Part shown: positions 1-49,139 of the stretch, piece by piece
How positions within the stretch are numbered: the first letter of the stretch is position 1
How the letters are laid out: every line of letters begins with the position of its first letter
From: Pelagibacterium sediminicola
GTDB taxonomy: Bacteria > Pseudomonadota > Alphaproteobacteria > Rhizobiales > Devosiaceae
DNA: 49,139 bases
NCBI RefSeq assembly: GCF_003390885.1
Contig: NZ_QMEL01000013.1
Location: forward strand, 1-49,139
Reading direction: 5' to 3'
Notes under the pieces: generated by a model
Told to the model about the DNA's origin: nothing
Database searches by the model: none
Seen by the model: only the letters and a program-made list of their open reading frames with translations
Position numbers and translations under genes: made by a program

Positions 1-39
1 GGCGGAATAGTCCTGTCGCAATCGTATCGATCCGGGCAT
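1..39 (-). CDS. Start of a possible IS630-type transposase (cut by window edge)
   Basis: Only 13 codons lie inside the window, beginning with an ATG on the minus strand and continuing past the left edge. A good ribosome binding site (GGAAGGAG, 8 bases before the ATG) supports a real start. The peptide MPGSIRLRQDYSA resembles the N-terminus of IS630-family transposases, which commonly begin with a short basic stretch followed by R-x-D-Y/F-S-A before the helix-turn-helix. No terminal inverted repeat could be identified in the 80 bases between this start and the neighbouring gene. Thirteen residues are too few for a firm call, so it could be another gene that happens to start this way. Confidence 0.4.
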   Translation of the reverse strand, partial: MPGSIRLRQDYSA

Positions 40-122
40 GAGCGAATCTCCTTCCCCGCTATCGAATCAGCAACCCGCCAGTTTGGGAATCCCCCGAGAG
101 TCACACGCCAAAGCCGTTGGTA

Positions 123-1034
123 TCAGTTCATGGTAATCAAGCCGCCGCTCGCATCCGATAGATTGAAAGTCAGCGTATAGGTTCGACCATTGCTGTTGCG
201 CTGAATGATCGCCAGCCCGGATCGCCCATCCGTGCAGTTGATGCGCGGGGTCTGCGAGGTATCAACGGCAGGATTGGTCATACTGCCGGTGCAGGTAAAG
301 CCCGCGCCAGTTATGACAAGCGCCCAGTTGCGGCCATTGTTGCTTTGTATCGAGCCAGAAATTGGCCCGCCGCCGACAAAGGACCCAACACCACTGAGCC
401 GTATTGGCTGGCCGCCATTGTTGAAGCCGTCGTCTCCGCCCGCCCCTTGCTCGTTGAGGAACCTCAGGACAGCATCATCCGATCGAGACCTCTGATTGCT
501 GTTGCAGGTGCCGCCGGCCTGGATTTGGCGGCCGTTCTGATTGTAAAGCATTGTACAGCCAGACGCCCACATAACCTCGATTTCGCCACTCGTACGCCGA
601 AGAATTTCTGGGACATCGGCATTGCCCCCGCCGCTGGGAAAGCCTCCCGCTTCCCGCAAATAGCGGCCGGAGGCCCAGCCTCGCAGCGTACCGGCCTGGT
701 TCTCGATCTGGCACCAGCGCGGAGCGCCGGAGTCCCTGCATCCCAGATTGCGGACCACTTCGCCTTGCCGCACAACGCCCAGTACTCGGTATCCGGTTCC
801 AGGACCGCTGCGAACGTTCAAGGTGTCTCCGGCGTTCAGACCTGAAACCTGATAAAAATCCGGCCCTGACTGTGCCAGTAGAATGCGATGGTGGGGCGTC
901 TTATCTCCCGGTCCGTTTGCTGTGTCGATGGCAAAGGGCACCCACAGCGGCGGGGACGCCGCGATTGCCGGTGCAACAGACAGGATGCCTGTCAGCAAGG
1001 CAGCAAGAATTGTGTAGTTGCGTTGCATTTTCAT
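123..1034 (-). CDS. Secreted SH3b-domain protein
   Basis: The 303-residue product starts with a signal peptide (hydrophobic residues 9-22, likely cut after the AIA near residue 25). A bacterial SH3 domain follows at about residues 59-128, with the hallmark LNVRSGPGTGY motif and a closing GWASGRYLRE. It carries paired cysteines (GCRD, RWCQ) that are also present in the other SH3b protein of this block. The rest, about residues 140-303, is Gly/Ser/Asn-rich with several cysteines (GCTMLY, GGTCNS, FTCTGS, RINCTD), so it is probably a disulphide-stabilised periplasmic domain. I do not recognise its family. SH3b domains usually bind cell-wall peptides, but no catalytic domain is visible. It diverges from an AraC-family regulator, which may control it. 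Confidence 0.8.
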   Translation of the reverse strand: MKMQRNYTILAALLTGILSVAPAIAASPPLWVPFAIDTANGPGDKTPHHRILLAQSGPDFYQVSGLNAGDTLNVRSGPGTGYRVLGVVRQGEVVRNLGCRDSGAPRWCQIENQAGTLRGWASGRYLREAGGFPSGGGNADVPEILRRTSGEIEVMWASGCTMLYNQNGRQIQAGGTCNSNQRSRSDDAVLRFLNEQGAGGDDGFNNGGQPIRLSGVGSFVGGGPISGSIQSNNGRNWALVITGAGFTCTGSMTNPAVDTSQTPRINCTDGRSGLAIIQRNSNGRTYTLTFNLSDASGGLITMN

Positions 1035-1091
1035 GATTCCGCCACCTCGAATGTTTCAGGACAGCACTAGCTGTTCTCAAGCAAGTCTATT

Positions 1092-1104
1092 CCTTGTACC
1101 AAGG
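1092..1104. promoter_or_regulatory. Short perfect palindrome between SH3b gene and araC-type gene
   Basis: CCTTG-TAC-CAAGG is a perfect 5-bp inverted repeat with a 3-bp centre. It sits in the divergent intergenic region between the SH3b gene and the first AraC-type regulator. It could be an operator, but short palindromes also arise by chance and no second copy was seen. Confidence 0.2.
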
Positions 1105-1225
1105 ACGGCAATCCGAAACGCGTATGAACAATATCCGATTTCCGAACAAATCTCTGGACCATCAAAGCTCACAAGCGTTACTCTCATTCTCTACTTCGAC
1201 ACCCGTTGGCGGCAATGAGGTGCGC

Positions 1226-2203
1226 ATGCTGGTGCTACGTGGTCGGACTCTCGAGGCAGACCTTGATCGCCTCGGCCTGTTAGACGTCTATGGGGAGGCG
1301 GCTGCTGGCCTGAAAATGTTTCGGTTTTCCGATACTGTTGACGGATATTTCGGCATGAAGGGGGGGCAGCTTGGCTCAGGGGCGGTAACTGTCTCAATGG
1401 GCGAATGCAGCAATGTCAGCCTTCATCTTCCTGCTGAAGACACTATCCGGTACGAGCGCGTCGGTTTGGGAAGCGCGTCGTATGTCTCGTCGTCCATAGA
1501 TGTGGAGCTGAACGGGGCGTCCGCCGTTATCGTTGGTCCTCGGCCCGTTCAGATGTCGGTCAAGCCTTCCAGTTTTCACACCGGTTGTATGGCCGCCACG
1601 CTGAACATGCGTGAACTCGACAGTTATCTGGAAAGTGCTCAGGATTTCCGTGTTGGAGCCTTGCAAGATGTCATTGTCAGCCAGGTTACCGAGACGAACG
1701 CTGATGCTGAGCTGCGCAGCTTGGTCGCGCATGTTATTTCCAATTTTGATTATTACGGTTCAGGAACGGCCAGCCGCGTTGGCCGGCTGATGGAGGCTCT
1801 GCTTGTTGACACCTTCGTCGCGCTGTTGAAGTCGACAGGAGCGTTGCTTGTGGCGGCCGGCGTCGGTGACATGGAATTGGACGCTCTGCGGCGTGCCCAG
1901 GAATTCATGCGGACGCGGTATGCGGAGCCGTTGAGGATGTCAGATGTTGCCGCTGCGGCCCAAGTGGGATTGCGCCAGCTTGAGTTGTCCTTCCGGCGTC
2001 ACACCGACCAGACGCCGCGCCAGTTCCTGTCCCGGTTGCGGCTTGATCGGGCTAGGCGGCTGCTCATTGGTACACCGCAAATCTCGATTGGGGCTGTGGC
2101 ACAGGCGTGCGGCATTGCCCATCAGGGCCGATTTGCGGGTGAATACCGGAAACGCTTCGGAGAGTCGCCTGTCCAGACACGCCGACGCTTTCAAGGCGCC
2201 TAG
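1226..2203 (+). CDS. AraC-family transcriptional regulator (first of a tandem pair)
   Basis: About 325 residues. The C-terminal hundred residues form the double helix-turn-helix of AraC/XylS proteins: the first helix pair lies around MSDVAAAAQVGLRQLELSFR and the second around ISIGAVAQACGIAHQGRFAG, ending with the typical F-x-E-Y-R-K-R-F-G-E-S-P block. The N-terminal 200 residues are a ligand or dimerisation domain that I cannot assign. An in-frame ATG exists further upstream, but this start is preferred. It aligns with the N-terminus of the next gene (LxxLGLLDVYGEAAAGLKMFRF against LESSGLLLAYKGVADGIQFPRF) and has GAGG five bases upstream. The next gene is a clear paralogue, so a duplication is likely. 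Confidence 0.85.
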   Translation: MLVLRGRTLEADLDRLGLLDVYGEAAAGLKMFRFSDTVDGYFGMKGGQLGSGAVTVSMGECSNVSLHLPAEDTIRYERVGLGSASYVSSSIDVELNGASAVIVGPRPVQMSVKPSSFHTGCMAATLNMRELDSYLESAQDFRVGALQDVIVSQVTETNADAELRSLVAHVISNFDYYGSGTASRVGRLMEALLVDTFVALLKSTGALLVAAGVGDMELDALRRAQEFMRTRYAEPLRMSDVAAAAQVGLRQLELSFRRHTDQTPRQFLSRLRLDRARRLLIGTPQISIGAVAQACGIAHQGRFAGEYRKRFGESPVQTRRRFQGA

Positions 2204-2204
2204 A

Positions 2205-2293
2205 GCGTTTCCAGAATAAGTGGCTACCACTTATTCGGTTCGGAAACGCGATAAATCAAAGACTTAGAGACCCCGTTTTGATTCCATCAAAAC
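2205..2293. repeat. Compound palindromic intergenic repeat
   Basis: Two palindromes follow the stop codon of the first araC-type gene. The outer arms GCGTTTCC and GGAAACGC (2205-2212, 2242-2249) enclose an inner perfect stem AATAAGTGG-CTA-CCACTTATT. Just downstream, GTTTTGAT-TCC-ATCAAAAC (2275-2293) is a second perfect 8-bp stem with a 3-base loop. Elements of this form are common extragenic repeats in Hyphomicrobiales genomes. The GTTTTGATT core recurs, inverted, in the repeats near 4.7 and 44.6 kb. It may also end transcription or protect mRNA between the two regulators. Confidence 0.6.
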
Positions 2294-2341
2294 AGGAAAG
2301 GCTTTAGACGGGATCGGAATACAAGCGCGGGGCCTTCCGCC

Positions 2342-3334
2342 ATGTACAAGATACGTGCTTCGCATATCGAACAGGACTTGGAGTCTTCGGGTCTTCTGCT
2401 TGCCTACAAGGGAGTAGCGGACGGGATTCAATTTCCGCGATTCGACGATCAGGACGACGGTCATTTCTCGGCTTCTGGCGGGCTGGTTGGTGACGGCACC
2501 ATGTCGCTGACCCGATTTGATGTCACCGATTGTGTAATACGGCTGCCACGCGCTGATTTCATAGGCTATGAACGCACATTCTCTGGCCAGTTGGGGCAGC
2601 TGGCAGATGCCGGGCAGACTGCTGCGGCCCATGGCGTAGGGAGCATCTCTTCACCCGGTCAGTTTTGGCTTCATTTCGGCGGGCAGGGCGCCCCGGTTTC
2701 CGGGGTGGCTGTGACGATGTCTCTCGAGAGCTTGGACAGTTTTCTCGAAACCGGAAACGAACGACGCCTTTCTCCTCCGCTGCAAATGGTCTTGTCGTCA
2801 GATGGCCTGACCGGACGTGACCTGCCCCTGATCGGCCTGGTGCAATATGTTCTGGATGAGCGACGTCGTGGCGATCCTGCCTTCAACACGCGCCGAGACC
2901 GGCTTGCAGTGCCGTTGCTACAGGAAATGATGGTGCAGTTTCTCGTGGATACCGGAAGCCTTGTTCTGGGGTCCTCCAGCACGAACCTGGATGCGGTGAT
3001 CGTCAGGAAAGCCAAGCAGGTTATTCAGGAGCACTATGCGAGCCCCATCACCGTCGCCTCAGTCGCTTCTGCCGTTGGTGTCAGCTTGAGATCACTTCAA
3101 AAGTCTTTCCGCGACCAAGGTGAAGGCACTCCCCGTCAGTACCTGTCGTCGGTTCGCCTCGACCGTGCCCGAGAGTGCTTGAAGATCGGGATGCAGGGCT
3201 CGGTGACTGAAATCGCTTGCGACTGCGGGATCATGCACTTGGGGCGGTTCTCACTCGAATACCGTCGCCGGTTCGGTGAAACGCCATCTGCCACATTTCG
3301 AACTGCACGCTTGGCCCGGGGTGTTCCCGGTTGA
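2342..3334 (+). CDS. AraC-family transcriptional regulator (second of a tandem pair)
   Basis: 330 residues, paralogous to the preceding regulator over its whole length. The C-terminal region has the AraC/XylS double helix-turn-helix (ITVASVASAVGVSLRSLQKS and SVTEIACDCGIMHLGRFSLE), closing with YRRRFGETPSATFR. The N-terminal domain is not assignable by eye. The ribosome binding site is weak, but no better start is in frame. It lies upstream of a secreted SH3b protein on the same strand, with a 21-bp-phased direct repeat in the gap, so local regulation of that gene is plausible. Confidence 0.85.
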   Translation: MYKIRASHIEQDLESSGLLLAYKGVADGIQFPRFDDQDDGHFSASGGLVGDGTMSLTRFDVTDCVIRLPRADFIGYERTFSGQLGQLADAGQTAAAHGVGSISSPGQFWLHFGGQGAPVSGVAVTMSLESLDSFLETGNERRLSPPLQMVLSSDGLTGRDLPLIGLVQYVLDERRRGDPAFNTRRDRLAVPLLQEMMVQFLVDTGSLVLGSSSTNLDAVIVRKAKQVIQEHYASPITVASVASAVGVSLRSLQKSFRDQGEGTPRQYLSSVRLDRARECLKIGMQGSVTEIACDCGIMHLGRFSLEYRRRFGETPSATFRTARLARGVPG

Positions 3335-3391
3335 AGCTCTGCCTTTCCGCCTGCTTAAGAATACGGAATGTCGTTATGGCCTATTCGATAA

Positions 3392-3420
3392 ATGGATATT
3401 TTGTTGCGTGATATGGATAT
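3392..3420 (+). promoter_or_regulatory. Phased direct repeat, candidate AraC-type binding site
   Basis: ATGGATAT occurs at 3392-3399 and again at 3413-3420, in the same orientation, 21 bp (two helical turns) apart. AraC-family proteins typically bind such phased direct half-sites. The location, upstream of the secreted SH3b gene and downstream of two AraC-type genes, fits. I saw no equivalent pair in front of the first SH3b gene. Confidence 0.3.
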
Positions 3421-3593
3421 CGCTTTCCCTGGAGACGTAGTAATTTTCCCGGATGATGGCACGTCCTTGTTTATGATGGCGGGCAAGACATAAATCTTGG
3501 ATTGCTTGCCGTGGACGCAGTTGCGACCATGGCCCATCTGGTTTTTTGTCGCGGATTGCCTTCTGACCTTGCAATCTGAACCCGAGGACCGGG

Positions 3594-4622
3594 ATGCTTA
3601 AGATTCATGCATTGGTATTGGCTTTAGTGGCTGGCCTTGTTGTGCCAGCGCATGCGCAACTGGTCATACCCACCGAACCGATAGATTTTCCCGCTGGCTC
3701 CGGTCGCGCGATTGTCGAGCATATGATTGTTGGCAAGGACGTCTACGGCTATACTTTCGAGGGTATGGCCGGGCAGTCGGTGACCATTGCCCTGGAGGCA
3801 GTCACCCCTTCGGCCAACTTTGTTCTCGCAAAATCAGGTGATGCGGGCGGTCTTTACAGCAGCATGACCGGCGAGAGGACACACACCCAAATACTACCGG
3901 AAGACGGCGAATATGTCATCCGGTTGCTGCTCGTTGGACAGGCCGCTGAGACAGGCTCTTCGGACATGACGCTCACCGTCACATTGGGTGATGGAGCGGT
4001 GGGTTCTGGGCCTGCACCCGCGCGGGCCGAGACAGCCGATGCGCCGCAGGGGGACTATGCGGACGGCCTGATGGGTGGCCCCGATTATTGGAGGGTCGAT
4101 GGGCTGTCTTCTGCCGATCGGCTCAACGTGCGCTCAGGGCCTGGAACCGATCATGCGGTCATCGGCACGGTCCGCAATGGTGATATCCTGAAGAATGGCG
4201 ACTGCGCTCAACCCCGCACTACAATCTGGTGCCAGGTGACGGCAACTGATGGCGATGGCCTGATCGGCTGGGTTTCCCACCGCTATCTCCGCGAAGGCTA
4301 TCCGACCGATCCTGAAGGCGATGCGATGGTGGAAGGGACGAACTACCATGCGGTCGGCTCCATTCCATGTGTGATCGAGGCGAATTCGGCAGCCACGAAC
4401 TGCGAATTCGGGGTCACTCGCGGTCAGCCAGGTATCGCGACGGTCTTCATCACGTTGCCCAATGGCTTTGTCCGGGTCATTGCCTTCTCTGACGGCATGG
4501 TCAGCCCGCAATCGGCCGTCACGACATTTAACTATGAGCATTCCGGCGATGAGACATCGGTTACGATCGACAATGGGGCCGAAAGTTACATTATTCCCGA
4601 TGCGGTAATTTTTGGTGGTTGA
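3594..4622 (+). CDS. Secreted SH3b-domain protein with PPC-like domain
   Basis: 342 residues with a clear signal peptide (residues 1-21, cleavage after AHA). Residues about 33-130 resemble a prepeptidase C-terminal (PPC)-like beta-sandwich: GYTFEGMAGQSVTIALEA, then GEYVIRLLL. An SH3b domain lies at about 165-237 with LNVRSGPGTDH and GWVSHRYLRE. It matches the SH3b domain of the protein at the left end of the window closely, including the two cysteines. The last hundred residues contain cysteines (PCVIEAN, TNCEFG) and are otherwise unassigned. Probable periplasmic or envelope protein, role unknown. The two SH3b genes flank two paralogous regulators, suggesting a duplicated regulator-effector unit. 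Confidence 0.8.
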   Translation: MLKIHALVLALVAGLVVPAHAQLVIPTEPIDFPAGSGRAIVEHMIVGKDVYGYTFEGMAGQSVTIALEAVTPSANFVLAKSGDAGGLYSSMTGERTHTQILPEDGEYVIRLLLVGQAAETGSSDMTLTVTLGDGAVGSGPAPARAETADAPQGDYADGLMGGPDYWRVDGLSSADRLNVRSGPGTDHAVIGTVRNGDILKNGDCAQPRTTIWCQVTATDGDGLIGWVSHRYLREGYPTDPEGDAMVEGTNYHAVGSIPCVIEANSAATNCEFGVTRGQPGIATVFITLPNGFVRVIAFSDGMVSPQSAVTTFNYEHSGDETSVTIDNGAESYIIPDAVIFGG

Positions 4623-4677
4623 TCTCCACCGGGCGATCGGAAGGTCGCCTGCACGGCGATTGGGGATGGATCGCGCT

Positions 4678-4715
4678 GCTCTGTGCCGGTTCAATCAAAA
4701 CGTGAAATGATCTAG
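4678..4715. repeat. Dispersed intergenic repeat, copy 1
   Basis: These 38 bases match 44616-44653 at 36 of 38 positions by direct comparison, in the same orientation. The inverted sequence contains GTTTTGATT, linking it to the palindrome at 2275-2293. Both copies lie in non-coding gaps at boundaries between functional blocks. It is probably a rhizobial extragenic repeat and has no coding potential. Confidence 0.65.
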
Positions 4716-4776
4716 CCACTCGCGAGAAAGGTGGTTGCATGGCGTGCCAGGCTAAAGGGCGAGCGAGCCGAATTGA

Positions 4777-5496
4777 CTACCTTTCCAGGTGGTGCATATC
4801 GATCAAGCCGGTGCGTGCCTGAAGCAAATGGTAGCGCATGTATGTTGCCGCACCTTCGGCGTCTTCCGACGCGATGGCAGAATAGATTTTCGCATGTTCC
4901 TCGATCACGCGGTTGCGACGTTCGAGTGTGCGGGTCTGTGCCAGTTGCAGCCCTATTGCCACTGTCTGGCTCACCGGACGGCGAATTTGCTTGAGCAGGG
5001 TAATAAAGTACTCATTTCCAGCCGCTTTTGCGATGGCTTCGTGAAAAGCAAGGTCCTCTTCTCGACCAACGTCACCTTTTTCGATCGCTTTGCGCAGCGC
5101 CTCGTTTGCTTCCCTGATCGCCGATAATTGGGGCACCGTGCGTCTTTGTGCTGCCAGCCGTGCAGCTTCCGCCTCCAGAACGATGCGCGGCTCAAGCGAG
5201 CGCAGATATCCCGATATCTCAGCCGGTTCGGCAAATTCGGTCAGCCTTTGGGATGGCCGGGTGGACACGAACGTACCGATACCTTTCTTCGCATTGACCA
5301 GACCGTCGGCCTGCAACCGCATCAGCGCTTCGCGTACGACCGAACGTGACACGCCACAGCTTACCGCCAGCTCTGCCTCCGATGGCAGCTTGTCGCCCTC
5401 GTTGAGTTTTGCAGCCAGGATCTGCTCCAAGATCTGGCCATAAATAACTTCAGCCAACCGTTGTTTTCGTGCCGGTCGTATATTGATCTTGTCCAC
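4777..5496 (-). CDS. GntR-family (FadR subfamily) transcriptional regulator
   Basis: 239 residues. The N-terminal winged helix-turn-helix (about residues 10-75) has the GntR signature: GDKLPSEAELAVSCGVSRS followed by VVREALMRLQADGLV. The C-terminal half is an all-helical FCD effector domain with the metal-binding type pattern (ARLAAQRR ... FHEAIAKAAGN ... EEHAKIYSAI ... RYHL). FCD regulators commonly sense sugar acids or other carboxylates. It is the last gene of a minus-strand run containing an IolB homologue, SDR, bicupin, dehydrogenase and ABC importer, and most likely represses that operon until its substrate is present. The operator was not identified. Confidence 0.88.
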   Translation of the reverse strand: MDKINIRPARKQRLAEVIYGQILEQILAAKLNEGDKLPSEAELAVSCGVSRSVVREALMRLQADGLVNAKKGIGTFVSTRPSQRLTEFAEPAEISGYLRSLEPRIVLEAEAARLAAQRRTVPQLSAIREANEALRKAIEKGDVGREEDLAFHEAIAKAAGNEYFITLLKQIRRPVSQTVAIGLQLAQTRTLERRNRVIEEHAKIYSAIASEDAEGAATYMRYHLLQARTGLIDMHHLER

Positions 5497-5544
5497 GACA
5501 TCCTTCCTGAGCAGAGTGGCCGATATCTCGACCGCCGCCCCGTA

Positions 5545-6378
5545 TTATTTGAATTTGTCGCGCATTCCCGCAAGCCCTGGGATGTAGTCGATCAGATGCG
5601 CATGATCAGGATCGAAATACTGAACAAGCCCGCGCTGGTCCCGCCCCACCAATATCGTGAATACATACGCGCGATGCCCCGGTGAGGTTACGGTCGGATG
5701 ATAACCGGTCGGCAGGAGGTAGGTATCGCCGTCGCGAATTATTTCGGCGCGAGCATCCTGGGAATCGTAATGCAGCTGCGCACCGAAACCGCTCGGCGGG
5801 TTAAATCTGTAATGGTAGAGTTCGGCGTGGTTGGTTTCGCCGTCTCGGGCGGTATCATGCTTGTGAGGGGGGTAGCCTGACCAGCATCCATCCTCGGCAT
5901 AGAGTTCGCTGACAAGAAGATTGCCTGCCCTGCCATTTCCGTTCTGGCCGAGAATGTGAAAGATCTCGCGCTTCGATTTGGTTTCCGGCGAGCCCACCAC
6001 GACGCTTTCGACTTCCTCGGGCGTGACACGAAATGGGGCATATGGCTCGGGGCAGGCGCCTCCCGCAATTGCCAGGGCACATCCCTCCCCACCGGCTGTG
6101 ATCCGGATCGTTTCAGCCGTTCCGGCGTAGACCGAATCCGCCTTGCCGCTCCAGATGTCGGTCCGGCGGCCGACGTCGCGGAAGACCTCGTCGTCGCAGG
6201 TTATCGTGCATGCGCCAGATTGAACAACGAGGACAAGCTCGAAGCCCGGAACGCTTACAGTATTTTCCTCGCCGGGTTCGAGGTGAACGAGATCGAAATA
6301 GACATCGTCCAGCAATGCGTTCCCGGCGTCGACTATCGGCTTGTGCCTGTCGGTGGTGTGGCGGATTAAATTGGTCAT
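5545..6378 (-). CDS. IolB/KduI-superfamily isomerase, divergent second copy
   Basis: 277 residues of the IolB (5-deoxy-glucuronate isomerase) type bicupin. The C-terminal half holds the metal-binding segment SGYPPHKHD, followed by AELYHYRFNPPSGFGAQLHY and the late histidine in PTGYHP, all conserved against the canonical IolB elsewhere in this window. The insert between them (TARDGETNH in place of QDDLPNES) differs. The N-terminal half is diverged and carries Glu/Gly-rich loops. The start has GGGGA upstream. It is not in the inositol cluster but next to an SDR, a pairing that recalls KduI-KduD of uronate degradation. It may therefore isomerise a different deoxy-uronate; this is inference. Confidence 0.75.
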   Translation of the reverse strand: MTNLIRHTTDRHKPIVDAGNALLDDVYFDLVHLEPGEENTVSVPGFELVLVVQSGACTITCDDEVFRDVGRRTDIWSGKADSVYAGTAETIRITAGGEGCALAIAGGACPEPYAPFRVTPEEVESVVVGSPETKSKREIFHILGQNGNGRAGNLLVSELYAEDGCWSGYPPHKHDTARDGETNHAELYHYRFNPPSGFGAQLHYDSQDARAEIIRDGDTYLLPTGYHPTVTSPGHRAYVFTILVGRDQRGLVQYFDPDHAHLIDYIPGLAGMRDKFK

Positions 6379-6394
6379 GATTTTGTCCCCTGTT

Positions 6395-7192
6395 TCAGAC
6401 CGATGCCGTCAGGCCCCCGTCCACGGTCAGCACGTGGCCGGTGACGAAATCGGATGCTTGTGATGCTAAGAATACGGCGGCGCCGCCAAGTTCCGCTGGC
6501 TTACCCCAGCGCCGCATGGGTGTCCGCGCCAGAAGCCAGCCCGAGAATTGGTCGTCCGCGACAAGTGCCGCGTTCATGTCGGTGGCGAAATAGCCCGGTG
6601 CTATGCCGTTGACCTGAATATTGGCAGGACCGAACTCGGTCGCGAGCCCCCGCGTGAACATCTTGAGCCCGCCCTTGGCCGCCGCATAGGGCACGACCGA
6701 AGACCGCCCAAGGTCGGCAAGGACAGAGAGAGTGTTGATGATCTTGCCGGATCGGCGCGCGATCATGGAGCGGCCAACGGTCCGCGCGAGCCGAAACGGG
6801 ACAGTGAGATTGGTGAGTAGAACCCGGTCCCAATCTGCATCCTTTATTTCGGTCAATGGCTGGCGATGCTGGACCCCCGCGTTGTTGACCAGGATATCGA
6901 TCACCTCGCCGCGCCTGTCGATGCCTTCGAGCAGAGCCTCGGTCGCATCGGCATCGACCAGGTCACAGATCTCCGCTCGCGCCGCGTGACCGTGCCTGGT
7001 CAACTCGGAGACGGCATTGTCGAGCTTTTTGCCGTCACGGCCCACCAGCACAACGCTGGCTCCGTGCTGGCAAAGGGCGGTTGCCATTGCAAAGCCCAGG
7101 CCGGAGCCTCCGCCCGTGACGAGCGCCATGCGGCCGCTCAGATCGAACGCCCCTCTTGCGCCCGGGTCCATCGTTTCGGCCTCGATCGTCAT
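6395..7192 (-). CDS. SDR-family oxidoreductase
   Basis: 265 residues, a classical short-chain dehydrogenase. The NAD(P)-binding TGGGSGLG motif is near residue 27 and NNAG near 106. The catalytic serine (in TLSVLADLGRSS) and YAAAK follow, with PGYFATDM and the C-terminal GHVLTVDGG. It resembles gluconate 5-dehydrogenase and KduD-type enzymes. Only a few bases separate it from the bicupin upstream and the IolB homologue downstream, so the three are almost certainly co-translated. A role in oxidising or reducing a sugar-acid intermediate is likely; the substrate is unknown. Confidence 0.87.
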   Translation of the reverse strand: MTIEAETMDPGARGAFDLSGRMALVTGGGSGLGFAMATALCQHGASVVLVGRDGKKLDNAVSELTRHGHAARAEICDLVDADATEALLEGIDRRGEVIDILVNNAGVQHRQPLTEIKDADWDRVLLTNLTVPFRLARTVGRSMIARRSGKIINTLSVLADLGRSSVVPYAAAKGGLKMFTRGLATEFGPANIQVNGIAPGYFATDMNAALVADDQFSGWLLARTPMRRWGKPAELGGAAVFLASQASDFVTGHVLTVDGGLTASV

Positions 7193-7195
7193 GGG

Positions 7196-7876
7196 TCAGC
7201 CGGCCTTGGGCGTGAATGTGAGGTAGATCTTGGTCAATCCATCGGTCTGCCAATCGAAAACGGTATCCTTGACGGCAAGAAACACGTCCCCCGCGCCGAA
7301 CGCGTGGCGGCTACCGTCTTGTTCAGTCAAAGTGAGGTTGCCCTCGAGCAGATACATGATCTCGTGCTTGGGAAAGGCAATCGGAACTCGGGAATACGCC
7401 GTCGTGCTCCAGGCGCCGGCATTCATCTGCCCTCGAGCGCCGCTGGCAACGGTCACGTCGGCTTGCTCAGGTGTTTCGGAGGTCAGCAGCGAAGCGGGCG
7501 TGGGGTCGCATGTGGCCATGGCTGGCGGAGACGCGGGATCGAGAAGTACGGGAGAGCCGGCACCATGCTCTCCAGCCGCCGCGACGTGCACCGCACTTAT
7601 TTCGGGTGTCGATGTAAGCGTCCACCCGGCTCCCGACGGCACCATGCAGGCTTGACCCACCCGGACCGTGACCGGCTGCCGGTCCGATCCTTCCAATACA
7701 AGCTCGCCAGATTTGACGATTACGAAATGCGACCCGTCATCGAGCGGCCGGCCGTCAACCTGTGCGTTGATGGCGGTGCAGGTCACGCCATGATCCTTGT
7801 CGTCGAGCAGAACGCCGACAGGCGGCGTTTCAGACACAGCATCGATGTTGAAGATGTGCGTGATGCTGGCAGTCAT
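7196..7876 (-). CDS. Bicupin-domain protein
   Basis: 226 residues with two cupin folds. The first is at about residues 30-95 (GSHFVIVKSGELVLEG ... GQACMVPSGAGW). The second is at about 140-220 (FPKHEIMYLLEGNLTLTEQD ... GAGDVFLAVKDTVFDW), resembling the Cupin_3/EutQ-like type. In the second domain, the KHE and a later Glu could supply part of a metal site. The set is not complete by eye, so it may be an isomerase, a sensor or an accessory protein. AAGGA precedes the ATG. It sits directly upstream of the SDR and IolB homologue and about 100 bp after the GhrA-like gene. Confidence 0.7.
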   Translation of the reverse strand: MTASITHIFNIDAVSETPPVGVLLDDKDHGVTCTAINAQVDGRPLDDGSHFVIVKSGELVLEGSDRQPVTVRVGQACMVPSGAGWTLTSTPEISAVHVAAAGEHGAGSPVLLDPASPPAMATCDPTPASLLTSETPEQADVTVASGARGQMNAGAWSTTAYSRVPIAFPKHEIMYLLEGNLTLTEQDGSRHAFGAGDVFLAVKDTVFDWQTDGLTKIYLTFTPKAG

Positions 7877-7972
7877 GGTTGTTCTATATCCTTGTTCAAT
7901 TGTACATGGTGCCCCTCGCTCCTCAGATGAGCGGAGCGAAGGTGTGGTTGCGTGCCCTATTCAGCGCCGGGA

Positions 7973-8914
7973 TCAGTAACCGCGCCCGGCCTCAAAGACG
8001 TTGGAGAGCGCTTGCCCGTTTTTGTGTCGCTCGATCGAGGCCGCCACGAAGTCGGCTTTCTCCTGCCGGCTCGGCGTCGAAGCGATGTGCGGGGTGACTA
8101 TGATCCTGGGGTGATCCCAAAGCGGGCTGTCTCCTGCGAGCGGTTCCTTGTCGAACACGTCCAGAACCGCGCCGCTCAACCCACCGTTGTCGAGAGCTGC
8201 GATGAGATCGCTTTCGACCAGGTGCTGGCCACGACCAACGCTGATGATCCCGGCTCCGCGCGGCATCGCCGCAAAGGCGGTGGCATCAAGCAGCCCCTTG
8301 GTCTCGGCTGTGGCGGGAAGCAGACACACCACGATATCGGCACCGGACAGGAACGCCTCGAATTCTGCGGGACCCGCAAAGGTTTCGAGATCTTCGATGT
8401 CTTTTGCAGTCCGCGACCAGCCCCTCACATTGAAGCCAACGGCGGACAACATCCGGGCCGAGCCGACACCGAGATTGCCCAACCCCATTATGCCGACAGT
8501 CCTTTGGGGGGCGGAATGCTCGACTTCCTTGTAGCGCCATTCATGGGCCGCCTGGCCCAGAGCAAAATCGCGCGTGTCACGCAGCAACGAGAGCGCTGAC
8601 CAGACAACAAATTCTCCCATACGCTGGGCCATGTCGGCTCCCCCCATACGCACGAGCGGCAGAGCTTCGGGCCAGGACGGGTCCTTGGTGATATGGTCGA
8701 CCCCGGCGCCTGAGGAAAACACGACCTCAAGATTGGGCAGGCTGGCCAGCCAGCCCTGCGGGGGCTCCCATACCATCACATATCCGACATCGGCAGGATC
8801 TACGGACTTGTCGCTCCAGAAATGAACGTCCAGGGAGGGATCTGCCTTCTTGAAGCACTCTGCCCAGAGCGGAAAGTTCTCCTCGGGCCCGGATTTGATC
8901 AGGACTTTCATCAT
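7973..8914 (-). CDS. D-2-hydroxyacid dehydrogenase, glyoxylate/hydroxypyruvate reductase A-like
   Basis: 313 residues of the D-isomer-specific 2-hydroxyacid dehydrogenase family. The Rossmann motif GIMGLGNLG is near residue 140. The catalytic arginine is in SVGRGQHL, the glutamate in DVFDKEPL and the histidine in TPHIAS. The overall layout (early VWEPPQGWL, SSGAGVDH) matches the GhrA branch, which reduces glyoxylate, hydroxypyruvate and related 2-keto acids. Two adjacent ATGs open the gene; the first is used here. It follows the importer genes by about 20 bases, so the transported compound probably yields or is a hydroxy- or keto-acid. Confidence 0.85.
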   Translation of the reverse strand: MMKVLIKSGPEENFPLWAECFKKADPSLDVHFWSDKSVDPADVGYVMVWEPPQGWLASLPNLEVVFSSGAGVDHITKDPSWPEALPLVRMGGADMAQRMGEFVVWSALSLLRDTRDFALGQAAHEWRYKEVEHSAPQRTVGIMGLGNLGVGSARMLSAVGFNVRGWSRTAKDIEDLETFAGPAEFEAFLSGADIVVCLLPATAETKGLLDATAFAAMPRGAGIISVGRGQHLVESDLIAALDNGGLSGAVLDVFDKEPLAGDSPLWDHPRIIVTPHIASTPSRQEKADFVAASIERHKNGQALSNVFEAGRGY

Positions 8915-8933
8915 GTTTCTTTCTGAATATACG

Positions 8934-9749
8934 CTAGGAATTCTTGTCGGAGTCGATATTGCCGATCAGGATCTTGTCGAGGCCGAACAGTCTGTCGATG
9001 ATCAGCATGGTCAGAACAGCCAGGGCAATCAGCACGGCCGAGACGGCGGCGACCAGCGGGTCGATGGAATCCTCGATATAGAGCATCAATCTGACCGGCA
9101 GCGTGGTCAGTCCCGGCGACGCGATGAAGATGGTCATGGTCACTTCGTCGAAGCTGGTGATGAAGGCCAGGATCCAGCCGCTTACCACCCCCGGGACGAT
9201 CAGCGGAAAGGTGACCCGCCTGAAGGTCGTCCAGGGCGAGGAGCCGAGCGAAGCGGCCGCATTGTCGAGTGCCGGGTCCAGCGATCCAAAGGAGTTCATC
9301 ACGGTCCGCAGGATAAAGGGCAGGATTATGATGACGTGGCTCAGGATCAGTCCGGGCATGGTGCTGCCCAGCCCGATCTGAGACAGATACCGCAGGAACG
9401 CCACGCCGAGGACGATCGAGGGGATCATCAGGGGCGACATGCACAAGGTCAAAAGAAAGAGGCGGCCAGGAAACCGGTAGCGCACGATTGCGATCGAGGC
9501 AGGAATGGCGACAAGCGCGGCGGCGCTGGCCGAGAGCAGGCCGAGCATCAGGCTCGTCTGAAACGAGGTCACGAAATCCCGATTGTCCAGCAGGGCCTCG
9601 AACCAGCGTAGCGAGAACCCGTTGGTCGGCATCGCCAGGTAAGACTCCGGAGTGAATGCGATAAGACAGACCACCGCGATCGGTGCAAGCACGAAGATCA
9701 CGAACAGGGTGTGAAATGCCAATGCCCAAAATCCATTGCGGCCTCTCAT
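8934..9749 (-). CDS. ABC transporter permease, PotC-like
   Basis: 271 residues with about six membrane segments, beginning with a helix at residues 8-31. The cytoplasmic EAA-type loop (LDNAAASLGSSPWTTFRRV, then PLIVPG) docks to the ATPase. The family is the spermidine/putrescine type (PotC, or YdcV-like), which also includes many importers of unknown substrate. Its start overlaps the end of the first permease by four bases, so the two are translationally coupled and form the heterodimeric channel. Confidence 0.87.
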   Translation of the reverse strand: MRGRNGFWALAFHTLFVIFVLAPIAVVCLIAFTPESYLAMPTNGFSLRWFEALLDNRDFVTSFQTSLMLGLLSASAAALVAIPASIAIVRYRFPGRLFLLTLCMSPLMIPSIVLGVAFLRYLSQIGLGSTMPGLILSHVIIILPFILRTVMNSFGSLDPALDNAAASLGSSPWTTFRRVTFPLIVPGVVSGWILAFITSFDEVTMTIFIASPGLTTLPVRLMLYIEDSIDPLVAAVSAVLIALAVLTMLIIDRLFGLDKILIGNIDSDKNS

Positions 9750-10621
9750 CTGTAGATCCTCGCAAAGTAGCGTTCGGCCAGGGCGTTGCAGCCGACGGTG
9801 ACGCCGATTACGGCCGCGAACAAAAGCATGGCGAGCGCCGCGCCCAGGGGCCAGTTGAGAGAATAGAGGAACTCGTCATAGACAAGGGTTGCGATAACCT
9901 TGAGCCGCCTGCCGCCGATGATCTGCGGTGTCGCAAAGGCACTGGCGGCCATGGCGAAGACGATAATGGAGCCGGCGAGAATGCCAGGCACCATCTGGGG
10001 GATCACCACCCTGCGCAGCGTTGTGAACCCGCTTGCGCCCAGCGACAATGACGCATTCTCGATCTGTGGATTGAGGCGCTGCAGCGTGACCATCACCGAG
10101 ATGATCATGAACGGCATCAGCACATGCGTTAGCGCGATCACGACCGCAAATTCGGTGTACATCAACGCGACCGGGCTTTCGACAAGGCCGAGAGCCATGA
10201 GCGTTTCATTGATCAGCCCGTTCGAGCCGAAAAGAAGGGCCCAGCCCAGTGTACGGGACACCACGGAGATCAAGAGAGGTCCAAGCGCGACCAACAAAAA
10301 CAGCCCCCGCCACGGCGCCCGCATACGCATCAGGATATAGGCTTCCGGGGCACCCACGACGATCGCCAATACTGTCGTCAGGACCGCAATTCTGGCCGTT
10401 CGTGCAAATATCTCAAAGAAATAGTTGTCCGAAAAAATCTCAATGTAGTTGGCAAGGTTGTAAACGTTCTGAATGCCGGTGTAGAGGCTGAATGCCTGCA
10501 GCGACAGAATTGCCGTCGACAACAACGGCGCCAACAGAAAGCCGAAAAATACGACGACTGCTGGCAAGGCCAACAGGAAGGGCGACCACGGGATACGCCG
10601 GAAGTCGAGTGTATCGCTCAC
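9746..10621 (-). CDS. ABC transporter permease, PotB-like
   Basis: About 291 residues starting at a GTG with AGGAG ten bases upstream. The open frame extends 88 codons further back, but that part overlaps the ATPase gene and reads as out-of-frame sequence, so it is rejected. Membrane helices start at SPFLLALPAVVVFFGFLLAP. The EAA loop is IENASLSLGASGFTTLRRV with IPQMVPG. It pairs with the PotC-like permease downstream. The ATPase stop codon lies one base before the GTG, indicating coupled translation. Confidence 0.87.
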   Translation of the reverse strand: MSDTLDFRRIPWSPFLLALPAVVVFFGFLLAPLLSTAILSLQAFSLYTGIQNVYNLANYIEIFSDNYFFEIFARTARIAVLTTVLAIVVGAPEAYILMRMRAPWRGLFLLVALGPLLISVVSRTLGWALLFGSNGLINETLMALGLVESPVALMYTEFAVVIALTHVLMPFMIISVMVTLQRLNPQIENASLSLGASGFTTLRRVVIPQMVPGILAGSIIVFAMAASAFATPQIIGGRRLKVIATLVYDEFLYSLNWPLGAALAMLLFAAVIGVTVGCNALAERYFARIYR

Positions 10622-10622
10622 G

Positions 10623-11696
10623 CTACACTCCTGTGCCGAAGGTATGGATGTCGCGTCCATCCAGATCGAGATGGCAAGCCGATCCGATGCGCGGCGGCGG
10701 AGTGCCCACATTGGGCTGCTGGACGAGAATGGTGCCGTGCTCACTCGTAATTTCGAGAAGCCATAGGGTGCCCTGGAAGACGCGGTTTTTGACGATTCCC
10801 GGTATTCCACTGGACGCGAGCCGCATCTTTTCAGGACGTATCGCAATCCGGACCGGGCCTTCGGGAAGAGCGGTATCGCAGGCAAAGCTCTGATCGCCGA
10901 TCACGATCTCCTTGACGCCATTCACAGTCCTTACAGACGCGCTGACCAGATTGGTCTTTCCGAGGAACTGTGCAACGAAATCCGTTTGCGGATGTTCGTA
11001 AACCTGCTCGGGACGTCCGATCTGCTCAACCTGACCGGCACGCATCACAACGATGCGATCAGAAAGAGCCATCGCCTCGTTCTGATCGTGTGTAACCAAA
11101 ATTGTTGTTGTTCCGGTCACCTGTTGAATCCGGCGAAGTTCAACCTGCATTTCTTCGCGCAGACTTGCGTCGAGATTGGAAAGCGGTTCATCGAGAAGCA
11201 GGATCGAGGGTTCGATCACCAATGCCCGGGCCAGGGCGACCCGCTGCTGCTGTCCACCCGACATGCGCCGGGGATATCGGTCGCCAAATTTTGCGAGCCC
11301 GACCAGATCCAGAGCTCTGGCAACCCGCTCCTCACATTCGGCGCGTCCCACGCGCCGGACTTCCAATCCGTAAGCAACGTTTTGCGCCGCGGTCATGTGA
11401 GGGAATAGCGCATAGCTTTGAAATACCATGCCCAGACCGCGCTTGCTCGGCGGCGTGCGGACGAGATCCCTGTCCTGCAGTCGGATGTTTCCCGACGTCG
11501 GTTCAACAAATCCGCCGATCATTTGCAGGGTAGTGGTTTTGCCGCACCCGGAAGGACCGAGAAGGGAGAGGAACTCTCCCTTCCGAACATCCAAGGTCAG
11601 ACTGTCGACAACGGTGATCTGCCCATATCGCTTAGTCAGGGACGCAAGTTCGAGATAGGCATGGCCGGTGTTCGTGGCTGCGTTGGAACGTGTCAT
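10623..11696 (-). CDS. ABC transporter ATPase, PotA-like
   Basis: 357 residues. The nucleotide-binding domain has Walker A GPSGCGKTT at 47-55, Q-loop FQSYALFPHM, signature MSGGQQQR, Walker B LLLLDEP with SNLD, and switch histidine VTHD. The C-terminal 110 residues form the TOBE domain of the CUT1/PotA type (IRPEKMRLASS). It energises the importer formed with the two permeases downstream and the binding protein upstream. Confidence 0.9.
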   Translation of the reverse strand: MTRSNAATNTGHAYLELASLTKRYGQITVVDSLTLDVRKGEFLSLLGPSGCGKTTTLQMIGGFVEPTSGNIRLQDRDLVRTPPSKRGLGMVFQSYALFPHMTAAQNVAYGLEVRRVGRAECEERVARALDLVGLAKFGDRYPRRMSGGQQQRVALARALVIEPSILLLDEPLSNLDASLREEMQVELRRIQQVTGTTTILVTHDQNEAMALSDRIVVMRAGQVEQIGRPEQVYEHPQTDFVAQFLGKTNLVSASVRTVNGVKEIVIGDQSFACDTALPEGPVRIAIRPEKMRLASSGIPGIVKNRVFQGTLWLLEITSEHGTILVQQPNVGTPPPRIGSACHLDLDGRDIHTFGTGV

Positions 11697-11717
11697 CTAA
11701 AATCGGCGTCCTGCTGA

Positions 11718-12752
11718 TCAGCGTTCGATCTCGCGGACCCAACGGCGGTCCCAGTCCTCGCGGTTCTGGTTCACCACGTCCCAATCGACGTTCTCGAGAA
11801 GGCTGACCTGTTCCTCGCCATATGGAATGCCGACGGCTTCCTCTTCAGTCAGTTCGGCCAGTTTGTTGGTCGGGCTGAAGCCGAGATTTTTTGCCAGGGT
11901 TTCCTGGATTTCGGGCGAGATCAGGAAGTTGATGAATTCCTGAGCCGCCGGATTGGGCTCGTCCTTGGCGATCGCGCAAACATCGTTGGAGATGACCATT
12001 GCGCCTTCCTGGGGATAAGCGAGCTCAATAGGGAAACCGGTTTCCGCGAGCACCTTCACCTGGGTCGAGGACCAGACGGACAGGTCGACCTCGCCGCTCT
12101 GAAACATTTCGGCCAGCCGGGCCGATGACGGCTCGAAGCTGAGAACGTTGGGCGCGATATTCTCTTCCATGACGGCAAAGCCGGGATCCATGTTGTCCAC
12201 GCCACCGCCATTGATCTGAGCGATCTTGATGAGCGCCAGAAGACCATTGGTATTGTTGAGCGGTTGGAAAACGATCCTGCCCTTGTGTTTTTCGTCCTGG
12301 AGTTCAGTCCACGACGTGGGGGCGTCCCATTCGTTTTCTGCGAACGTCTCCGTATTATAGGCCAGACCCAGTGCAACGGAACCGAACCCGACGGCTTTGC
12401 CGGAGGAAAATTTGGCGTAATCGTAGATGTTATCTTCGTGCGCCCCGATGTCGAGATCGCCGCAGATGCCCAGTTCGATGGCCTGGCTCATCGGCCCGGT
12501 GTTCATCATGGCCACGTCGATTTCCTGGTTGTTCTGCTGGGCCAGCAGCCGCGCGAGCACGTTGGCGGAATTGCCAGCGACGTAGACGATTTCCACCCCG
12601 GTTGCCTCCTGAAAGGCCGGGAAAATTTCTGCGCGCATTAGTTCTTCTTGTGAGCCACCATTGCCAGCGACATAAAGAACCTCCTGTGCCGTGGCTGTGG
12701 CTGCGAACACCCCGGTTGCGATCGAGGCCAGCAGTGCGAGCTTAAACTTCAT
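11718..12752 (-). CDS. ABC transporter substrate-binding protein, PotD/family-1 type
   Basis: 344 residues with a Sec signal peptide (MKFKLALLASIATGVFA, cleavage near ATAQ). The mature part is a type II periplasmic binding protein of the polyamine-like group (EVLYVAGNGGSQEE, LGLAYNTETF, then CAIAKDEPNPAAQEFINFLI). AAGGGG lies six bases before the ATG. It is the first gene of the minus-strand run and gives no direct clue to ligand. The enzymes downstream suggest a sugar acid rather than a polyamine. Confidence 0.87.
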   Translation of the reverse strand: MKFKLALLASIATGVFAATATAQEVLYVAGNGGSQEELMRAEIFPAFQEATGVEIVYVAGNSANVLARLLAQQNNQEIDVAMMNTGPMSQAIELGICGDLDIGAHEDNIYDYAKFSSGKAVGFGSVALGLAYNTETFAENEWDAPTSWTELQDEKHKGRIVFQPLNNTNGLLALIKIAQINGGGVDNMDPGFAVMEENIAPNVLSFEPSSARLAEMFQSGEVDLSVWSSTQVKVLAETGFPIELAYPQEGAMVISNDVCAIAKDEPNPAAQEFINFLISPEIQETLAKNLGFSPTNKLAELTEEEAVGIPYGEEQVSLLENVDWDVVNQNREDWDRRWVREIER

Positions 12753-12860
12753 CGAATTCCCCTTCTTGACGTTCCCGTAAAGTCAATCACTGGCTCACAG
12801 TCCAGCTTGAGCACCATTTTAGCAGGGTGCTGCCGAAGAAAAGTTGGAACTTGGCTTGCT

Positions 12861-12881
12861 AAACCGATTATATTTCGGTTT
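12861..12881. promoter_or_regulatory. Perfect palindrome, candidate Lrp/AsnC operator
   Basis: AAACCGA-TTATATT-TCGGTTT is a perfect 7-bp inverted repeat with a 7-bp AT-rich centre. It lies about 110 bp before the binding-protein gene on one side and about 100 bp before the Lrp-type gene on the other. The inner 15 bp (CCGATTATATTTCGG) have the size and AT-rich middle typical of Lrp/AsnC sites. Divergent placement suggests control of both the importer operon and the regulator itself. Confidence 0.5.
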
Positions 12882-12979
12882 TGGTGGACAGGGCCGATGT
12901 TTCAACCATCGCGAGCGCCGACAGGTTGGCTAAACTTTATTCTGATATCGCCATTGAGCGAAAATAGTGCAGGTAGGGT

Positions 12980-13516
12980 ATGAGTATGGAACGTACGGCA
13001 CATAGGCGCTTCTTCCTGGGCCGGCTGGACCTCGACGCAGTCGACTTGAAAATGCTCTCCATTCTTCAAAACGAGGGGCGCATTTCCAAGTCGGATCTTG
13101 CAAAGCGGGTTAACCTCTCGGCCAGCGCGTGCTTCGAGCGGGTGCGCAGACTCGAGCATTCGGGCTTGATTGCTTCCTACCACGCGACTTTGCGGGGGGA
13201 CCTGTTGGCGGGCTTGCAGTTTTTCCGAACTCAGATCGTGCTCGAATCTCACCGCAGCCACACCTTCAGCAGGTTCGAGACCTATGTGAAGGAGGCTAAC
13301 TGGATAGTGGACTGCGAGGCGCTCGGTGGTGAAATAGACTATACAATAGGCGTGGTCTGCCGGAGCGTCGCCCACTATCAGGACCTGGTCGAGGGCATGC
13401 TTGAAGCTGGTGTGGGGGTGCAGCGCTATTACACCTATGTCGTCACAAAATCGGTCAAGCGCGGCTCACCCGATCTGGCATGGCTGCTGCTGCCAGAAGC
13501 CAATCCCCGATTTTGA
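12980..13516 (+). CDS. Lrp/AsnC-family transcriptional regulator
   Basis: 178 residues. The N-terminal helix-turn-helix (LDAVDLKMLSILQNEGRISK, then LAKRVNLSASACFERVRRLE) is typical of the family. The C-terminal AsnC ligand-binding domain spans about residues 80-160. The N-terminus is about 16 residues longer than usual and basic. It diverges from the nine-gene minus-strand operon across a perfect palindrome, so it is the likely local activator or repressor. Effectors of this family are usually amino acids, but other small acids are possible. Confidence 0.88.
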   Translation: MSMERTAHRRFFLGRLDLDAVDLKMLSILQNEGRISKSDLAKRVNLSASACFERVRRLEHSGLIASYHATLRGDLLAGLQFFRTQIVLESHRSHTFSRFETYVKEANWIVDCEALGGEIDYTIGVVCRSVAHYQDLVEGMLEAGVGVQRYYTYVVTKSVKRGSPDLAWLLLPEANPRF

Positions 13517-13750
13517 GGCGCAAGAAAACCATGTCCCGCAAAGCGGATAAATCATCGCTTTCGTGGTCAAGCCCGGGCGGTCGGCAGCCATCCAGGCGTT
13601 GCGCCTCTCATCTGTTATCGACAGATTTCTGATCTGGCCGCCAATGTTGCAACCGGAAATGGCGGGTGGACGACTGGAACCCACATAGTGGTGGGCATCC
13701 GGCGGGCAACGTCAGCCGCCTGGGCCCGGCATCTCCTTATCTATTCGATA

Positions 13751-15247
13751 CTACTCCATGGTCGGCATGGCGAACTGGGCGCCTTCCTTTGCGCCGGAGG
13801 GCCAGCGGGAGGTTACGGTTTTGGTCCGGGTCCAGAACTTGATCGAGTCGGTGCCGTGCTGGTTGAGATCGCCGAAGGCCGATGCCTTCCAGCCGCCGAA
13901 GGAGTGGTAGGCCATCGGCGTGGGGATGGGCACGTTGATGCCCACCATGCCAATATTGACGCGCGTGGCAAAATCGCGCGCGGTGTCGCCGTCACGGGTG
14001 AAGATGGCGACCCCGTTGCCGTATTCGTGCTTCATGGGCAACTCGAGCGCCTCGTCATAGGATTTGGCGCGCACGACGGAGAGCACCGGGCCGAAGATTT
14101 CTTCGCGGTAGATGTCCATGTCCGGTGTGACGTGGTCGAATAGCGTGCCGCCGATGAAATGCCCGTTCTCATAGCCCTGAAGTTTGAAGCCGCGACCGTC
14201 GACGACGAGCCTGGCCCCTTCCTGGACGCCCCTGTCGATCAGCGAGAGCACCCGCTCCTGGGCCGCCTTGGTGATCAGCGGTCCCATTTCGCTCTGGGCG
14301 TCGGAGTAGGGGCCGATCTTCAGGGCCTCGATCTTTGGAGCCAGCGCGGCGACCAGCCGGTCCGCCGTTTCCTCGCCCACCGGCACGGCCACCGAAATCG
14401 CCATGCAGCGCTCTCCGGCCGAGCCATAGCCCGCACCCATCAGGGCATCGACGGTCTTGTCCATGTCGGCGTCGGGCATGACGATCATGTGGTTCTTGGC
14501 GCCGCCAAAAGCCTGCACGCGCTTGCCGTTCTGCGCGGCCGTCGCATAGACGTAGCGGGCGATGGGGGTGGAGCCGACAAAGGACACGGCGCCGATCTCG
14601 TCATGCCCGAGGATACCATCCACGGTTTCCTTGTCGCCGTTGACGACGTTGAGAATGCCCTGGGGCAGTCCCGCCTCCGTCATCAACTCAGCCAGCCGCA
14701 TGGGGACGGAAGGGTCGCGTTCGGAAGGCTTGAGGATAAAGGCGTTTCCGGCTGCGATGGCCGGTGCGAACATCCATAGCGGGATCATGGCCGGAAAGTT
14801 GAAGGGGGTGATGCCGGCGCCGATCCCAACGGGCTGGCGCAGGGAATACATGTCGATACCCGGCCCGGCGCCTTCGGTGAACTCGCCCTTTTGGAGATGC
14901 GGAATGCCGCAGACGAACTCGGCCACCTCCAAGCCGCGCAGGATGTCCCCTCTGGAATCCTCGACCGTCTTGCCATGCTCGGAGGAGAGAAGTGCCGCCA
15001 ACTCGTCCATGTGGCGATTGATGAGATCGACGAAGCGGAAAAAGACACGGGCGCGGCGCTGGGGGTTGGTGGCGGCCCATTGCGGCTGGGCCGCGCGTGC
15101 GGCGGCAATGGCCGCATCGAGGTTATCCGCCGAGGCGAGCGCGACCTTGGCGGATATTTCGCCCGTCGCGGGATTGAAGACATCGGCGTGGCGTCCGGAT
15201 GTGCCCGCCACCTGCTTGCCGTCGATGAAATGTCCGATCATACGCAT
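13751..15247 (-). CDS. mmsA: CoA-acylating methylmalonate/malonate-semialdehyde dehydrogenase
   Basis: About 498 residues of the aldehyde dehydrogenase superfamily, CoA-acylating MMSDH type. It converts malonate semialdehyde (inositol pathway) or methylmalonate semialdehyde (valine pathway) to acetyl- or propionyl-CoA with CO2 and NADH. Family marks are the N-terminal IGHFIDGKQVAGTSGRHADV, PFNFPAMIPLWM, the cofactor segment FVGSTPIARYVY, and the catalytic cysteine in GSAGERCMAIS. A TTG five codons earlier is possible, but GGGAG is placed correctly for the ATG used here. It supplies the last step for the iol genes elsewhere in this window, so it may serve as iolA. A LysR gene is divergent. Confidence 0.93.
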   Translation of the reverse strand: MRMIGHFIDGKQVAGTSGRHADVFNPATGEISAKVALASADNLDAAIAAARAAQPQWAATNPQRRARVFFRFVDLINRHMDELAALLSSEHGKTVEDSRGDILRGLEVAEFVCGIPHLQKGEFTEGAGPGIDMYSLRQPVGIGAGITPFNFPAMIPLWMFAPAIAAGNAFILKPSERDPSVPMRLAELMTEAGLPQGILNVVNGDKETVDGILGHDEIGAVSFVGSTPIARYVYATAAQNGKRVQAFGGAKNHMIVMPDADMDKTVDALMGAGYGSAGERCMAISVAVPVGEETADRLVAALAPKIEALKIGPYSDAQSEMGPLITKAAQERVLSLIDRGVQEGARLVVDGRGFKLQGYENGHFIGGTLFDHVTPDMDIYREEIFGPVLSVVRAKSYDEALELPMKHEYGNGVAIFTRDGDTARDFATRVNIGMVGINVPIPTPMAYHSFGGWKASAFGDLNQHGTDSIKFWTRTKTVTSRWPSGAKEGAQFAMPTME

Positions 15248-15289
15248 GCTGAAGTCTCCCAAAATTCTCTGACCCTAGCATGAGCTTTG

Positions 15290-15337
15290 CTTTTCGCTGC
15301 GACAATGCCAATATTTCCGCATCCAATATGCGAAAAG
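15290..15337. promoter_or_regulatory. Inverted repeat between mmsA and lysR-type gene
   Basis: CTTTTCGC at 15290-15297 and its exact complement GCGAAAAG at 15330-15337 flank a 32-bp spacer that also holds a direct repeat of CCAATAT 15 bp apart. The site sits within 60 bp of the mmsA start and ends seven bases before the LysR-type start. This is the usual place for a LysR recognition and activation region. The assignment rests on position and symmetry only. Confidence 0.4.
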
Positions 15338-15344
15338 TAGAGCC

Positions 15345-16229
15345 ATGCAGAACTGGGACGACGTACGCATATTCCTCGCTATCGCCCGGAGCGGTCAGAT
15401 TCTTGGCGCCGCCCGCGCTTTGGGGCTTAATCATGCGACCGTGGCGCGCCGGCTGAACGCGCTCGAAGAGACGTTTGGCGTGCGGCTCTTCACACGCCGG
15501 ACCAGGGGCTGTGACCTGACCGCCGAGGGCGAAGCTCTGTTGGACCGGGCCGAGATCATGGAGAGCGCCATGCTCGAGGCGCAGGGGGAAGTCGGTCAGT
15601 CGGGCGGAGCGGTTGCCGGTAGCGTGCGGATCGGTGCGCCCGACGGATTCGGGGTGGCGTTTCTTGCCAGACGGCTCGGCAAACTGATGGACAGGCATCC
15701 CGGGCTCACCGTCCAGCTCGTGCCGGTGCCGCGCAGTTTCTCGCTGTCGCGCCGCGAGGCCGATATCGCGATCACCGTCGAGCGGCCCACCGAAGGGCGG
15801 CTGGTGGCGCGCAAGCTGGTCGACTACAGCCTCGGGCTTTACGCCTCGCGCGATTATCTCGACCGGTACGGGGCACCGCAACGGGTGGAGGATCTCGGCG
15901 GGCATCGGCTGGTGGGTTATGTCGAGGACCTGATCTTTACCCCCTCGCTGAATTTTTCGCGCGAACTCTGGAAGGATTGGCGCTCCGATATCGAGGTGTC
16001 GAGTGCGACCGGACAGACCGAAGCGGTGCGGGCAGGGGCCGGAATCGGCATCCTCCACGGCTATATCGCCCGATCCTGTGCCGACCTCTTGCCGGTGCTT
16101 CCCGCTCTCACCTTCGAGCGCAGCTACTGGCTCGTCATGCACGAGGATCTGCGCGCCATATCCCGCGTCGCTCTGGTGGCCGATTTTATCGTCGGGGAGG
16201 TGATGGCGGCCAAAGACGATTTCCGCTGA
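15345..16229 (+). CDS. LysR-family transcriptional regulator
   Basis: 294 residues. The N-terminal winged helix-turn-helix (VRIFLAIARSGQILGAARAL, then HATVARRLNALEETFGVRLF) is followed by an effector-binding domain of the periplasmic-binding-protein fold from about residue 90. It resembles the branch that begins MQNWDDxRxFLAxARxG, common in alphaproteobacteria. It is divergent from mmsA with an inverted repeat between them, so control of mmsA is the simplest reading. Confidence 0.88.
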   Translation: MQNWDDVRIFLAIARSGQILGAARALGLNHATVARRLNALEETFGVRLFTRRTRGCDLTAEGEALLDRAEIMESAMLEAQGEVGQSGGAVAGSVRIGAPDGFGVAFLARRLGKLMDRHPGLTVQLVPVPRSFSLSRREADIAITVERPTEGRLVARKLVDYSLGLYASRDYLDRYGAPQRVEDLGGHRLVGYVEDLIFTPSLNFSRELWKDWRSDIEVSSATGQTEAVRAGAGIGILHGYIARSCADLLPVLPALTFERSYWLVMHEDLRAISRVALVADFIVGEVMAAKDDFR

Positions 16230-16366
16230 AAAATCACGGCAGACAGGCACGGCTCATGGCCGTGGATAGCATGTTTCCGGGATGCGGCTGATGGGTGTGC
16301 CCATGCACTCTGGCGCCGCAGCAACCTGGGTTCGCTGCGCGTCTCTTTTCGCGTTCCCAGAATCGC

Positions 16367-17392
16367 TCAGTTTTTGAGGAGGGTAAAGCCGTCGGGGGGG
16401 ACGGTGATGCCCACTTCGGTCCCGGGAGACAGCGGTGTTGACACGATGGGTGCGGAGGCCAGAAGGCTCCCGAAGCTGGTTTCTAGCGAATATTCGTAAC
16501 GTGAGCCCAGATAGGTTGCGTCGCGCACCTTCGCCCGGACCGCGCCGCCGTCAAAAACGATACGCTCGGGGCGGACCGATACGGTCGCTTTCGGCCTGTC
16601 TGGCGAGCCGTCGACGGCAAGCGTGAGGTCGCCCGCCTTGAACCTGCCCCCTTCCACGTGGCCCTCGATAAGGTTGGCGTCGCCGATGAAGTCGGCGACG
16701 AACCTCGAATTGGGCTGGTTATAGAGTTCGGCCGGCGTGCCGATCTGCGCGATCCTGCCCTGGTTCATGACGACGATGCGGTCGGAGACCGCCAGCGCCT
16801 CCTCCTGGTCGTGGGTGACATAAACGGCGGTGAGATTGAACCTTCGCTGGAGGTCGCGGATCTCCTGCCGGACCCTTCGGCGCAGCTTGGCATCCACGTT
16901 CGATAGCGGTTCGTCGAACAGCAGCACGTCAGGCTGCTGCACGATGGCGCGCGCGACCGCGACCCGCTGCTGCTGGCCGCCTGAAAGCTCGGACGGCAGC
17001 CTTTTCCCAAGACCTTCGAGACCGAGCATTGCGAGAATTTCGTAACCGCGATCGGCCGCCGCCTTCTTGTCGCCGCCGCGAATGGTCGGGCCATAGGCGA
17101 CGTTCTCGATGACGCTCATATGGGGGAAAAGGGCGTAGGACTGAAAGACCATGCCGACATTGCGTTCGGAGGCGGCGCGGGTCGATACGTCCTCGCCTGC
17201 AATGCGCACCACGCCCTCACTGGGCAGCTCAAGGCCCGCGATCAACCGAAGCGAGGTCGTCTTGCCGCAACCGGACGGGCCAAGGAAGGTGACCAGCTCA
17301 CCGCGTTCGATCGAAAAACTGATACGGTCAACTGCCGTGACCGTCCCATAGCGCTTGACGACGTCGGCAAACTCGATGGCTTTTTCAGTCAT
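16367..17392 (-). CDS. afuC: ABC transporter ATPase, AfuC/FbpC-like
   Basis: 341 residues. Walker A GPSGCGKTT is at 38-46, followed by Q-loop FQSYALFPHM, signature LSGGQQQR, Walker B VLLFDEP with SNVDAKLRR, and switch histidine VTHDQ. A C-terminal TOBE domain contains VSVRPERIVFDGG. The family is usually labelled ferric-iron transport, but the partner binding protein points to phosphorylated sugars (see the binding-protein entry). It is the third gene of a three-gene minus-strand operon, 14 bases after the fused permease. The symbol is by analogy with AfuABC. Confidence 0.85.
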   Translation of the reverse strand: MTEKAIEFADVVKRYGTVTAVDRISFSIERGELVTFLGPSGCGKTTSLRLIAGLELPSEGVVRIAGEDVSTRAASERNVGMVFQSYALFPHMSVIENVAYGPTIRGGDKKAAADRGYEILAMLGLEGLGKRLPSELSGGQQQRVAVARAIVQQPDVLLFDEPLSNVDAKLRRRVRQEIRDLQRRFNLTAVYVTHDQEEALAVSDRIVVMNQGRIAQIGTPAELYNQPNSRFVADFIGDANLIEGHVEGGRFKAGDLTLAVDGSPDRPKATVSVRPERIVFDGGAVRAKVRDATYLGSRYEYSLETSFGSLLASAPIVSTPLSPGTEVGITVPPDGFTLLKN

Positions 17393-17406
17393 GGTTATGC
17401 GGAATC

Positions 17407-19611
17407 CTATTCTGCCGGAATGGCGGGAGGCGTATTCTGAAGTTCACTGCGTCGCCCGAGTTGGCGTCGGCCGATGAGAAGCTGGATGATGACGATCGAG
17501 ACGATCATGATGATCATCAGGACCGCCGAATAGGCGATGGCAAGGGGATACTCGCCGTTCTCGACCCGTCCCATGATATAGGCCGTCGCCATGTTATGGC
17601 GCGCGCTGACGAGGAAAATAACCGCCGATACCGCAGTCATGGCCGTAACGAAGGCATAGACCATGGAGGTAAAAATGGCGGGACGTATGAGGGGCAGCAC
17701 GACGGTGCGCAACGTCGAAAGCCCGCTCGCGCCCATGGTCTGGCTGGCCTCCTCCATTGATCTGTCGATCTGGGAAAGGGCTGCGATGCCGGCGCGCATT
17801 CCGACCGGCATGTTGCGGAACATGAAGCAGATGACGAGGATCGCCATCGTGCCCGTGATGTCGACGGGCGGCACATTGAACGCCGCGACATAGGATACGC
17901 CGACCACAGTGCCCGGAATGGCGAAGCTGAGCATGGTCCCGAACTCGAAGGCGCCCTTGCCGGCAAAATCCTGGCGCGAGATCAGGTAAGCGGTCAGGAT
18001 GCCAACCGCGGTGGTCAGCGGCGCGGCGATGGCCGATACCAGTAGCGTTGTACGCAGCGAATCCCATGCAGAGCCGTAAAGCTCGAGCCCTGTGGCGCCG
18101 ATCTCGAAGGAGAATGCGGTACTCAGATGACGGAAGGTCGGGACCAGATCGAAACGGGCGATGTCGCTGACAAATCCGCCGATGACGACGATGGCGTATA
18201 CGCCGAGTGTAAAAAGCACCCATGGGATCATGGCAAGATAGGCGGCGGTTTTGATTGGACCGGGCAGCGGCGCAAAAAGACCCGCATCGGACTTTCCGGT
18301 CACCGTCACATAGGACTTCTTGCCCAGCCAGCGTGTCTGCAGCCAGAAAGCGCTCAGAGTGAGCGTCAGCAATATGATGGCGAGAACCGAAGCGTTGCCC
18401 AGATCATATCTGGCGCCTACAACGGCAAAGAAGATGCGGATCGAAAGCACGTCATATCCGCCCCCGAGCACGATCGGATTGCCGAAATCGGCAAGGCTTT
18501 CGATAAAGGCGAGAAGGAAAGCGGCGGCGATACCCGGACGCAGCAGCGGCCAGGTGACCGTGCGGAAGGTCGCAAGCGGCTTGCCGCCGAGGGTCTTCGA
18601 GGCTTCTTCCAGCGTGGGGTTTATGGCCTCGACCGTGCCGAGCAGGACAAGGAAGGTGATCGGCGCGAAAGCGAGGACCTGCGCCAGAAGGATACCCGGC
18701 AGGCCATAGACCCAGCGCGTACGGGGTACATCGAAAAGGAAATCGAGCCAGCCGGTCACGACGCCCGTGCGTCCGAACAAAACGATGATGGCGACACCGA
18801 CGACGAAGGGTGGCGTGATGATGGGCAAGATCGAGACTGCCCGGAGCGCGCCCTTGAAGCGGAACCCCGTGCGCGCGACGATCAAAGCCAGCGCAAGGCC
18901 CAGGGCAGTCGAGAAGATGCCCGAAAGAATGCCCAGCATGAGCGTATTGATCACCACGCCGCATCTGCCGTCACCGATGAGGCAATTGAGCCCCCAGAGG
19001 TCGGGAGCCGTCAAACGGGTGATGAAAAGCCCCGGCTGGAAGATGCCGTCGGGAGAAAAAAGGGCGGCCGATCCCAGCCTCAGAATGGGGAAGAAGACAA
19101 AGAGGGACAAAAGGACGACGATAAAGACCACGGCATTGGCGGCAAAGCGCTCGCCGCGACAAAAGCCGCGCACGGCGAGCGCCTCGGCGATAATGCCGGT
19201 GAGGGCAATGCCGAAGACAAAGCCGCCCGGTCCGAGCCCCGGCTGTCCCGCTTCCGCCATCGGAAAGAGCAGGGAAATGCCGCCGATGGCCGGGCCGCGA
19301 AGCCCGATGCCAAACGCTTGAGCGAGGTAAAGGACGGCGGTAATCCCTGCAATCCACGGTACGAGACGGTGTGCCTGCCAGCGCTCGCCGGCCAGGATGC
19401 GCACTGCGGCAAACGCAAGCGCAGCGAGTATGGGTGGTAATAACCACCAACGCCCGATCAACGCTTCCGTGAGCGCAGTTCCGAAAAGGGATGGACCTCC
19501 GCCCATATCGGGAGGGGGGACTTTATACCACGGCAGAACCAGAACGGCGGCCAGCCCCAGAAGAAGCCATAGACCGCCGATCCGGTTCAGCAGAACCAGC
19601 CCGGTTCTCAC
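17407..19611 (-). CDS. afuB: ABC transporter fused double permease, AfuB/FbpB-like
   Basis: 734 residues, two permease halves fused in one chain with roughly 12 or more membrane segments. Each half has its own EAA loop: LEEASKTLGGKPLATFRTV with PLLRPG in the first, and MEEASQTMGASGLSTLRTV with PLIRPA in the second. One gene therefore encodes the whole channel. The N-terminus has an extra hydrophobic region before the first permease half. Its ATG overlaps the stop of the binding-protein gene by four bases (ATGA). Substrate class follows from the binding protein. Confidence 0.87.
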   Translation of the reverse strand: MRTGLVLLNRIGGLWLLLGLAAVLVLPWYKVPPPDMGGGPSLFGTALTEALIGRWWLLPPILAALAFAAVRILAGERWQAHRLVPWIAGITAVLYLAQAFGIGLRGPAIGGISLLFPMAEAGQPGLGPGGFVFGIALTGIIAEALAVRGFCRGERFAANAVVFIVVLLSLFVFFPILRLGSAALFSPDGIFQPGLFITRLTAPDLWGLNCLIGDGRCGVVINTLMLGILSGIFSTALGLALALIVARTGFRFKGALRAVSILPIITPPFVVGVAIIVLFGRTGVVTGWLDFLFDVPRTRWVYGLPGILLAQVLAFAPITFLVLLGTVEAINPTLEEASKTLGGKPLATFRTVTWPLLRPGIAAAFLLAFIESLADFGNPIVLGGGYDVLSIRIFFAVVGARYDLGNASVLAIILLTLTLSAFWLQTRWLGKKSYVTVTGKSDAGLFAPLPGPIKTAAYLAMIPWVLFTLGVYAIVVIGGFVSDIARFDLVPTFRHLSTAFSFEIGATGLELYGSAWDSLRTTLLVSAIAAPLTTAVGILTAYLISRQDFAGKGAFEFGTMLSFAIPGTVVGVSYVAAFNVPPVDITGTMAILVICFMFRNMPVGMRAGIAALSQIDRSMEEASQTMGASGLSTLRTVVLPLIRPAIFTSMVYAFVTAMTAVSAVIFLVSARHNMATAYIMGRVENGEYPLAIAYSAVLMIIMIVSIVIIQLLIGRRQLGRRSELQNTPPAIPAE

Positions 19612-20633
19612 CGTGAGCCGATCTCCGCATCCCAGCGCGAGAGCAGGCGGTTGCGTTCCTCGGACGAGCCGTAGAGCGCGAAATCATAGTCGATCAGCCG
19701 GATGTCCTCTAGATTGGGGGACTGCTCGGGCGTGGCGGCATTGGTGTTTGAGGGAACCTGGAAGGAGTTCGCCTGGGCACCGAGCTCCTGTGCGGCGGGG
19801 GTGAGCACCCAGTCATAGAACAGGCGGGCATTTTCCGGGTTCGGGCCACCTTCGATGATGCTCATCGAGCCGACTTCATAGCCGGTTCCCTCGCAGGGAG
19901 CGACGGCCTGGATCGGGGAGCCCGCAACCGCCTGCGCGACGGCGTCGTGCATGAAGACGATCCCGATGCTGGTTTCTCCCGTGCCGGCCGCCCGGATCGG
20001 AGCCGAGCCGGAGCTCGTATATTGTGCGATATTGTCATCGAGCGCCGTCAGATACTCGAAGGCTTCATCTTCGCCCATCAGCTGAACCAGAGTCGCCAAA
20101 AGAGTATAGGCGGTGCCGGACGAATTTGGATTTGCGACCTGGATTTCGTCGCGATAGGTCTCATCGATAAGGTCGGCCCAGCATTTGGGGGCGTTTTCGC
20201 TCGCGGGGTCGATCAGATCGGTGTTGTACCCGAAGCCCAGCGCGCCAGCATAGACACCCACTGTGCGGTAATCGGCGGTTTCGGCCTGGCGGACCGCCCA
20301 ATCCTGAAGTTCTGCCAGCATCGGCGATTCATAGACCGATGTGAGGCCTTCCTGCGCGGCCTGCAAATGCGGATCGCCAGTGCCGCCCCACCACACGTCG
20401 CCGCGCGGCTGGCCTTCCTCGGCCTTGATCTGGGCATAGGTCTCGCCCGAGGATTTGCGCGTCATCAGGACGTTGATGCCGGTTTCGCGTTGGAACGTTT
20501 CGGTCAGCAGGCGGCAGATGCCCTCGTCGGCGGCGCAGTACAGCACGAGTTCGCCCGACTGCGCATTTGCCACGCCCGCAGCGCCCAATAAAGACGCAGC
20601 GGCGAGACCTGAAACGGCTATGGTGCGGATCAT
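19608..20633 (-). CDS. afuA: ABC transporter binding protein, AfuA-like (probable sugar-phosphate binder)
   Basis: 341 residues with a signal peptide cut after ANA (residue 24). The mature protein looks like the FbpA/AfuA group (LVLYCAADEGICRLL, KSSGETYAQIKAE, NPNSSGTAYTLLA). The adjacent Tyr-Tyr pair that coordinates Fe(III) in FbpA is absent. Instead, His229-Asp230 (in FMHDAV) and Glu253 become 205, 206 and 229 in mature numbering. From memory, these are the hydroxyl-binding residues of AfuA, a hexose- and heptose-phosphate binder once mislabelled as ferric-binding. GGGAGAGAG precedes the ATG. A LacI-type operator variant lies about 90 bp upstream. The exact ligand is unknown. Confidence 0.82.
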   Translation of the reverse strand: MIRTIAVSGLAAASLLGAAGVANAQSGELVLYCAADEGICRLLTETFQRETGINVLMTRKSSGETYAQIKAEEGQPRGDVWWGGTGDPHLQAAQEGLTSVYESPMLAELQDWAVRQAETADYRTVGVYAGALGFGYNTDLIDPASENAPKCWADLIDETYRDEIQVANPNSSGTAYTLLATLVQLMGEDEAFEYLTALDDNIAQYTSSGSAPIRAAGTGETSIGIVFMHDAVAQAVAGSPIQAVAPCEGTGYEVGSMSIIEGGPNPENARLFYDWVLTPAAQELGAQANSFQVPSNTNAATPEQSPNLEDIRLIDYDFALYGSSEERNRLLSRWDAEIGSR

Positions 20634-20722
20634 GATTTCTCTCTCCCAGTATCGGCCAGTTCATGGTGGCCATTGTTGCTGGCCCCCCTCCCGAGGATTC
20701 CAGACAGTTGAGCTTAGCAGCA

Positions 20723-20738
20723 TTGCAATGGTGTGCAA
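20723..20738. promoter_or_regulatory. LacI-type operator, variant (afuA side)
   Basis: TTGCAATGGTGTGCAA matches the perfect site TTGCACAGGTGTGCAA at 14 of 16 positions, including the central GG and the whole right arm. It lies about 90 bp before the ATG of the AfuA-like binding protein, suitable for repression of that operon. Confidence 0.6.
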
Positions 20739-20828
20739 TACCATGCGTCCCGGGAATTGACGTGTCGCCCGGATAAAATCAGTCCCAAACCAAGCGATGC
20801 TCTTTGTGCAGGAGCAGACCAAGACCGT

Positions 20829-20844
20829 GTGCACAGGATTGCAA
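20829..20844. promoter_or_regulatory. LacI-type operator, weak variant (middle)
   Basis: GTGCACAGGATTGCAA matches the perfect site at 13 of 16 positions, keeping the central GG. It lies 90 bp (centre to centre 106 bp) from one flanking site and 105 bp (centre to centre 120 bp) from the other. It could be an auxiliary site for looping, or chance similarity. Confidence 0.4.
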
Positions 20845-20948
20845 TTGCCGAGCGCGAATATCGTGTTCTGAGGTGGGCACCTTTCTAAATCCGCTCAAAT
20901 GTTCCGAATTATCTATAGTCTTCAATGGATTATTCTGTGGCCTTGTTT

Positions 20949-20977
20949 TTGCACAGGTGTGCAAAAATTCCTTGACA
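20949..20977 (+). promoter_or_regulatory. Perfect LacI-type operator with adjoining -35 box
   Basis: TTGCACAGGTGTGCAA at 20949-20964 is a perfect palindrome (7-bp arms, central GG), extended by A/T runs on both sides. A consensus -35 box TTGACA follows at 20972-20977. The -10 is less clear; the best candidates lie around 20991-20999. The identical 16-mer occurs upstream of the phosphatase gene near 28.6 kb. The likely ligand is the LacI-family protein encoded at 27.5-28.5 kb. Confidence 0.65.
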
Positions 20978-21052
20978 GACATCCTCGGTATTATACGGTC
21001 GCTGTCGGAGGTGGGCCGCTTCGGTGGCCCGAAAACGGCGGTGGGAGGAAGT

Positions 21053-21124
21053 ATGAGGGATCTTTCGGCGTATCTTTGGGCGAGCGTTTGTCATTGCGAT
21101 GATGCAGTATGGGCAGTCGCCTGA
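21053..21124 (+). CDS. Possible 23-residue leader peptide coupled to permease gene
   Basis: A 23-codon frame (MRDLSAYLWASVCHCDDAVWAVA) starts eight bases after a strong ribosome binding site (GGGAGGA). Its TGA overlaps the ATG of the permease as TGATG. The permease start itself has no recognisable ribosome binding site. The peptide may exist only to deliver ribosomes to the permease, or it may be a regulatory leader. Alternatively the permease starts five codons earlier and this frame is fortuitous. Confidence 0.4.
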   Translation: MRDLSAYLWASVCHCDDAVWAVA

Positions 21125-22956
21125 TGAGTGTGGTCGGCACTCCCGTTGGCCGTGGGGCGGTGCCGGGTTTTTGGCGGAGACTGCGTTACCGCGCCCGCAT
21201 TTCGATGCGCGAGCCGACCACGCTGCTCGGTATTCTGGTCGCGCTGCTGTTTGCCTATCTGATCATCGTTCCGATCGCTTCGCTTCTGGTCGATGCAGGG
21301 AGAGTGCAGTTCGGTGACGAGCGGCGCATCGGGGCCGCTCCTGGCGAATGGACCCTCTACTATATCAGTCGCGCGCTTTTTTCGCCCGTCGCGGGCAATC
21401 TGTTCTGGGCCCCGCTTTTCAACACGCTGTCGGTGGCCATTGGCGCCATTACGATTTCGCTGGCGATCGGCGGGCCGCTGGCCTGGCTTGTGAGCCGGAC
21501 CGATATGTTCGCGCGCCGCTGGTTCGCGACCGCCCTCATCGTTCCCTTCATGCTGCCCGCCTGGACGTTCGCGCTGGCCTGGACGACGCTCTTCAAGAAC
21601 CGTTCGGTGGGCGGCCAGCTTGGATGGTTCGAGGCGATGGGCTTTGCTCCCCCCGACTGGCTTGCCTATGGCCAGGTGCCGATCACCATCATCCTCGCTC
21701 TCAATTATATTCCGTTCTTCATCCTGCTGTTCGGAAATGCCCTGCGGCGTTTCGATAGCCAGCTTGAGGACTCGGCGCGGATGCTTGGTGCGCGGTCCTC
21801 GACCGTCGCCTTCAGGATTATCGGGCCGATGATGCTGCCGGCCTTGATGAGCGCGATCATCCTTGCGTTCGCCAAATGTATCGGGGAGTTCGGTGTCCCC
21901 TATGTGCTCGGCCTGCCGGTCAATTACGATCTGCTGGCAACGGGGCTTTACCGCTCGATTTCCTCGCGCCAGACCGGAGTGGCGGCGGTTCTGGCTGCGG
22001 CCATCATGCTGATCGGCGTCATATCGCTGCTCATCGATGCGCGGCTCGTACGCGAGGCCCGTAAATTCGTGACCGTGGGCGCCAAGGGTGCCATGAGCCG
22101 CAAGAGCGCGCTGGGTCCGCTACGGGTCCCCGCAACGGCATTTGCCGCGCTGATCTTTCTGGTCTCGGTCGGGCTCCCGCTGCTGACCCTTTCGCTGTCC
22201 ACCATCATGCGCGTTCCGGCGAATTTTGCCTGGTCCAATTTCACGCTCGATTACTGGATCGGGACCGATCTTGAAACAGTCGCGCTTCGCACCGGCATTC
22301 TGCTTTCGCCTTCGCTCTGGAGCGCTGCCTGGAATACGCTCACGATCGTGGGTACGGCCTCGATCTGTTCGGGTCTGCTGGGACTTCTGGTCGGCTATGT
22401 GGTCGTGCGCACGCCGGTGCGGCCCCTGGCCGGATTTTTGCGGCAAGTGACGTTCCTGCCCTATCTCGTTCCCGGTATTGCGTTCGCGGCCGCCTACCTT
22501 TCGCTCTTTGCCGTACAGCGCGGTCCCATACCCGCCCTTTACGGCACGGCGGCAATCTTGCTGCTGGCACTTGTCGCCGACCAGATGCCCTATGCCTCGC
22601 GCGCTGGTATCTCCGCCATGATGCAACTGGGCAAGGACCCCGAAGAAGCCGCCCAGATCTCGGGAGCCGGCTGGTTGCGGCGGATGGCCTGGATCGTCGT
22701 GCCGGTCCAGAAGGGCGCGCTGGTCACGGGAATTCTTCTGCCCTTCATTTCGGGGATCAAGGGGTTGAGCCTTTTCGTCATCCTCGCCGTGCCGGCCACC
22801 GATGTTCTCACCACCTATTCCCTGCGGCTGGTCGATTATAATTACACGCAGGCCGCCAATGCTGTGGTGCTGATCATCGCCGCGATCGCCTATTTCGGGA
22901 CGCTTCTGGCCCAGAAACTCACCAAAACCAATCTTGCCGATGGACTGGGGACCTGA
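21124..22956 (+). CDS. ABC transporter fused double permease
   Basis: About 610 residues with two permease halves in one chain, roughly 12 membrane segments. The first EAA loop is LEDSARMLGARSSTVAFRII with MMLPAL. The second is PEEAAQISGAGWLRRMAWIV with VPVQKGAL. This is the ferric or 2-aminoethylphosphonate-like double-permease class, not closely similar by eye to the 734-residue permease on the other strand. The ATG chosen overlaps the leader stop codon; an ATG 15 bases upstream is an alternative without a ribosome binding site. It starts a plus-strand operon of ATPase, two binding proteins and an IMPase-like enzyme, behind a perfect LacI-type operator. Confidence 0.85.
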   Translation: MSVVGTPVGRGAVPGFWRRLRYRARISMREPTTLLGILVALLFAYLIIVPIASLLVDAGRVQFGDERRIGAAPGEWTLYYISRALFSPVAGNLFWAPLFNTLSVAIGAITISLAIGGPLAWLVSRTDMFARRWFATALIVPFMLPAWTFALAWTTLFKNRSVGGQLGWFEAMGFAPPDWLAYGQVPITIILALNYIPFFILLFGNALRRFDSQLEDSARMLGARSSTVAFRIIGPMMLPALMSAIILAFAKCIGEFGVPYVLGLPVNYDLLATGLYRSISSRQTGVAAVLAAAIMLIGVISLLIDARLVREARKFVTVGAKGAMSRKSALGPLRVPATAFAALIFLVSVGLPLLTLSLSTIMRVPANFAWSNFTLDYWIGTDLETVALRTGILLSPSLWSAAWNTLTIVGTASICSGLLGLLVGYVVVRTPVRPLAGFLRQVTFLPYLVPGIAFAAAYLSLFAVQRGPIPALYGTAAILLLALVADQMPYASRAGISAMMQLGKDPEEAAQISGAGWLRRMAWIVVPVQKGALVTGILLPFISGIKGLSLFVILAVPATDVLTTYSLRLVDYNYTQAANAVVLIIAAIAYFGTLLAQKLTKTNLADGLGT

Positions 22957-22961
22957 CCGCC

Positions 22962-24122
22962 ATGCCAGCAATCACTCTCTATGGAGCCGAGAAGAATTAT
23001 GGCGGCAATGCTGCCAACGCGGTTTCCAACCTCGATCTCGAAATCGATGACGGCGAGTTCATGTGCCTGCTCGGGCCTTCGGGTTGCGGCAAGACCACGA
23101 CGCTGCGCATGATCGCCGGGCTCGAGCATCTTTCGGACGGCAGGATCGCGGTGGGCGAAAGGGTTGTCGACTGCGTCAGCAGTGGCACGTTCGTTTCGCC
23201 CGAAAAGCGCGGCATGGGCCTGGTTTTCCAGAGTTATGCGCTGTGGCCGCATATGACGGTGGAACGCAATACCGATTTCGGCCTTCGGTTGCGCAAGGTT
23301 CCCAGGGCCGAACGCGAGGCCCGCGTTGCCCGGGTCATGGAAACCCTTGGCATCGAAAAATACCGCGACCGCTACCCCTCGCAATTGTCGGGTGGGCAGC
23401 AGCAGCGCGTGGCGCTGGCGCGGATGCTGGCCGTCAATCCGGACGTGCTGCTGCTCGATGAGCCGTTGTCCAATCTCGACGCACGGCTGCGTCTGGAGAT
23501 GCGCGCAGAACTCAAGCGCCTCCACGAAGAGTTCAGGACCACCATCGTCTTCGTGACCCACGACCAGTGGGAGGCCATGACCCTCGCGACATCGATTGCC
23601 GTGATGAACGAAGGCACGCTGCAGCAACGCGGCACCCCCAACGACATCTATGACCGGCCGGCCAACCGCTTCGTCGCCGAATTTGTCGGCAGCCCGCCGA
23701 TCAATATTATCGAAATGGCGGCCGGGAGCCCGCTCGCGGCCTCCGCGCGTACCTATTTCACGAGGCATTTCCCCGCGCTCGATGGCATCGGTTCTGTCGG
23801 AATGAGGCCCGAGGCCCTGGCGATCGCCGCGACGGCGGAAGACGTCCCCTCTGGGGCTTTTGGAGAAGAGGCGACGGTGTCGGGCGTTCTGCCGACCGGT
23901 GGGTCCTGGATCATAGAATTGCAGTGCAAGGGAGCAAAGCTGTTCCTCACCACTCATCTTGCGCCTCATGTGGAGGATGGCGACGGCGTTCAAGTCTACA
24001 TCCGCCCCGAGGCCTTGCACGTCTTTGACGATCAGGGGAACCGTCACGGGAAAGCCGACGATATGCTCGGAACCGGAGCGGGCGCAAAGGCGCGCAAGAC
24101 AGTTCAACCAATGCACGCTTGA
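22962..24122 (+). CDS. ABC transporter ATPase
   Basis: 386 residues. Walker A GPSGCGKTT is at 38-46, with Q-loop FQSYALWPHM, signature LSGGQQQR, Walker B VLLLDEP with SNLDARLR, and switch histidine VTHDQ. The C-terminal half is a TOBE-type regulatory domain (VGMRPEALAI, VYIRPEALHVFDD) extended by a low-complexity tail. The gene begins five bases after the permease stop. It powers the importer made with the fused permease and one or both binding proteins downstream. Confidence 0.88.
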   Translation: MPAITLYGAEKNYGGNAANAVSNLDLEIDDGEFMCLLGPSGCGKTTTLRMIAGLEHLSDGRIAVGERVVDCVSSGTFVSPEKRGMGLVFQSYALWPHMTVERNTDFGLRLRKVPRAEREARVARVMETLGIEKYRDRYPSQLSGGQQQRVALARMLAVNPDVLLLDEPLSNLDARLRLEMRAELKRLHEEFRTTIVFVTHDQWEAMTLATSIAVMNEGTLQQRGTPNDIYDRPANRFVAEFVGSPPINIIEMAAGSPLAASARTYFTRHFPALDGIGSVGMRPEALAIAATAEDVPSGAFGEEATVSGVLPTGGSWIIELQCKGAKLFLTTHLAPHVEDGDGVQVYIRPEALHVFDDQGNRHGKADDMLGTGAGAKARKTVQPMHA

Positions 24123-24152
24123 GGAGGTGGTGCTGAAATGAGGAGATACGGA

Positions 24153-25301
24153 ATGAAAATAACTTCTGGATCGGGCAGGCTGTCTGCGGGGGTCGGTGCA
24201 ATGGCGCTGGCGACCGCGCTGTCCTTGTCGCCTGCGGTGGCGCAAAATGCGTGGGATGCCGAGAATTTCGACCTCGATGCACTGATCGAAGCCGCCCGCG
24301 CAGAACCGCCGATCACGGTTTACGACAGCACCGGAAAGATCGTGGAAATCGCCGAGGCGTTTGCCGCAAAATATGGCGTGGGCGCTACAGGGGTGAAGGT
24401 TTCCACCGGCGCACAGATCGATCAGGTCATGCGGGAAGGGCAGGCGGGCAACGTCGTTGGCGATGTCATCGTGGTCCAGGATGTGCCGCCGGGAATGGCT
24501 CAACTGGTCCCCATGGGGCTGCTCGAAAGCTGGACGCCCCCCGATCTTGTGGACCTCATTCCCGAGACGATGCAGGATCCGGTCATCATCGTTTCGAGCC
24601 CCAACGTATGGACGTACAACACGGAGGTTTACGAGACCTGCCCGGTTAGCAACATCTGGCAACTCACCGAACCCGAATGGAACCGCAAGGTTGCCATGCA
24701 GGACCCGCTGGGCAAGCCGACCTATACGGACTGGTTCAACCAGATGGAGACGCATTTCGACGGCGAAATTGCCCAGGCCTACGAAGCTTATTACGGCAAG
24801 CCGCTCGAGACCGACGAAGATTCCGCCACCAAGGCCTGGGTCAAGGCGCTGGCGGCAAACTCGCCGCTTCTTACCGATTCGGATTCGGCGGCCGGCGATG
24901 CCGTAGGCGCTCGCGGACAGGCCGATCCTTTCATGGGCATGATGGCGACCGCCAAATTCCGTGACAATGCGCCCGATGGTCTGGCGCTCGGACTTTGTAC
25001 CGGGCTCGAGCCGTTCTCGGGCTGGATGTATCCGGGGATCGGCATGATTTCGACCCTGACGGACAGCCCCAACGCGGCGCGTCTGTTCATCCGCTATCTG
25101 CTGACTGAGGAAGGCATCGCTCCGCAAAGCGCCGACGGCAAACTCTCGTCCAACCCCGAGGTGCCCGCCCACTCCAAAGACCAATCGGGCGTCAGCGAAT
25201 ATCTCGATGAAATGATGCCCTACAGCACCCTCACCGCGATCGAAGACTTTGATACGCGTCAGGATTGGCAAGACTTCTGGCGGATCAACTACACCCGCTA
25301 A
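24153..25301 (+). CDS. ABC transporter substrate-binding protein, tandem copy 1
   Basis: About 382 residues with a signal peptide ending near PAVAQ. The mature part is a family-1-like periplasmic binding protein (FDLDALIEAARAEPPITVYD, ANSPLLTDSDSA, SGWMYPGIGMIS). A conserved STGKIVE segment near the start could be an anion-binding loop. I chose the ATG preceded by AGGAG six bases upstream; an ATG five codons earlier also has a possible site. The next gene encodes a clear paralogue, and the two share long identical stretches such as NIWQLTEPE and DWFNQME. No Tyr-Tyr pair typical of ferric binding is in the predicted pocket region, except an EAYYGK that the paralogue changes to EAHYGA. Confidence 0.84.
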   Translation: MKITSGSGRLSAGVGAMALATALSLSPAVAQNAWDAENFDLDALIEAARAEPPITVYDSTGKIVEIAEAFAAKYGVGATGVKVSTGAQIDQVMREGQAGNVVGDVIVVQDVPPGMAQLVPMGLLESWTPPDLVDLIPETMQDPVIIVSSPNVWTYNTEVYETCPVSNIWQLTEPEWNRKVAMQDPLGKPTYTDWFNQMETHFDGEIAQAYEAYYGKPLETDEDSATKAWVKALAANSPLLTDSDSAAGDAVGARGQADPFMGMMATAKFRDNAPDGLALGLCTGLEPFSGWMYPGIGMISTLTDSPNAARLFIRYLLTEEGIAPQSADGKLSSNPEVPAHSKDQSGVSEYLDEMMPYSTLTAIEDFDTRQDWQDFWRINYTR

Positions 25302-25307
25302 GACCCG

Positions 25308-25335
25308 GATGGCTGGTGCCACGGCGCCAGCCATC
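25308..25335 (+). terminator. Intercistronic hairpin after binding-protein gene 1
   Basis: GATGGCTGG and CCAGCCATC form a 9-bp perfect stem whose interior (TGCCACGGCG) can pair further. No U-tract follows, so this is more likely an mRNA 3'-end stabiliser or attenuator that lets the binding protein be made in excess over membrane components. Confidence 0.55.
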
Positions 25336-25393
25336 AATTCCAATGAATGAAGCAGTTCGTGCGGAACCAAAGCCGGCACGACAAGGAGGAGTT

Positions 25394-26509
25394 ATGTCTG
25401 ATTTCAGAAGAGCGCTGTTCGGGTCCATCGCCGCAGGGTTCGCACTTTCCGCCTCGACCGTTGCGGCACAGGATGGATTCGATCTCGACGCAATCATAGA
25501 AGCTGCGCGTACCGAGCCCGCGATAACGGTCTATGCTGTCACTGGAAAAATCGTGGAGACAGCCGCGGCCTTTACGGAAAAATATGGCGTCGCAGCCGAA
25601 GGCCGTAAGGTCAACGAAGCCGATCAGATCGAGCTTTTGATCCGCGAAAGCCAGTCGGGCAACGTCGTTGGGGATGTCTCCGTTGCCGCGGACGTTGCAG
25701 CCATTGCCGCCCAACTCACGCCCACTCGCATCGTCGAGAGTTGGGTGCCGGGCGATATTGAGGCGAAAATCGCTCCCGAATGGCGTGATCCGCTGGTGCT
25801 GGTCAACGACCCCCACGTCTTTACGTATAACACCGAAATCAATCAGACCTGCCCCGTCACCAATATCTGGCAGTTGACCGAGCCGGAATATGCCCGGAAG
25901 GTCGCCATGCTCGATCCGCTGGTCAAGCCCAATTATGCCGATTGGTTCAACCAGATGGAAATGCATTACGACGGGGCCATGGCCGCCGCATACGAGGCGC
26001 ACTACGGAGCGCCCCTCGAGACCTCCGAGAAAAGCGCCACTGCTGCTTGGGTGCGGGCTTATGCGGAAAACCAGCCGCTTCTGGGGGATTCTTCATCGGT
26101 CGCCGAGGCGATCGGCGCCCCCGGCCAGGACGATCCCTTTTTCGGCATTACCTCGGTCGCCAAATATCGCGATAACGCGGCCAGCGATTTCAAGCTGGGT
26201 CTGTGCGTTGGCATGGAGCCTTTCATCGGCTGGCTCTATCCCGGACCTGGTGTCATCGCGGCCGGAACGGACAGCCCCAATGCAGCCCGCCTGTTCATCC
26301 ATTATCTGCTGACCGAGGAAGGGATCGCGCCGCAGGCCGTGGATGGCAAGATGTCCACCAATTCGGACATAAGCCTCCCGGCCGACGAGCCCTCGGGCAT
26401 CTCTGATCATATGGACCGGTTGATGACGTTCTCGATGGAAACGGCCGAAGCTGATTTCGATGCGCGGCAGGATTGGCAAGATTTCTGGCGCCTGCACTAC
26501 TCGCGCTGA
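25394..26509 (+). CDS. ABC transporter substrate-binding protein, tandem copy 2
   Basis: 371 residues, signal peptide cut near TVAAQ. It aligns with the preceding binding protein from the mature N-terminus (FDLDAIIEAARTEPAITVYA) to the C-terminus (DFDARQDWQDFWRLHYSR); I estimate over half of positions identical. The STGK of copy 1 is VTGK here, and several pocket-side residues differ, so ligand range may differ. The start has a strong AAGGAGGA; a longer frame reaching into copy 1 is rejected. Two binding proteins for one channel suggest two related ligands. Confidence 0.86.
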   Translation: MSDFRRALFGSIAAGFALSASTVAAQDGFDLDAIIEAARTEPAITVYAVTGKIVETAAAFTEKYGVAAEGRKVNEADQIELLIRESQSGNVVGDVSVAADVAAIAAQLTPTRIVESWVPGDIEAKIAPEWRDPLVLVNDPHVFTYNTEINQTCPVTNIWQLTEPEYARKVAMLDPLVKPNYADWFNQMEMHYDGAMAAAYEAHYGAPLETSEKSATAAWVRAYAENQPLLGDSSSVAEAIGAPGQDDPFFGITSVAKYRDNAASDFKLGLCVGMEPFIGWLYPGPGVIAAGTDSPNAARLFIHYLLTEEGIAPQAVDGKMSTNSDISLPADEPSGISDHMDRLMTFSMETAEADFDARQDWQDFWRLHYSR

Positions 26510-26518
26510 CAGGGCATT

Positions 26519-26561
26519 GGGACGCCGCTCCTGCCATCGGCCTCGAAGCGGGCGGCGTCCC
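26519..26561 (+). terminator. Intercistronic hairpin after binding-protein gene 2
   Basis: GGGACGCCGC and GCGGCGTCCC form a perfect 10-bp GC-rich stem with a 23-base loop, between the second binding-protein gene and the IMPase-like gene. No U-tract is present. Like the hairpin after copy 1, it probably reduces read-through or stabilises the upstream message. Confidence 0.55.
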
Positions 26562-26632
26562 TACCCAAAACCGCACCCGGCGGCTTCGCTGCCGGATGCC
26601 AATACGAAGCCCGAAAAAAGGAGCCTTAGACC

Positions 26633-27457
26633 ATGTCAGCAATAGTGCAGCCCGCGACCAGAACTCCGGCCCTGAGCGATGCGGCGCTCGACAGCCGCCA
26701 TCGTGCGCTCAAGGATCTTGTCCGTGAAGCCGGAGGTATCGCACAGCAGGCATTTGAGGCCAGCTCGGGCGGCTATGAGATGAAGGGACCCCAGGATTTC
26801 CTGACCGAGACCGATGCCGCGGTGGAAAAATTCATCCGCGACCGGCTCGCAACGCTATTCCCCGAAGACGGTTTTGTGGGAGAAGAATCCGGTTCTGCTC
26901 CGGGTGATATCGTCTGGGTGGTCGATCCGATCGATGGGACCGCCAATTTTGCGCGCCGCATTCCCCATTATTGCATTTCCATCGCACTCGCGGCGCACGA
27001 TGAGGTTCTACTCGGGGCGATTTATGACCCTGTCCATGATGAGCTCTATTTCGCGCGAAAGGGCAGGGGGGCAACGCGCAACGGATCGCCGATTTCGGTC
27101 TCGGGAGTCACCGATCCACAGATGGCCTGCGTCGAGATGGGATGGTCGGTGCGCATTTCTAACGCGACCTATCTGGACGTTTTCAGCAAGATACTTGCTG
27201 CCGGTGTCAATATCCGTCGGGCAGCGACCGGCGCGCTCGGACTTGCCTATGTCGCGGATGGGCGCTCGGACGCTTATGCCGAATTGCACATGCATCCCTG
27301 GGATTGCCTCGCCGGACTTCTTCTGGTGCGTGAGGCTGGAGGCAAGGTCTGCGACTACCTGGGCGTGGACTGGCGGGAAGAGGGAGGCGGGGTGCTGGCT
27401 GCCGCGCCGGGATTGGCCGGCCTCATGAGCGAAGCGACGGGGATCGTCTGCCGATAA
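26633..27457 (+). CDS. Inositol-monophosphatase-family phosphatase
   Basis: 274 residues of the IMPase/FBPase metal-dependent phosphatase family. The metal and catalytic motifs are complete: GEE at 83-85, DPIDGTANF at 98-106, and WDCLAGLLLVREAGG near residue 222. No signal peptide is visible, so it acts in the cytoplasm. Such enzymes remove phosphate from inositol 1-phosphate, and others act on histidinol phosphate, PAP or sugar phosphates. Being last in an importer operon argues for action on the imported compound. AGGAG is placed upstream. It converges with the LacI gene seven bases away. Confidence 0.9.
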   Translation: MSAIVQPATRTPALSDAALDSRHRALKDLVREAGGIAQQAFEASSGGYEMKGPQDFLTETDAAVEKFIRDRLATLFPEDGFVGEESGSAPGDIVWVVDPIDGTANFARRIPHYCISIALAAHDEVLLGAIYDPVHDELYFARKGRGATRNGSPISVSGVTDPQMACVEMGWSVRISNATYLDVFSKILAAGVNIRRAATGALGLAYVADGRSDAYAELHMHPWDCLAGLLLVREAGGKVCDYLGVDWREEGGGVLAAAPGLAGLMSEATGIVCR

Positions 27458-27464
27458 GGGGATG

Positions 27465-28496
27465 TCAGCGCGGTCTTACCGTCTTGCGCCAGACCGGTTT
27501 CACCTGGAACCGGACGGGCTCCTGTACGGCGTGGACCGGGCTGTGGTTTCCGATGAGGTTGACGATGTGGTCGGCGATCTGGTCGATCGGCTGGCGGAAG
27601 GTGGTCAATTCGTAGGACGACCATCCGGCCTGTTCGATATCGTCGAAACCCACGACGCAAAGTTCCTCGGGCACCGCAAGGCCGAACTCGTTCCGCGCCG
27701 CGTCGAGAAATCCGCACGCCAAAAGGTCCGTTACGCAGAAAATGCCGTCGGGCCGGTCGCCTCTGCTCAGGACCTGCCGCGCGGCCTCGACCCCCGAAGC
27801 ATAAGCGGTCGGCCCCCAGCGGATGACGCTGGCATCGATGCCAGATTCCTGCGCCGCTGCAACGAACGCTTTTTCGCGCGCGGAAAGCGATGCCGATCCA
27901 ACGGCCGAAGCGATGACTGCCAGCTTCCGGCACCCGGCCCGCATGAGCATGTCGAAAGCCTGGCGGGCCGCTGTGCGGTTGTTGACGACGATGGTTTCCG
28001 GTCCGGGAACCGGATCGTCACGGTTGACAAGAATGACGTGCTGGCCGTTGTTGATACAGGTCTCGATCAGCGAAGCTGCGGGCTGTCCAGAAAGTACGAT
28101 CGTTGCGTCGGCGCGGTAGTGAAGCGTCTGGCGCAAGGCGGATTCGACGCTGGCATTCTCGCCCGAGGAGTTGATGACCATGGCGACCTTGTTGGCCGCC
28201 TGCAGGCGCCGGGTCAGCGCCTCGATCATCGCGGACTGATAGGGCGTATTCAGGTCGGTCACGATCAGCGAGATGATGTTGCTGTTGTCCCGGATCAGCC
28301 CACGCGCCAGATGATTGACGTGATACCCCAGTTCCTCGGCCGCTTCGAGGACGCGCTTGCGGGTGGCAGGCGAAACGCTCGCTCCTGTGGTAAAAGTCCG
28401 GGAGACGGCGGAGCGCGATACGCCGGCGCGCTGGGCGACATGCTGGGCGCTGACGAAAGATTTCCCGTGCGATCTGGGCGGTCTGTCCTGCTTCAT
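27465..28496 (-). CDS. LacI-family transcriptional regulator
   Basis: About 343 residues. The N-terminal headpiece (VSAQHVAQRAGVSRSAVSRT, then hinge-proximal EAAEELGYHVNHLARGL) is classic LacI. The rest is a periplasmic-binding-protein-like effector domain starting at NIISLIVTDLNTPYQ. I placed the start at the ATG just before the headpiece. The open frame runs 62 codons further upstream but would cross two operator-like sites and lacks a ribosome binding site. TTGCACA-GG-TGTGC sites in its own promoter and between the two importers suggest autoregulation and control of both transport operons. The inducer is probably the imported compound or its product. Confidence 0.88.
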   Translation of the reverse strand: MKQDRPPRSHGKSFVSAQHVAQRAGVSRSAVSRTFTTGASVSPATRKRVLEAAEELGYHVNHLARGLIRDNSNIISLIVTDLNTPYQSAMIEALTRRLQAANKVAMVINSSGENASVESALRQTLHYRADATIVLSGQPAASLIETCINNGQHVILVNRDDPVPGPETIVVNNRTAARQAFDMLMRAGCRKLAVIASAVGSASLSAREKAFVAAAQESGIDASVIRWGPTAYASGVEAARQVLSRGDRPDGIFCVTDLLACGFLDAARNEFGLAVPEELCVVGFDDIEQAGWSSYELTTFRQPIDQIADHIVNLIGNHSPVHAVQEPVRFQVKPVWRKTVRPR

Positions 28497-28533
28497 CCTG
28501 TTCGTCGCCGCGTTCCTGTCTGTGAACGGCACA

Positions 28534-28549
28534 TTGCACAGGTGTGCGG
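28534..28549. promoter_or_regulatory. LacI-type operator, variant, next to lacI-type start
   Basis: TTGCACAGGTGTGCGG matches the perfect palindrome at 14 of 16 positions. It lies about 40 bp before the LacI ATG on the minus strand, where it would block expression of the regulator itself. Confidence 0.6.
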
Positions 28550-28584
28550 TAACTGCAAGAAGGGAACGCTGCATCACGGCTCTG

Positions 28585-28613
28585 TTGACCGCTTTGCACA
28601 GGTGTGCAACGAT
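28585..28613 (+). promoter_or_regulatory. Promoter with perfect LacI-type operator in spacer
   Basis: TTGCACAGGTGTGCAA at 28594-28609 is identical to the site at 20949. A -35-like TTGACC stands at 28585-28590, and a weak -10 (AACGAT) would fall 17 bp downstream at 28608-28613. The operator would then occupy the promoter spacer, a classical repression position, for the phosphatase operon on the plus strand. The -10 is poor, so promoter placement is less sure than the operator. Confidence 0.6.
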
Positions 28614-28702
28614 TGCTGGAGGCGCTGCATGAGGAGACCGGCATCGCTCCGATGTGCGTCCATCCCGCACGCCCATTTCCATACCCGAGAAGAGACGACT
28701 GC

Positions 28703-29305
28703 ATGGCCCAGACTGCCCCCCGTTACGACCGCCCCGATATCAGCCTCATCGCTACCGAAGTGGGAAAGGACAGGATTTCGCTCTTTATCGGGGGGTCGGA
28801 TGGGGCGCGCGATCTGGATCTGTTGCGTGAAAACGGCATCACCACGGTGATCAACTGCGCGGTCAATCTTGATTTCAACTATGTTCTCGACCCCGTCCTC
28901 GATGCGGAGCCCGGCAAGGTGGCGACCGGGCATGGCGCCCTTCGCGCCTACAAGATCGGGCTGATAGACGGCGACGGCAATCCGGGCAGGATGATGCTGG
29001 CGGGCTATTACATTCTCGACGGTGCCCTCAACCAGCGCATGCCCGAACGCCCGAGCTACCCTCATCGGGAGCGCGGCAACGTGCTTGTCCATTGCCGAGG
29101 CGGCCGCAGCCGCTCCGTTGCCCTTGTCGCGCTCTATCTCGCCAAGAACCAGCCGCATCTGTTTCCCACCTTCGAGGATGCGCTGGCCCATGTGCGCGAG
29201 CGGCGCGAACTGCGCCGGGACGAGTGGTTTGAAACCCCCAAGCCGATGCTGATCGACGCCGCCAAACGCGCATCCGAGGCCATAGATCTGCTGGAGGGCC
29301 GCTGA
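28703..29305 (+). CDS. Dual-specificity/PTP-type phosphatase (CX5R)
   Basis: 200 residues. The signature VHCRGGRSRS (Cys131, Arg137) is the phosphate-binding loop of cysteine phosphatases, and Asp89 or Asp91 in IGLIDGDGN is a candidate general acid. The fold resembles dual-specificity phosphatases; relatives of this loop type hydrolyse phosphotyrosine, phosphoinositides or inositol phosphates. No signal peptide is present, so it is cytoplasmic. The frame extends upstream across the operator, but the ATG used follows an AGAGA stretch and begins the conserved part. It opens a three-gene operon with a Na/Pi transporter and a metallophosphoesterase. Confidence 0.82.
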   Translation: MAQTAPRYDRPDISLIATEVGKDRISLFIGGSDGARDLDLLRENGITTVINCAVNLDFNYVLDPVLDAEPGKVATGHGALRAYKIGLIDGDGNPGRMMLAGYYILDGALNQRMPERPSYPHRERGNVLVHCRGGRSRSVALVALYLAKNQPHLFPTFEDALAHVRERRELRRDEWFETPKPMLIDAAKRASEAIDLLEGR

Positions 29306-29324
29306 AATCGACTCGACGCTGGTT

Positions 29325-30959
29325 TTGATCGAACTGCTTGGTGCTGGCGCGCTGCTCATATGGGGGTTGCGTCTTATCAAGACGGGCATGCTGCGCGCCT
29401 TCGGCGTTTCGCTGCGCTACTGGATCGGCAAAAGCACCAGAAACCGCGTGTGGGCGGTGTTCGTCGGGATGCTGGCGACCCTTGCGGTCCAGTCCAGCAC
29501 GGCGACTGCGGTCATCACCGCGTCGTTTGCCGCGCGGGATCTCGTCTCCGGCATCATGGCGCAAGCCATCATGCTCGGTGCCAATATCGGCACGAGCCTT
29601 GCTGCCGTCATCCTCACGCTCGATCTTCACTGGCTTTCGCCGGTCCTGATCCTTGTCGGCGTAATATCCTTCAATCGCAGCCGTTATGCCATGGGAAAGG
29701 GCATTGGCCGGGCCGTGCTGGGCCTCGGGCTGATGCTTCTGGCGCTGTCGCTCATGGGGGATGCGACCGAGCCGGTCAGAACTTCGGAAACGGTCATCTT
29801 CATTCTCGCCAGCCTCGGCAATGCACCGGTCTTTGCGTTGCTCTTTGCGGCCGGGCTGGCGTTTGCCGCCACCTCCAGCCTGGCGGTCGTGCTGTTCGTG
29901 GTCCTGCTGGGACAAGCCGGGATCATTACGGCTGAGCTGGCGCTGGTGCTGGTGGCCGGCGCCAATCTGGGCGGAGCCCTGCCGCCGTATCTCGCCGTCC
30001 TGCGCGAAGGTGTGGGCGCACGGCGCCTGGCGGCTGCCAACCTCTCAATACGCGCGATCGGCGCCATTGTGCTCACCGCTATGGCGGGGATCATCGCGCC
30101 ATGGATGAGCCGGGTATGGCCCGATACGGGCGACTTGGTACTGGCCGCGCATATCGGATTTTCCGTCGTCCTGCTTGTGGTCTTCCTGCCCGTTCTCGGC
30201 CCCGTCGTGGAGCTGTTCAAAAAGCTCTTTCCCGATGCGGTGGAAGCCGGTTCGGCGCCGCATTATCTCGATGAAAGCGTGCTGACTACGCCTGCGCTCG
30301 CGCTCTCGGCCGCCGCCCGCGAGACGCTGCGGCTCGGCGATATGGTCAGGGAGATGCTCGAAGCGAGCATGGCAGCGCTCAAATCGTCCGATCCGGGCCT
30401 GCGCGATCGCTTGTCGGCGATCGAGAATGACATCGACAGGGTTCACGCGGAGATCAAGATGTATCTTTCGCGCCTCGGACAAGAAGAACTCGACGAAGAG
30501 GATTCGCGGCGGGCTACGGAAATCATGGCCTATGCGGTCAATCTCGAGCATATCGGCGATATCATAGATAGCGGCCTTTCCGAGCTTGCGGCAAAGAAAG
30601 TGCGACGCAAGCTGGCCTTTTCCGAGGAAGGGTTTGCCGAGATCGTTGCGTTCTACGGCCGCACCTTCGAGATTTTCCAGATCGCCCAGTCGGTGTTCCT
30701 GTCGCGTGATCCCGATCTGGCGCGGAAGCTGGCGGGCTGCAAGACCGATGTCAGGCGTCTCGAGGCGGAATCGGCGGAACGGCACCTTGAACGCCTGCGT
30801 GCGCAACGGACCGAGACGGTCGAAACATCCGGGCTCCACCTTGACATTCTACGCGATCTCAAGCGTGTCAATGCGCATCTGATTTCGGTCGCCTATCCAA
30901 TTCTCGACGATATGGGCGCCCTGCGCGAAACGCGCCTGCGGTCGACGCCGGAGGCCTGA
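29325..30959 (+). CDS. Na/Pi cotransporter family protein with PhoU-like domain
   Basis: About 544 residues. The membrane part (residues 1-290) has the two inverted Na/Pi repeats: VQSSTATAV with MLGANIGTS in the first, and ATSSLAVVL with VAGANLGGA in the second. From about 320 on it is a cytoplasmic helical PhoU-like domain. Homologues such as E. coli YjbB can export phosphate, which would suit disposal of phosphate freed by the neighbouring phosphatases. The start is problematic: no ATG or GTG is in frame. TTG is used here, but GGAGGG lies eight bases before an in-frame ATC at 29307, whose product would begin xDSTLVLIELLGAG. Translation is probably coupled to the upstream gene. Confidence 0.87.
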   Translation: MIELLGAGALLIWGLRLIKTGMLRAFGVSLRYWIGKSTRNRVWAVFVGMLATLAVQSSTATAVITASFAARDLVSGIMAQAIMLGANIGTSLAAVILTLDLHWLSPVLILVGVISFNRSRYAMGKGIGRAVLGLGLMLLALSLMGDATEPVRTSETVIFILASLGNAPVFALLFAAGLAFAATSSLAVVLFVVLLGQAGIITAELALVLVAGANLGGALPPYLAVLREGVGARRLAAANLSIRAIGAIVLTAMAGIIAPWMSRVWPDTGDLVLAAHIGFSVVLLVVFLPVLGPVVELFKKLFPDAVEAGSAPHYLDESVLTTPALALSAAARETLRLGDMVREMLEASMAALKSSDPGLRDRLSAIENDIDRVHAEIKMYLSRLGQEELDEEDSRRATEIMAYAVNLEHIGDIIDSGLSELAAKKVRRKLAFSEEGFAEIVAFYGRTFEIFQIAQSVFLSRDPDLARKLAGCKTDVRRLEAESAERHLERLRAQRTETVETSGLHLDILRDLKRVNAHLISVAYPILDDMGALRETRLRSTPEA

Positions 30960-32635
30960 TGAAGCCACATAAGCTCGCCATTATCGCCGATCCCCACTAC
31001 CATGAGGTCTTTCCCGGTTACGGCTTTGCCGGGGTAGAGTTTGAGGGCAGGGCGGGGGCGTGCATTCGCACGCGGGACGATAGCGCCCGCTCCACGCGCA
31101 TCTTCAATGAAAGCTATCTGGCCTTTCCGGCGGCGCTCGATGCCTGTGCCGCTGAGGGTATCCGCACCGTCGTCATTGCAGGCGACCTCACCGATGACGG
31201 TCAAATCGCGACGATGGACGCCGCGCTCGGTGTTCTTGCACGATACGAGGCCGAGCACGGCATGAGGTTCTTTCTCACCCCCGGCAATCACGATGTCTAT
31301 GGCATGAGCGGGCGGCACCACGCCAAGGCGTTCTATGACCGCGATGGCGGCACGACGCTGGTGACGAGCGACCCGGCGCTTGCACAAGGAGAGAAACGGG
31401 TGGTGATCGATCCGGCCATGTTCTGCCGCGCCTATGACGATCTGGCTCCCCTTTGGGCACCATATGGGGTTCAGCGGCGGCCCTCCGATCTTCATTGGGA
31501 GTCGCCCTTTGGAACCGACGATTCCTTTTCCAGCCGCATGTTCGCGATGCGCTCACCCGATGGTTCGGTTACCCATCACCAGCTGGACCTGAGTTATCTC
31601 GTTGAGCCCGAGCAAGGACTTTGGCTGGTTTCGATCGACGCCAATGTTTTTGAGCCTCGAAACGGTTGCCCCGACAATGGGCGAGAGGATGCGTTTGCCG
31701 ATAGCACCGATGCCGGATGGAACGCGCTGGTGCGGCTAAAGCCATTCATCCTCGACTGGCTCACTGACGTCTCCGCGCGGGCCAGATCTCAGGGCAAGGC
31801 GCTGGTGTGCTTTTCGCACTATCCGGTGCTCGATACCTATGACGGCACCACCGTGCAGGAGTGCGAACTGTTCGGCACGACGCAGGCCGTTCGCCGGACG
31901 CCGCATCCGGAGACGGCCCGCACCGTTGCAGGCACGGGGATCGGGATGCATTTTTCGGGTCATCTCCATATCGCCGACACCAACACCATTGCAGCGTGCG
32001 GCCAAAACATCACCAATGTGGCCATTCCATCGCCTGTTGCCTTCCCTCCGGCCTTTGCGGTGGTGGACGCACACGCGAATGGGCTGAGCGTTGACTACAG
32101 GCATCTCGATTTCCAGAATTTTGACGCCTTTTTCCCGTTCTATCGCGAGGATGAGCCTGACAGTGGTTGGACGCAGGCAGATTCTTATGGCGCGTTTCTC
32201 TACGGCCATGTTCGGGAACTGGTCGCTCATCGCTATCTGCCCAGGGAATGGCCGGTCGAGCTGGCGCGCGCCATCGAGGCGCTTTCTGTACAGGATATGT
32301 TCGCGATAGCTGCGCTTGCAATGCCGATCGACCTTGAAGGGGGCCTTCCAGCGGGGCTTACGCATAAGGGGCTTTCGGGCATCGACCTCGTGACCGACTG
32401 GTATGCGGCGCGAAAGGCAAGCGCTCTCGTCAGCCGATACGTCCCGCAAGAGCGGATGGCGCTCTACCGGCGGCTCATCGAGGTCTATTCCGCGGGCCAC
32501 TGGCCCGATCCCTCGTGCCTCCAGTCGCGGCTAAAACTCTTTTTTGAAATGCTGGAGCGGTATATCGGCGCCGAGGATTGCGGGAGCACGGAAGAGGGAC
32601 CGACGGTCGGGCTGAAGGTACCGGTGAAAGCGTAG
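30959..32635 (+). CDS. Metallophosphoesterase (calcineurin-like)
   Basis: 558 residues. All five binuclear-metal motifs of the calcineurin-like superfamily are visible: DPH (Asp11, His13), GDLTDDG (Asp76), GNHDVYG (Asn110, His111), FSHYP and GHLHIAD. The roughly 200-residue C-terminal extension after the GHLH motif is not a domain I recognise. No signal peptide is seen. Class III phosphodiesterases of this fold include GpdQ, which cleaves glycerophosphodiesters, and cyclic-nucleotide enzymes. Its start overlaps the stop of the phosphate transporter (TGATG). In this context it might open an imported phosphodiester such as glycerophosphoinositol before the IMPase-like enzyme acts; that is inference. 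Confidence 0.86.
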   Translation: MKPHKLAIIADPHYHEVFPGYGFAGVEFEGRAGACIRTRDDSARSTRIFNESYLAFPAALDACAAEGIRTVVIAGDLTDDGQIATMDAALGVLARYEAEHGMRFFLTPGNHDVYGMSGRHHAKAFYDRDGGTTLVTSDPALAQGEKRVVIDPAMFCRAYDDLAPLWAPYGVQRRPSDLHWESPFGTDDSFSSRMFAMRSPDGSVTHHQLDLSYLVEPEQGLWLVSIDANVFEPRNGCPDNGREDAFADSTDAGWNALVRLKPFILDWLTDVSARARSQGKALVCFSHYPVLDTYDGTTVQECELFGTTQAVRRTPHPETARTVAGTGIGMHFSGHLHIADTNTIAACGQNITNVAIPSPVAFPPAFAVVDAHANGLSVDYRHLDFQNFDAFFPFYREDEPDSGWTQADSYGAFLYGHVRELVAHRYLPREWPVELARAIEALSVQDMFAIAALAMPIDLEGGLPAGLTHKGLSGIDLVTDWYAARKASALVSRYVPQERMALYRRLIEVYSAGHWPDPSCLQSRLKLFFEMLERYIGAEDCGSTEEGPTVGLKVPVKA

Positions 32636-32645
32636 CGGTTTGGGG

Positions 32646-33764
32646 CTATCCGCCGACGCTGACCCAGTTCCCGGTCCGATGGCTTTCGGCCATTGCATGG
32701 ACGGCGCGCTCGATCTCCAGCCCCTTCTCGAAATCTATGATATGGGCCGGATCGCCAGCGATTTGCCGCATGAATTCGCGGGCCTCGATGATTTTGAGTT
32801 CGTTGAAGCCCAGCCCGTGGCCCGGCGCGGGGATGAACTTGTCGTAGGGCGGGTGCACTGGTGCCGCAAGGATGGTGCGAAACCCCTCTTCGCTCCCTTT
32901 CCCCAGCCGGGTAAAGAGCTGCAATTCGTTCATGCGTTCCTGATCGTAGGTGATCGTCCCCTCTGACCCGAAAATCTGGAGCACGATACGGCCTTTGCGG
33001 CCCCATGCCGCGCGCGAGAGCTGTATCGCGCCCGAAACGCCGCTGGCAAACCGGATGAGGATATTGGCGATGTCCCAGGTTTCCACTTCACGCGGGCCGC
33101 CGCCGGCTGTTGGGCGCGTTCTGAAGGGCCGGGCAAGATCGGCCATGACTTCGGCGACCGGGCCGATAAGCATGGTGAGGATCGAGAGCGGATGAACCCC
33201 GAAATCGTCGAGCGCGCCATAGCCTGAACTCGCTTCGCTCTTCCAGTAAAAGAGCGCGTCGGGGTCGGCCATGAAATCCTCGTCCATCTCGGCGCGAATG
33301 GAGTGCACCATGCCGACGGTGCCCTCGCCGATCAGCTTGCCGATATGGCGGATCAGGGGGTTCTGGATATAATTGTAGCCCAGTATCGCCACCTTCCTGG
33401 CGGCGCGGGCCCCAGCCGCCATGCGCATGGCGTCATGAAAATCGGGCGCCATCGGCTTTTCGCACCACACATGCTTGCCTGCTTCCAATGCGGCAATCGC
33501 CATTTGCGGATGGAAGGCGTTTGGCGTGGTGATCGAGACGACATCGACCTCCGGATCGGTGATGGCATCGCGCCAGTCTCCGGTCGCGCGTGAAAAGCCC
33601 AGAGCCTTGGCCTGATGCGCTGCCAGTTCGGGGCTCACATCGGCCAGATGCACCAGGCGCGGGTGGGCAACGTCACCGAAAACCGGCGCGACGGCGTTCC
33701 AGGCAAGCGCGTGGCACTTGCCCATATATCCTGTGCCGATAAGGCCGACACCGAGTCCAGTCAT
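32646..33764 (-). CDS. Gfo/Idh/MocA-family oxidoreductase
   Basis: About 372 residues. The N-terminal Rossmann fold has GLIGTGYMG at residues 7-15 and the family marker WCEKPMAPD. The C-terminal beta-sheet domain includes YGALDDFGVHPL, where the Asp and His are the usual catalytic pair. The family contains inositol, scyllo-inositol and glucose dehydrogenases. The start is the ATG seven codons into the open frame, where the conserved part begins. It follows the sugar-type importer on the minus strand, separated by a strong hairpin, so it probably oxidises a related cyclitol or sugar entering by that importer. Confidence 0.86.
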   Translation of the reverse strand: MTGLGVGLIGTGYMGKCHALAWNAVAPVFGDVAHPRLVHLADVSPELAAHQAKALGFSRATGDWRDAITDPEVDVVSITTPNAFHPQMAIAALEAGKHVWCEKPMAPDFHDAMRMAAGARAARKVAILGYNYIQNPLIRHIGKLIGEGTVGMVHSIRAEMDEDFMADPDALFYWKSEASSGYGALDDFGVHPLSILTMLIGPVAEVMADLARPFRTRPTAGGGPREVETWDIANILIRFASGVSGAIQLSRAAWGRKGRIVLQIFGSEGTITYDQERMNELQLFTRLGKGSEEGFRTILAAPVHPPYDKFIPAPGHGLGFNELKIIEAREFMRQIAGDPAHIIDFEKGLEIERAVHAMAESHRTGNWVSVGG

Positions 33765-33799
33765 GGCGATGATCCGGGAAAACAAGGGGAATTGAGGAA

Positions 33800-33829
33800 G
33801 AAACGGCGCAGGATGATCTGCGCCGTTTC
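33800..33829 (-). terminator. Strong intercistronic hairpin after sugar-binding protein gene
   Basis: GAAACGGCGCAG and CTGCGCCGTTTC form a perfect 12-bp stem with a 6-base loop (GATGAT), 25 bases beyond the binding-protein stop. No long U-run follows on the minus strand. It most likely stabilises the binding-protein message or attenuates the oxidoreductase gene downstream. Confidence 0.6.
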
Positions 33830-33854
33830 CGGAGTAGCCTTCGGAGGAAAAGGC

Positions 33855-34757
33855 TTACTGATATTCCGCCGCGTTGGAGGCATCGACAAGGACGGTGCCG
33901 GTGTCGACCCATTCCTCGATCGTCTCGCCATTGGTGAGCGCGATCAGCGACTCGATCCCGAACCGTCCCATATTGTCCGGCGCCTGGGCGATGGATGCCG
34001 TCATGTCCCCGGCGACGATCGAGTTCGCCGCGTCGGGATTGGCATCGAAACCGACCACCATGACATCATCGAGCATGGCAGCCTGCTTGAGCGCTTCCAC
34101 GGCGCCGAGCGCCATGTTGTCATTGGACGCAAAGATGCCCGCGATATTGGGATTGCCGGCGAGAATGGTCTCCGTCACCGAAAGCCCCATTGCGCGGTCC
34201 CAGTTGGCAGGCTGCTCGGCGACGATATTGAGCCCGCATTCTCCCAATCCGTCATGAGCGCCCTGCGCGCGCTGCTGGCCCGTGGACTGGCTGATGAGCC
34301 CCTGCAGGATCGCGACATCGGCGCCTTCGGGCAGGTTGTCGCACATATACTGGGCAGCGAGCGCGGCGCCGACCTGGTTGTTCGTGCCGATGAACGAGAC
34401 ACCCTCATTGGTGCCTCGCGTATCGACGAATACGACCGGGATGCCCTGGGCAATGGCAGAATCGACGACCGGCGCCAGCGCATTCGGATCGGTGGGGGCC
34501 AGCGCGATCCCGTCCACGCCTTGGGCGATGAGGTCCTCGATCTGGTTGATCTGGGCCTGAACGTCCGATTCCTGCGGCGGGGCGACGACGATGACCTCGA
34601 CGCCATGTTCTTCTCCGGCGGCTTTGGCGCCTGCCTCGACGGCTGCCCAGAACGGATTGCCCGCGCCGGGGCCTTTCATGCCGAGAACAAAGGTCTGGGC
34701 ATGGGCTCCCATTGTCATGGCACCCAATGCGATGCCGGCCAATAGCACTCTTTTCAT
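33855..34757 (-). CDS. Sugar/inositol ABC transporter substrate-binding protein (ribose type)
   Basis: About 300 residues. Signal peptide MKRVLLAGIALGAMTMGAHA is followed by a type I periplasmic binding protein of the RbsB/IbpA group (GPGAGNPFWAAVEAGAKAAG, DLIAQGVDGIALAPTDP, VVFVDTRG, ASNDNMALGAVEAL). GGAGG is eight bases before the ATG; a longer frame is rejected because the signal sequence would be internal. Position beside iolR and iolG makes myo-inositol the likeliest ligand, but ribose-type binders cannot be told apart by eye. Confidence 0.86.
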   Translation of the reverse strand: MKRVLLAGIALGAMTMGAHAQTFVLGMKGPGAGNPFWAAVEAGAKAAGEEHGVEVIVVAPPQESDVQAQINQIEDLIAQGVDGIALAPTDPNALAPVVDSAIAQGIPVVFVDTRGTNEGVSFIGTNNQVGAALAAQYMCDNLPEGADVAILQGLISQSTGQQRAQGAHDGLGECGLNIVAEQPANWDRAMGLSVTETILAGNPNIAGIFASNDNMALGAVEALKQAAMLDDVMVVGFDANPDAANSIVAGDMTASIAQAPDNMGRFGIESLIALTNGETIEEWVDTGTVLVDASNAAEYQ

Positions 34758-34838
34758 TTCATGGTCCTCCCTTTTGACCACTCTCCGGTTGACTTTGCAC
34801 ACCCCGGCTGGAGACATCCGGGGCGGTCGTAACGGCCT

Positions 34839-35822
34839 TTACCTGCGAACGGCCGCCCGCCGGCGGATCACATCGATCCACACCGCAAAGATGATCACGA
34901 TCCCGATCAGCACCATCTGCCAGAAAGAGCTGACATTGTTGATGTTGAGGCCATTGCGCAGCAGGCCCATGATGAGCACCCCGGCGAGAACGCCGAGCAC
35001 CGTGCCGCGCCCGCCGAAAAAGGAGGCGCCGCCGATGATGACTGCGGCAATGGCGTCGAGTTCGAGCATGAGCCCGGCGTTGGGGAAGCCGGAATCCGTT
35101 CGGCCGGCGAGCAAGAGCCCGCCGAGACCAGCCATGAATCCTGCAATCACATAGACCAGCACCAGGATGCCATCGACGTTTACGCCGGAAACACGTGCGG
35201 CCTGCGGGTTGCCGCCGATAGCGTAGATATGTCTGCCGGTGCTGGTTTTTTCCAGAAAGAACCATAGGCCGATCGCACATACTGCCACCACGATCAGGCT
35301 GGCCGGAATGCCGGCGGGCGGTGCGAATATGCCCAGATCGTAGTAGGCTTGGCCCAGATAGCGAACTTCTGGCTGCAGCCCGGAAATCGGCGCGCCGTTC
35401 GTGACGAGATAGGCGATCCCTCGCACGGCATTGAGCGTGCCCAGGGTCATGATGAAGGGATGCGGGAGCTTGAGCCAGGTGAGGCCGATCCCGTTCACGA
35501 GACCAACAGCTATCCCCACCAGCGGGCCGACCAGAAGCACGACCGGCCACGGCAAGCCCATCCGGCTGGCGAGCGCAAGCGTCACCATGGACAAGGCCAT
35601 CGTCGAGCCTACCGAAAGGTCGATGCCCGCCGTGACGATGACGACGAACATCCCGAGCGCAACCAGTGCAAGCGTTGCATTCTGCTTGAGAATGTTGGTG
35701 AGGTTCTGCGGGGTGAGAAACACCTCGGGCCGCGAAAGCGCGATGACCACCATCATCACGATAACGACGAGAATGATGCCGTAGGATTCGAGGAATTTCG
35801 ACAGCTTCGGGCTGTAAAGCAT
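34839..35822 (-). CDS. Sugar/inositol ABC transporter permease (RbsC/IatP type)
   Basis: 327 residues with about ten membrane segments, beginning at YGIILVVIVMMVVIALSRPE. Family marks are FVVIVTAGIDLSVGS, the GxxTAxRIGG-like segment read here as YAIGGNPQAARVSGV, and GGASFFGGRGTVLGVLAGVL. It forms a homodimeric channel with the ATPase ten bases upstream and the binding protein downstream. Confidence 0.88.
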   Translation of the reverse strand: MLYSPKLSKFLESYGIILVVIVMMVVIALSRPEVFLTPQNLTNILKQNATLALVALGMFVVIVTAGIDLSVGSTMALSMVTLALASRMGLPWPVVLLVGPLVGIAVGLVNGIGLTWLKLPHPFIMTLGTLNAVRGIAYLVTNGAPISGLQPEVRYLGQAYYDLGIFAPPAGIPASLIVVAVCAIGLWFFLEKTSTGRHIYAIGGNPQAARVSGVNVDGILVLVYVIAGFMAGLGGLLLAGRTDSGFPNAGLMLELDAIAAVIIGGASFFGGRGTVLGVLAGVLIMGLLRNGLNINNVSSFWQMVLIGIVIIFAVWIDVIRRRAAVRR

Positions 35823-35832
35823 GCGATAACCC

Positions 35833-36618
35833 TTATTGCAGCCGGTCGTGGGCGAGGGATTCCGTGTGCCCCTTGGTGCCCATGATCCAGCCGATCACTT
35901 CGTTGCGCGAGGTGTCCGCCAATTGGCTCTCGGCGAAATTGGTGCCTTGATAGAGTGCCATCACCCGGTCGCAGCAGTAAAAAATATCGTCCATGCGGTG
36001 GGAAATGACGATCACTGCGACGCCGTGCTCCTTGAGGCGCTTGATGAGATCGAGGACCTTGCCGACTTCCTTGATGGCAAGGGCGGCGGTGGGCTCGTCC
36101 ATGATGACGAGTTGGGCATGGAACGCCGTGGCGCGGGCGATTGCCACGGCCTGGCGCTGTCCGCCCGAAAGATCCTCGGTGTTCTGATCCACGGACTTGA
36201 CGTTGATATGGAGGTTGTCGAGATGGCTTCTCGCCATCTCGCGCGCCTTGTGGTGATCGATGATGGTGAGCGGGCCCAGTTTGATTCCCGGCTCCCGGCC
36301 CATATAGATGTTCTCGTAAATGGGCATGTTGCCCGCGAGCGCGAAGTCCTGATAGACCATTTCGATGCCGGCCGCGCGCGCATCCTTGGGGCTGTTGAAT
36401 TTCACGACCTTGCCATCGAGAAGTATTTCACCCTCGGAAGGATGGTAAAGACCCGAGAGGATTTTCATGAGGGTGGACTTGCCGGCGCCGTTGTCGCCGA
36501 CGACCCCGAGTACCTCTCCGTGCCCAACTTGAAAGTTGACATCGTGCAGTGCGGTGATGGCGCCGAAATATTTGGCGACACCCCGCGCTTCGAGCAGCGG
36601 CGTTGCCGATCCAGCCAT
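35833..36618 (-). CDS. Sugar/inositol ABC transporter ATPase (single-domain, FrcA type)
   Basis: 261 residues, one nucleotide-binding domain only, unlike the double-length RbsA or IatA type. Walker A GDNGAGKST is at 41-49, followed by Q-loop YQDFALAGNM, signature LSGGQRQAVAIARA, Walker B LVIMDEPTAAL and switch histidine ISHRMDD. Single-domain forms occur in fructose (FrcA) importers of rhizobia, where two copies form the dimer. It is the first gene of this minus-strand operon, directly behind an IolR-type operator. Confidence 0.88.
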   Translation of the reverse strand: MAGSATPLLEARGVAKYFGAITALHDVNFQVGHGEVLGVVGDNGAGKSTLMKILSGLYHPSEGEILLDGKVVKFNSPKDARAAGIEMVYQDFALAGNMPIYENIYMGREPGIKLGPLTIIDHHKAREMARSHLDNLHINVKSVDQNTEDLSGGQRQAVAIARATAFHAQLVIMDEPTAALAIKEVGKVLDLIKRLKEHGVAVIVISHRMDDIFYCCDRVMALYQGTNFAESQLADTSRNEVIGWIMGTKGHTESLAHDRLQ

Positions 36619-36678
36619 GCCCTCCCTCCCTTTTCATCTATTCTCGGTAGAATTATTGATGCACAAAGGAAAAAATAT

Positions 36679-36692
36679 GGAATATTCATTCC
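36679..36692. promoter_or_regulatory. IolR-type operator GGAA-N6-TTCC
   Basis: GGAATATTCATTCC is an exact GGAA-N6-TTCC palindrome, extended by T and A to TGGAAT...ATTCCA. From memory this is the motif reported for the RpiR-type IolR of Sinorhizobium. It lies between the importer operon (60 bp from its start) and the RpiR gene, so control of both is expected. A second half-site, ATGGAAT, occurs near 36723. Confidence 0.65.
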
Positions 36693-36804
36693 ACTCATGC
36701 TCTGATGCGTCAACCCCAAATATGGAATGCGCGGGGCCCGGCATCTGCAACGGGTGTCGCAGCCTCGAGAACGGCCCTGCGGACAGGATGGAACTGGTAA
36801 GAAT

Positions 36805-37674
36805 ATGGCGCGTGAGAAAGTGATCGAGGAGGACGATGACGGTTCGGGGCCGCCCCGGGACTATGGGGCATTGCGGGCCATGGTCATCGAGCGCTGCGAA
36901 GATTTGCCACGGCGGCTGACGCAGGTCGCCCGATACGCTCTCGACAATCCCGATGACGTCGCGTTCGGCACCGCGGCGTCGATCGCCGCCAAGGCCGAGG
37001 TGCAGCCGTCCACGCTCGTGCGCTTTTCTCAGGCGCTCGGCTATCAGGGCTTTTCCGATCTTCAGGATGTTTTCCGCTCGCGTCTGCGCGATCAGGTGAT
37101 CGGCTATGACGAGCGCATGGCGCAGTTGCGCCAGCACGGCGGAAACGCCTCTCGTGTCTCGATGATACTAGAGGGCTTTGCCGAGGCATCGCTCCGCTCG
37201 CTTTCAATGCTGCGCAGCCGGCACGACGAGACTGTCATGGAAGGGGCGCTCGACGTGCTCGAGAACGCCGAGACCATCTATCTCATCGGGCTGCGGCGTT
37301 CGTTTCCGGTTGCATCCTATATGGCCTATGCACTGGGAAAGCTGGGCATCAAGACGGTGCTCATCGATGCCGTCGGCGGACTTGCGGCCGAGCAGGCGCG
37401 GTTCGTCACCGCCAATGATGCTGCCCTTGCCATCTCGTTTACATCCTATGCGAGCGAGACGGTGGCGTTGACGCGGCAGGTGCGCGAAAGAGGCGCCCGT
37501 GTCGTCGCGATCACGGATTCGCCTTTTTCCCCCCTGGCGGGGCTATCGGAGGTCTGGCTCGAACTGGCCGAGGCCGATTTCGAGGGCTTCCGGACGCTTA
37601 ACGCAACCATGACCCTGGCGATGGCGCTCTCGGTCGCCCTTGCCGATCGCCGCAAGGCCGGAAGTGGAAAATAG
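36805..37674 (+). CDS. iolR: RpiR-family transcriptional regulator of inositol genes
   Basis: About 289 residues. The N-terminal RpiR helix-turn-helix (LTQVARYALDNPDDVAFGTA, then AEVQPSTLVRFSQALGYQGF) is followed by a SIS sugar-isomerase-like domain at about residues 125-265 (IYLIGLRRSFPVASYMAYAL, AISFTSYASETVAL). This domain senses phosphorylated intermediates, and in rhizobial IolR probably a pathway phosphate such as 2-deoxy-5-ketogluconate 6-phosphate. The ATG used removes a 26-residue extension that looks non-conserved. It lies between the importer and iolG with an exact IolR-type palindrome upstream. Confidence 0.85.
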   Translation: MAREKVIEEDDDGSGPPRDYGALRAMVIERCEDLPRRLTQVARYALDNPDDVAFGTAASIAAKAEVQPSTLVRFSQALGYQGFSDLQDVFRSRLRDQVIGYDERMAQLRQHGGNASRVSMILEGFAEASLRSLSMLRSRHDETVMEGALDVLENAETIYLIGLRRSFPVASYMAYALGKLGIKTVLIDAVGGLAAEQARFVTANDAALAISFTSYASETVALTRQVRERGARVVAITDSPFSPLAGLSEVWLELAEADFEGFRTLNATMTLAMALSVALADRRKAGSGK

Positions 37675-37703
37675 GGCAGGGCGAGCGTATCCCGCCGACC
37701 CCC

Positions 37704-38696
37704 TCAATCCACCCGCACAGCCTGTCCGGTCCTGAGGCTTTCGCTTGCCGCTTCCGCGAGCTTTTGCGCCATGAGCCCGTCATGTCCCGATGCGCGGGGT
37801 GCCTCGCCCTTTTCCAGAAAGTCGAGGAACTTGTGAATTTCGGCGGTATAGGCCGCCTGATAGCGCTCGACGAACGAGAAGGGGATCATGTCCTCGGTCC
37901 AGCCGCGCTCATCGGCCAGTTCCACCGTTGTGTTGTGGATGTTGGCGGCGCGCAGCATCCCCTTTGAACCGTGCACCTCGATGCGCTGGTCATGACCATA
38001 GGTGGCGCGGCGCGAATTGGTGATGACGACGATCTTGCCCGATGCGGTCTGCATGTGGACCGCGGCGGTATCGATATCGCCGGCCTTGCCGATGGCGGGA
38101 TCGGTCATGACGCCGCCCAACGCGTGGACCGTTTCGACTTCGTCGCCGCCCAGAAGAAACCGGGCCATGTCGAAATCATGGATCATCATGTCGCGATAAA
38201 GCCCGCCCGAGCGCTCGATGTAGGACACCGGGGGCGCGGAAGGATCGCGGCAAATAATCGTGATGATCTCGGGATCGCCGATCTCTCCGGCGCGCAGCCG
38301 CTTTTCGAGGAATGCAAAGTTGGGATCGTAACGGCGGTGGAACCCGATCATCAAAGGCACGCTCGCTGCCTCCACCACCTTGAGGCAGTCTTCGATGCGG
38401 GGGACCGACAACGACACCGGCTTTTCGCAAAGGATCGCCTTGCCGGCGCGCGCCGCCTGTTCGATGAGGTCGGCATGGGTGTCGGTCGGCGTCGCGATCA
38501 GGATGGCGTCGACGTCCGGTGCGGCAATCACCTCTTCGACCGAGCCGGTCCTGGCGCCCACTGCATTGGCAAGGGCGTCGGCCGCCTCGGCCATTGCGTC
38601 GGCGATATAGCTCACGCTGGCCCGGCCCGATCCCGCAATGGCGCGCGCATGGACATTGCCGATGCGACCCGCGCCCAAAATTCCGAAACGCAGCAT
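37704..38696 (-). CDS. iolG: Inositol 2-dehydrogenase
   Basis: 330 residues of the Gfo/Idh/MocA family. Rossmann motif GILGAGRIGNVHA is at 5-17, the CEKPVSLS marker is near residue 94, and the catalytic Asp and His are in MMIHDFDMARFLLG. It matches the NAD-dependent inositol dehydrogenase (IolG/IdhA) type, which oxidises myo-inositol to 2-keto-myo-inositol. It is divergent from iolC, with a shared promoter region containing a near-exact IolR-type site, and convergent with iolR. Confidence 0.9.
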   Translation of the reverse strand: MLRFGILGAGRIGNVHARAIAGSGRASVSYIADAMAEAADALANAVGARTGSVEEVIAAPDVDAILIATPTDTHADLIEQAARAGKAILCEKPVSLSVPRIEDCLKVVEAASVPLMIGFHRRYDPNFAFLEKRLRAGEIGDPEIITIICRDPSAPPVSYIERSGGLYRDMMIHDFDMARFLLGGDEVETVHALGGVMTDPAIGKAGDIDTAAVHMQTASGKIVVITNSRRATYGHDQRIEVHGSKGMLRAANIHNTTVELADERGWTEDMIPFSFVERYQAAYTAEIHKFLDFLEKGEAPRASGHDGLMAQKLAEAASESLRTGQAVRVD

Positions 38697-38787
38697 ACAA
38701 ATCCTCCATGAGGCAAACGTGGTTGAGGGGGGCTCCCTTGCCTTACGGCTGAAACCGCGCGCAGGCGATGCCCAGTGTGCACATTAC

Positions 38788-38844
38788 TTCCATTTTAAAC
38801 GATAAAGTGCAATCAATAAATGGAACAAACATTCTGGTTTGACA
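38788..38844 (+). promoter_or_regulatory. iolC-side promoter with IolR-like half-sites
   Basis: GGAA-CAAACA-TTCT at 38822-38835 matches the IolR motif except for the last base. It overlaps AAATGGAA (38818-38825), which forms an inverted pair with TTCCATTT at 38788-38795. A consensus -35 TTGACA follows at 38839-38844; no convincing -10 is visible. This region lies between iolG and iolC and probably serves both. Confidence 0.5.
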
Positions 38845-38926
38845 TCATTTCAGAATTGTTGTTTCACTTATCGCAGCTGTGGCCAGGTGGGGCCTTCCTG
38901 GAATATTCAAGGAGATCATCAGAGCG

Positions 38927-40846
38927 ATGAGTGCGCGCAGGGATCAGTTGGACGTCATCACGATTGGGCGCGCCTCGGTCGATCTTTATGGCCAGCAGAT
39001 CGGGAGCCGCCTCGAGGATGTGGCCAGTTTTGCCAAATCGGTCGGGGGGTGTCCTGCCAATATCGCGATCGGCACGGCGCGTCTCGGCCTCCGTTCGGCC
39101 TGGTTGGGCAGGGTGGGTGCCGAGCAGTTCGGCAATTTCATCATCGAGCAGATGCGCCGTGAAGGCGCGTCGGTTGAGGGTATCGCCGTCGATAGCGAGC
39201 GCCTCACGGCCCTCGCCATTCTGGCGGTCGAGGACGACAAGAAGTTTCCACTGATCTTTTATCGCGAGAACTGCGCGGATATGGCGCTTGAAGAGAGCGA
39301 CATAGACGAGGGTTTCATAGCGCGTTCGCGTTCGATTCTCGTCACGGGCACGCATTTTTCGCAGCCCAACACGGCAGCGGCTCAACACAAGGCGATAAAG
39401 ATCGCGCGGGAAAACGGGCTCAAGGTCGTTTTCGACATCGATTACCGCCCCAATCTGTGGGGGCTGGCCGGTCACGCGGCGGGGGAGGAGCGCTACATCG
39501 CTTCCGCAAAGGTTTCGGAAAAGCTCAAGGCCGTCCTGCCCCATTGCGATCTGATCGTGGGCACCGAAGAGGAAGTGCTGATCGGCTCGGGCGAAAGCGA
39601 TCTTCACGCCGCACTCCGGACAATCCGGAAATTGTCCCCGGCAACGATCGTCCTCAAGCGCGGTCCCATGGGGTGCACTGTCTATGACGGCGACATTCCC
39701 GGGGATCTTGAGGATGGCATCGTTGGCCGGGGTTTTCCGATCGAGGTCTACAACACGCTGGGGGCCGGGGATGCCTTCATGAGCGGGTTCCTGCGCGGAT
39801 GGCTCAGGGACGAGCCGCTCGCGACCTGCGCGACTTGGGCCAACGCCTCCGGCGCTTTCGCGGTGTCCCGGCTTCTGTGCTCGTCGGAAATCCCCAGTTT
39901 CGAGGAACTGACCCATTTTCTCGAGCATGGCAGCACGGAATTTGCGCTCCGCAATGATGAGGCGCTTAACCACATCCACTGGGCGACGACGGCGCGCCGC
40001 CGCGACCATCCGAAATTGATGGCGCTGGCCATCGATCATCGCCTGCAGCTCGAAATGCTCGCCGACCGGCTTGGGGTGGCCCATGACAGGATCGGTGAGT
40101 TCAAGGCGCTCGCCGTCGAAGCTGCCGCGCGCGTGGCCGATGGCCGGCCGGGCTTTGGGGTACTGATCGACGACAAGCACGGGCGCGATGCGCTGTTTGC
40201 GGCCTCAAGGCACGAGCACCTGTGGATTGGCAAGCCGGTGGAACTGCCCGGGTCGCGGCCGCTGCGTTTCGAGTTCACGCAGGATATGGGGTCGCGGCTG
40301 GTCGAATGGCCGGTCGATCATTGCATCAAATGCCTTGCCTTTTATCATCCTGACGATCCGGAAGATCTGCGCAAGGAGCAGACCGAAAAGCTGCGTGGCC
40401 TTTACGATGCGGCGCGCAAGATCGGTCGTGAGCTGCTGGTCGAAATCATCGCGGGAAAAAATGGGCCCCTCGATGACGACACCCTGCCACGCGCCCTCGA
40501 AGCGCTCTACAAGGCCGGGATCAAACCCGATTGGTGGAAACTCGAACCGCAGGCCAGCCCTTCCGCCTGGGCGCGGATCGATGAAACCATCGAGAGCAAC
40601 GACCCTTATTGCCGTGGCGTGGTTCTGCTTGGACTGGAAGCCTCGAGAGAGGAACTCGAAGCCGCTTTCGCGGCGGCCCGAAGCTCGCGCTCGGTCAGGG
40701 GCTTTGCCGTTGGCCGTACCATCTTTGCGAGCGCAGCCGAACAATGGCTTGGTGGCGCGATGAGCGATGCCGATGCGGTAAACGACATGGCCGAGCGCTT
40801 CGGCGTGCTGGTTGGCGCATGGGAGGCGCGTGACGGTTGGACATGA
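38927..40846 (+). CDS. iolC: Bifunctional 5-dehydro-2-deoxygluconokinase / phosphogluconate aldolase
   Basis: About 639 residues, a fusion. Residues 1-325 are a PfkB-type sugar kinase: DVITIGRASVDLYGQQIGSR, GGCPANIAIGTARLGL, and the catalytic NTLGAGDAFMSGFLRG. Residues about 340-639 are a DUF2090 domain, annotated in such fusions as the 5-dehydro-2-deoxyphosphogluconate aldolase (IolJ function). It contains LALAIDHRLQLEML and the lysines IDDKHG and WWKLEPQ. The protein would phosphorylate 2-deoxy-5-ketogluconate and split it to dihydroxyacetone phosphate and malonate semialdehyde. AAGGAG lies 12 bases upstream. No separate iolJ is present in the window, consistent with the fusion supplying it. 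Confidence 0.92.
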   Translation: MSARRDQLDVITIGRASVDLYGQQIGSRLEDVASFAKSVGGCPANIAIGTARLGLRSAWLGRVGAEQFGNFIIEQMRREGASVEGIAVDSERLTALAILAVEDDKKFPLIFYRENCADMALEESDIDEGFIARSRSILVTGTHFSQPNTAAAQHKAIKIARENGLKVVFDIDYRPNLWGLAGHAAGEERYIASAKVSEKLKAVLPHCDLIVGTEEEVLIGSGESDLHAALRTIRKLSPATIVLKRGPMGCTVYDGDIPGDLEDGIVGRGFPIEVYNTLGAGDAFMSGFLRGWLRDEPLATCATWANASGAFAVSRLLCSSEIPSFEELTHFLEHGSTEFALRNDEALNHIHWATTARRRDHPKLMALAIDHRLQLEMLADRLGVAHDRIGEFKALAVEAAARVADGRPGFGVLIDDKHGRDALFAASRHEHLWIGKPVELPGSRPLRFEFTQDMGSRLVEWPVDHCIKCLAFYHPDDPEDLRKEQTEKLRGLYDAARKIGRELLVEIIAGKNGPLDDDTLPRALEALYKAGIKPDWWKLEPQASPSAWARIDETIESNDPYCRGVVLLGLEASREELEAAFAAARSSRSVRGFAVGRTIFASAAEQWLGGAMSDADAVNDMAERFGVLVGAWEARDGWT

Positions 40847-40901
40847 AGGCGTATAGTGGAACGACGAGCCCAATCCCTTGTCACGAGGAAAGGACGCCGC
40901 G

Positions 40902-42746
40902 ATGACTGAAACGATCAGACTGACCATGGCCCAGGCCGTCGCGCGGTTTCTTGCAGCACAGGATACCCGGATAGATGGCGAGACGGTCCCGCTTTTTGGG
41001 GGCGTCTGGGCGATTTTCGGACATGGCAATGTCGCGGGCATGGGCGAGGCGCTTTATGCCGTCCGCGACGTGCTGCCCACCTATCGCGCGCATAACGAGC
41101 AGGGCATGGCCCATGCGGCCATTGCCTTCGCCAAGGCGAGCTTCCGGCGCCGGATGATGGCCTGCACGACTTCCATCGGTCCCGGCGCGACCAATATGGT
41201 GACCGCTGCCGCGCTGGCCCATGTCAATCGCCTGCCGGTATTGTTTCTACCCGGCGACGTCTTTGCCAACCGCCGCCCGGATCCCGTGCTGCAGCAGGTC
41301 GAAGACTTTGCGGATGGCACGGTGTCTGCCAACGACGCATTCAGACCGGTTTCGCGCTATTTTGATCGTATCACCCGGCCCGAACAGATCATTCCCGCGC
41401 TGCGCCGCGCGATGCAGGTGCTCACCGACCCGGCCGAGAGTGGCCCGGTTACCCTGGCGCTTTGCCAGGATACGCAGGCCGAGGCCTATGACTATCCCGT
41501 CTCGTTCTTTGCGAGAACTCTTTGGAGCCCGCGCCGGGTGCGCCCCGATGAAGACGAACTTGCAACGGCTGCGGAGGCCATTCGTTCGGCGCAAAAGCCG
41601 GTGCTCATCGCGGGCGGCGGCGTACTCTATTCGCAGGCCTATGACACACTGCGCCAGTTTGTCGAGGCGCATGGCATCCCTGTGCTCGAAACGCAGGCGG
41701 GGAAATCCGCGCTGCCCCATTCCCACCCGCTCAATATGGGGTCGGTCGGGGTGACGGGCACCAGCGCCTCGAACCGGCTCGCCGAGGAGGCGGACCTCGT
41801 TCTTGCGGTCGGTACGCGACTGCAGGACTTCACCACCGGCTCGTGGGCCTTGTTCAGAAACGACGAGGTCAGGTTCGTCGCCCTCAACGTCGTGGGGGCG
41901 GATGCGGCCAAGCATAATGCGCTGCCGCTCGTCGCGGATGCAAAAGCAGGTCTTGTCGCCCTTGATGCTGCGCTCGAAGGCTGGCGCGCACCTCAAAGCT
42001 GGCGAGCGGCTGCATCTGCTGGCAAGTCTGACTGGATGGTCGAGGCTGCAAAGGCGACGGCGGCGACCAATGCCGAACTGCCTTCCGATGCACAGGTGAT
42101 CGGCGCCGTGCAGCGCGCGATTGGCGATGCGGTCGTCGTATGTGCGGCAGGAGGGCTTCCCGGCGAGTTGCATAAGCTCTGGCAGGCGGAAAAGCCCGGA
42201 AACTACCATCTGGAATATGGGTACTCGTGCATGGGCTACGAGATTGCCGGCGGTCTGGGAGTCAAGCTGGCGCGGCCCGGAGACGAGGTTGTCGTCATGG
42301 TCGGAGACGGCAGTTACATGATGCTCAACTCCGAGCTCTCCACGGCCGTGATGATGGGCCAGAAGCTCACCGTTGTCCTGCTGGACAACCGAGGCTATGG
42401 CTGCATCAACCGCCTGCAGATGGGCACCGGTGGTGCCAACTTCAACAATTTGCTCAAGGATACGCATCACGAGATCATGCCCGATATCGATTTCGTCCTG
42501 CATGCGCGATCCATGGGCGCCCATACCGAAAAGGTGGCCGGTATCGCCGAATTGGAAACCGCGCTGGCCGCGGCCCGCGAGCGCGTGCAAACCAGCGTGA
42601 TCGTCATCGATACGGACCCGCTGGTCACCACGGAAGCGGGTGGGCACTGGTGGGATGTGGCGGTTCCGGAGGTTTCGGACCGGCCCGAAGTGCGCGCCAG
42701 GCGGGCCGAATACGAAGACATGCTCAAGGCGCAGAAAATCGGATAG
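40902..42746 (+). CDS. iolD: 3D-(3,5/4)-trihydroxycyclohexane-1,2-dione hydrolase
   Basis: About 614 residues of the thiamine-diphosphate enzyme superfamily, with the three-domain PYR, central and PP layout. The catalytic glutamate sits in YRAHNEQGMAHAA. The ThDP-binding motif is VMVGDGSYMM ending in DNRGYGCIN. It opens the ring of the dione to 5-deoxy-glucuronate. GAGGAAAGG precedes the ATG; a TTG eight codons earlier is rejected. It follows iolC by 55 bases and precedes iolE. Confidence 0.94.
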   Translation: MTETIRLTMAQAVARFLAAQDTRIDGETVPLFGGVWAIFGHGNVAGMGEALYAVRDVLPTYRAHNEQGMAHAAIAFAKASFRRRMMACTTSIGPGATNMVTAAALAHVNRLPVLFLPGDVFANRRPDPVLQQVEDFADGTVSANDAFRPVSRYFDRITRPEQIIPALRRAMQVLTDPAESGPVTLALCQDTQAEAYDYPVSFFARTLWSPRRVRPDEDELATAAEAIRSAQKPVLIAGGGVLYSQAYDTLRQFVEAHGIPVLETQAGKSALPHSHPLNMGSVGVTGTSASNRLAEEADLVLAVGTRLQDFTTGSWALFRNDEVRFVALNVVGADAAKHNALPLVADAKAGLVALDAALEGWRAPQSWRAAASAGKSDWMVEAAKATAATNAELPSDAQVIGAVQRAIGDAVVVCAAGGLPGELHKLWQAEKPGNYHLEYGYSCMGYEIAGGLGVKLARPGDEVVVMVGDGSYMMLNSELSTAVMMGQKLTVVLLDNRGYGCINRLQMGTGGANFNNLLKDTHHEIMPDIDFVLHARSMGAHTEKVAGIAELETALAAARERVQTSVIVIDTDPLVTTEAGGHWWDVAVPEVSDRPEVRARRAEYEDMLKAQKIG

Positions 42747-42807
42747 ATCATCTGTGAATGATTTTCGCGCGCAAGCCTTTCCACTCAGACACAGGAATGA
42801 AGCATAA

Positions 42808-43701
42808 ATGATCCGGATCGGCGCAAATCCAATCGGATGGTCTAATGATGACATGATCGAGATCGGCGGCGATACCCCGCTCGAAACCTGTCTGGCCGAA
42901 GCGCGGCAGGCCGGTTTCACCGGCATGGAACTGGGCAACAAGTTCCCGCGCCAGGCCGACGCCTTGCGCCCCATCCTCGAAGCTTATGGGCACAGCCTCG
43001 TTTCGGGATGGTATTCCTCCGAACTTTTGCTTCGGGATGAAAACGCCGAGATTTTAGCAGCCGACTCCCATGCGAGCCTGCTACGCGATCTCGGCTGCAA
43101 GGTGATGATCGTGTGCGAGACGTCGAATGCGATCCACGGGCAGATGGATACACCGCTCTCCGCCCGCCCCATCCTGCCACACGATGTTTGGGCGCGCTTC
43201 GGGATGCGGCTGACCGCCTTTGCAAACAGGCTCAAGCAGCAATACGGGCTGACGCTGGTCTATCACCATCATATGGGATCGATCGTGCAGACCGAGGCCG
43301 AGATCGATCGGCTGATGGCCTCGACCGGCGATGCCGTGCACCTGCTGCTCGATACGGGGCATGTGGCATGGGGCGGCGGAAACCCCGCGCGCGTTGCCCG
43401 CAATCACCGGCGGCGCATCGCCCACGTACATACCAAAGACGTTCGTGCCGACATTATGCTGCAATCCAATTCCGGGGATTGGAGCTTCCTCAAATCGGTT
43501 CTGGCAGGCGTCTATACAGTGCCCGGCGACGGCCATGTCGATTTCCCCGCCGTATTCGCGGAACTGGAAGGCTATGAAGGTTGGTTCGTCGTGGAAGCGG
43601 AGCAGGACCCTCAAAAGGCCCACCCCCTCACTTATGCCACCAAGGGATACGACTATCTGAACAGGACCCTCACGGCGGCCGGCTTCACAATCGAACGGTA
43701 G
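42808..43701 (+). CDS. iolE: Myo-inosose-2 dehydratase
   Basis: 297 residues of the xylose-isomerase-like TIM-barrel family. IolE marks include IGANPIGWSNDD at the N-terminus, MELGNKFPR, YHHHMGSIVQTE, LLDTGHVAWGG, HVHTKDVR and VVEAEQDP; the Glu, Asp and His residues in these form the metal site. It dehydrates 2-keto-myo-inositol to the dione. The gap to iolD is about 60 bases without a clear promoter, and iolB follows in the same operon. Confidence 0.94.
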   Translation: MIRIGANPIGWSNDDMIEIGGDTPLETCLAEARQAGFTGMELGNKFPRQADALRPILEAYGHSLVSGWYSSELLLRDENAEILAADSHASLLRDLGCKVMIVCETSNAIHGQMDTPLSARPILPHDVWARFGMRLTAFANRLKQQYGLTLVYHHHMGSIVQTEAEIDRLMASTGDAVHLLLDTGHVAWGGGNPARVARNHRRRIAHVHTKDVRADIMLQSNSGDWSFLKSVLAGVYTVPGDGHVDFPAVFAELEGYEGWFVVEAEQDPQKAHPLTYATKGYDYLNRTLTAAGFTIER

Positions 43702-43709
43702 GAAGACCC

Positions 43710-44504
43710 ATGTCCAGATTGCTCGTCAAACCTCAGGGCGAAACCGGCACCGTCATCGCGGTGACGCCGCAAAGCGCCGGATGGACCTATGTGGGATTCG
43801 AGGTGCAGAAGCTAAGGGCCGGTGAAAGCACGAAGGCTGCGACCGGGGATCGGGAAGTCTGCCTCGTTCTGGTATCGGGCACGGCGGAGATTTCTGCGGG
43901 CGGCGAACAGTTTGGCCGGGTCGGCGAGAGAATGAGCCCCTTCGAGGGCAAGCCCGCTGCGGTTTATGTGCCGGGACAGTCCGATTGGGCGGTAACGGCC
44001 GTCACCGATATCGAGCTTGCGATCTGCTCTGCGCCTGCCCTTTCCCAAAAAAAGGTCAAGCTGATTGCGCCGGAGACGATGAGCCAGGAAACACGCGGCA
44101 AGGGCACCAATGTGCGCCATGTCACCAACATTCTGCCCGAGACGGACCCGACGGCGGATGCCCTGCTCGTTGTCGAGGTCATCACGCCCGGCGGGCATAC
44201 CTCCTCGTACCCCCCGCACAAGCACGATCAGGACGATCTCCCGAACGAATCCTATCTCGAGGAAACCTATTATCATCGGCTCAATCCCCCGCAGGGCTAT
44301 GGCTTTCAGCGGGTCTATACCGATGACAGGTCGCTCGATGAGGTAATGCTGCTCGAGGACGGCGTCACTACTCTCGTTCCCAAGGGATACCACCCTTGCG
44401 CGGCGATCCATGGTTATGATCTCTACTATCTCAACGTTATGGCGGGCCCGAAGCGCACATGGAAATTCCACAACGAGAAAGCCCATGAATGGCTGCTCGG
44501 GTGA
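43710..44504 (+). CDS. iolB: 5-deoxy-glucuronate isomerase
   Basis: 264 residues, canonical IolB bicupin. The C-terminal metal site SSYPPHKHDQDD is followed by EETYYHRLNPPQGYGFQR and VPKGYHPCAAIHGYDLYYLN. It converts 5-deoxy-glucuronate to 2-deoxy-5-keto-gluconate. The ATG follows the iolE stop by nine bases, and GGAAG overlaps that stop. A longer open frame inside iolE is rejected. A second, diverged IolB homologue lies near 6 kb. Confidence 0.94.
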   Translation: MSRLLVKPQGETGTVIAVTPQSAGWTYVGFEVQKLRAGESTKAATGDREVCLVLVSGTAEISAGGEQFGRVGERMSPFEGKPAAVYVPGQSDWAVTAVTDIELAICSAPALSQKKVKLIAPETMSQETRGKGTNVRHVTNILPETDPTADALLVVEVITPGGHTSSYPPHKHDQDDLPNESYLEETYYHRLNPPQGYGFQRVYTDDRSLDEVMLLEDGVTTLVPKGYHPCAAIHGYDLYYLNVMAGPKRTWKFHNEKAHEWLLG

Positions 44505-44822
44505 GCGCGCCTTCCAGGCGATGATGTAGTGGGAATAGGGCAGGTATCGGCCAAAGGCACCAATGTCATTCCGGGACCCGTTCCCGAAATCCAGCGCGAT
44601 CCTTCAAAACGCGCCGCTCTGTGCCGGTTCAATCAAGACCTGAAATGATCTAGGTAAAATCGTTTCGCAACGGGGGGTCCCCGCTCGGTAATCCGTGCGG
44701 CGGCATCGCGCTTGAACACGACACTGAAATCGCCAGATCCCATCTTGGTCTTCTTGCCTCGGATCTGGGGAAGAAGGCGTCCAGAAATCCGGGGGCTACT
44801 CAAAACTCTACCGTTGAGGACC
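44505..44822. other. Intergenic region with dispersed repeat copy 2
   Basis: This 318-bp gap separates the inositol operon from a convergent GlcG/HbpS gene. It contains the second copy of the 38-bp repeat. Reading the minus strand, a short frame (44633-44743) begins at an ATG and ends inside the repeat. I saw no terminator with a U-tract and no RNA gene. Confidence 0.5.
44616..44653. repeat. Dispersed intergenic repeat, copy 2
   Basis: It matches 4678-4715 at 36 of 38 positions, same orientation, 40 kb apart. Both start at GCTCTGTGCCGGTTCAATCA and end at TGAAATGATCTAG. It lies in non-coding DNA at the end of the inositol cluster. Confidence 0.65.
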
Positions 44823-45248
44823 CTAATCTTGGAGCTTCATAAAGGCGTCGATGCCTGCTTGTGCGCAGATTCTGTCCTGATCGGGCGTGCCCGAACTCAG
44901 CCCGATTCCTCCCACGACTTCACCGGCGACGACGATCGGGAGCCCTCCAGCCACGACCATCAGTCGTCCCCCGAGTGCTGAATTAATCCCATAGGCAGGG
45001 TTGCCGGGCTGGCTGGCCTGACCATATTCATGGGTTGCCTTTTTGGCTGCGGCCGCCGTGTATGCCTTGTCGATGGCAATGGTGATGCTGGTGATCTTGC
45101 CGCCTATCATCCGCTCGAATGCAATAAGATTGCCCCCATCATCGGTGATGGCGATGCACATCGGCACGTCGATTTCGTTCGCTTTGTCCGCTGCGCCCTT
45201 CAGAAGGATACGGGCATCTTCGATATCAATGCGCCTAATGGTTTGCAT
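44823..45248 (-). CDS. GlcG/HbpS-family heme-binding-like protein
   Basis: 141 residues, the full length of the family. Conserved marks are the N-terminal helix with ADKANEIDVPMCIAITDDGG, the KAYTAAAAKKAT segment and the closing GEVVGGIGLSSGTPDQDRIC. GlcG accompanies glycolate genes and HbpS binds heme in Streptomyces; the general function is unclear. No signal peptide is present here. GAGGAG is nine bases before the ATG. It is divergent from a NitT/TauT-type importer across a 500-bp gap. Confidence 0.85.
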   Translation of the reverse strand: MQTIRRIDIEDARILLKGAADKANEIDVPMCIAITDDGGNLIAFERMIGGKITSITIAIDKAYTAAAAKKATHEYGQASQPGNPAYGINSALGGRLMVVAGGLPIVVAGEVVGGIGLSSGTPDQDRICAQAGIDAFMKLQD

Positions 45249-45764
45249 GCGCTTTTCTCCTCGGGTTGGCTCGACGCGGAAATGAACACAGCTTGCCGTT
45301 CCCGCGCATATGTTTTCGCGAATGTTTCCACCATATGGAATTTCCGTCTCGGATTATGCGGTCCCGAACTCGCCACTGCCGACAGTTGGGCTTGCCGTGC
45401 ATCGGTCGATGATACCCGCCCCATGGGGGTTGACCGGCTAACGGCGATTCCACCGGATGATCGGATTTTGCGCTCTCGCAACGACCGTTGCCAAAATGCC
45501 CGAGGAGAGGGGTATTCCTCAAGCGCCAGCCGCAACCTGTGGATAATCATACCAGGGCATGAGAGCATCTGTTGGCGTTCCTGCCTGTCTCCTCGGTCCG
45601 CCTCCATAGCGACTACTGTTGTCCCTTCATCGCTTAAGAGCTTGACAATCGAAAAATGTGATCACAGTATGAGATCAAGAATTAGAACCGTGTGTCGGAT
45701 GGTGTTGTCCGGCTGGGAGCGCGGCGAGGGCAACACACAGTCGCTGACGCATCGGGAGGATGAT
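45249..45764. other. Long divergent intergenic region before NitT/TauT-type importer
   Basis: This 516-bp gap holds no convincing gene. Open frames cross it on both strands, but their translations show no domain and overlap real genes. Near the GlcG side, TTCCA-CCATA-TGGAA (about 45327-45341) is a small inverted repeat. A promoter with a palindrome lies near 45650. No riboswitch that I could recognise is present in the leader. Confidence 0.45.
45644..45672 (+). promoter_or_regulatory. Promoter with TGTGATCACA palindrome in the spacer
   Basis: TTGACA at 45644-45649 and CAGTAT at 45667-45672 are spaced by 17 bp. The perfect palindrome TGTGATCACA (45659-45668) covers the end of the spacer, and GATCA repeats again 12 bases on. 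The arrangement suggests a repressor-controlled promoter for the importer genes, leaving a leader of about 90 bases. The regulator is not in the window as far as I can tell. Confidence 0.45.
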
Positions 45765-46757
45765 ATGCACAGCTCAAAAACAAAACGTCTCGTCACGCTT
45801 TTTTCCACGGCCGCGATGGTCGCCCTTATTGCCGGTGCTCCGGCGATTGCTGCCGATGACATCAATGTCCGGTTTAGCTGGAAGCTGAAGGGGGAATACG
45901 GGTTTTTCTACCACGGCCAGCAAGAAGGAGTTTATGAGGAGCGCGATCTCAACGTAAGCTTTGGTGAGGGTGCTGGTGCCCAGGCCGCGCTGGGTGCACT
46001 TCTGCAAGGCCAGGAAGACGTGGTCGTTCTTCCCGGTATCTTCGCCATTTCGGCTATCCAGCAGGGCATGCCGGTAAAGTTGGTGGCCCTGTATCAACCT
46101 GCGGCGCCGATTGTCCTGATTTCTCATGAGGATAATCCTGTCAACGTGCCGGCTGATCTGGAAGGGAAATCCATCGCTCACGCCGTGGGTGAAACGGGAA
46201 CATCCTATCTCGATGCGTTCTGTCTGATGAACGACATCGACTGCGGTTCGATCAACAAGATTCAGATGGACGCCGGCTCGCGCGTGCCCCAGTTTATGCA
46301 AAAGCAGGTGGACGTGGTCAGCGTCTATCAAACTAACGACCTTCCCGTTCTCGTTGACAGGGTTGGTCACGAATTTCCCACCCTCGATCTTGCCGAGTAT
46401 GGCCTTTCTGTACCCGGACTTGCAGCCGTGGTGAGCGATGATGCATTGGAAAACAATGCTGATGCATTGCATCGGTTCATCGAGGCAACAAATGAAGCGA
46501 TCGAACTGACCAAAGCAGATCCTGACGCAGCCACGCAGTCCCTGATGTCCGTCTGGTCGGGCGGGCCCTCCGAGGCGGTCCAGCGTGAGCAGATCGTGGC
46601 CACCTCGGATTCAATCATCCAGATTGATGGCCATCCTTATGGCTGGATCGAGGAAGCTGCGATCGCCGACGCGCTGGAGCTTATTTCCAGCACGGATAAC
46701 GTCGGGGAATTGAGAGCCTTGGACAATTTCTATTCCAACTCACTTCTTGCGGAGTAG
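45765..46757 (+). CDS. NMT1/THI5-like ABC transporter substrate-binding protein
   Basis: 330 residues with a signal peptide ending near PAIAAD. The mature part is an NMT1/THI5/SsuA-type binding protein (VRFSWKLKGEYGFFYHGQQE, FGEGAGAQAALGALLQGQED, DLEGKSIAHAVGETGTSY). GGGAGG lies six bases before the ATG; the open frame extends far upstream through non-coding DNA and is rejected. Ligands of the family include pyrimidines, riboflavin, sulfonates and nitriles. The tryptophan and glycines near the N-terminus resemble pyrimidine or flavin binders, but I cannot decide. Confidence 0.86.
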   Translation: MHSSKTKRLVTLFSTAAMVALIAGAPAIAADDINVRFSWKLKGEYGFFYHGQQEGVYEERDLNVSFGEGAGAQAALGALLQGQEDVVVLPGIFAISAIQQGMPVKLVALYQPAAPIVLISHEDNPVNVPADLEGKSIAHAVGETGTSYLDAFCLMNDIDCGSINKIQMDAGSRVPQFMQKQVDVVSVYQTNDLPVLVDRVGHEFPTLDLAEYGLSVPGLAAVVSDDALENNADALHRFIEATNEAIELTKADPDAATQSLMSVWSGGPSEAVQREQIVATSDSIIQIDGHPYGWIEEAAIADALELISSTDNVGELRALDNFYSNSLLAE

Positions 46758-46762
46758 CATGC

Positions 46763-47605
46763 ATGGCCAGGGTTTCAGGTTTTTCAGGGAGTGTAGCGGT
46801 GCAGACCGAGCGGGGAAAAAACACCATAAAGGCTAAGCGCAAATTCAGGTTGCAGCAGTTGACCGAGCGGTTCTCCGCCCTGTTCCTTGCCGTGGCTTTG
46901 CTTGCGGTCTGGCAGATTGCGGTTCCCCTTTCAGGTCTGTCTGAATTCATACTGCCCACGCCTCTCGCGATTGCAACACGCATCGCCAATGAACTTCCTC
47001 TCCTGGCCAGTCATGGTTACATCACGCTTTTTGAAGTGTTGGCAGGCTTCGGAATGGGGGTTGCCATCGGCATCCCCCTCTCCCTTCTGATCTTCTATTC
47101 GCGCGCTTTCGAAAAGGCGGTCTATCCGCTGCTGGTCGCTCTTCAGACCATTCCGAAAGTTGCGCTGGCTCCCATCCTGGTTCTCTATCTGGGCTATGGC
47201 TGGGCGCCAAAGATCACTCTTGCCTTCTTGATTGCCCTTTTCCCCATTGTCATCTCGACGGTGGTGGGGCTGCAGTCGCTCGACAAGAATCTGGTAAACC
47301 TTGTGCGCTCGATGGGCGCGAACGAGATGCAGACCTTCTTCAAGGTCCGGCTTCCCGCGGCTCTGCCCAATATTTTCGGCGGGTTCAAGGTCGCGATCTC
47401 GCTGTCGGTTATCGGTGCGGTAATCGGCGAATATGTCGCCGCCGAGCGCGGATTGGGCTATCTTCAGCTTCAGGCGAACTCGCTGTTCGATACGACACTG
47501 AACTTTGCGAGCGTCGTTGCGATTTCAGCCTTGGGCGTGAGTCTTTATTTCATCCTCGATTTTATCGAGAGCAAGGTCGCCTATAAGCGGGATTCGGCAA
47601 AATGA
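46763..47605 (+). CDS. NitT/TauT-family ABC transporter permease
   Basis: 280 residues with about six membrane segments after a basic N-terminus of some 30 residues. Family marks are LPTPLAIATRIANELP, the central VALQTIPKVALAPILVLYLG, the EAA-type loop VRSMGANEMQTFFKVRLPAA and the C-terminal AAERGLGYLQLQAN. It begins five bases after the binding-protein stop. The possible start at a later ATG is not needed. Confidence 0.88.
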   Translation: MARVSGFSGSVAVQTERGKNTIKAKRKFRLQQLTERFSALFLAVALLAVWQIAVPLSGLSEFILPTPLAIATRIANELPLLASHGYITLFEVLAGFGMGVAIGIPLSLLIFYSRAFEKAVYPLLVALQTIPKVALAPILVLYLGYGWAPKITLAFLIALFPIVISTVVGLQSLDKNLVNLVRSMGANEMQTFFKVRLPAALPNIFGGFKVAISLSVIGAVIGEYVAAERGLGYLQLQANSLFDTTLNFASVVAISALGVSLYFILDFIESKVAYKRDSAK

Positions 47606-47657
47606 TCCCCAGCGCCTGTCGGAAATCTTTTGTTGAAGTTGAGAATGGGAGCATCCA

Positions 47658-48461
47658 ATGAGCGCAGTTTCGCCTACAATCGGCGCCGAAGTTGATATCG
47701 CGCAGCTCACCAAGATCTATCACACCCGTGAGAGTGAGGATGTTCTGGCGCTCGATGCCATCGATCTCAAGATTGAGCGCGGAAGTTTCGTTGCGGTGGT
47801 CGGCCCGAGCGGCTGCGGCAAGAGTACATTGCTCTCGCTTTTGGCAGGTCTGACGCCCATATCGGATGGCCAGATCACCATCGACAGCGAGCGCGTTGCC
47901 AAACCCCATTCCAAGATCGGTGTGGTATTTCAGTCCGATCTGCTCCTCTACTGGCGAACGGTTATCGAAAACATTCTGTTGCCCATCGAAATCAAGGGTT
48001 TGGATGTCAAGAAATACGCGGCCAAAGCCGAAGAACTGCTCAAACAGGTCGGTCTTGCCGGTTTCGGGAAAAAATACCCCTCTGAGCTTTCGGGCGGCAT
48101 GCGCCAGCGTGTTGCGATCTGCCGTGCTCTTATCCAGGAGCCGGGCCTGTTGCTTATGGACGAGCCCTTCGGCGCTTTGGATGCGTTGACCCGCGAGCAG
48201 ATGATCATGGATCTGCAGACCATGTGGGTGCGCTTGGGCAATACGGTCCTGTTCATCACCCACGGTATCGATGAAGCGGTGTTTCTTGCAGACCGGGTGA
48301 TTGTTATGTCACCGCGTCCTGGCCGGATCGATCTCGACCTCAAGGTCGACATGCCGCGTCCGCGGCAATGGAGTCGCGTCCACGAGGACCCGATCTTCCA
48401 CGGATATGTGCGCCAGATCCGCGAGATTTTCGAGGCCAAGGGCATTCTGGTCGCCCATTAA
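47658..48461 (+). CDS. NitT/TauT-family ABC transporter ATPase
   Basis: 267 residues. Walker A GPSGCGKST is at 49-57, followed by Q-loop FQSDLLLYWRTV, signature LSGGMRQRVAICRAL, Walker B LLLMDEPFGALD and switch histidine THGIDEA. This is the SsuB/TauB type. It lies 52 bases after the permease and completes the three-gene importer. Confidence 0.9.
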   Translation: MSAVSPTIGAEVDIAQLTKIYHTRESEDVLALDAIDLKIERGSFVAVVGPSGCGKSTLLSLLAGLTPISDGQITIDSERVAKPHSKIGVVFQSDLLLYWRTVIENILLPIEIKGLDVKKYAAKAEELLKQVGLAGFGKKYPSELSGGMRQRVAICRALIQEPGLLLMDEPFGALDALTREQMIMDLQTMWVRLGNTVLFITHGIDEAVFLADRVIVMSPRPGRIDLDLKVDMPRPRQWSRVHEDPIFHGYVRQIREIFEAKGILVAH

Positions 48462-48553
48462 CGCACAGACCGAACCATCCAGGCAAACATCCAGCCGGCC
48501 ACTCCATGGGTGGCTGTTCTGGAAGTGTGTGCCCAATTTTCAGGGGGCTTGAT

Positions 48554-49139
48554 ATGCAGATAGCCATCTTACGCGAGCCTGAACACGAGTCCCGCGTTGC
48601 GGCGACGCCGGAGAGCATCACCAAGCTGATCGGGCTTGGGGCTTTTGTGAGCGTCGAAAAGGGCGCGGGTGAAGGCTCGCGGATTCCCGATACGCTTTAC
48701 AAGAACGCGGGGGCCGAGATTGCGGCGACGGCAGCGGCGGCGCTCAAGGGCGCGGACGTGGTGCTGGCGGTGCGGCGGCCTGACGCTGGGGCGCTGGCGG
48801 GTGTCAACAAGGGCGCGCTGGTTCTGGCGATCATGGACCCTTATGGCAACGAGGCCGCGCTCGGGGCACTGGCCAAGGCGGGGCTGCAAGCCTTTGCCAT
48901 GGAACTGATGCCGCGCATCACGCGCGCGCAGGTGATGGACGTTTTGTCCTCGCAGGCCAACCTTGCGGGCTATCAGGCGGTGATCGATGCCGCCGGTGCG
49001 TTTGACCGGGCGCTGCCGATGATGATGACGGCGGCGGGCACGGTGCGCGCGGCCAAAGTGTTCGTGATGGGCGCTGGCGTTGCGGGGCTGCAGGCGATCG
49101 CCACCGCAAGGCGGCTGGGGGCTGCGGTTTCGGCCACCG
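48554..49139 (+). CDS. pntA: NAD(P) transhydrogenase subunit alpha (partial, runs off the end)
   Basis: The first 195 codons are inside the window and the frame is still open at the last base. The sequence MQIAILREPEHESRVAATPE is the conserved start of the alanine-dehydrogenase/PNT N-terminal domain. It continues with VRRPDAGAL, AMELMPRITRAQVMDVLSSQ (the RT/S-RAQ-x-MD-x-LSSQA signature), ANLAGYQAVIDAA and the NAD-binding VMGAGVAGLQAIATARRLGA. The product pumps protons while exchanging reducing equivalents between NADH and NADP. GGGGG lies upstream of the ATG. pntB genes would be expected beyond the edge. Confidence 0.93.
   Translation, partial: MQIAILREPEHESRVAATPESITKLIGLGAFVSVEKGAGEGSRIPDTLYKNAGAEIAATAAAALKGADVVLAVRRPDAGALAGVNKGALVLAIMDPYGNEAALGALAKAGLQAFAMELMPRITRAQVMDVLSSQANLAGYQAVIDAAGAFDRALPMMMTAAGTVRAAKVFVMGAGVAGLQAIATARRLGAAVSAT

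Follow-up and report, generated by a model that had tools for sequence, protein, structure and literature searches.

The gene cluster at window positions 16367-32635 is probably a LacI-repressed regulon through which phosphorylated hexose- or cyclitol-type compounds serve as food. The window is the whole 49,139-nucleotide stretch of Pelagibacterium sediminicola DNA that was analyzed. This one cluster contains every gene named in the original prediction (those for two importers, three phosphatases, a Na/Pi protein and a LacI regulator), and each gene was located and its domains checked. The features of the window are as follows.

13751-15262: CoA-acylating methylmalonate-semialdehyde dehydrogenase, on the opposite flank of the cluster from the iol genes
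16367..17392, minus strand: afuC-like ABC ATPase (ABC_tran and TOBE_2)
17407..19611, minus strand: afuB-like permease, two BPD_transp_1 stretches in a single chain; start uncertain
19608..20633, minus strand: afuA, sugar-phosphate-type binding protein (PDB matches 8x1a and 4r72, AfuA)
20723..20738: weaker LacI-type site with two mismatches; afuA starts 90 bp downstream
20946..20967: predicted LacI operator in the intergenic region of afuA and the second permease gene, a perfect palindrome of 22 bp, TTTTTGCACAGGTGTGCAAAAA
21109..22956, plus strand: second-importer permease
22962..24122, plus strand: second-importer ATPase
24138..25301, plus strand: second-importer binding protein A (SBP_bac_11)
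about 25394..26509, plus strand: second-importer binding protein B; start inferred, ORF opens at 25265
26633..27457, plus strand: IMPase-family phosphatase (Pfam Inositol_P, 207 bits)
27465..~28499, minus strand: LacI-family regulator; start inferred from homologues, ORF runs to 28682
28534..28549: predicted LacI operator with two mismatches; the inferred start of lacI is 35 bp downstream
28594..28609: predicted LacI operator without mismatches, in the lacI-DSP intergenic region
about 28703..29305, plus strand: DSP-fold cysteine phosphatase (DSPc, HCX5R motif)
29325..30959, plus strand: Na/Pi cotransporter-family protein with PhoU domain (PF02690); start uncertain
30959..32635, plus strand: metallophosphoesterase (PF00149)
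33855..36618, minus strand: RbsB-type importer (binding protein, permease and ATPase), adjoining the iol genes
36727..44504: RpiR-type regulator with iolG, iolCJ, iolD, iolE and iolB

The core of the cluster is conserved as a unit. In a survey of 101 genomes, including that of P. sediminicola, the DSP gene is found in 10, and in every one of these it is next to genes for the permease, ATPase, binding protein, IMPase and LacI. A DSP-centered scan found 196 relatives, and the best 80 loci contain the ATPase (78), LacI (76), IMPase (75), binding protein (75) and permease (74) genes; because these are the best 80 of 196 and only 66 of the 80 have full flanks, absences in these and all other locus counts are upper limits. 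The genome and locus sets are not independent, because some members overlap (G010/L120, G012/L119, G006/L122, G004/L123 and G016/L127). The expected co-occurrence of importer, phosphatases and LacI thus holds in both sets. The grouping exceeds chance, and relatives of the gene set range from rhizobia to vibrios. By median identity, the second-importer permease is the most conserved member (76%, 75 loci). The metallophosphoesterase and the Na/Pi protein, which the original prediction placed in the system, are accessories, present in 66 and 53, respectively, of the best 80 of 196 loci. Across the class, the DSP gene occurs in 3 of 385 sampled genomes, one of them that of P. sediminicola, so the module is sparse. 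A class-wide permease search matched 1 of 385 genomes and is uninformative, since three candidates per genome were scored under a strict limit. Distance correlations between module proteins are modest (r from 0.26 to 0.51) and prove nothing.

The cluster is apparently one regulon under one LacI protein, as judged from predicted binding sites. The regulator has a helix-turn-helix domain (PF00356, 46 bits) and an effector domain (Peripla_BP_3, 84 bits). The palindrome TTGCACA-NN-TGTGCAA is found in both divergent promoter regions, one between afuA and the second permease gene and the other between lacI and the DSP gene. Each region holds one perfect copy, and the 3.24-Mb genome has no others. 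When up to three mismatches are allowed, the window has seven strand-matches in five places, all within the two divergent regions, compared with 0.19 expected. Elsewhere in the genome, there are seven 2-mismatch matches, versus 1 for a reversed control. Scans of both intergenic regions for sigma-70 promoters found no match.

The palindrome pattern was derived from the window itself, and the independent test is therefore its occurrence in relatives. With up to two mismatches, it is present in 70 of the best 80 of 196 DSP-centered loci, which belong to Alphaproteobacteria and Vibrionales, and sites are also found in Photobacterium and Vibrio. Perfect matches make up 30 of the 130 found in these loci. 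By comparison, 60 permuted half-sites match in a mean of 2.5 loci and at most 14, with zero perfect matches. Within the same best 80 of 196 loci, 127 of the 130 matches are upstream of a module gene and no more than 500 bp from it: the IMPase gene (55), the permease gene (27), the lacI-DSP region (17), the lacI-permease region (11) or others (17). An operator common to the regulator's own promoter and its target promoters, recurring in relatives, bears out the proposal of control by one LacI, and the window's LacI is presumably the protein that binds the palindrome.

AfuABC carries a binding protein that is supported as a sugar-phosphate type, in agreement with the original prediction. Residues S62, T174, H229, D230 and E253 correspond to S37, T150, H205, D206 and E229 of AfuA, so that all five mapped residues for glucose 6-phosphate (G6P) are kept, and homologues of afuB and afuC are encoded beside afuA. 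The best NCBIfam models for AfuC are PhnT2 and a ferric ATPase, both under cut-off. Uptake of 2-aminoethylphosphonate by a PhnSTU2 system was considered and ruled out: the AfuABC-like genes fall under the curated equivalog cut-offs (185<393, 374<458 and 254<593 bits).

Of the 10 genomes with the DSP gene, only 3 have AfuABC adjoining the module, and a strict count places afuA in 10 of the best 80 of 196 loci (11 by a looser count, the extra locus, L191, being at 24% identity). In locus L182, afuB and afuC are visible and the stretch ends before afuA. Two-mismatch operator sites lie ~95 bp upstream of afuA in G002 and G004-C9, where afuABC is apart from the second importer. No palindrome site was detected at AfuABC outside the module in the five genomes scanned (G015, G082, G100, G099 and G088). 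A perfect site in two Aminobacter loci (L181 and L185) was considered as a sign of afuA control and set aside, because it is next to lacI and ~800 bp from afuA.

The adjacent iol pathway is also as predicted, with IolG, IolCJ, IolD, IolE and IolB all above their NCBIfam cut-offs (TIGR04380, NF047869, TIGR04377, TIGR04379 and TIGR04378). A scan of the window found no LacI site at the iol promoters or the RbsB-type importer. In Alloyangia (L190), weak LacI-like sites with two and three mismatches lie upstream of iolG and are suggestive only. In a ranking of flanking gene families by genus spread, AfuABC (six genus labels, nine loci) and iolCJ and iolB (five labels and five loci each) are near the top, in a procedure that favors afu and iol because, among overlapping ORFs, those matching window proteins took precedence. 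A generic sugar-type BPD_transp_1 permease family ties with AfuABC (six labels, nine loci). Two families have no Pfam match, one taken for an antisense ORF (six labels, 10 loci) and the other with five labels and seven loci. At four labels are an unmatched ORF, a second BPD_transp_1 permease, and iatA- and iatP-like genes. Genus labels were assigned by hand from record titles, with Ensifer merged with Sinorhizobium, metagenome-assembled genomes as labels of their own and unnamed Rhizobiales pooled as a single label.

These data bear on a reading in which the cluster only scavenges hexose phosphates. Both importers would then carry sugar phosphates (G6P, F6P or sugar bisphosphates), the IMPase and DSP would yield free sugars, and the iol neighborhood would be incidental. 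AfuA does keep the full hexose-phosphate motif, and an IMPase-family gene accompanies AfuABC outside the module in 4 of the 10 AfuABC loci read (G015, G099, G100 and G082; the G015 locus also has a Na/Pi gene). Moreover, iol genes are linked in only 7 of the best 80 of 196 loci. Linkage of the module to iol and to AfuABC does recur among relatives, in support of the original prediction. However, the iol families rank high in genus spread and flank the module on either side in several orientations. Also, in Devosia (L121), iolG starts ~75 bp downstream of the Na/Pi gene on the same strand, and four linked IolG proteins exceed the equivalog cut-off. Scavenging of hexose phosphates only is thus a minority possibility, to which we give perhaps one chance in a few.

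The Na/Pi protein combines a Na/Pi cotransporter domain (PF02690, 130.5 bits) with a PhoU domain (PF01895, 64.5 bits). It is above the cut-off of NF037997 and under that of TIGR01013 (272.7<306.15). Na/Pi family proteins are able to import inorganic phosphate (Pi), and organic phosphates are phosphorus sources. This general knowledge would fit a system that serves to obtain phosphate, with the Na/Pi protein as a Pi importer. Against this, the regulator belongs to the LacI family, whose effectors are mostly carbohydrates (103 of 107 LacI groups with assigned effectors, in the available part of PMC4052901), and YjbB is reported to export Pi upon overexpression (available part of PMC11850910). 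Phosphorus scavenging therefore seems improbable. From genomic context and the analogy with YjbB, the window protein is proposed to be a Pi exporter.

The IMPase-family protein has intact GEE, DPIDGT and WD metal-binding motifs. It scores 155 bits with the inositol-1-monophosphatase equivalog NF008027, short of the cut-off of 332, and about equally with HisN (154 bits, cut-off 275). The predicted CX5R phosphatase is present with its HC-x5-R motif, and its identity can be refined to a DSPc-domain, DSP-type protein (38.9 bits, cut-off 33.5). The AF2 model (pLDDT 92.3) has VHR/DUSP3 as its best Foldseek match (TM 0.55/0.61). Across 22 aligned sequences its signature Cys and Arg do not vary; the His is replaced by Asn in several homologues. 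The metallophosphoesterase has intact D-x-H, GD, GNH, SHYP and GH-x-H motifs; it matches PF00149 and no NCBIfam model, and among solved chains it matched only LMO2642.

These intact metal-ligand motifs, and the wide occurrence of the metallophosphoesterase noted above, are what would be expected if glycerophosphoinositol or another phosphodiester were the main substrate and this protein the first enzyme. However, two Vibrionales loci (L131 and L170, in which the Na/Pi protein is also unmatched) and G016 show no match to the metallophosphoesterase, yet they retain the LacI, DSP, IMPase and importer. Since this enzyme is unmatched in the Vibrionales loci, the core seems not to need a phosphodiesterase, and glycerophosphoinositol, an example given in the original prediction, is therefore weakened as a substrate. 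Also, a simple glycerophosphodiester leaves the cysteine phosphatase unexplained. A phosphodiester as the main substrate is accordingly a poor candidate, with little probability.

The second importer has tandem binding proteins, A and B, which are 59-60% identical. The AF2 model of A (pLDDT 91) has the fold of ferric/AfuA-type binding proteins. Residues K67, K87, R99, K273, R275, K335 and R374 of A are invariant in 26 rows, giving seven invariant Lys/Arg in this group versus two in the AfuA group (11 rows), in a count from which 4 of the 30 aligned rows were dropped as divergent; in those four, most of these positions differ. In the model, K67, K87, K193 and K273 are at strand ends or helix starts. 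Because of the seven invariant basic residues, the alignment suggests that the second importer's ligand is more anionic than that of AfuABC. In B, Glu and Asn are at the positions aligned with T90 and T195 of A. Importer paralogues (50-62%) occur in G009, G048 and G004-C30 without DSP and LacI genes in the stretches read; that of G048 does carry an IMPase-family gene.

Among solved folds, the closest to A are metal-citrate (MctA) and ferric-binding (FbpA-type) proteins, and G6P-binding VcA0625, P5PA and AfuA rank 30, 42 and 48. Uptake of iron or metal-citrate beside unrelated phosphatases would suit these folds and the public annotation "iron ABC transporter permease," but we set it very low, given that AfuA has the G6P residues and that the importer shares an operator, and travels, with the phosphatases.

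In the favored reading, a regulon for phosphorylated hexose- or cyclitol-type food, the two ATP-driven importers would take the phosphate ester up whole. The substrate of AfuABC would be a monoester resembling hexose 6-phosphate; that of the second importer would be a related ester with more negative charge, an inositol (poly)phosphate being the likeliest. The cytoplasmic IMPase and the DSP-type cysteine phosphatase would strip the phosphates, with help from the metallophosphoesterase in many species. The Na/Pi-PhoU protein would export surplus phosphate, because phosphate that arrives with carbon exceeds demand and ABC importers do not exchange Pi out. In this they are unlike UhpT and GlpT, which are antiporters that do. 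The freed polyol would enter the adjacent iol pathway, under its own RpiR-type regulator. LacI would occupy the palindrome in the two divergent promoter regions and be released by an intermediate. The exact ligands, the order of dephosphorylation, the direction of Pi transport and the effector of LacI are those that we infer, and among substrates inositol phosphates are likewise favored over glycerophosphoinositol.

In descriptions of bacterial phytate use, enzymes generally act outside the cytoplasm first and the products are then taken up. A more tentative idea, which we consider possible yet short of an even chance, is that the cluster is a route for intact inositol polyphosphates, the breakdown products of phytate. 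The Lys/Arg-rich tandem binding proteins would capture multiply phosphorylated inositol, and import would be followed by cytoplasmic stripping by DSP and IMPase, Pi export and iol catabolism. In soils and waters, a large pool of organic phosphorus consists of inositol and sugar phosphates. If the proposed function is correct, Sinorhizobium, Agrobacterium, Devosia, Rhodobacteraceae and vibrios would consume the carbon and set the phosphate free, with a bearing on the phosphorus supply to plants and algae. It would also provide a joint function for genes whose annotation says no more than "iron ABC transporter permease," "inositol monophosphatase" and "dual specificity protein phosphatase."

Searches of open-access PMC papers found no description of this gene set, and several known systems share parts of it. 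Actinobacillus AfuABC (available part of PMC4546632) has homologues of AfuA, AfuB and AfuC here and shares all five mapped ligand residues; in contrast, the present cluster also has phosphatases, a second importer, a LacI and a Na/Pi protein. The main text of that paper does not contain the words "phosphatase," "inositol" or "rhizobi." The solved chain nearest to the window's AfuA is 8x1a, titled G6P binding protein VcA0625. The vitamin-B6-phosphate importer protein P5PA (available part of PMC8427247) shares the binding-protein family (238.8 bits), but it has Ala 205 and Ala 228 where the window's AfuA keeps the Asp and Glu of AfuA. For the AfuABC-like genes, NCBIfam models of the PhnSTU2 (2-aminoethylphosphonate) family rank first or nearly first. 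YjbB/NptA-type Na/Pi proteins share the Na_Pi_cotrans and PhoU domains, whereas the window's protein is joined to a LacI-type organophosphate regulon. As for inositol catabolic (iol) regulons, the iol set adjoins the module here, but it is without a LacI site and beside an RpiR-type regulator.

A locus on pSymB of Sinorhizobium meliloti, in the region of the SMb20155-8 ABC operon (locus tags were obtained by counting from those already published), shares the IMPase, DSP, metallophosphoesterase, Na/Pi and LacI genes. No function was found for this locus. It also has genes for a permease, an ATPase, two binding proteins, a second IMPase and a second DSP; it differs from the window in gene order, and AfuABC was not found in the stretch read. 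Because the laboratory strain S. meliloti 1021 carries the gene set on pSymB, the module is directly testable.

The gene cluster at 16367-32635 contains all parts named in the original prediction, which described a LacI-controlled system of organophosphate uptake, dephosphorylation and phosphate export.

within 16367-32635, minus strand: AfuABC importer, at the left end of the cluster
within 16367-32635, plus strand: second importer, with two binding proteins (A and B)
after the second importer, in this order, to 32635: IMPase, LacI (minus strand), DSP-type phosphatase, Na/Pi-PhoU protein, metallophosphoesterase
right of the cluster: RbsB-type importer, RpiR-type regulator, iolG, iolCJ, iolD, iolE, iolB
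13751-15262, left of the cluster: IolA-like dehydrogenase

The IMPase, DSP and metallophosphoesterase of the window have intact catalytic motifs, and iolG, iolCJ, iolD, iolE and iolB (5/5) exceed their NCBIfam cut-offs. Beside the iol genes, a second GFO/IDH/MocA oxidoreductase (32646-33785) best matches the NCBIfam levoglucosan dehydrogenase, at 277.6 bits far short of the cut-off of 650. Downstream of the iol genes, an SsuA/NMT1-type importer (45030-48461) comprises a 575-aa binding protein, a permease and a taurine/sulfonate-like ATPase. A separate minus-strand set at 4777-12752 (GntR/FCD regulator, KduI/IolB-family isomerase, short-chain dehydrogenase, cupin, D-2-hydroxyacid dehydrogenase and SBP/permease/ATPase importer) resembles an unsaturated-uronate cluster of pectin or alginate breakdown.

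The DSP gene is found in 10 of 101 genomes, the organism's own (G000) included, and the stretches fetched from all ten place it beside the second importer's permease, ATPase and binding protein, the IMPase and LacI. They also show Na/Pi beside it in nine (all but genome G023), the metallophosphoesterase in nine (all but G016), AfuABC in three (G000, G006, G010) and iol genes in three (G000, G010, G016). Among 80 DSP-centred loci (best 80 of 196 relatives), ATPase is present in 78, LacI in 76, IMPase and binding protein in 75 each, permease in 74, metallophosphoesterase in 66 and Na/Pi in 53. Importer, phosphatases and LacI occur together as predicted; AfuABC, Na/Pi and the metallophosphoesterase recur but are optional. 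A substitute importer type (permease less than 60% identical) occupies 14 of these 80 loci, 11 of them with IMPase, metallophosphoesterase and Na/Pi. Two Vibrionales share the core of permease, ATPase, binding protein, IMPase, DSP and LacI within different flanks, and the metallophosphoesterase and Na/Pi had no match at these two loci. The module is sparse; an even draw of 385 genomes from the class has DSP in three, the own genome included.

The two divergent promoter regions of the cluster share a palindrome, which supports the proposed single LacI regulon much more strongly than the original prediction could know. An inverted-repeat search of eight promoter or intergenic stretches of the window found TTTTTGCACAGGTGTGCAAAAA at 20946-20967 and an identical core at 28594-28609. 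At up to three mismatches, the 16-base core gives seven strand-matches (five places) in the whole window versus 0.19 expected, all between afuA and the permease gene or between lacI and DSP; because the pattern was derived from the window, this count by itself is not independent. Across the own genome, TTGCACANNTGTGCAA is perfect at two sites, both in the cluster. Sites with two mismatches comprise a further two within the cluster and seven at other places, against one for a reversed control. Those elsewhere lie on G000 contigs at C6:2611, C25:8314, C25:504353, C25:559789, C35:137171, C43:100489 and C43:145619.

Within the best 80 of 196 loci, a site with at most two mismatches occurs in 70, and 30 of the 130 hits are perfect; 60 permuted half-sites averaged 2.5 loci (maximum 14), with no perfect hits. 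All but three hits (127/130) are located no more than 500 bp upstream of a module gene, including hits in Photobacterium rosenbergii and Vibrio inusitatus. We infer that the palindrome is bound by the cluster's own LacI. Genome G002 has LacI, Na/Pi and AfuABC, with a two-mismatch site about 95 bp upstream of afuA; DSP, metallophosphoesterase and binding protein A have no match genome-wide. Genome G004 carries afuABC on a separate contig, with a two-mismatch site about 97 bp upstream of afuA. The palindrome was not found at AfuABC outside the module in five scanned genomes (of ten fetched), at two permease paralogues or at two stand-alone Na/Pi loci. On another G004 contig (C30, locus L111), a paralogous second importer adjoins a divergent afuA-afuB-afuC set of 34-51% identity; LacI site, DSP and IMPase were not found in the stretch read.

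The best solved matches of the window AfuA are the glucose-6-phosphate-binding proteins 8x1a (titled VcA0625; 298 bits) and 4r72 (283 bits). It keeps all five ligand residues mapped by Sit and others (PMC4546632). The five are also complete in 10 of the 12 linked AfuA proteins, and Thr replaces Ser37 in the other two. Tandem afuA genes precede afuBC at L160 (2586-4747) and L188 (2083-4238), one of each pair having this Thr. The same study lists glucose-1-phosphate, ribose-5-phosphate and fructose-1,6-bisphosphate as non-binders, and its main text does not mention inositol (PMC4546632).

The second importer's binding proteins are related to AfuA by profile comparison (96.8%) and by Foldseek on a model (pLDDT 91). 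In an alignment at about 20% identity, the hexose-recognizing His and Asp of AfuA correspond to Ala and Lys. Over 26 of 30 aligned rows, with four divergent rows left out, K67, K87, R99, K273, R275, K335 and R374 are invariant, and K193 is kept in 25. In the model, K67, K87, K193 and K273 are predicted to sit where strands end or helices begin, the places at which proteins of this kind bind their ligands. Because of these features, we read the ligand as more anionic, for example inositol or a sugar with more than one phosphate. Protein B has Glu and Asn where protein A has T90 and T195, so the two may differ in ligand. The substitute importer adjoins the same phosphatases (for example, L182, L183, L190, L192 and L193), and Tyr occupies the Lys273 position in its four aligned binding proteins.

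Similarity clustering of the flanking genes (at most 10 kb per side; best 80 of 196 loci) puts AfuABC (six genus labels, nine loci) and iolCJ and iolB (five labels and five loci each) among the families with the widest spread; a generic permease family (six labels) and ORFs lacking a Pfam match are comparably widespread. By strict similarity, seven of these 80 loci contain iol genes, which lie on one flank or the other and are variously oriented. An IolG above its equivalog cut-off begins about 75 bp after the Na/Pi gene on the same strand in Devosia naphthalenivorans. Mainly because of this flank spread, these seven loci and the Devosia adjacency, inositol phosphates are the substrates we favour. 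However, iol genes are missing from most loci, which reach just 10 kb per side, and the iol promoters in the window contain no LacI site. The comparison of flanks is not wholly one-sided, which slightly lowers our confidence in the whole reading, though we still consider it probable.

Sinorhizobium meliloti 1021 carries the second-importer set on pSymB, with annotation seen in strain RCAM1750. Counting from tags in two publications, an ABC operon SMb20155-8 (PMC4414408) and SMb20163/4 (PMC12542648), the module would span about SMb20150 to SMb20161. The first source reports this operon as strongly upregulated in stationary-phase cells of a strain deleted for the small RNA ecpR1 (PMC4414408). 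In RCAM1750 (L200, 24876-25861), the rhizobial module ends with another copy of DSP and, after it, a 369-bp gene that carries the annotation MurR/RpiR regulator.

The original interpretation largely holds as a single LacI regulon, save for its optional genes and for glycerophosphoinositol, one of its example substrates, which is unlikely as the core substrate because the metallophosphoesterase is optional. A phosphate ester would be imported by an ABC transporter, the IMPase and DSP (and the metallophosphoesterase) would remove its phosphate, surplus phosphate would leave through the Na/Pi-PhoU protein, and the freed polyol would enter the iol pathway. Ten loci read with AfuABC outside the module include four that pair it with IMPase, one (G015) also with Na/Pi, which fits this logic. 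UhpT and GlpT are antiporters; ABC importers, unlike these, have no built-in phosphate exit. For this reason, and because the related protein YjbB is reported to export phosphate when overexpressed (PMC11850910), the Na/Pi-PhoU protein is a candidate phosphate exporter.
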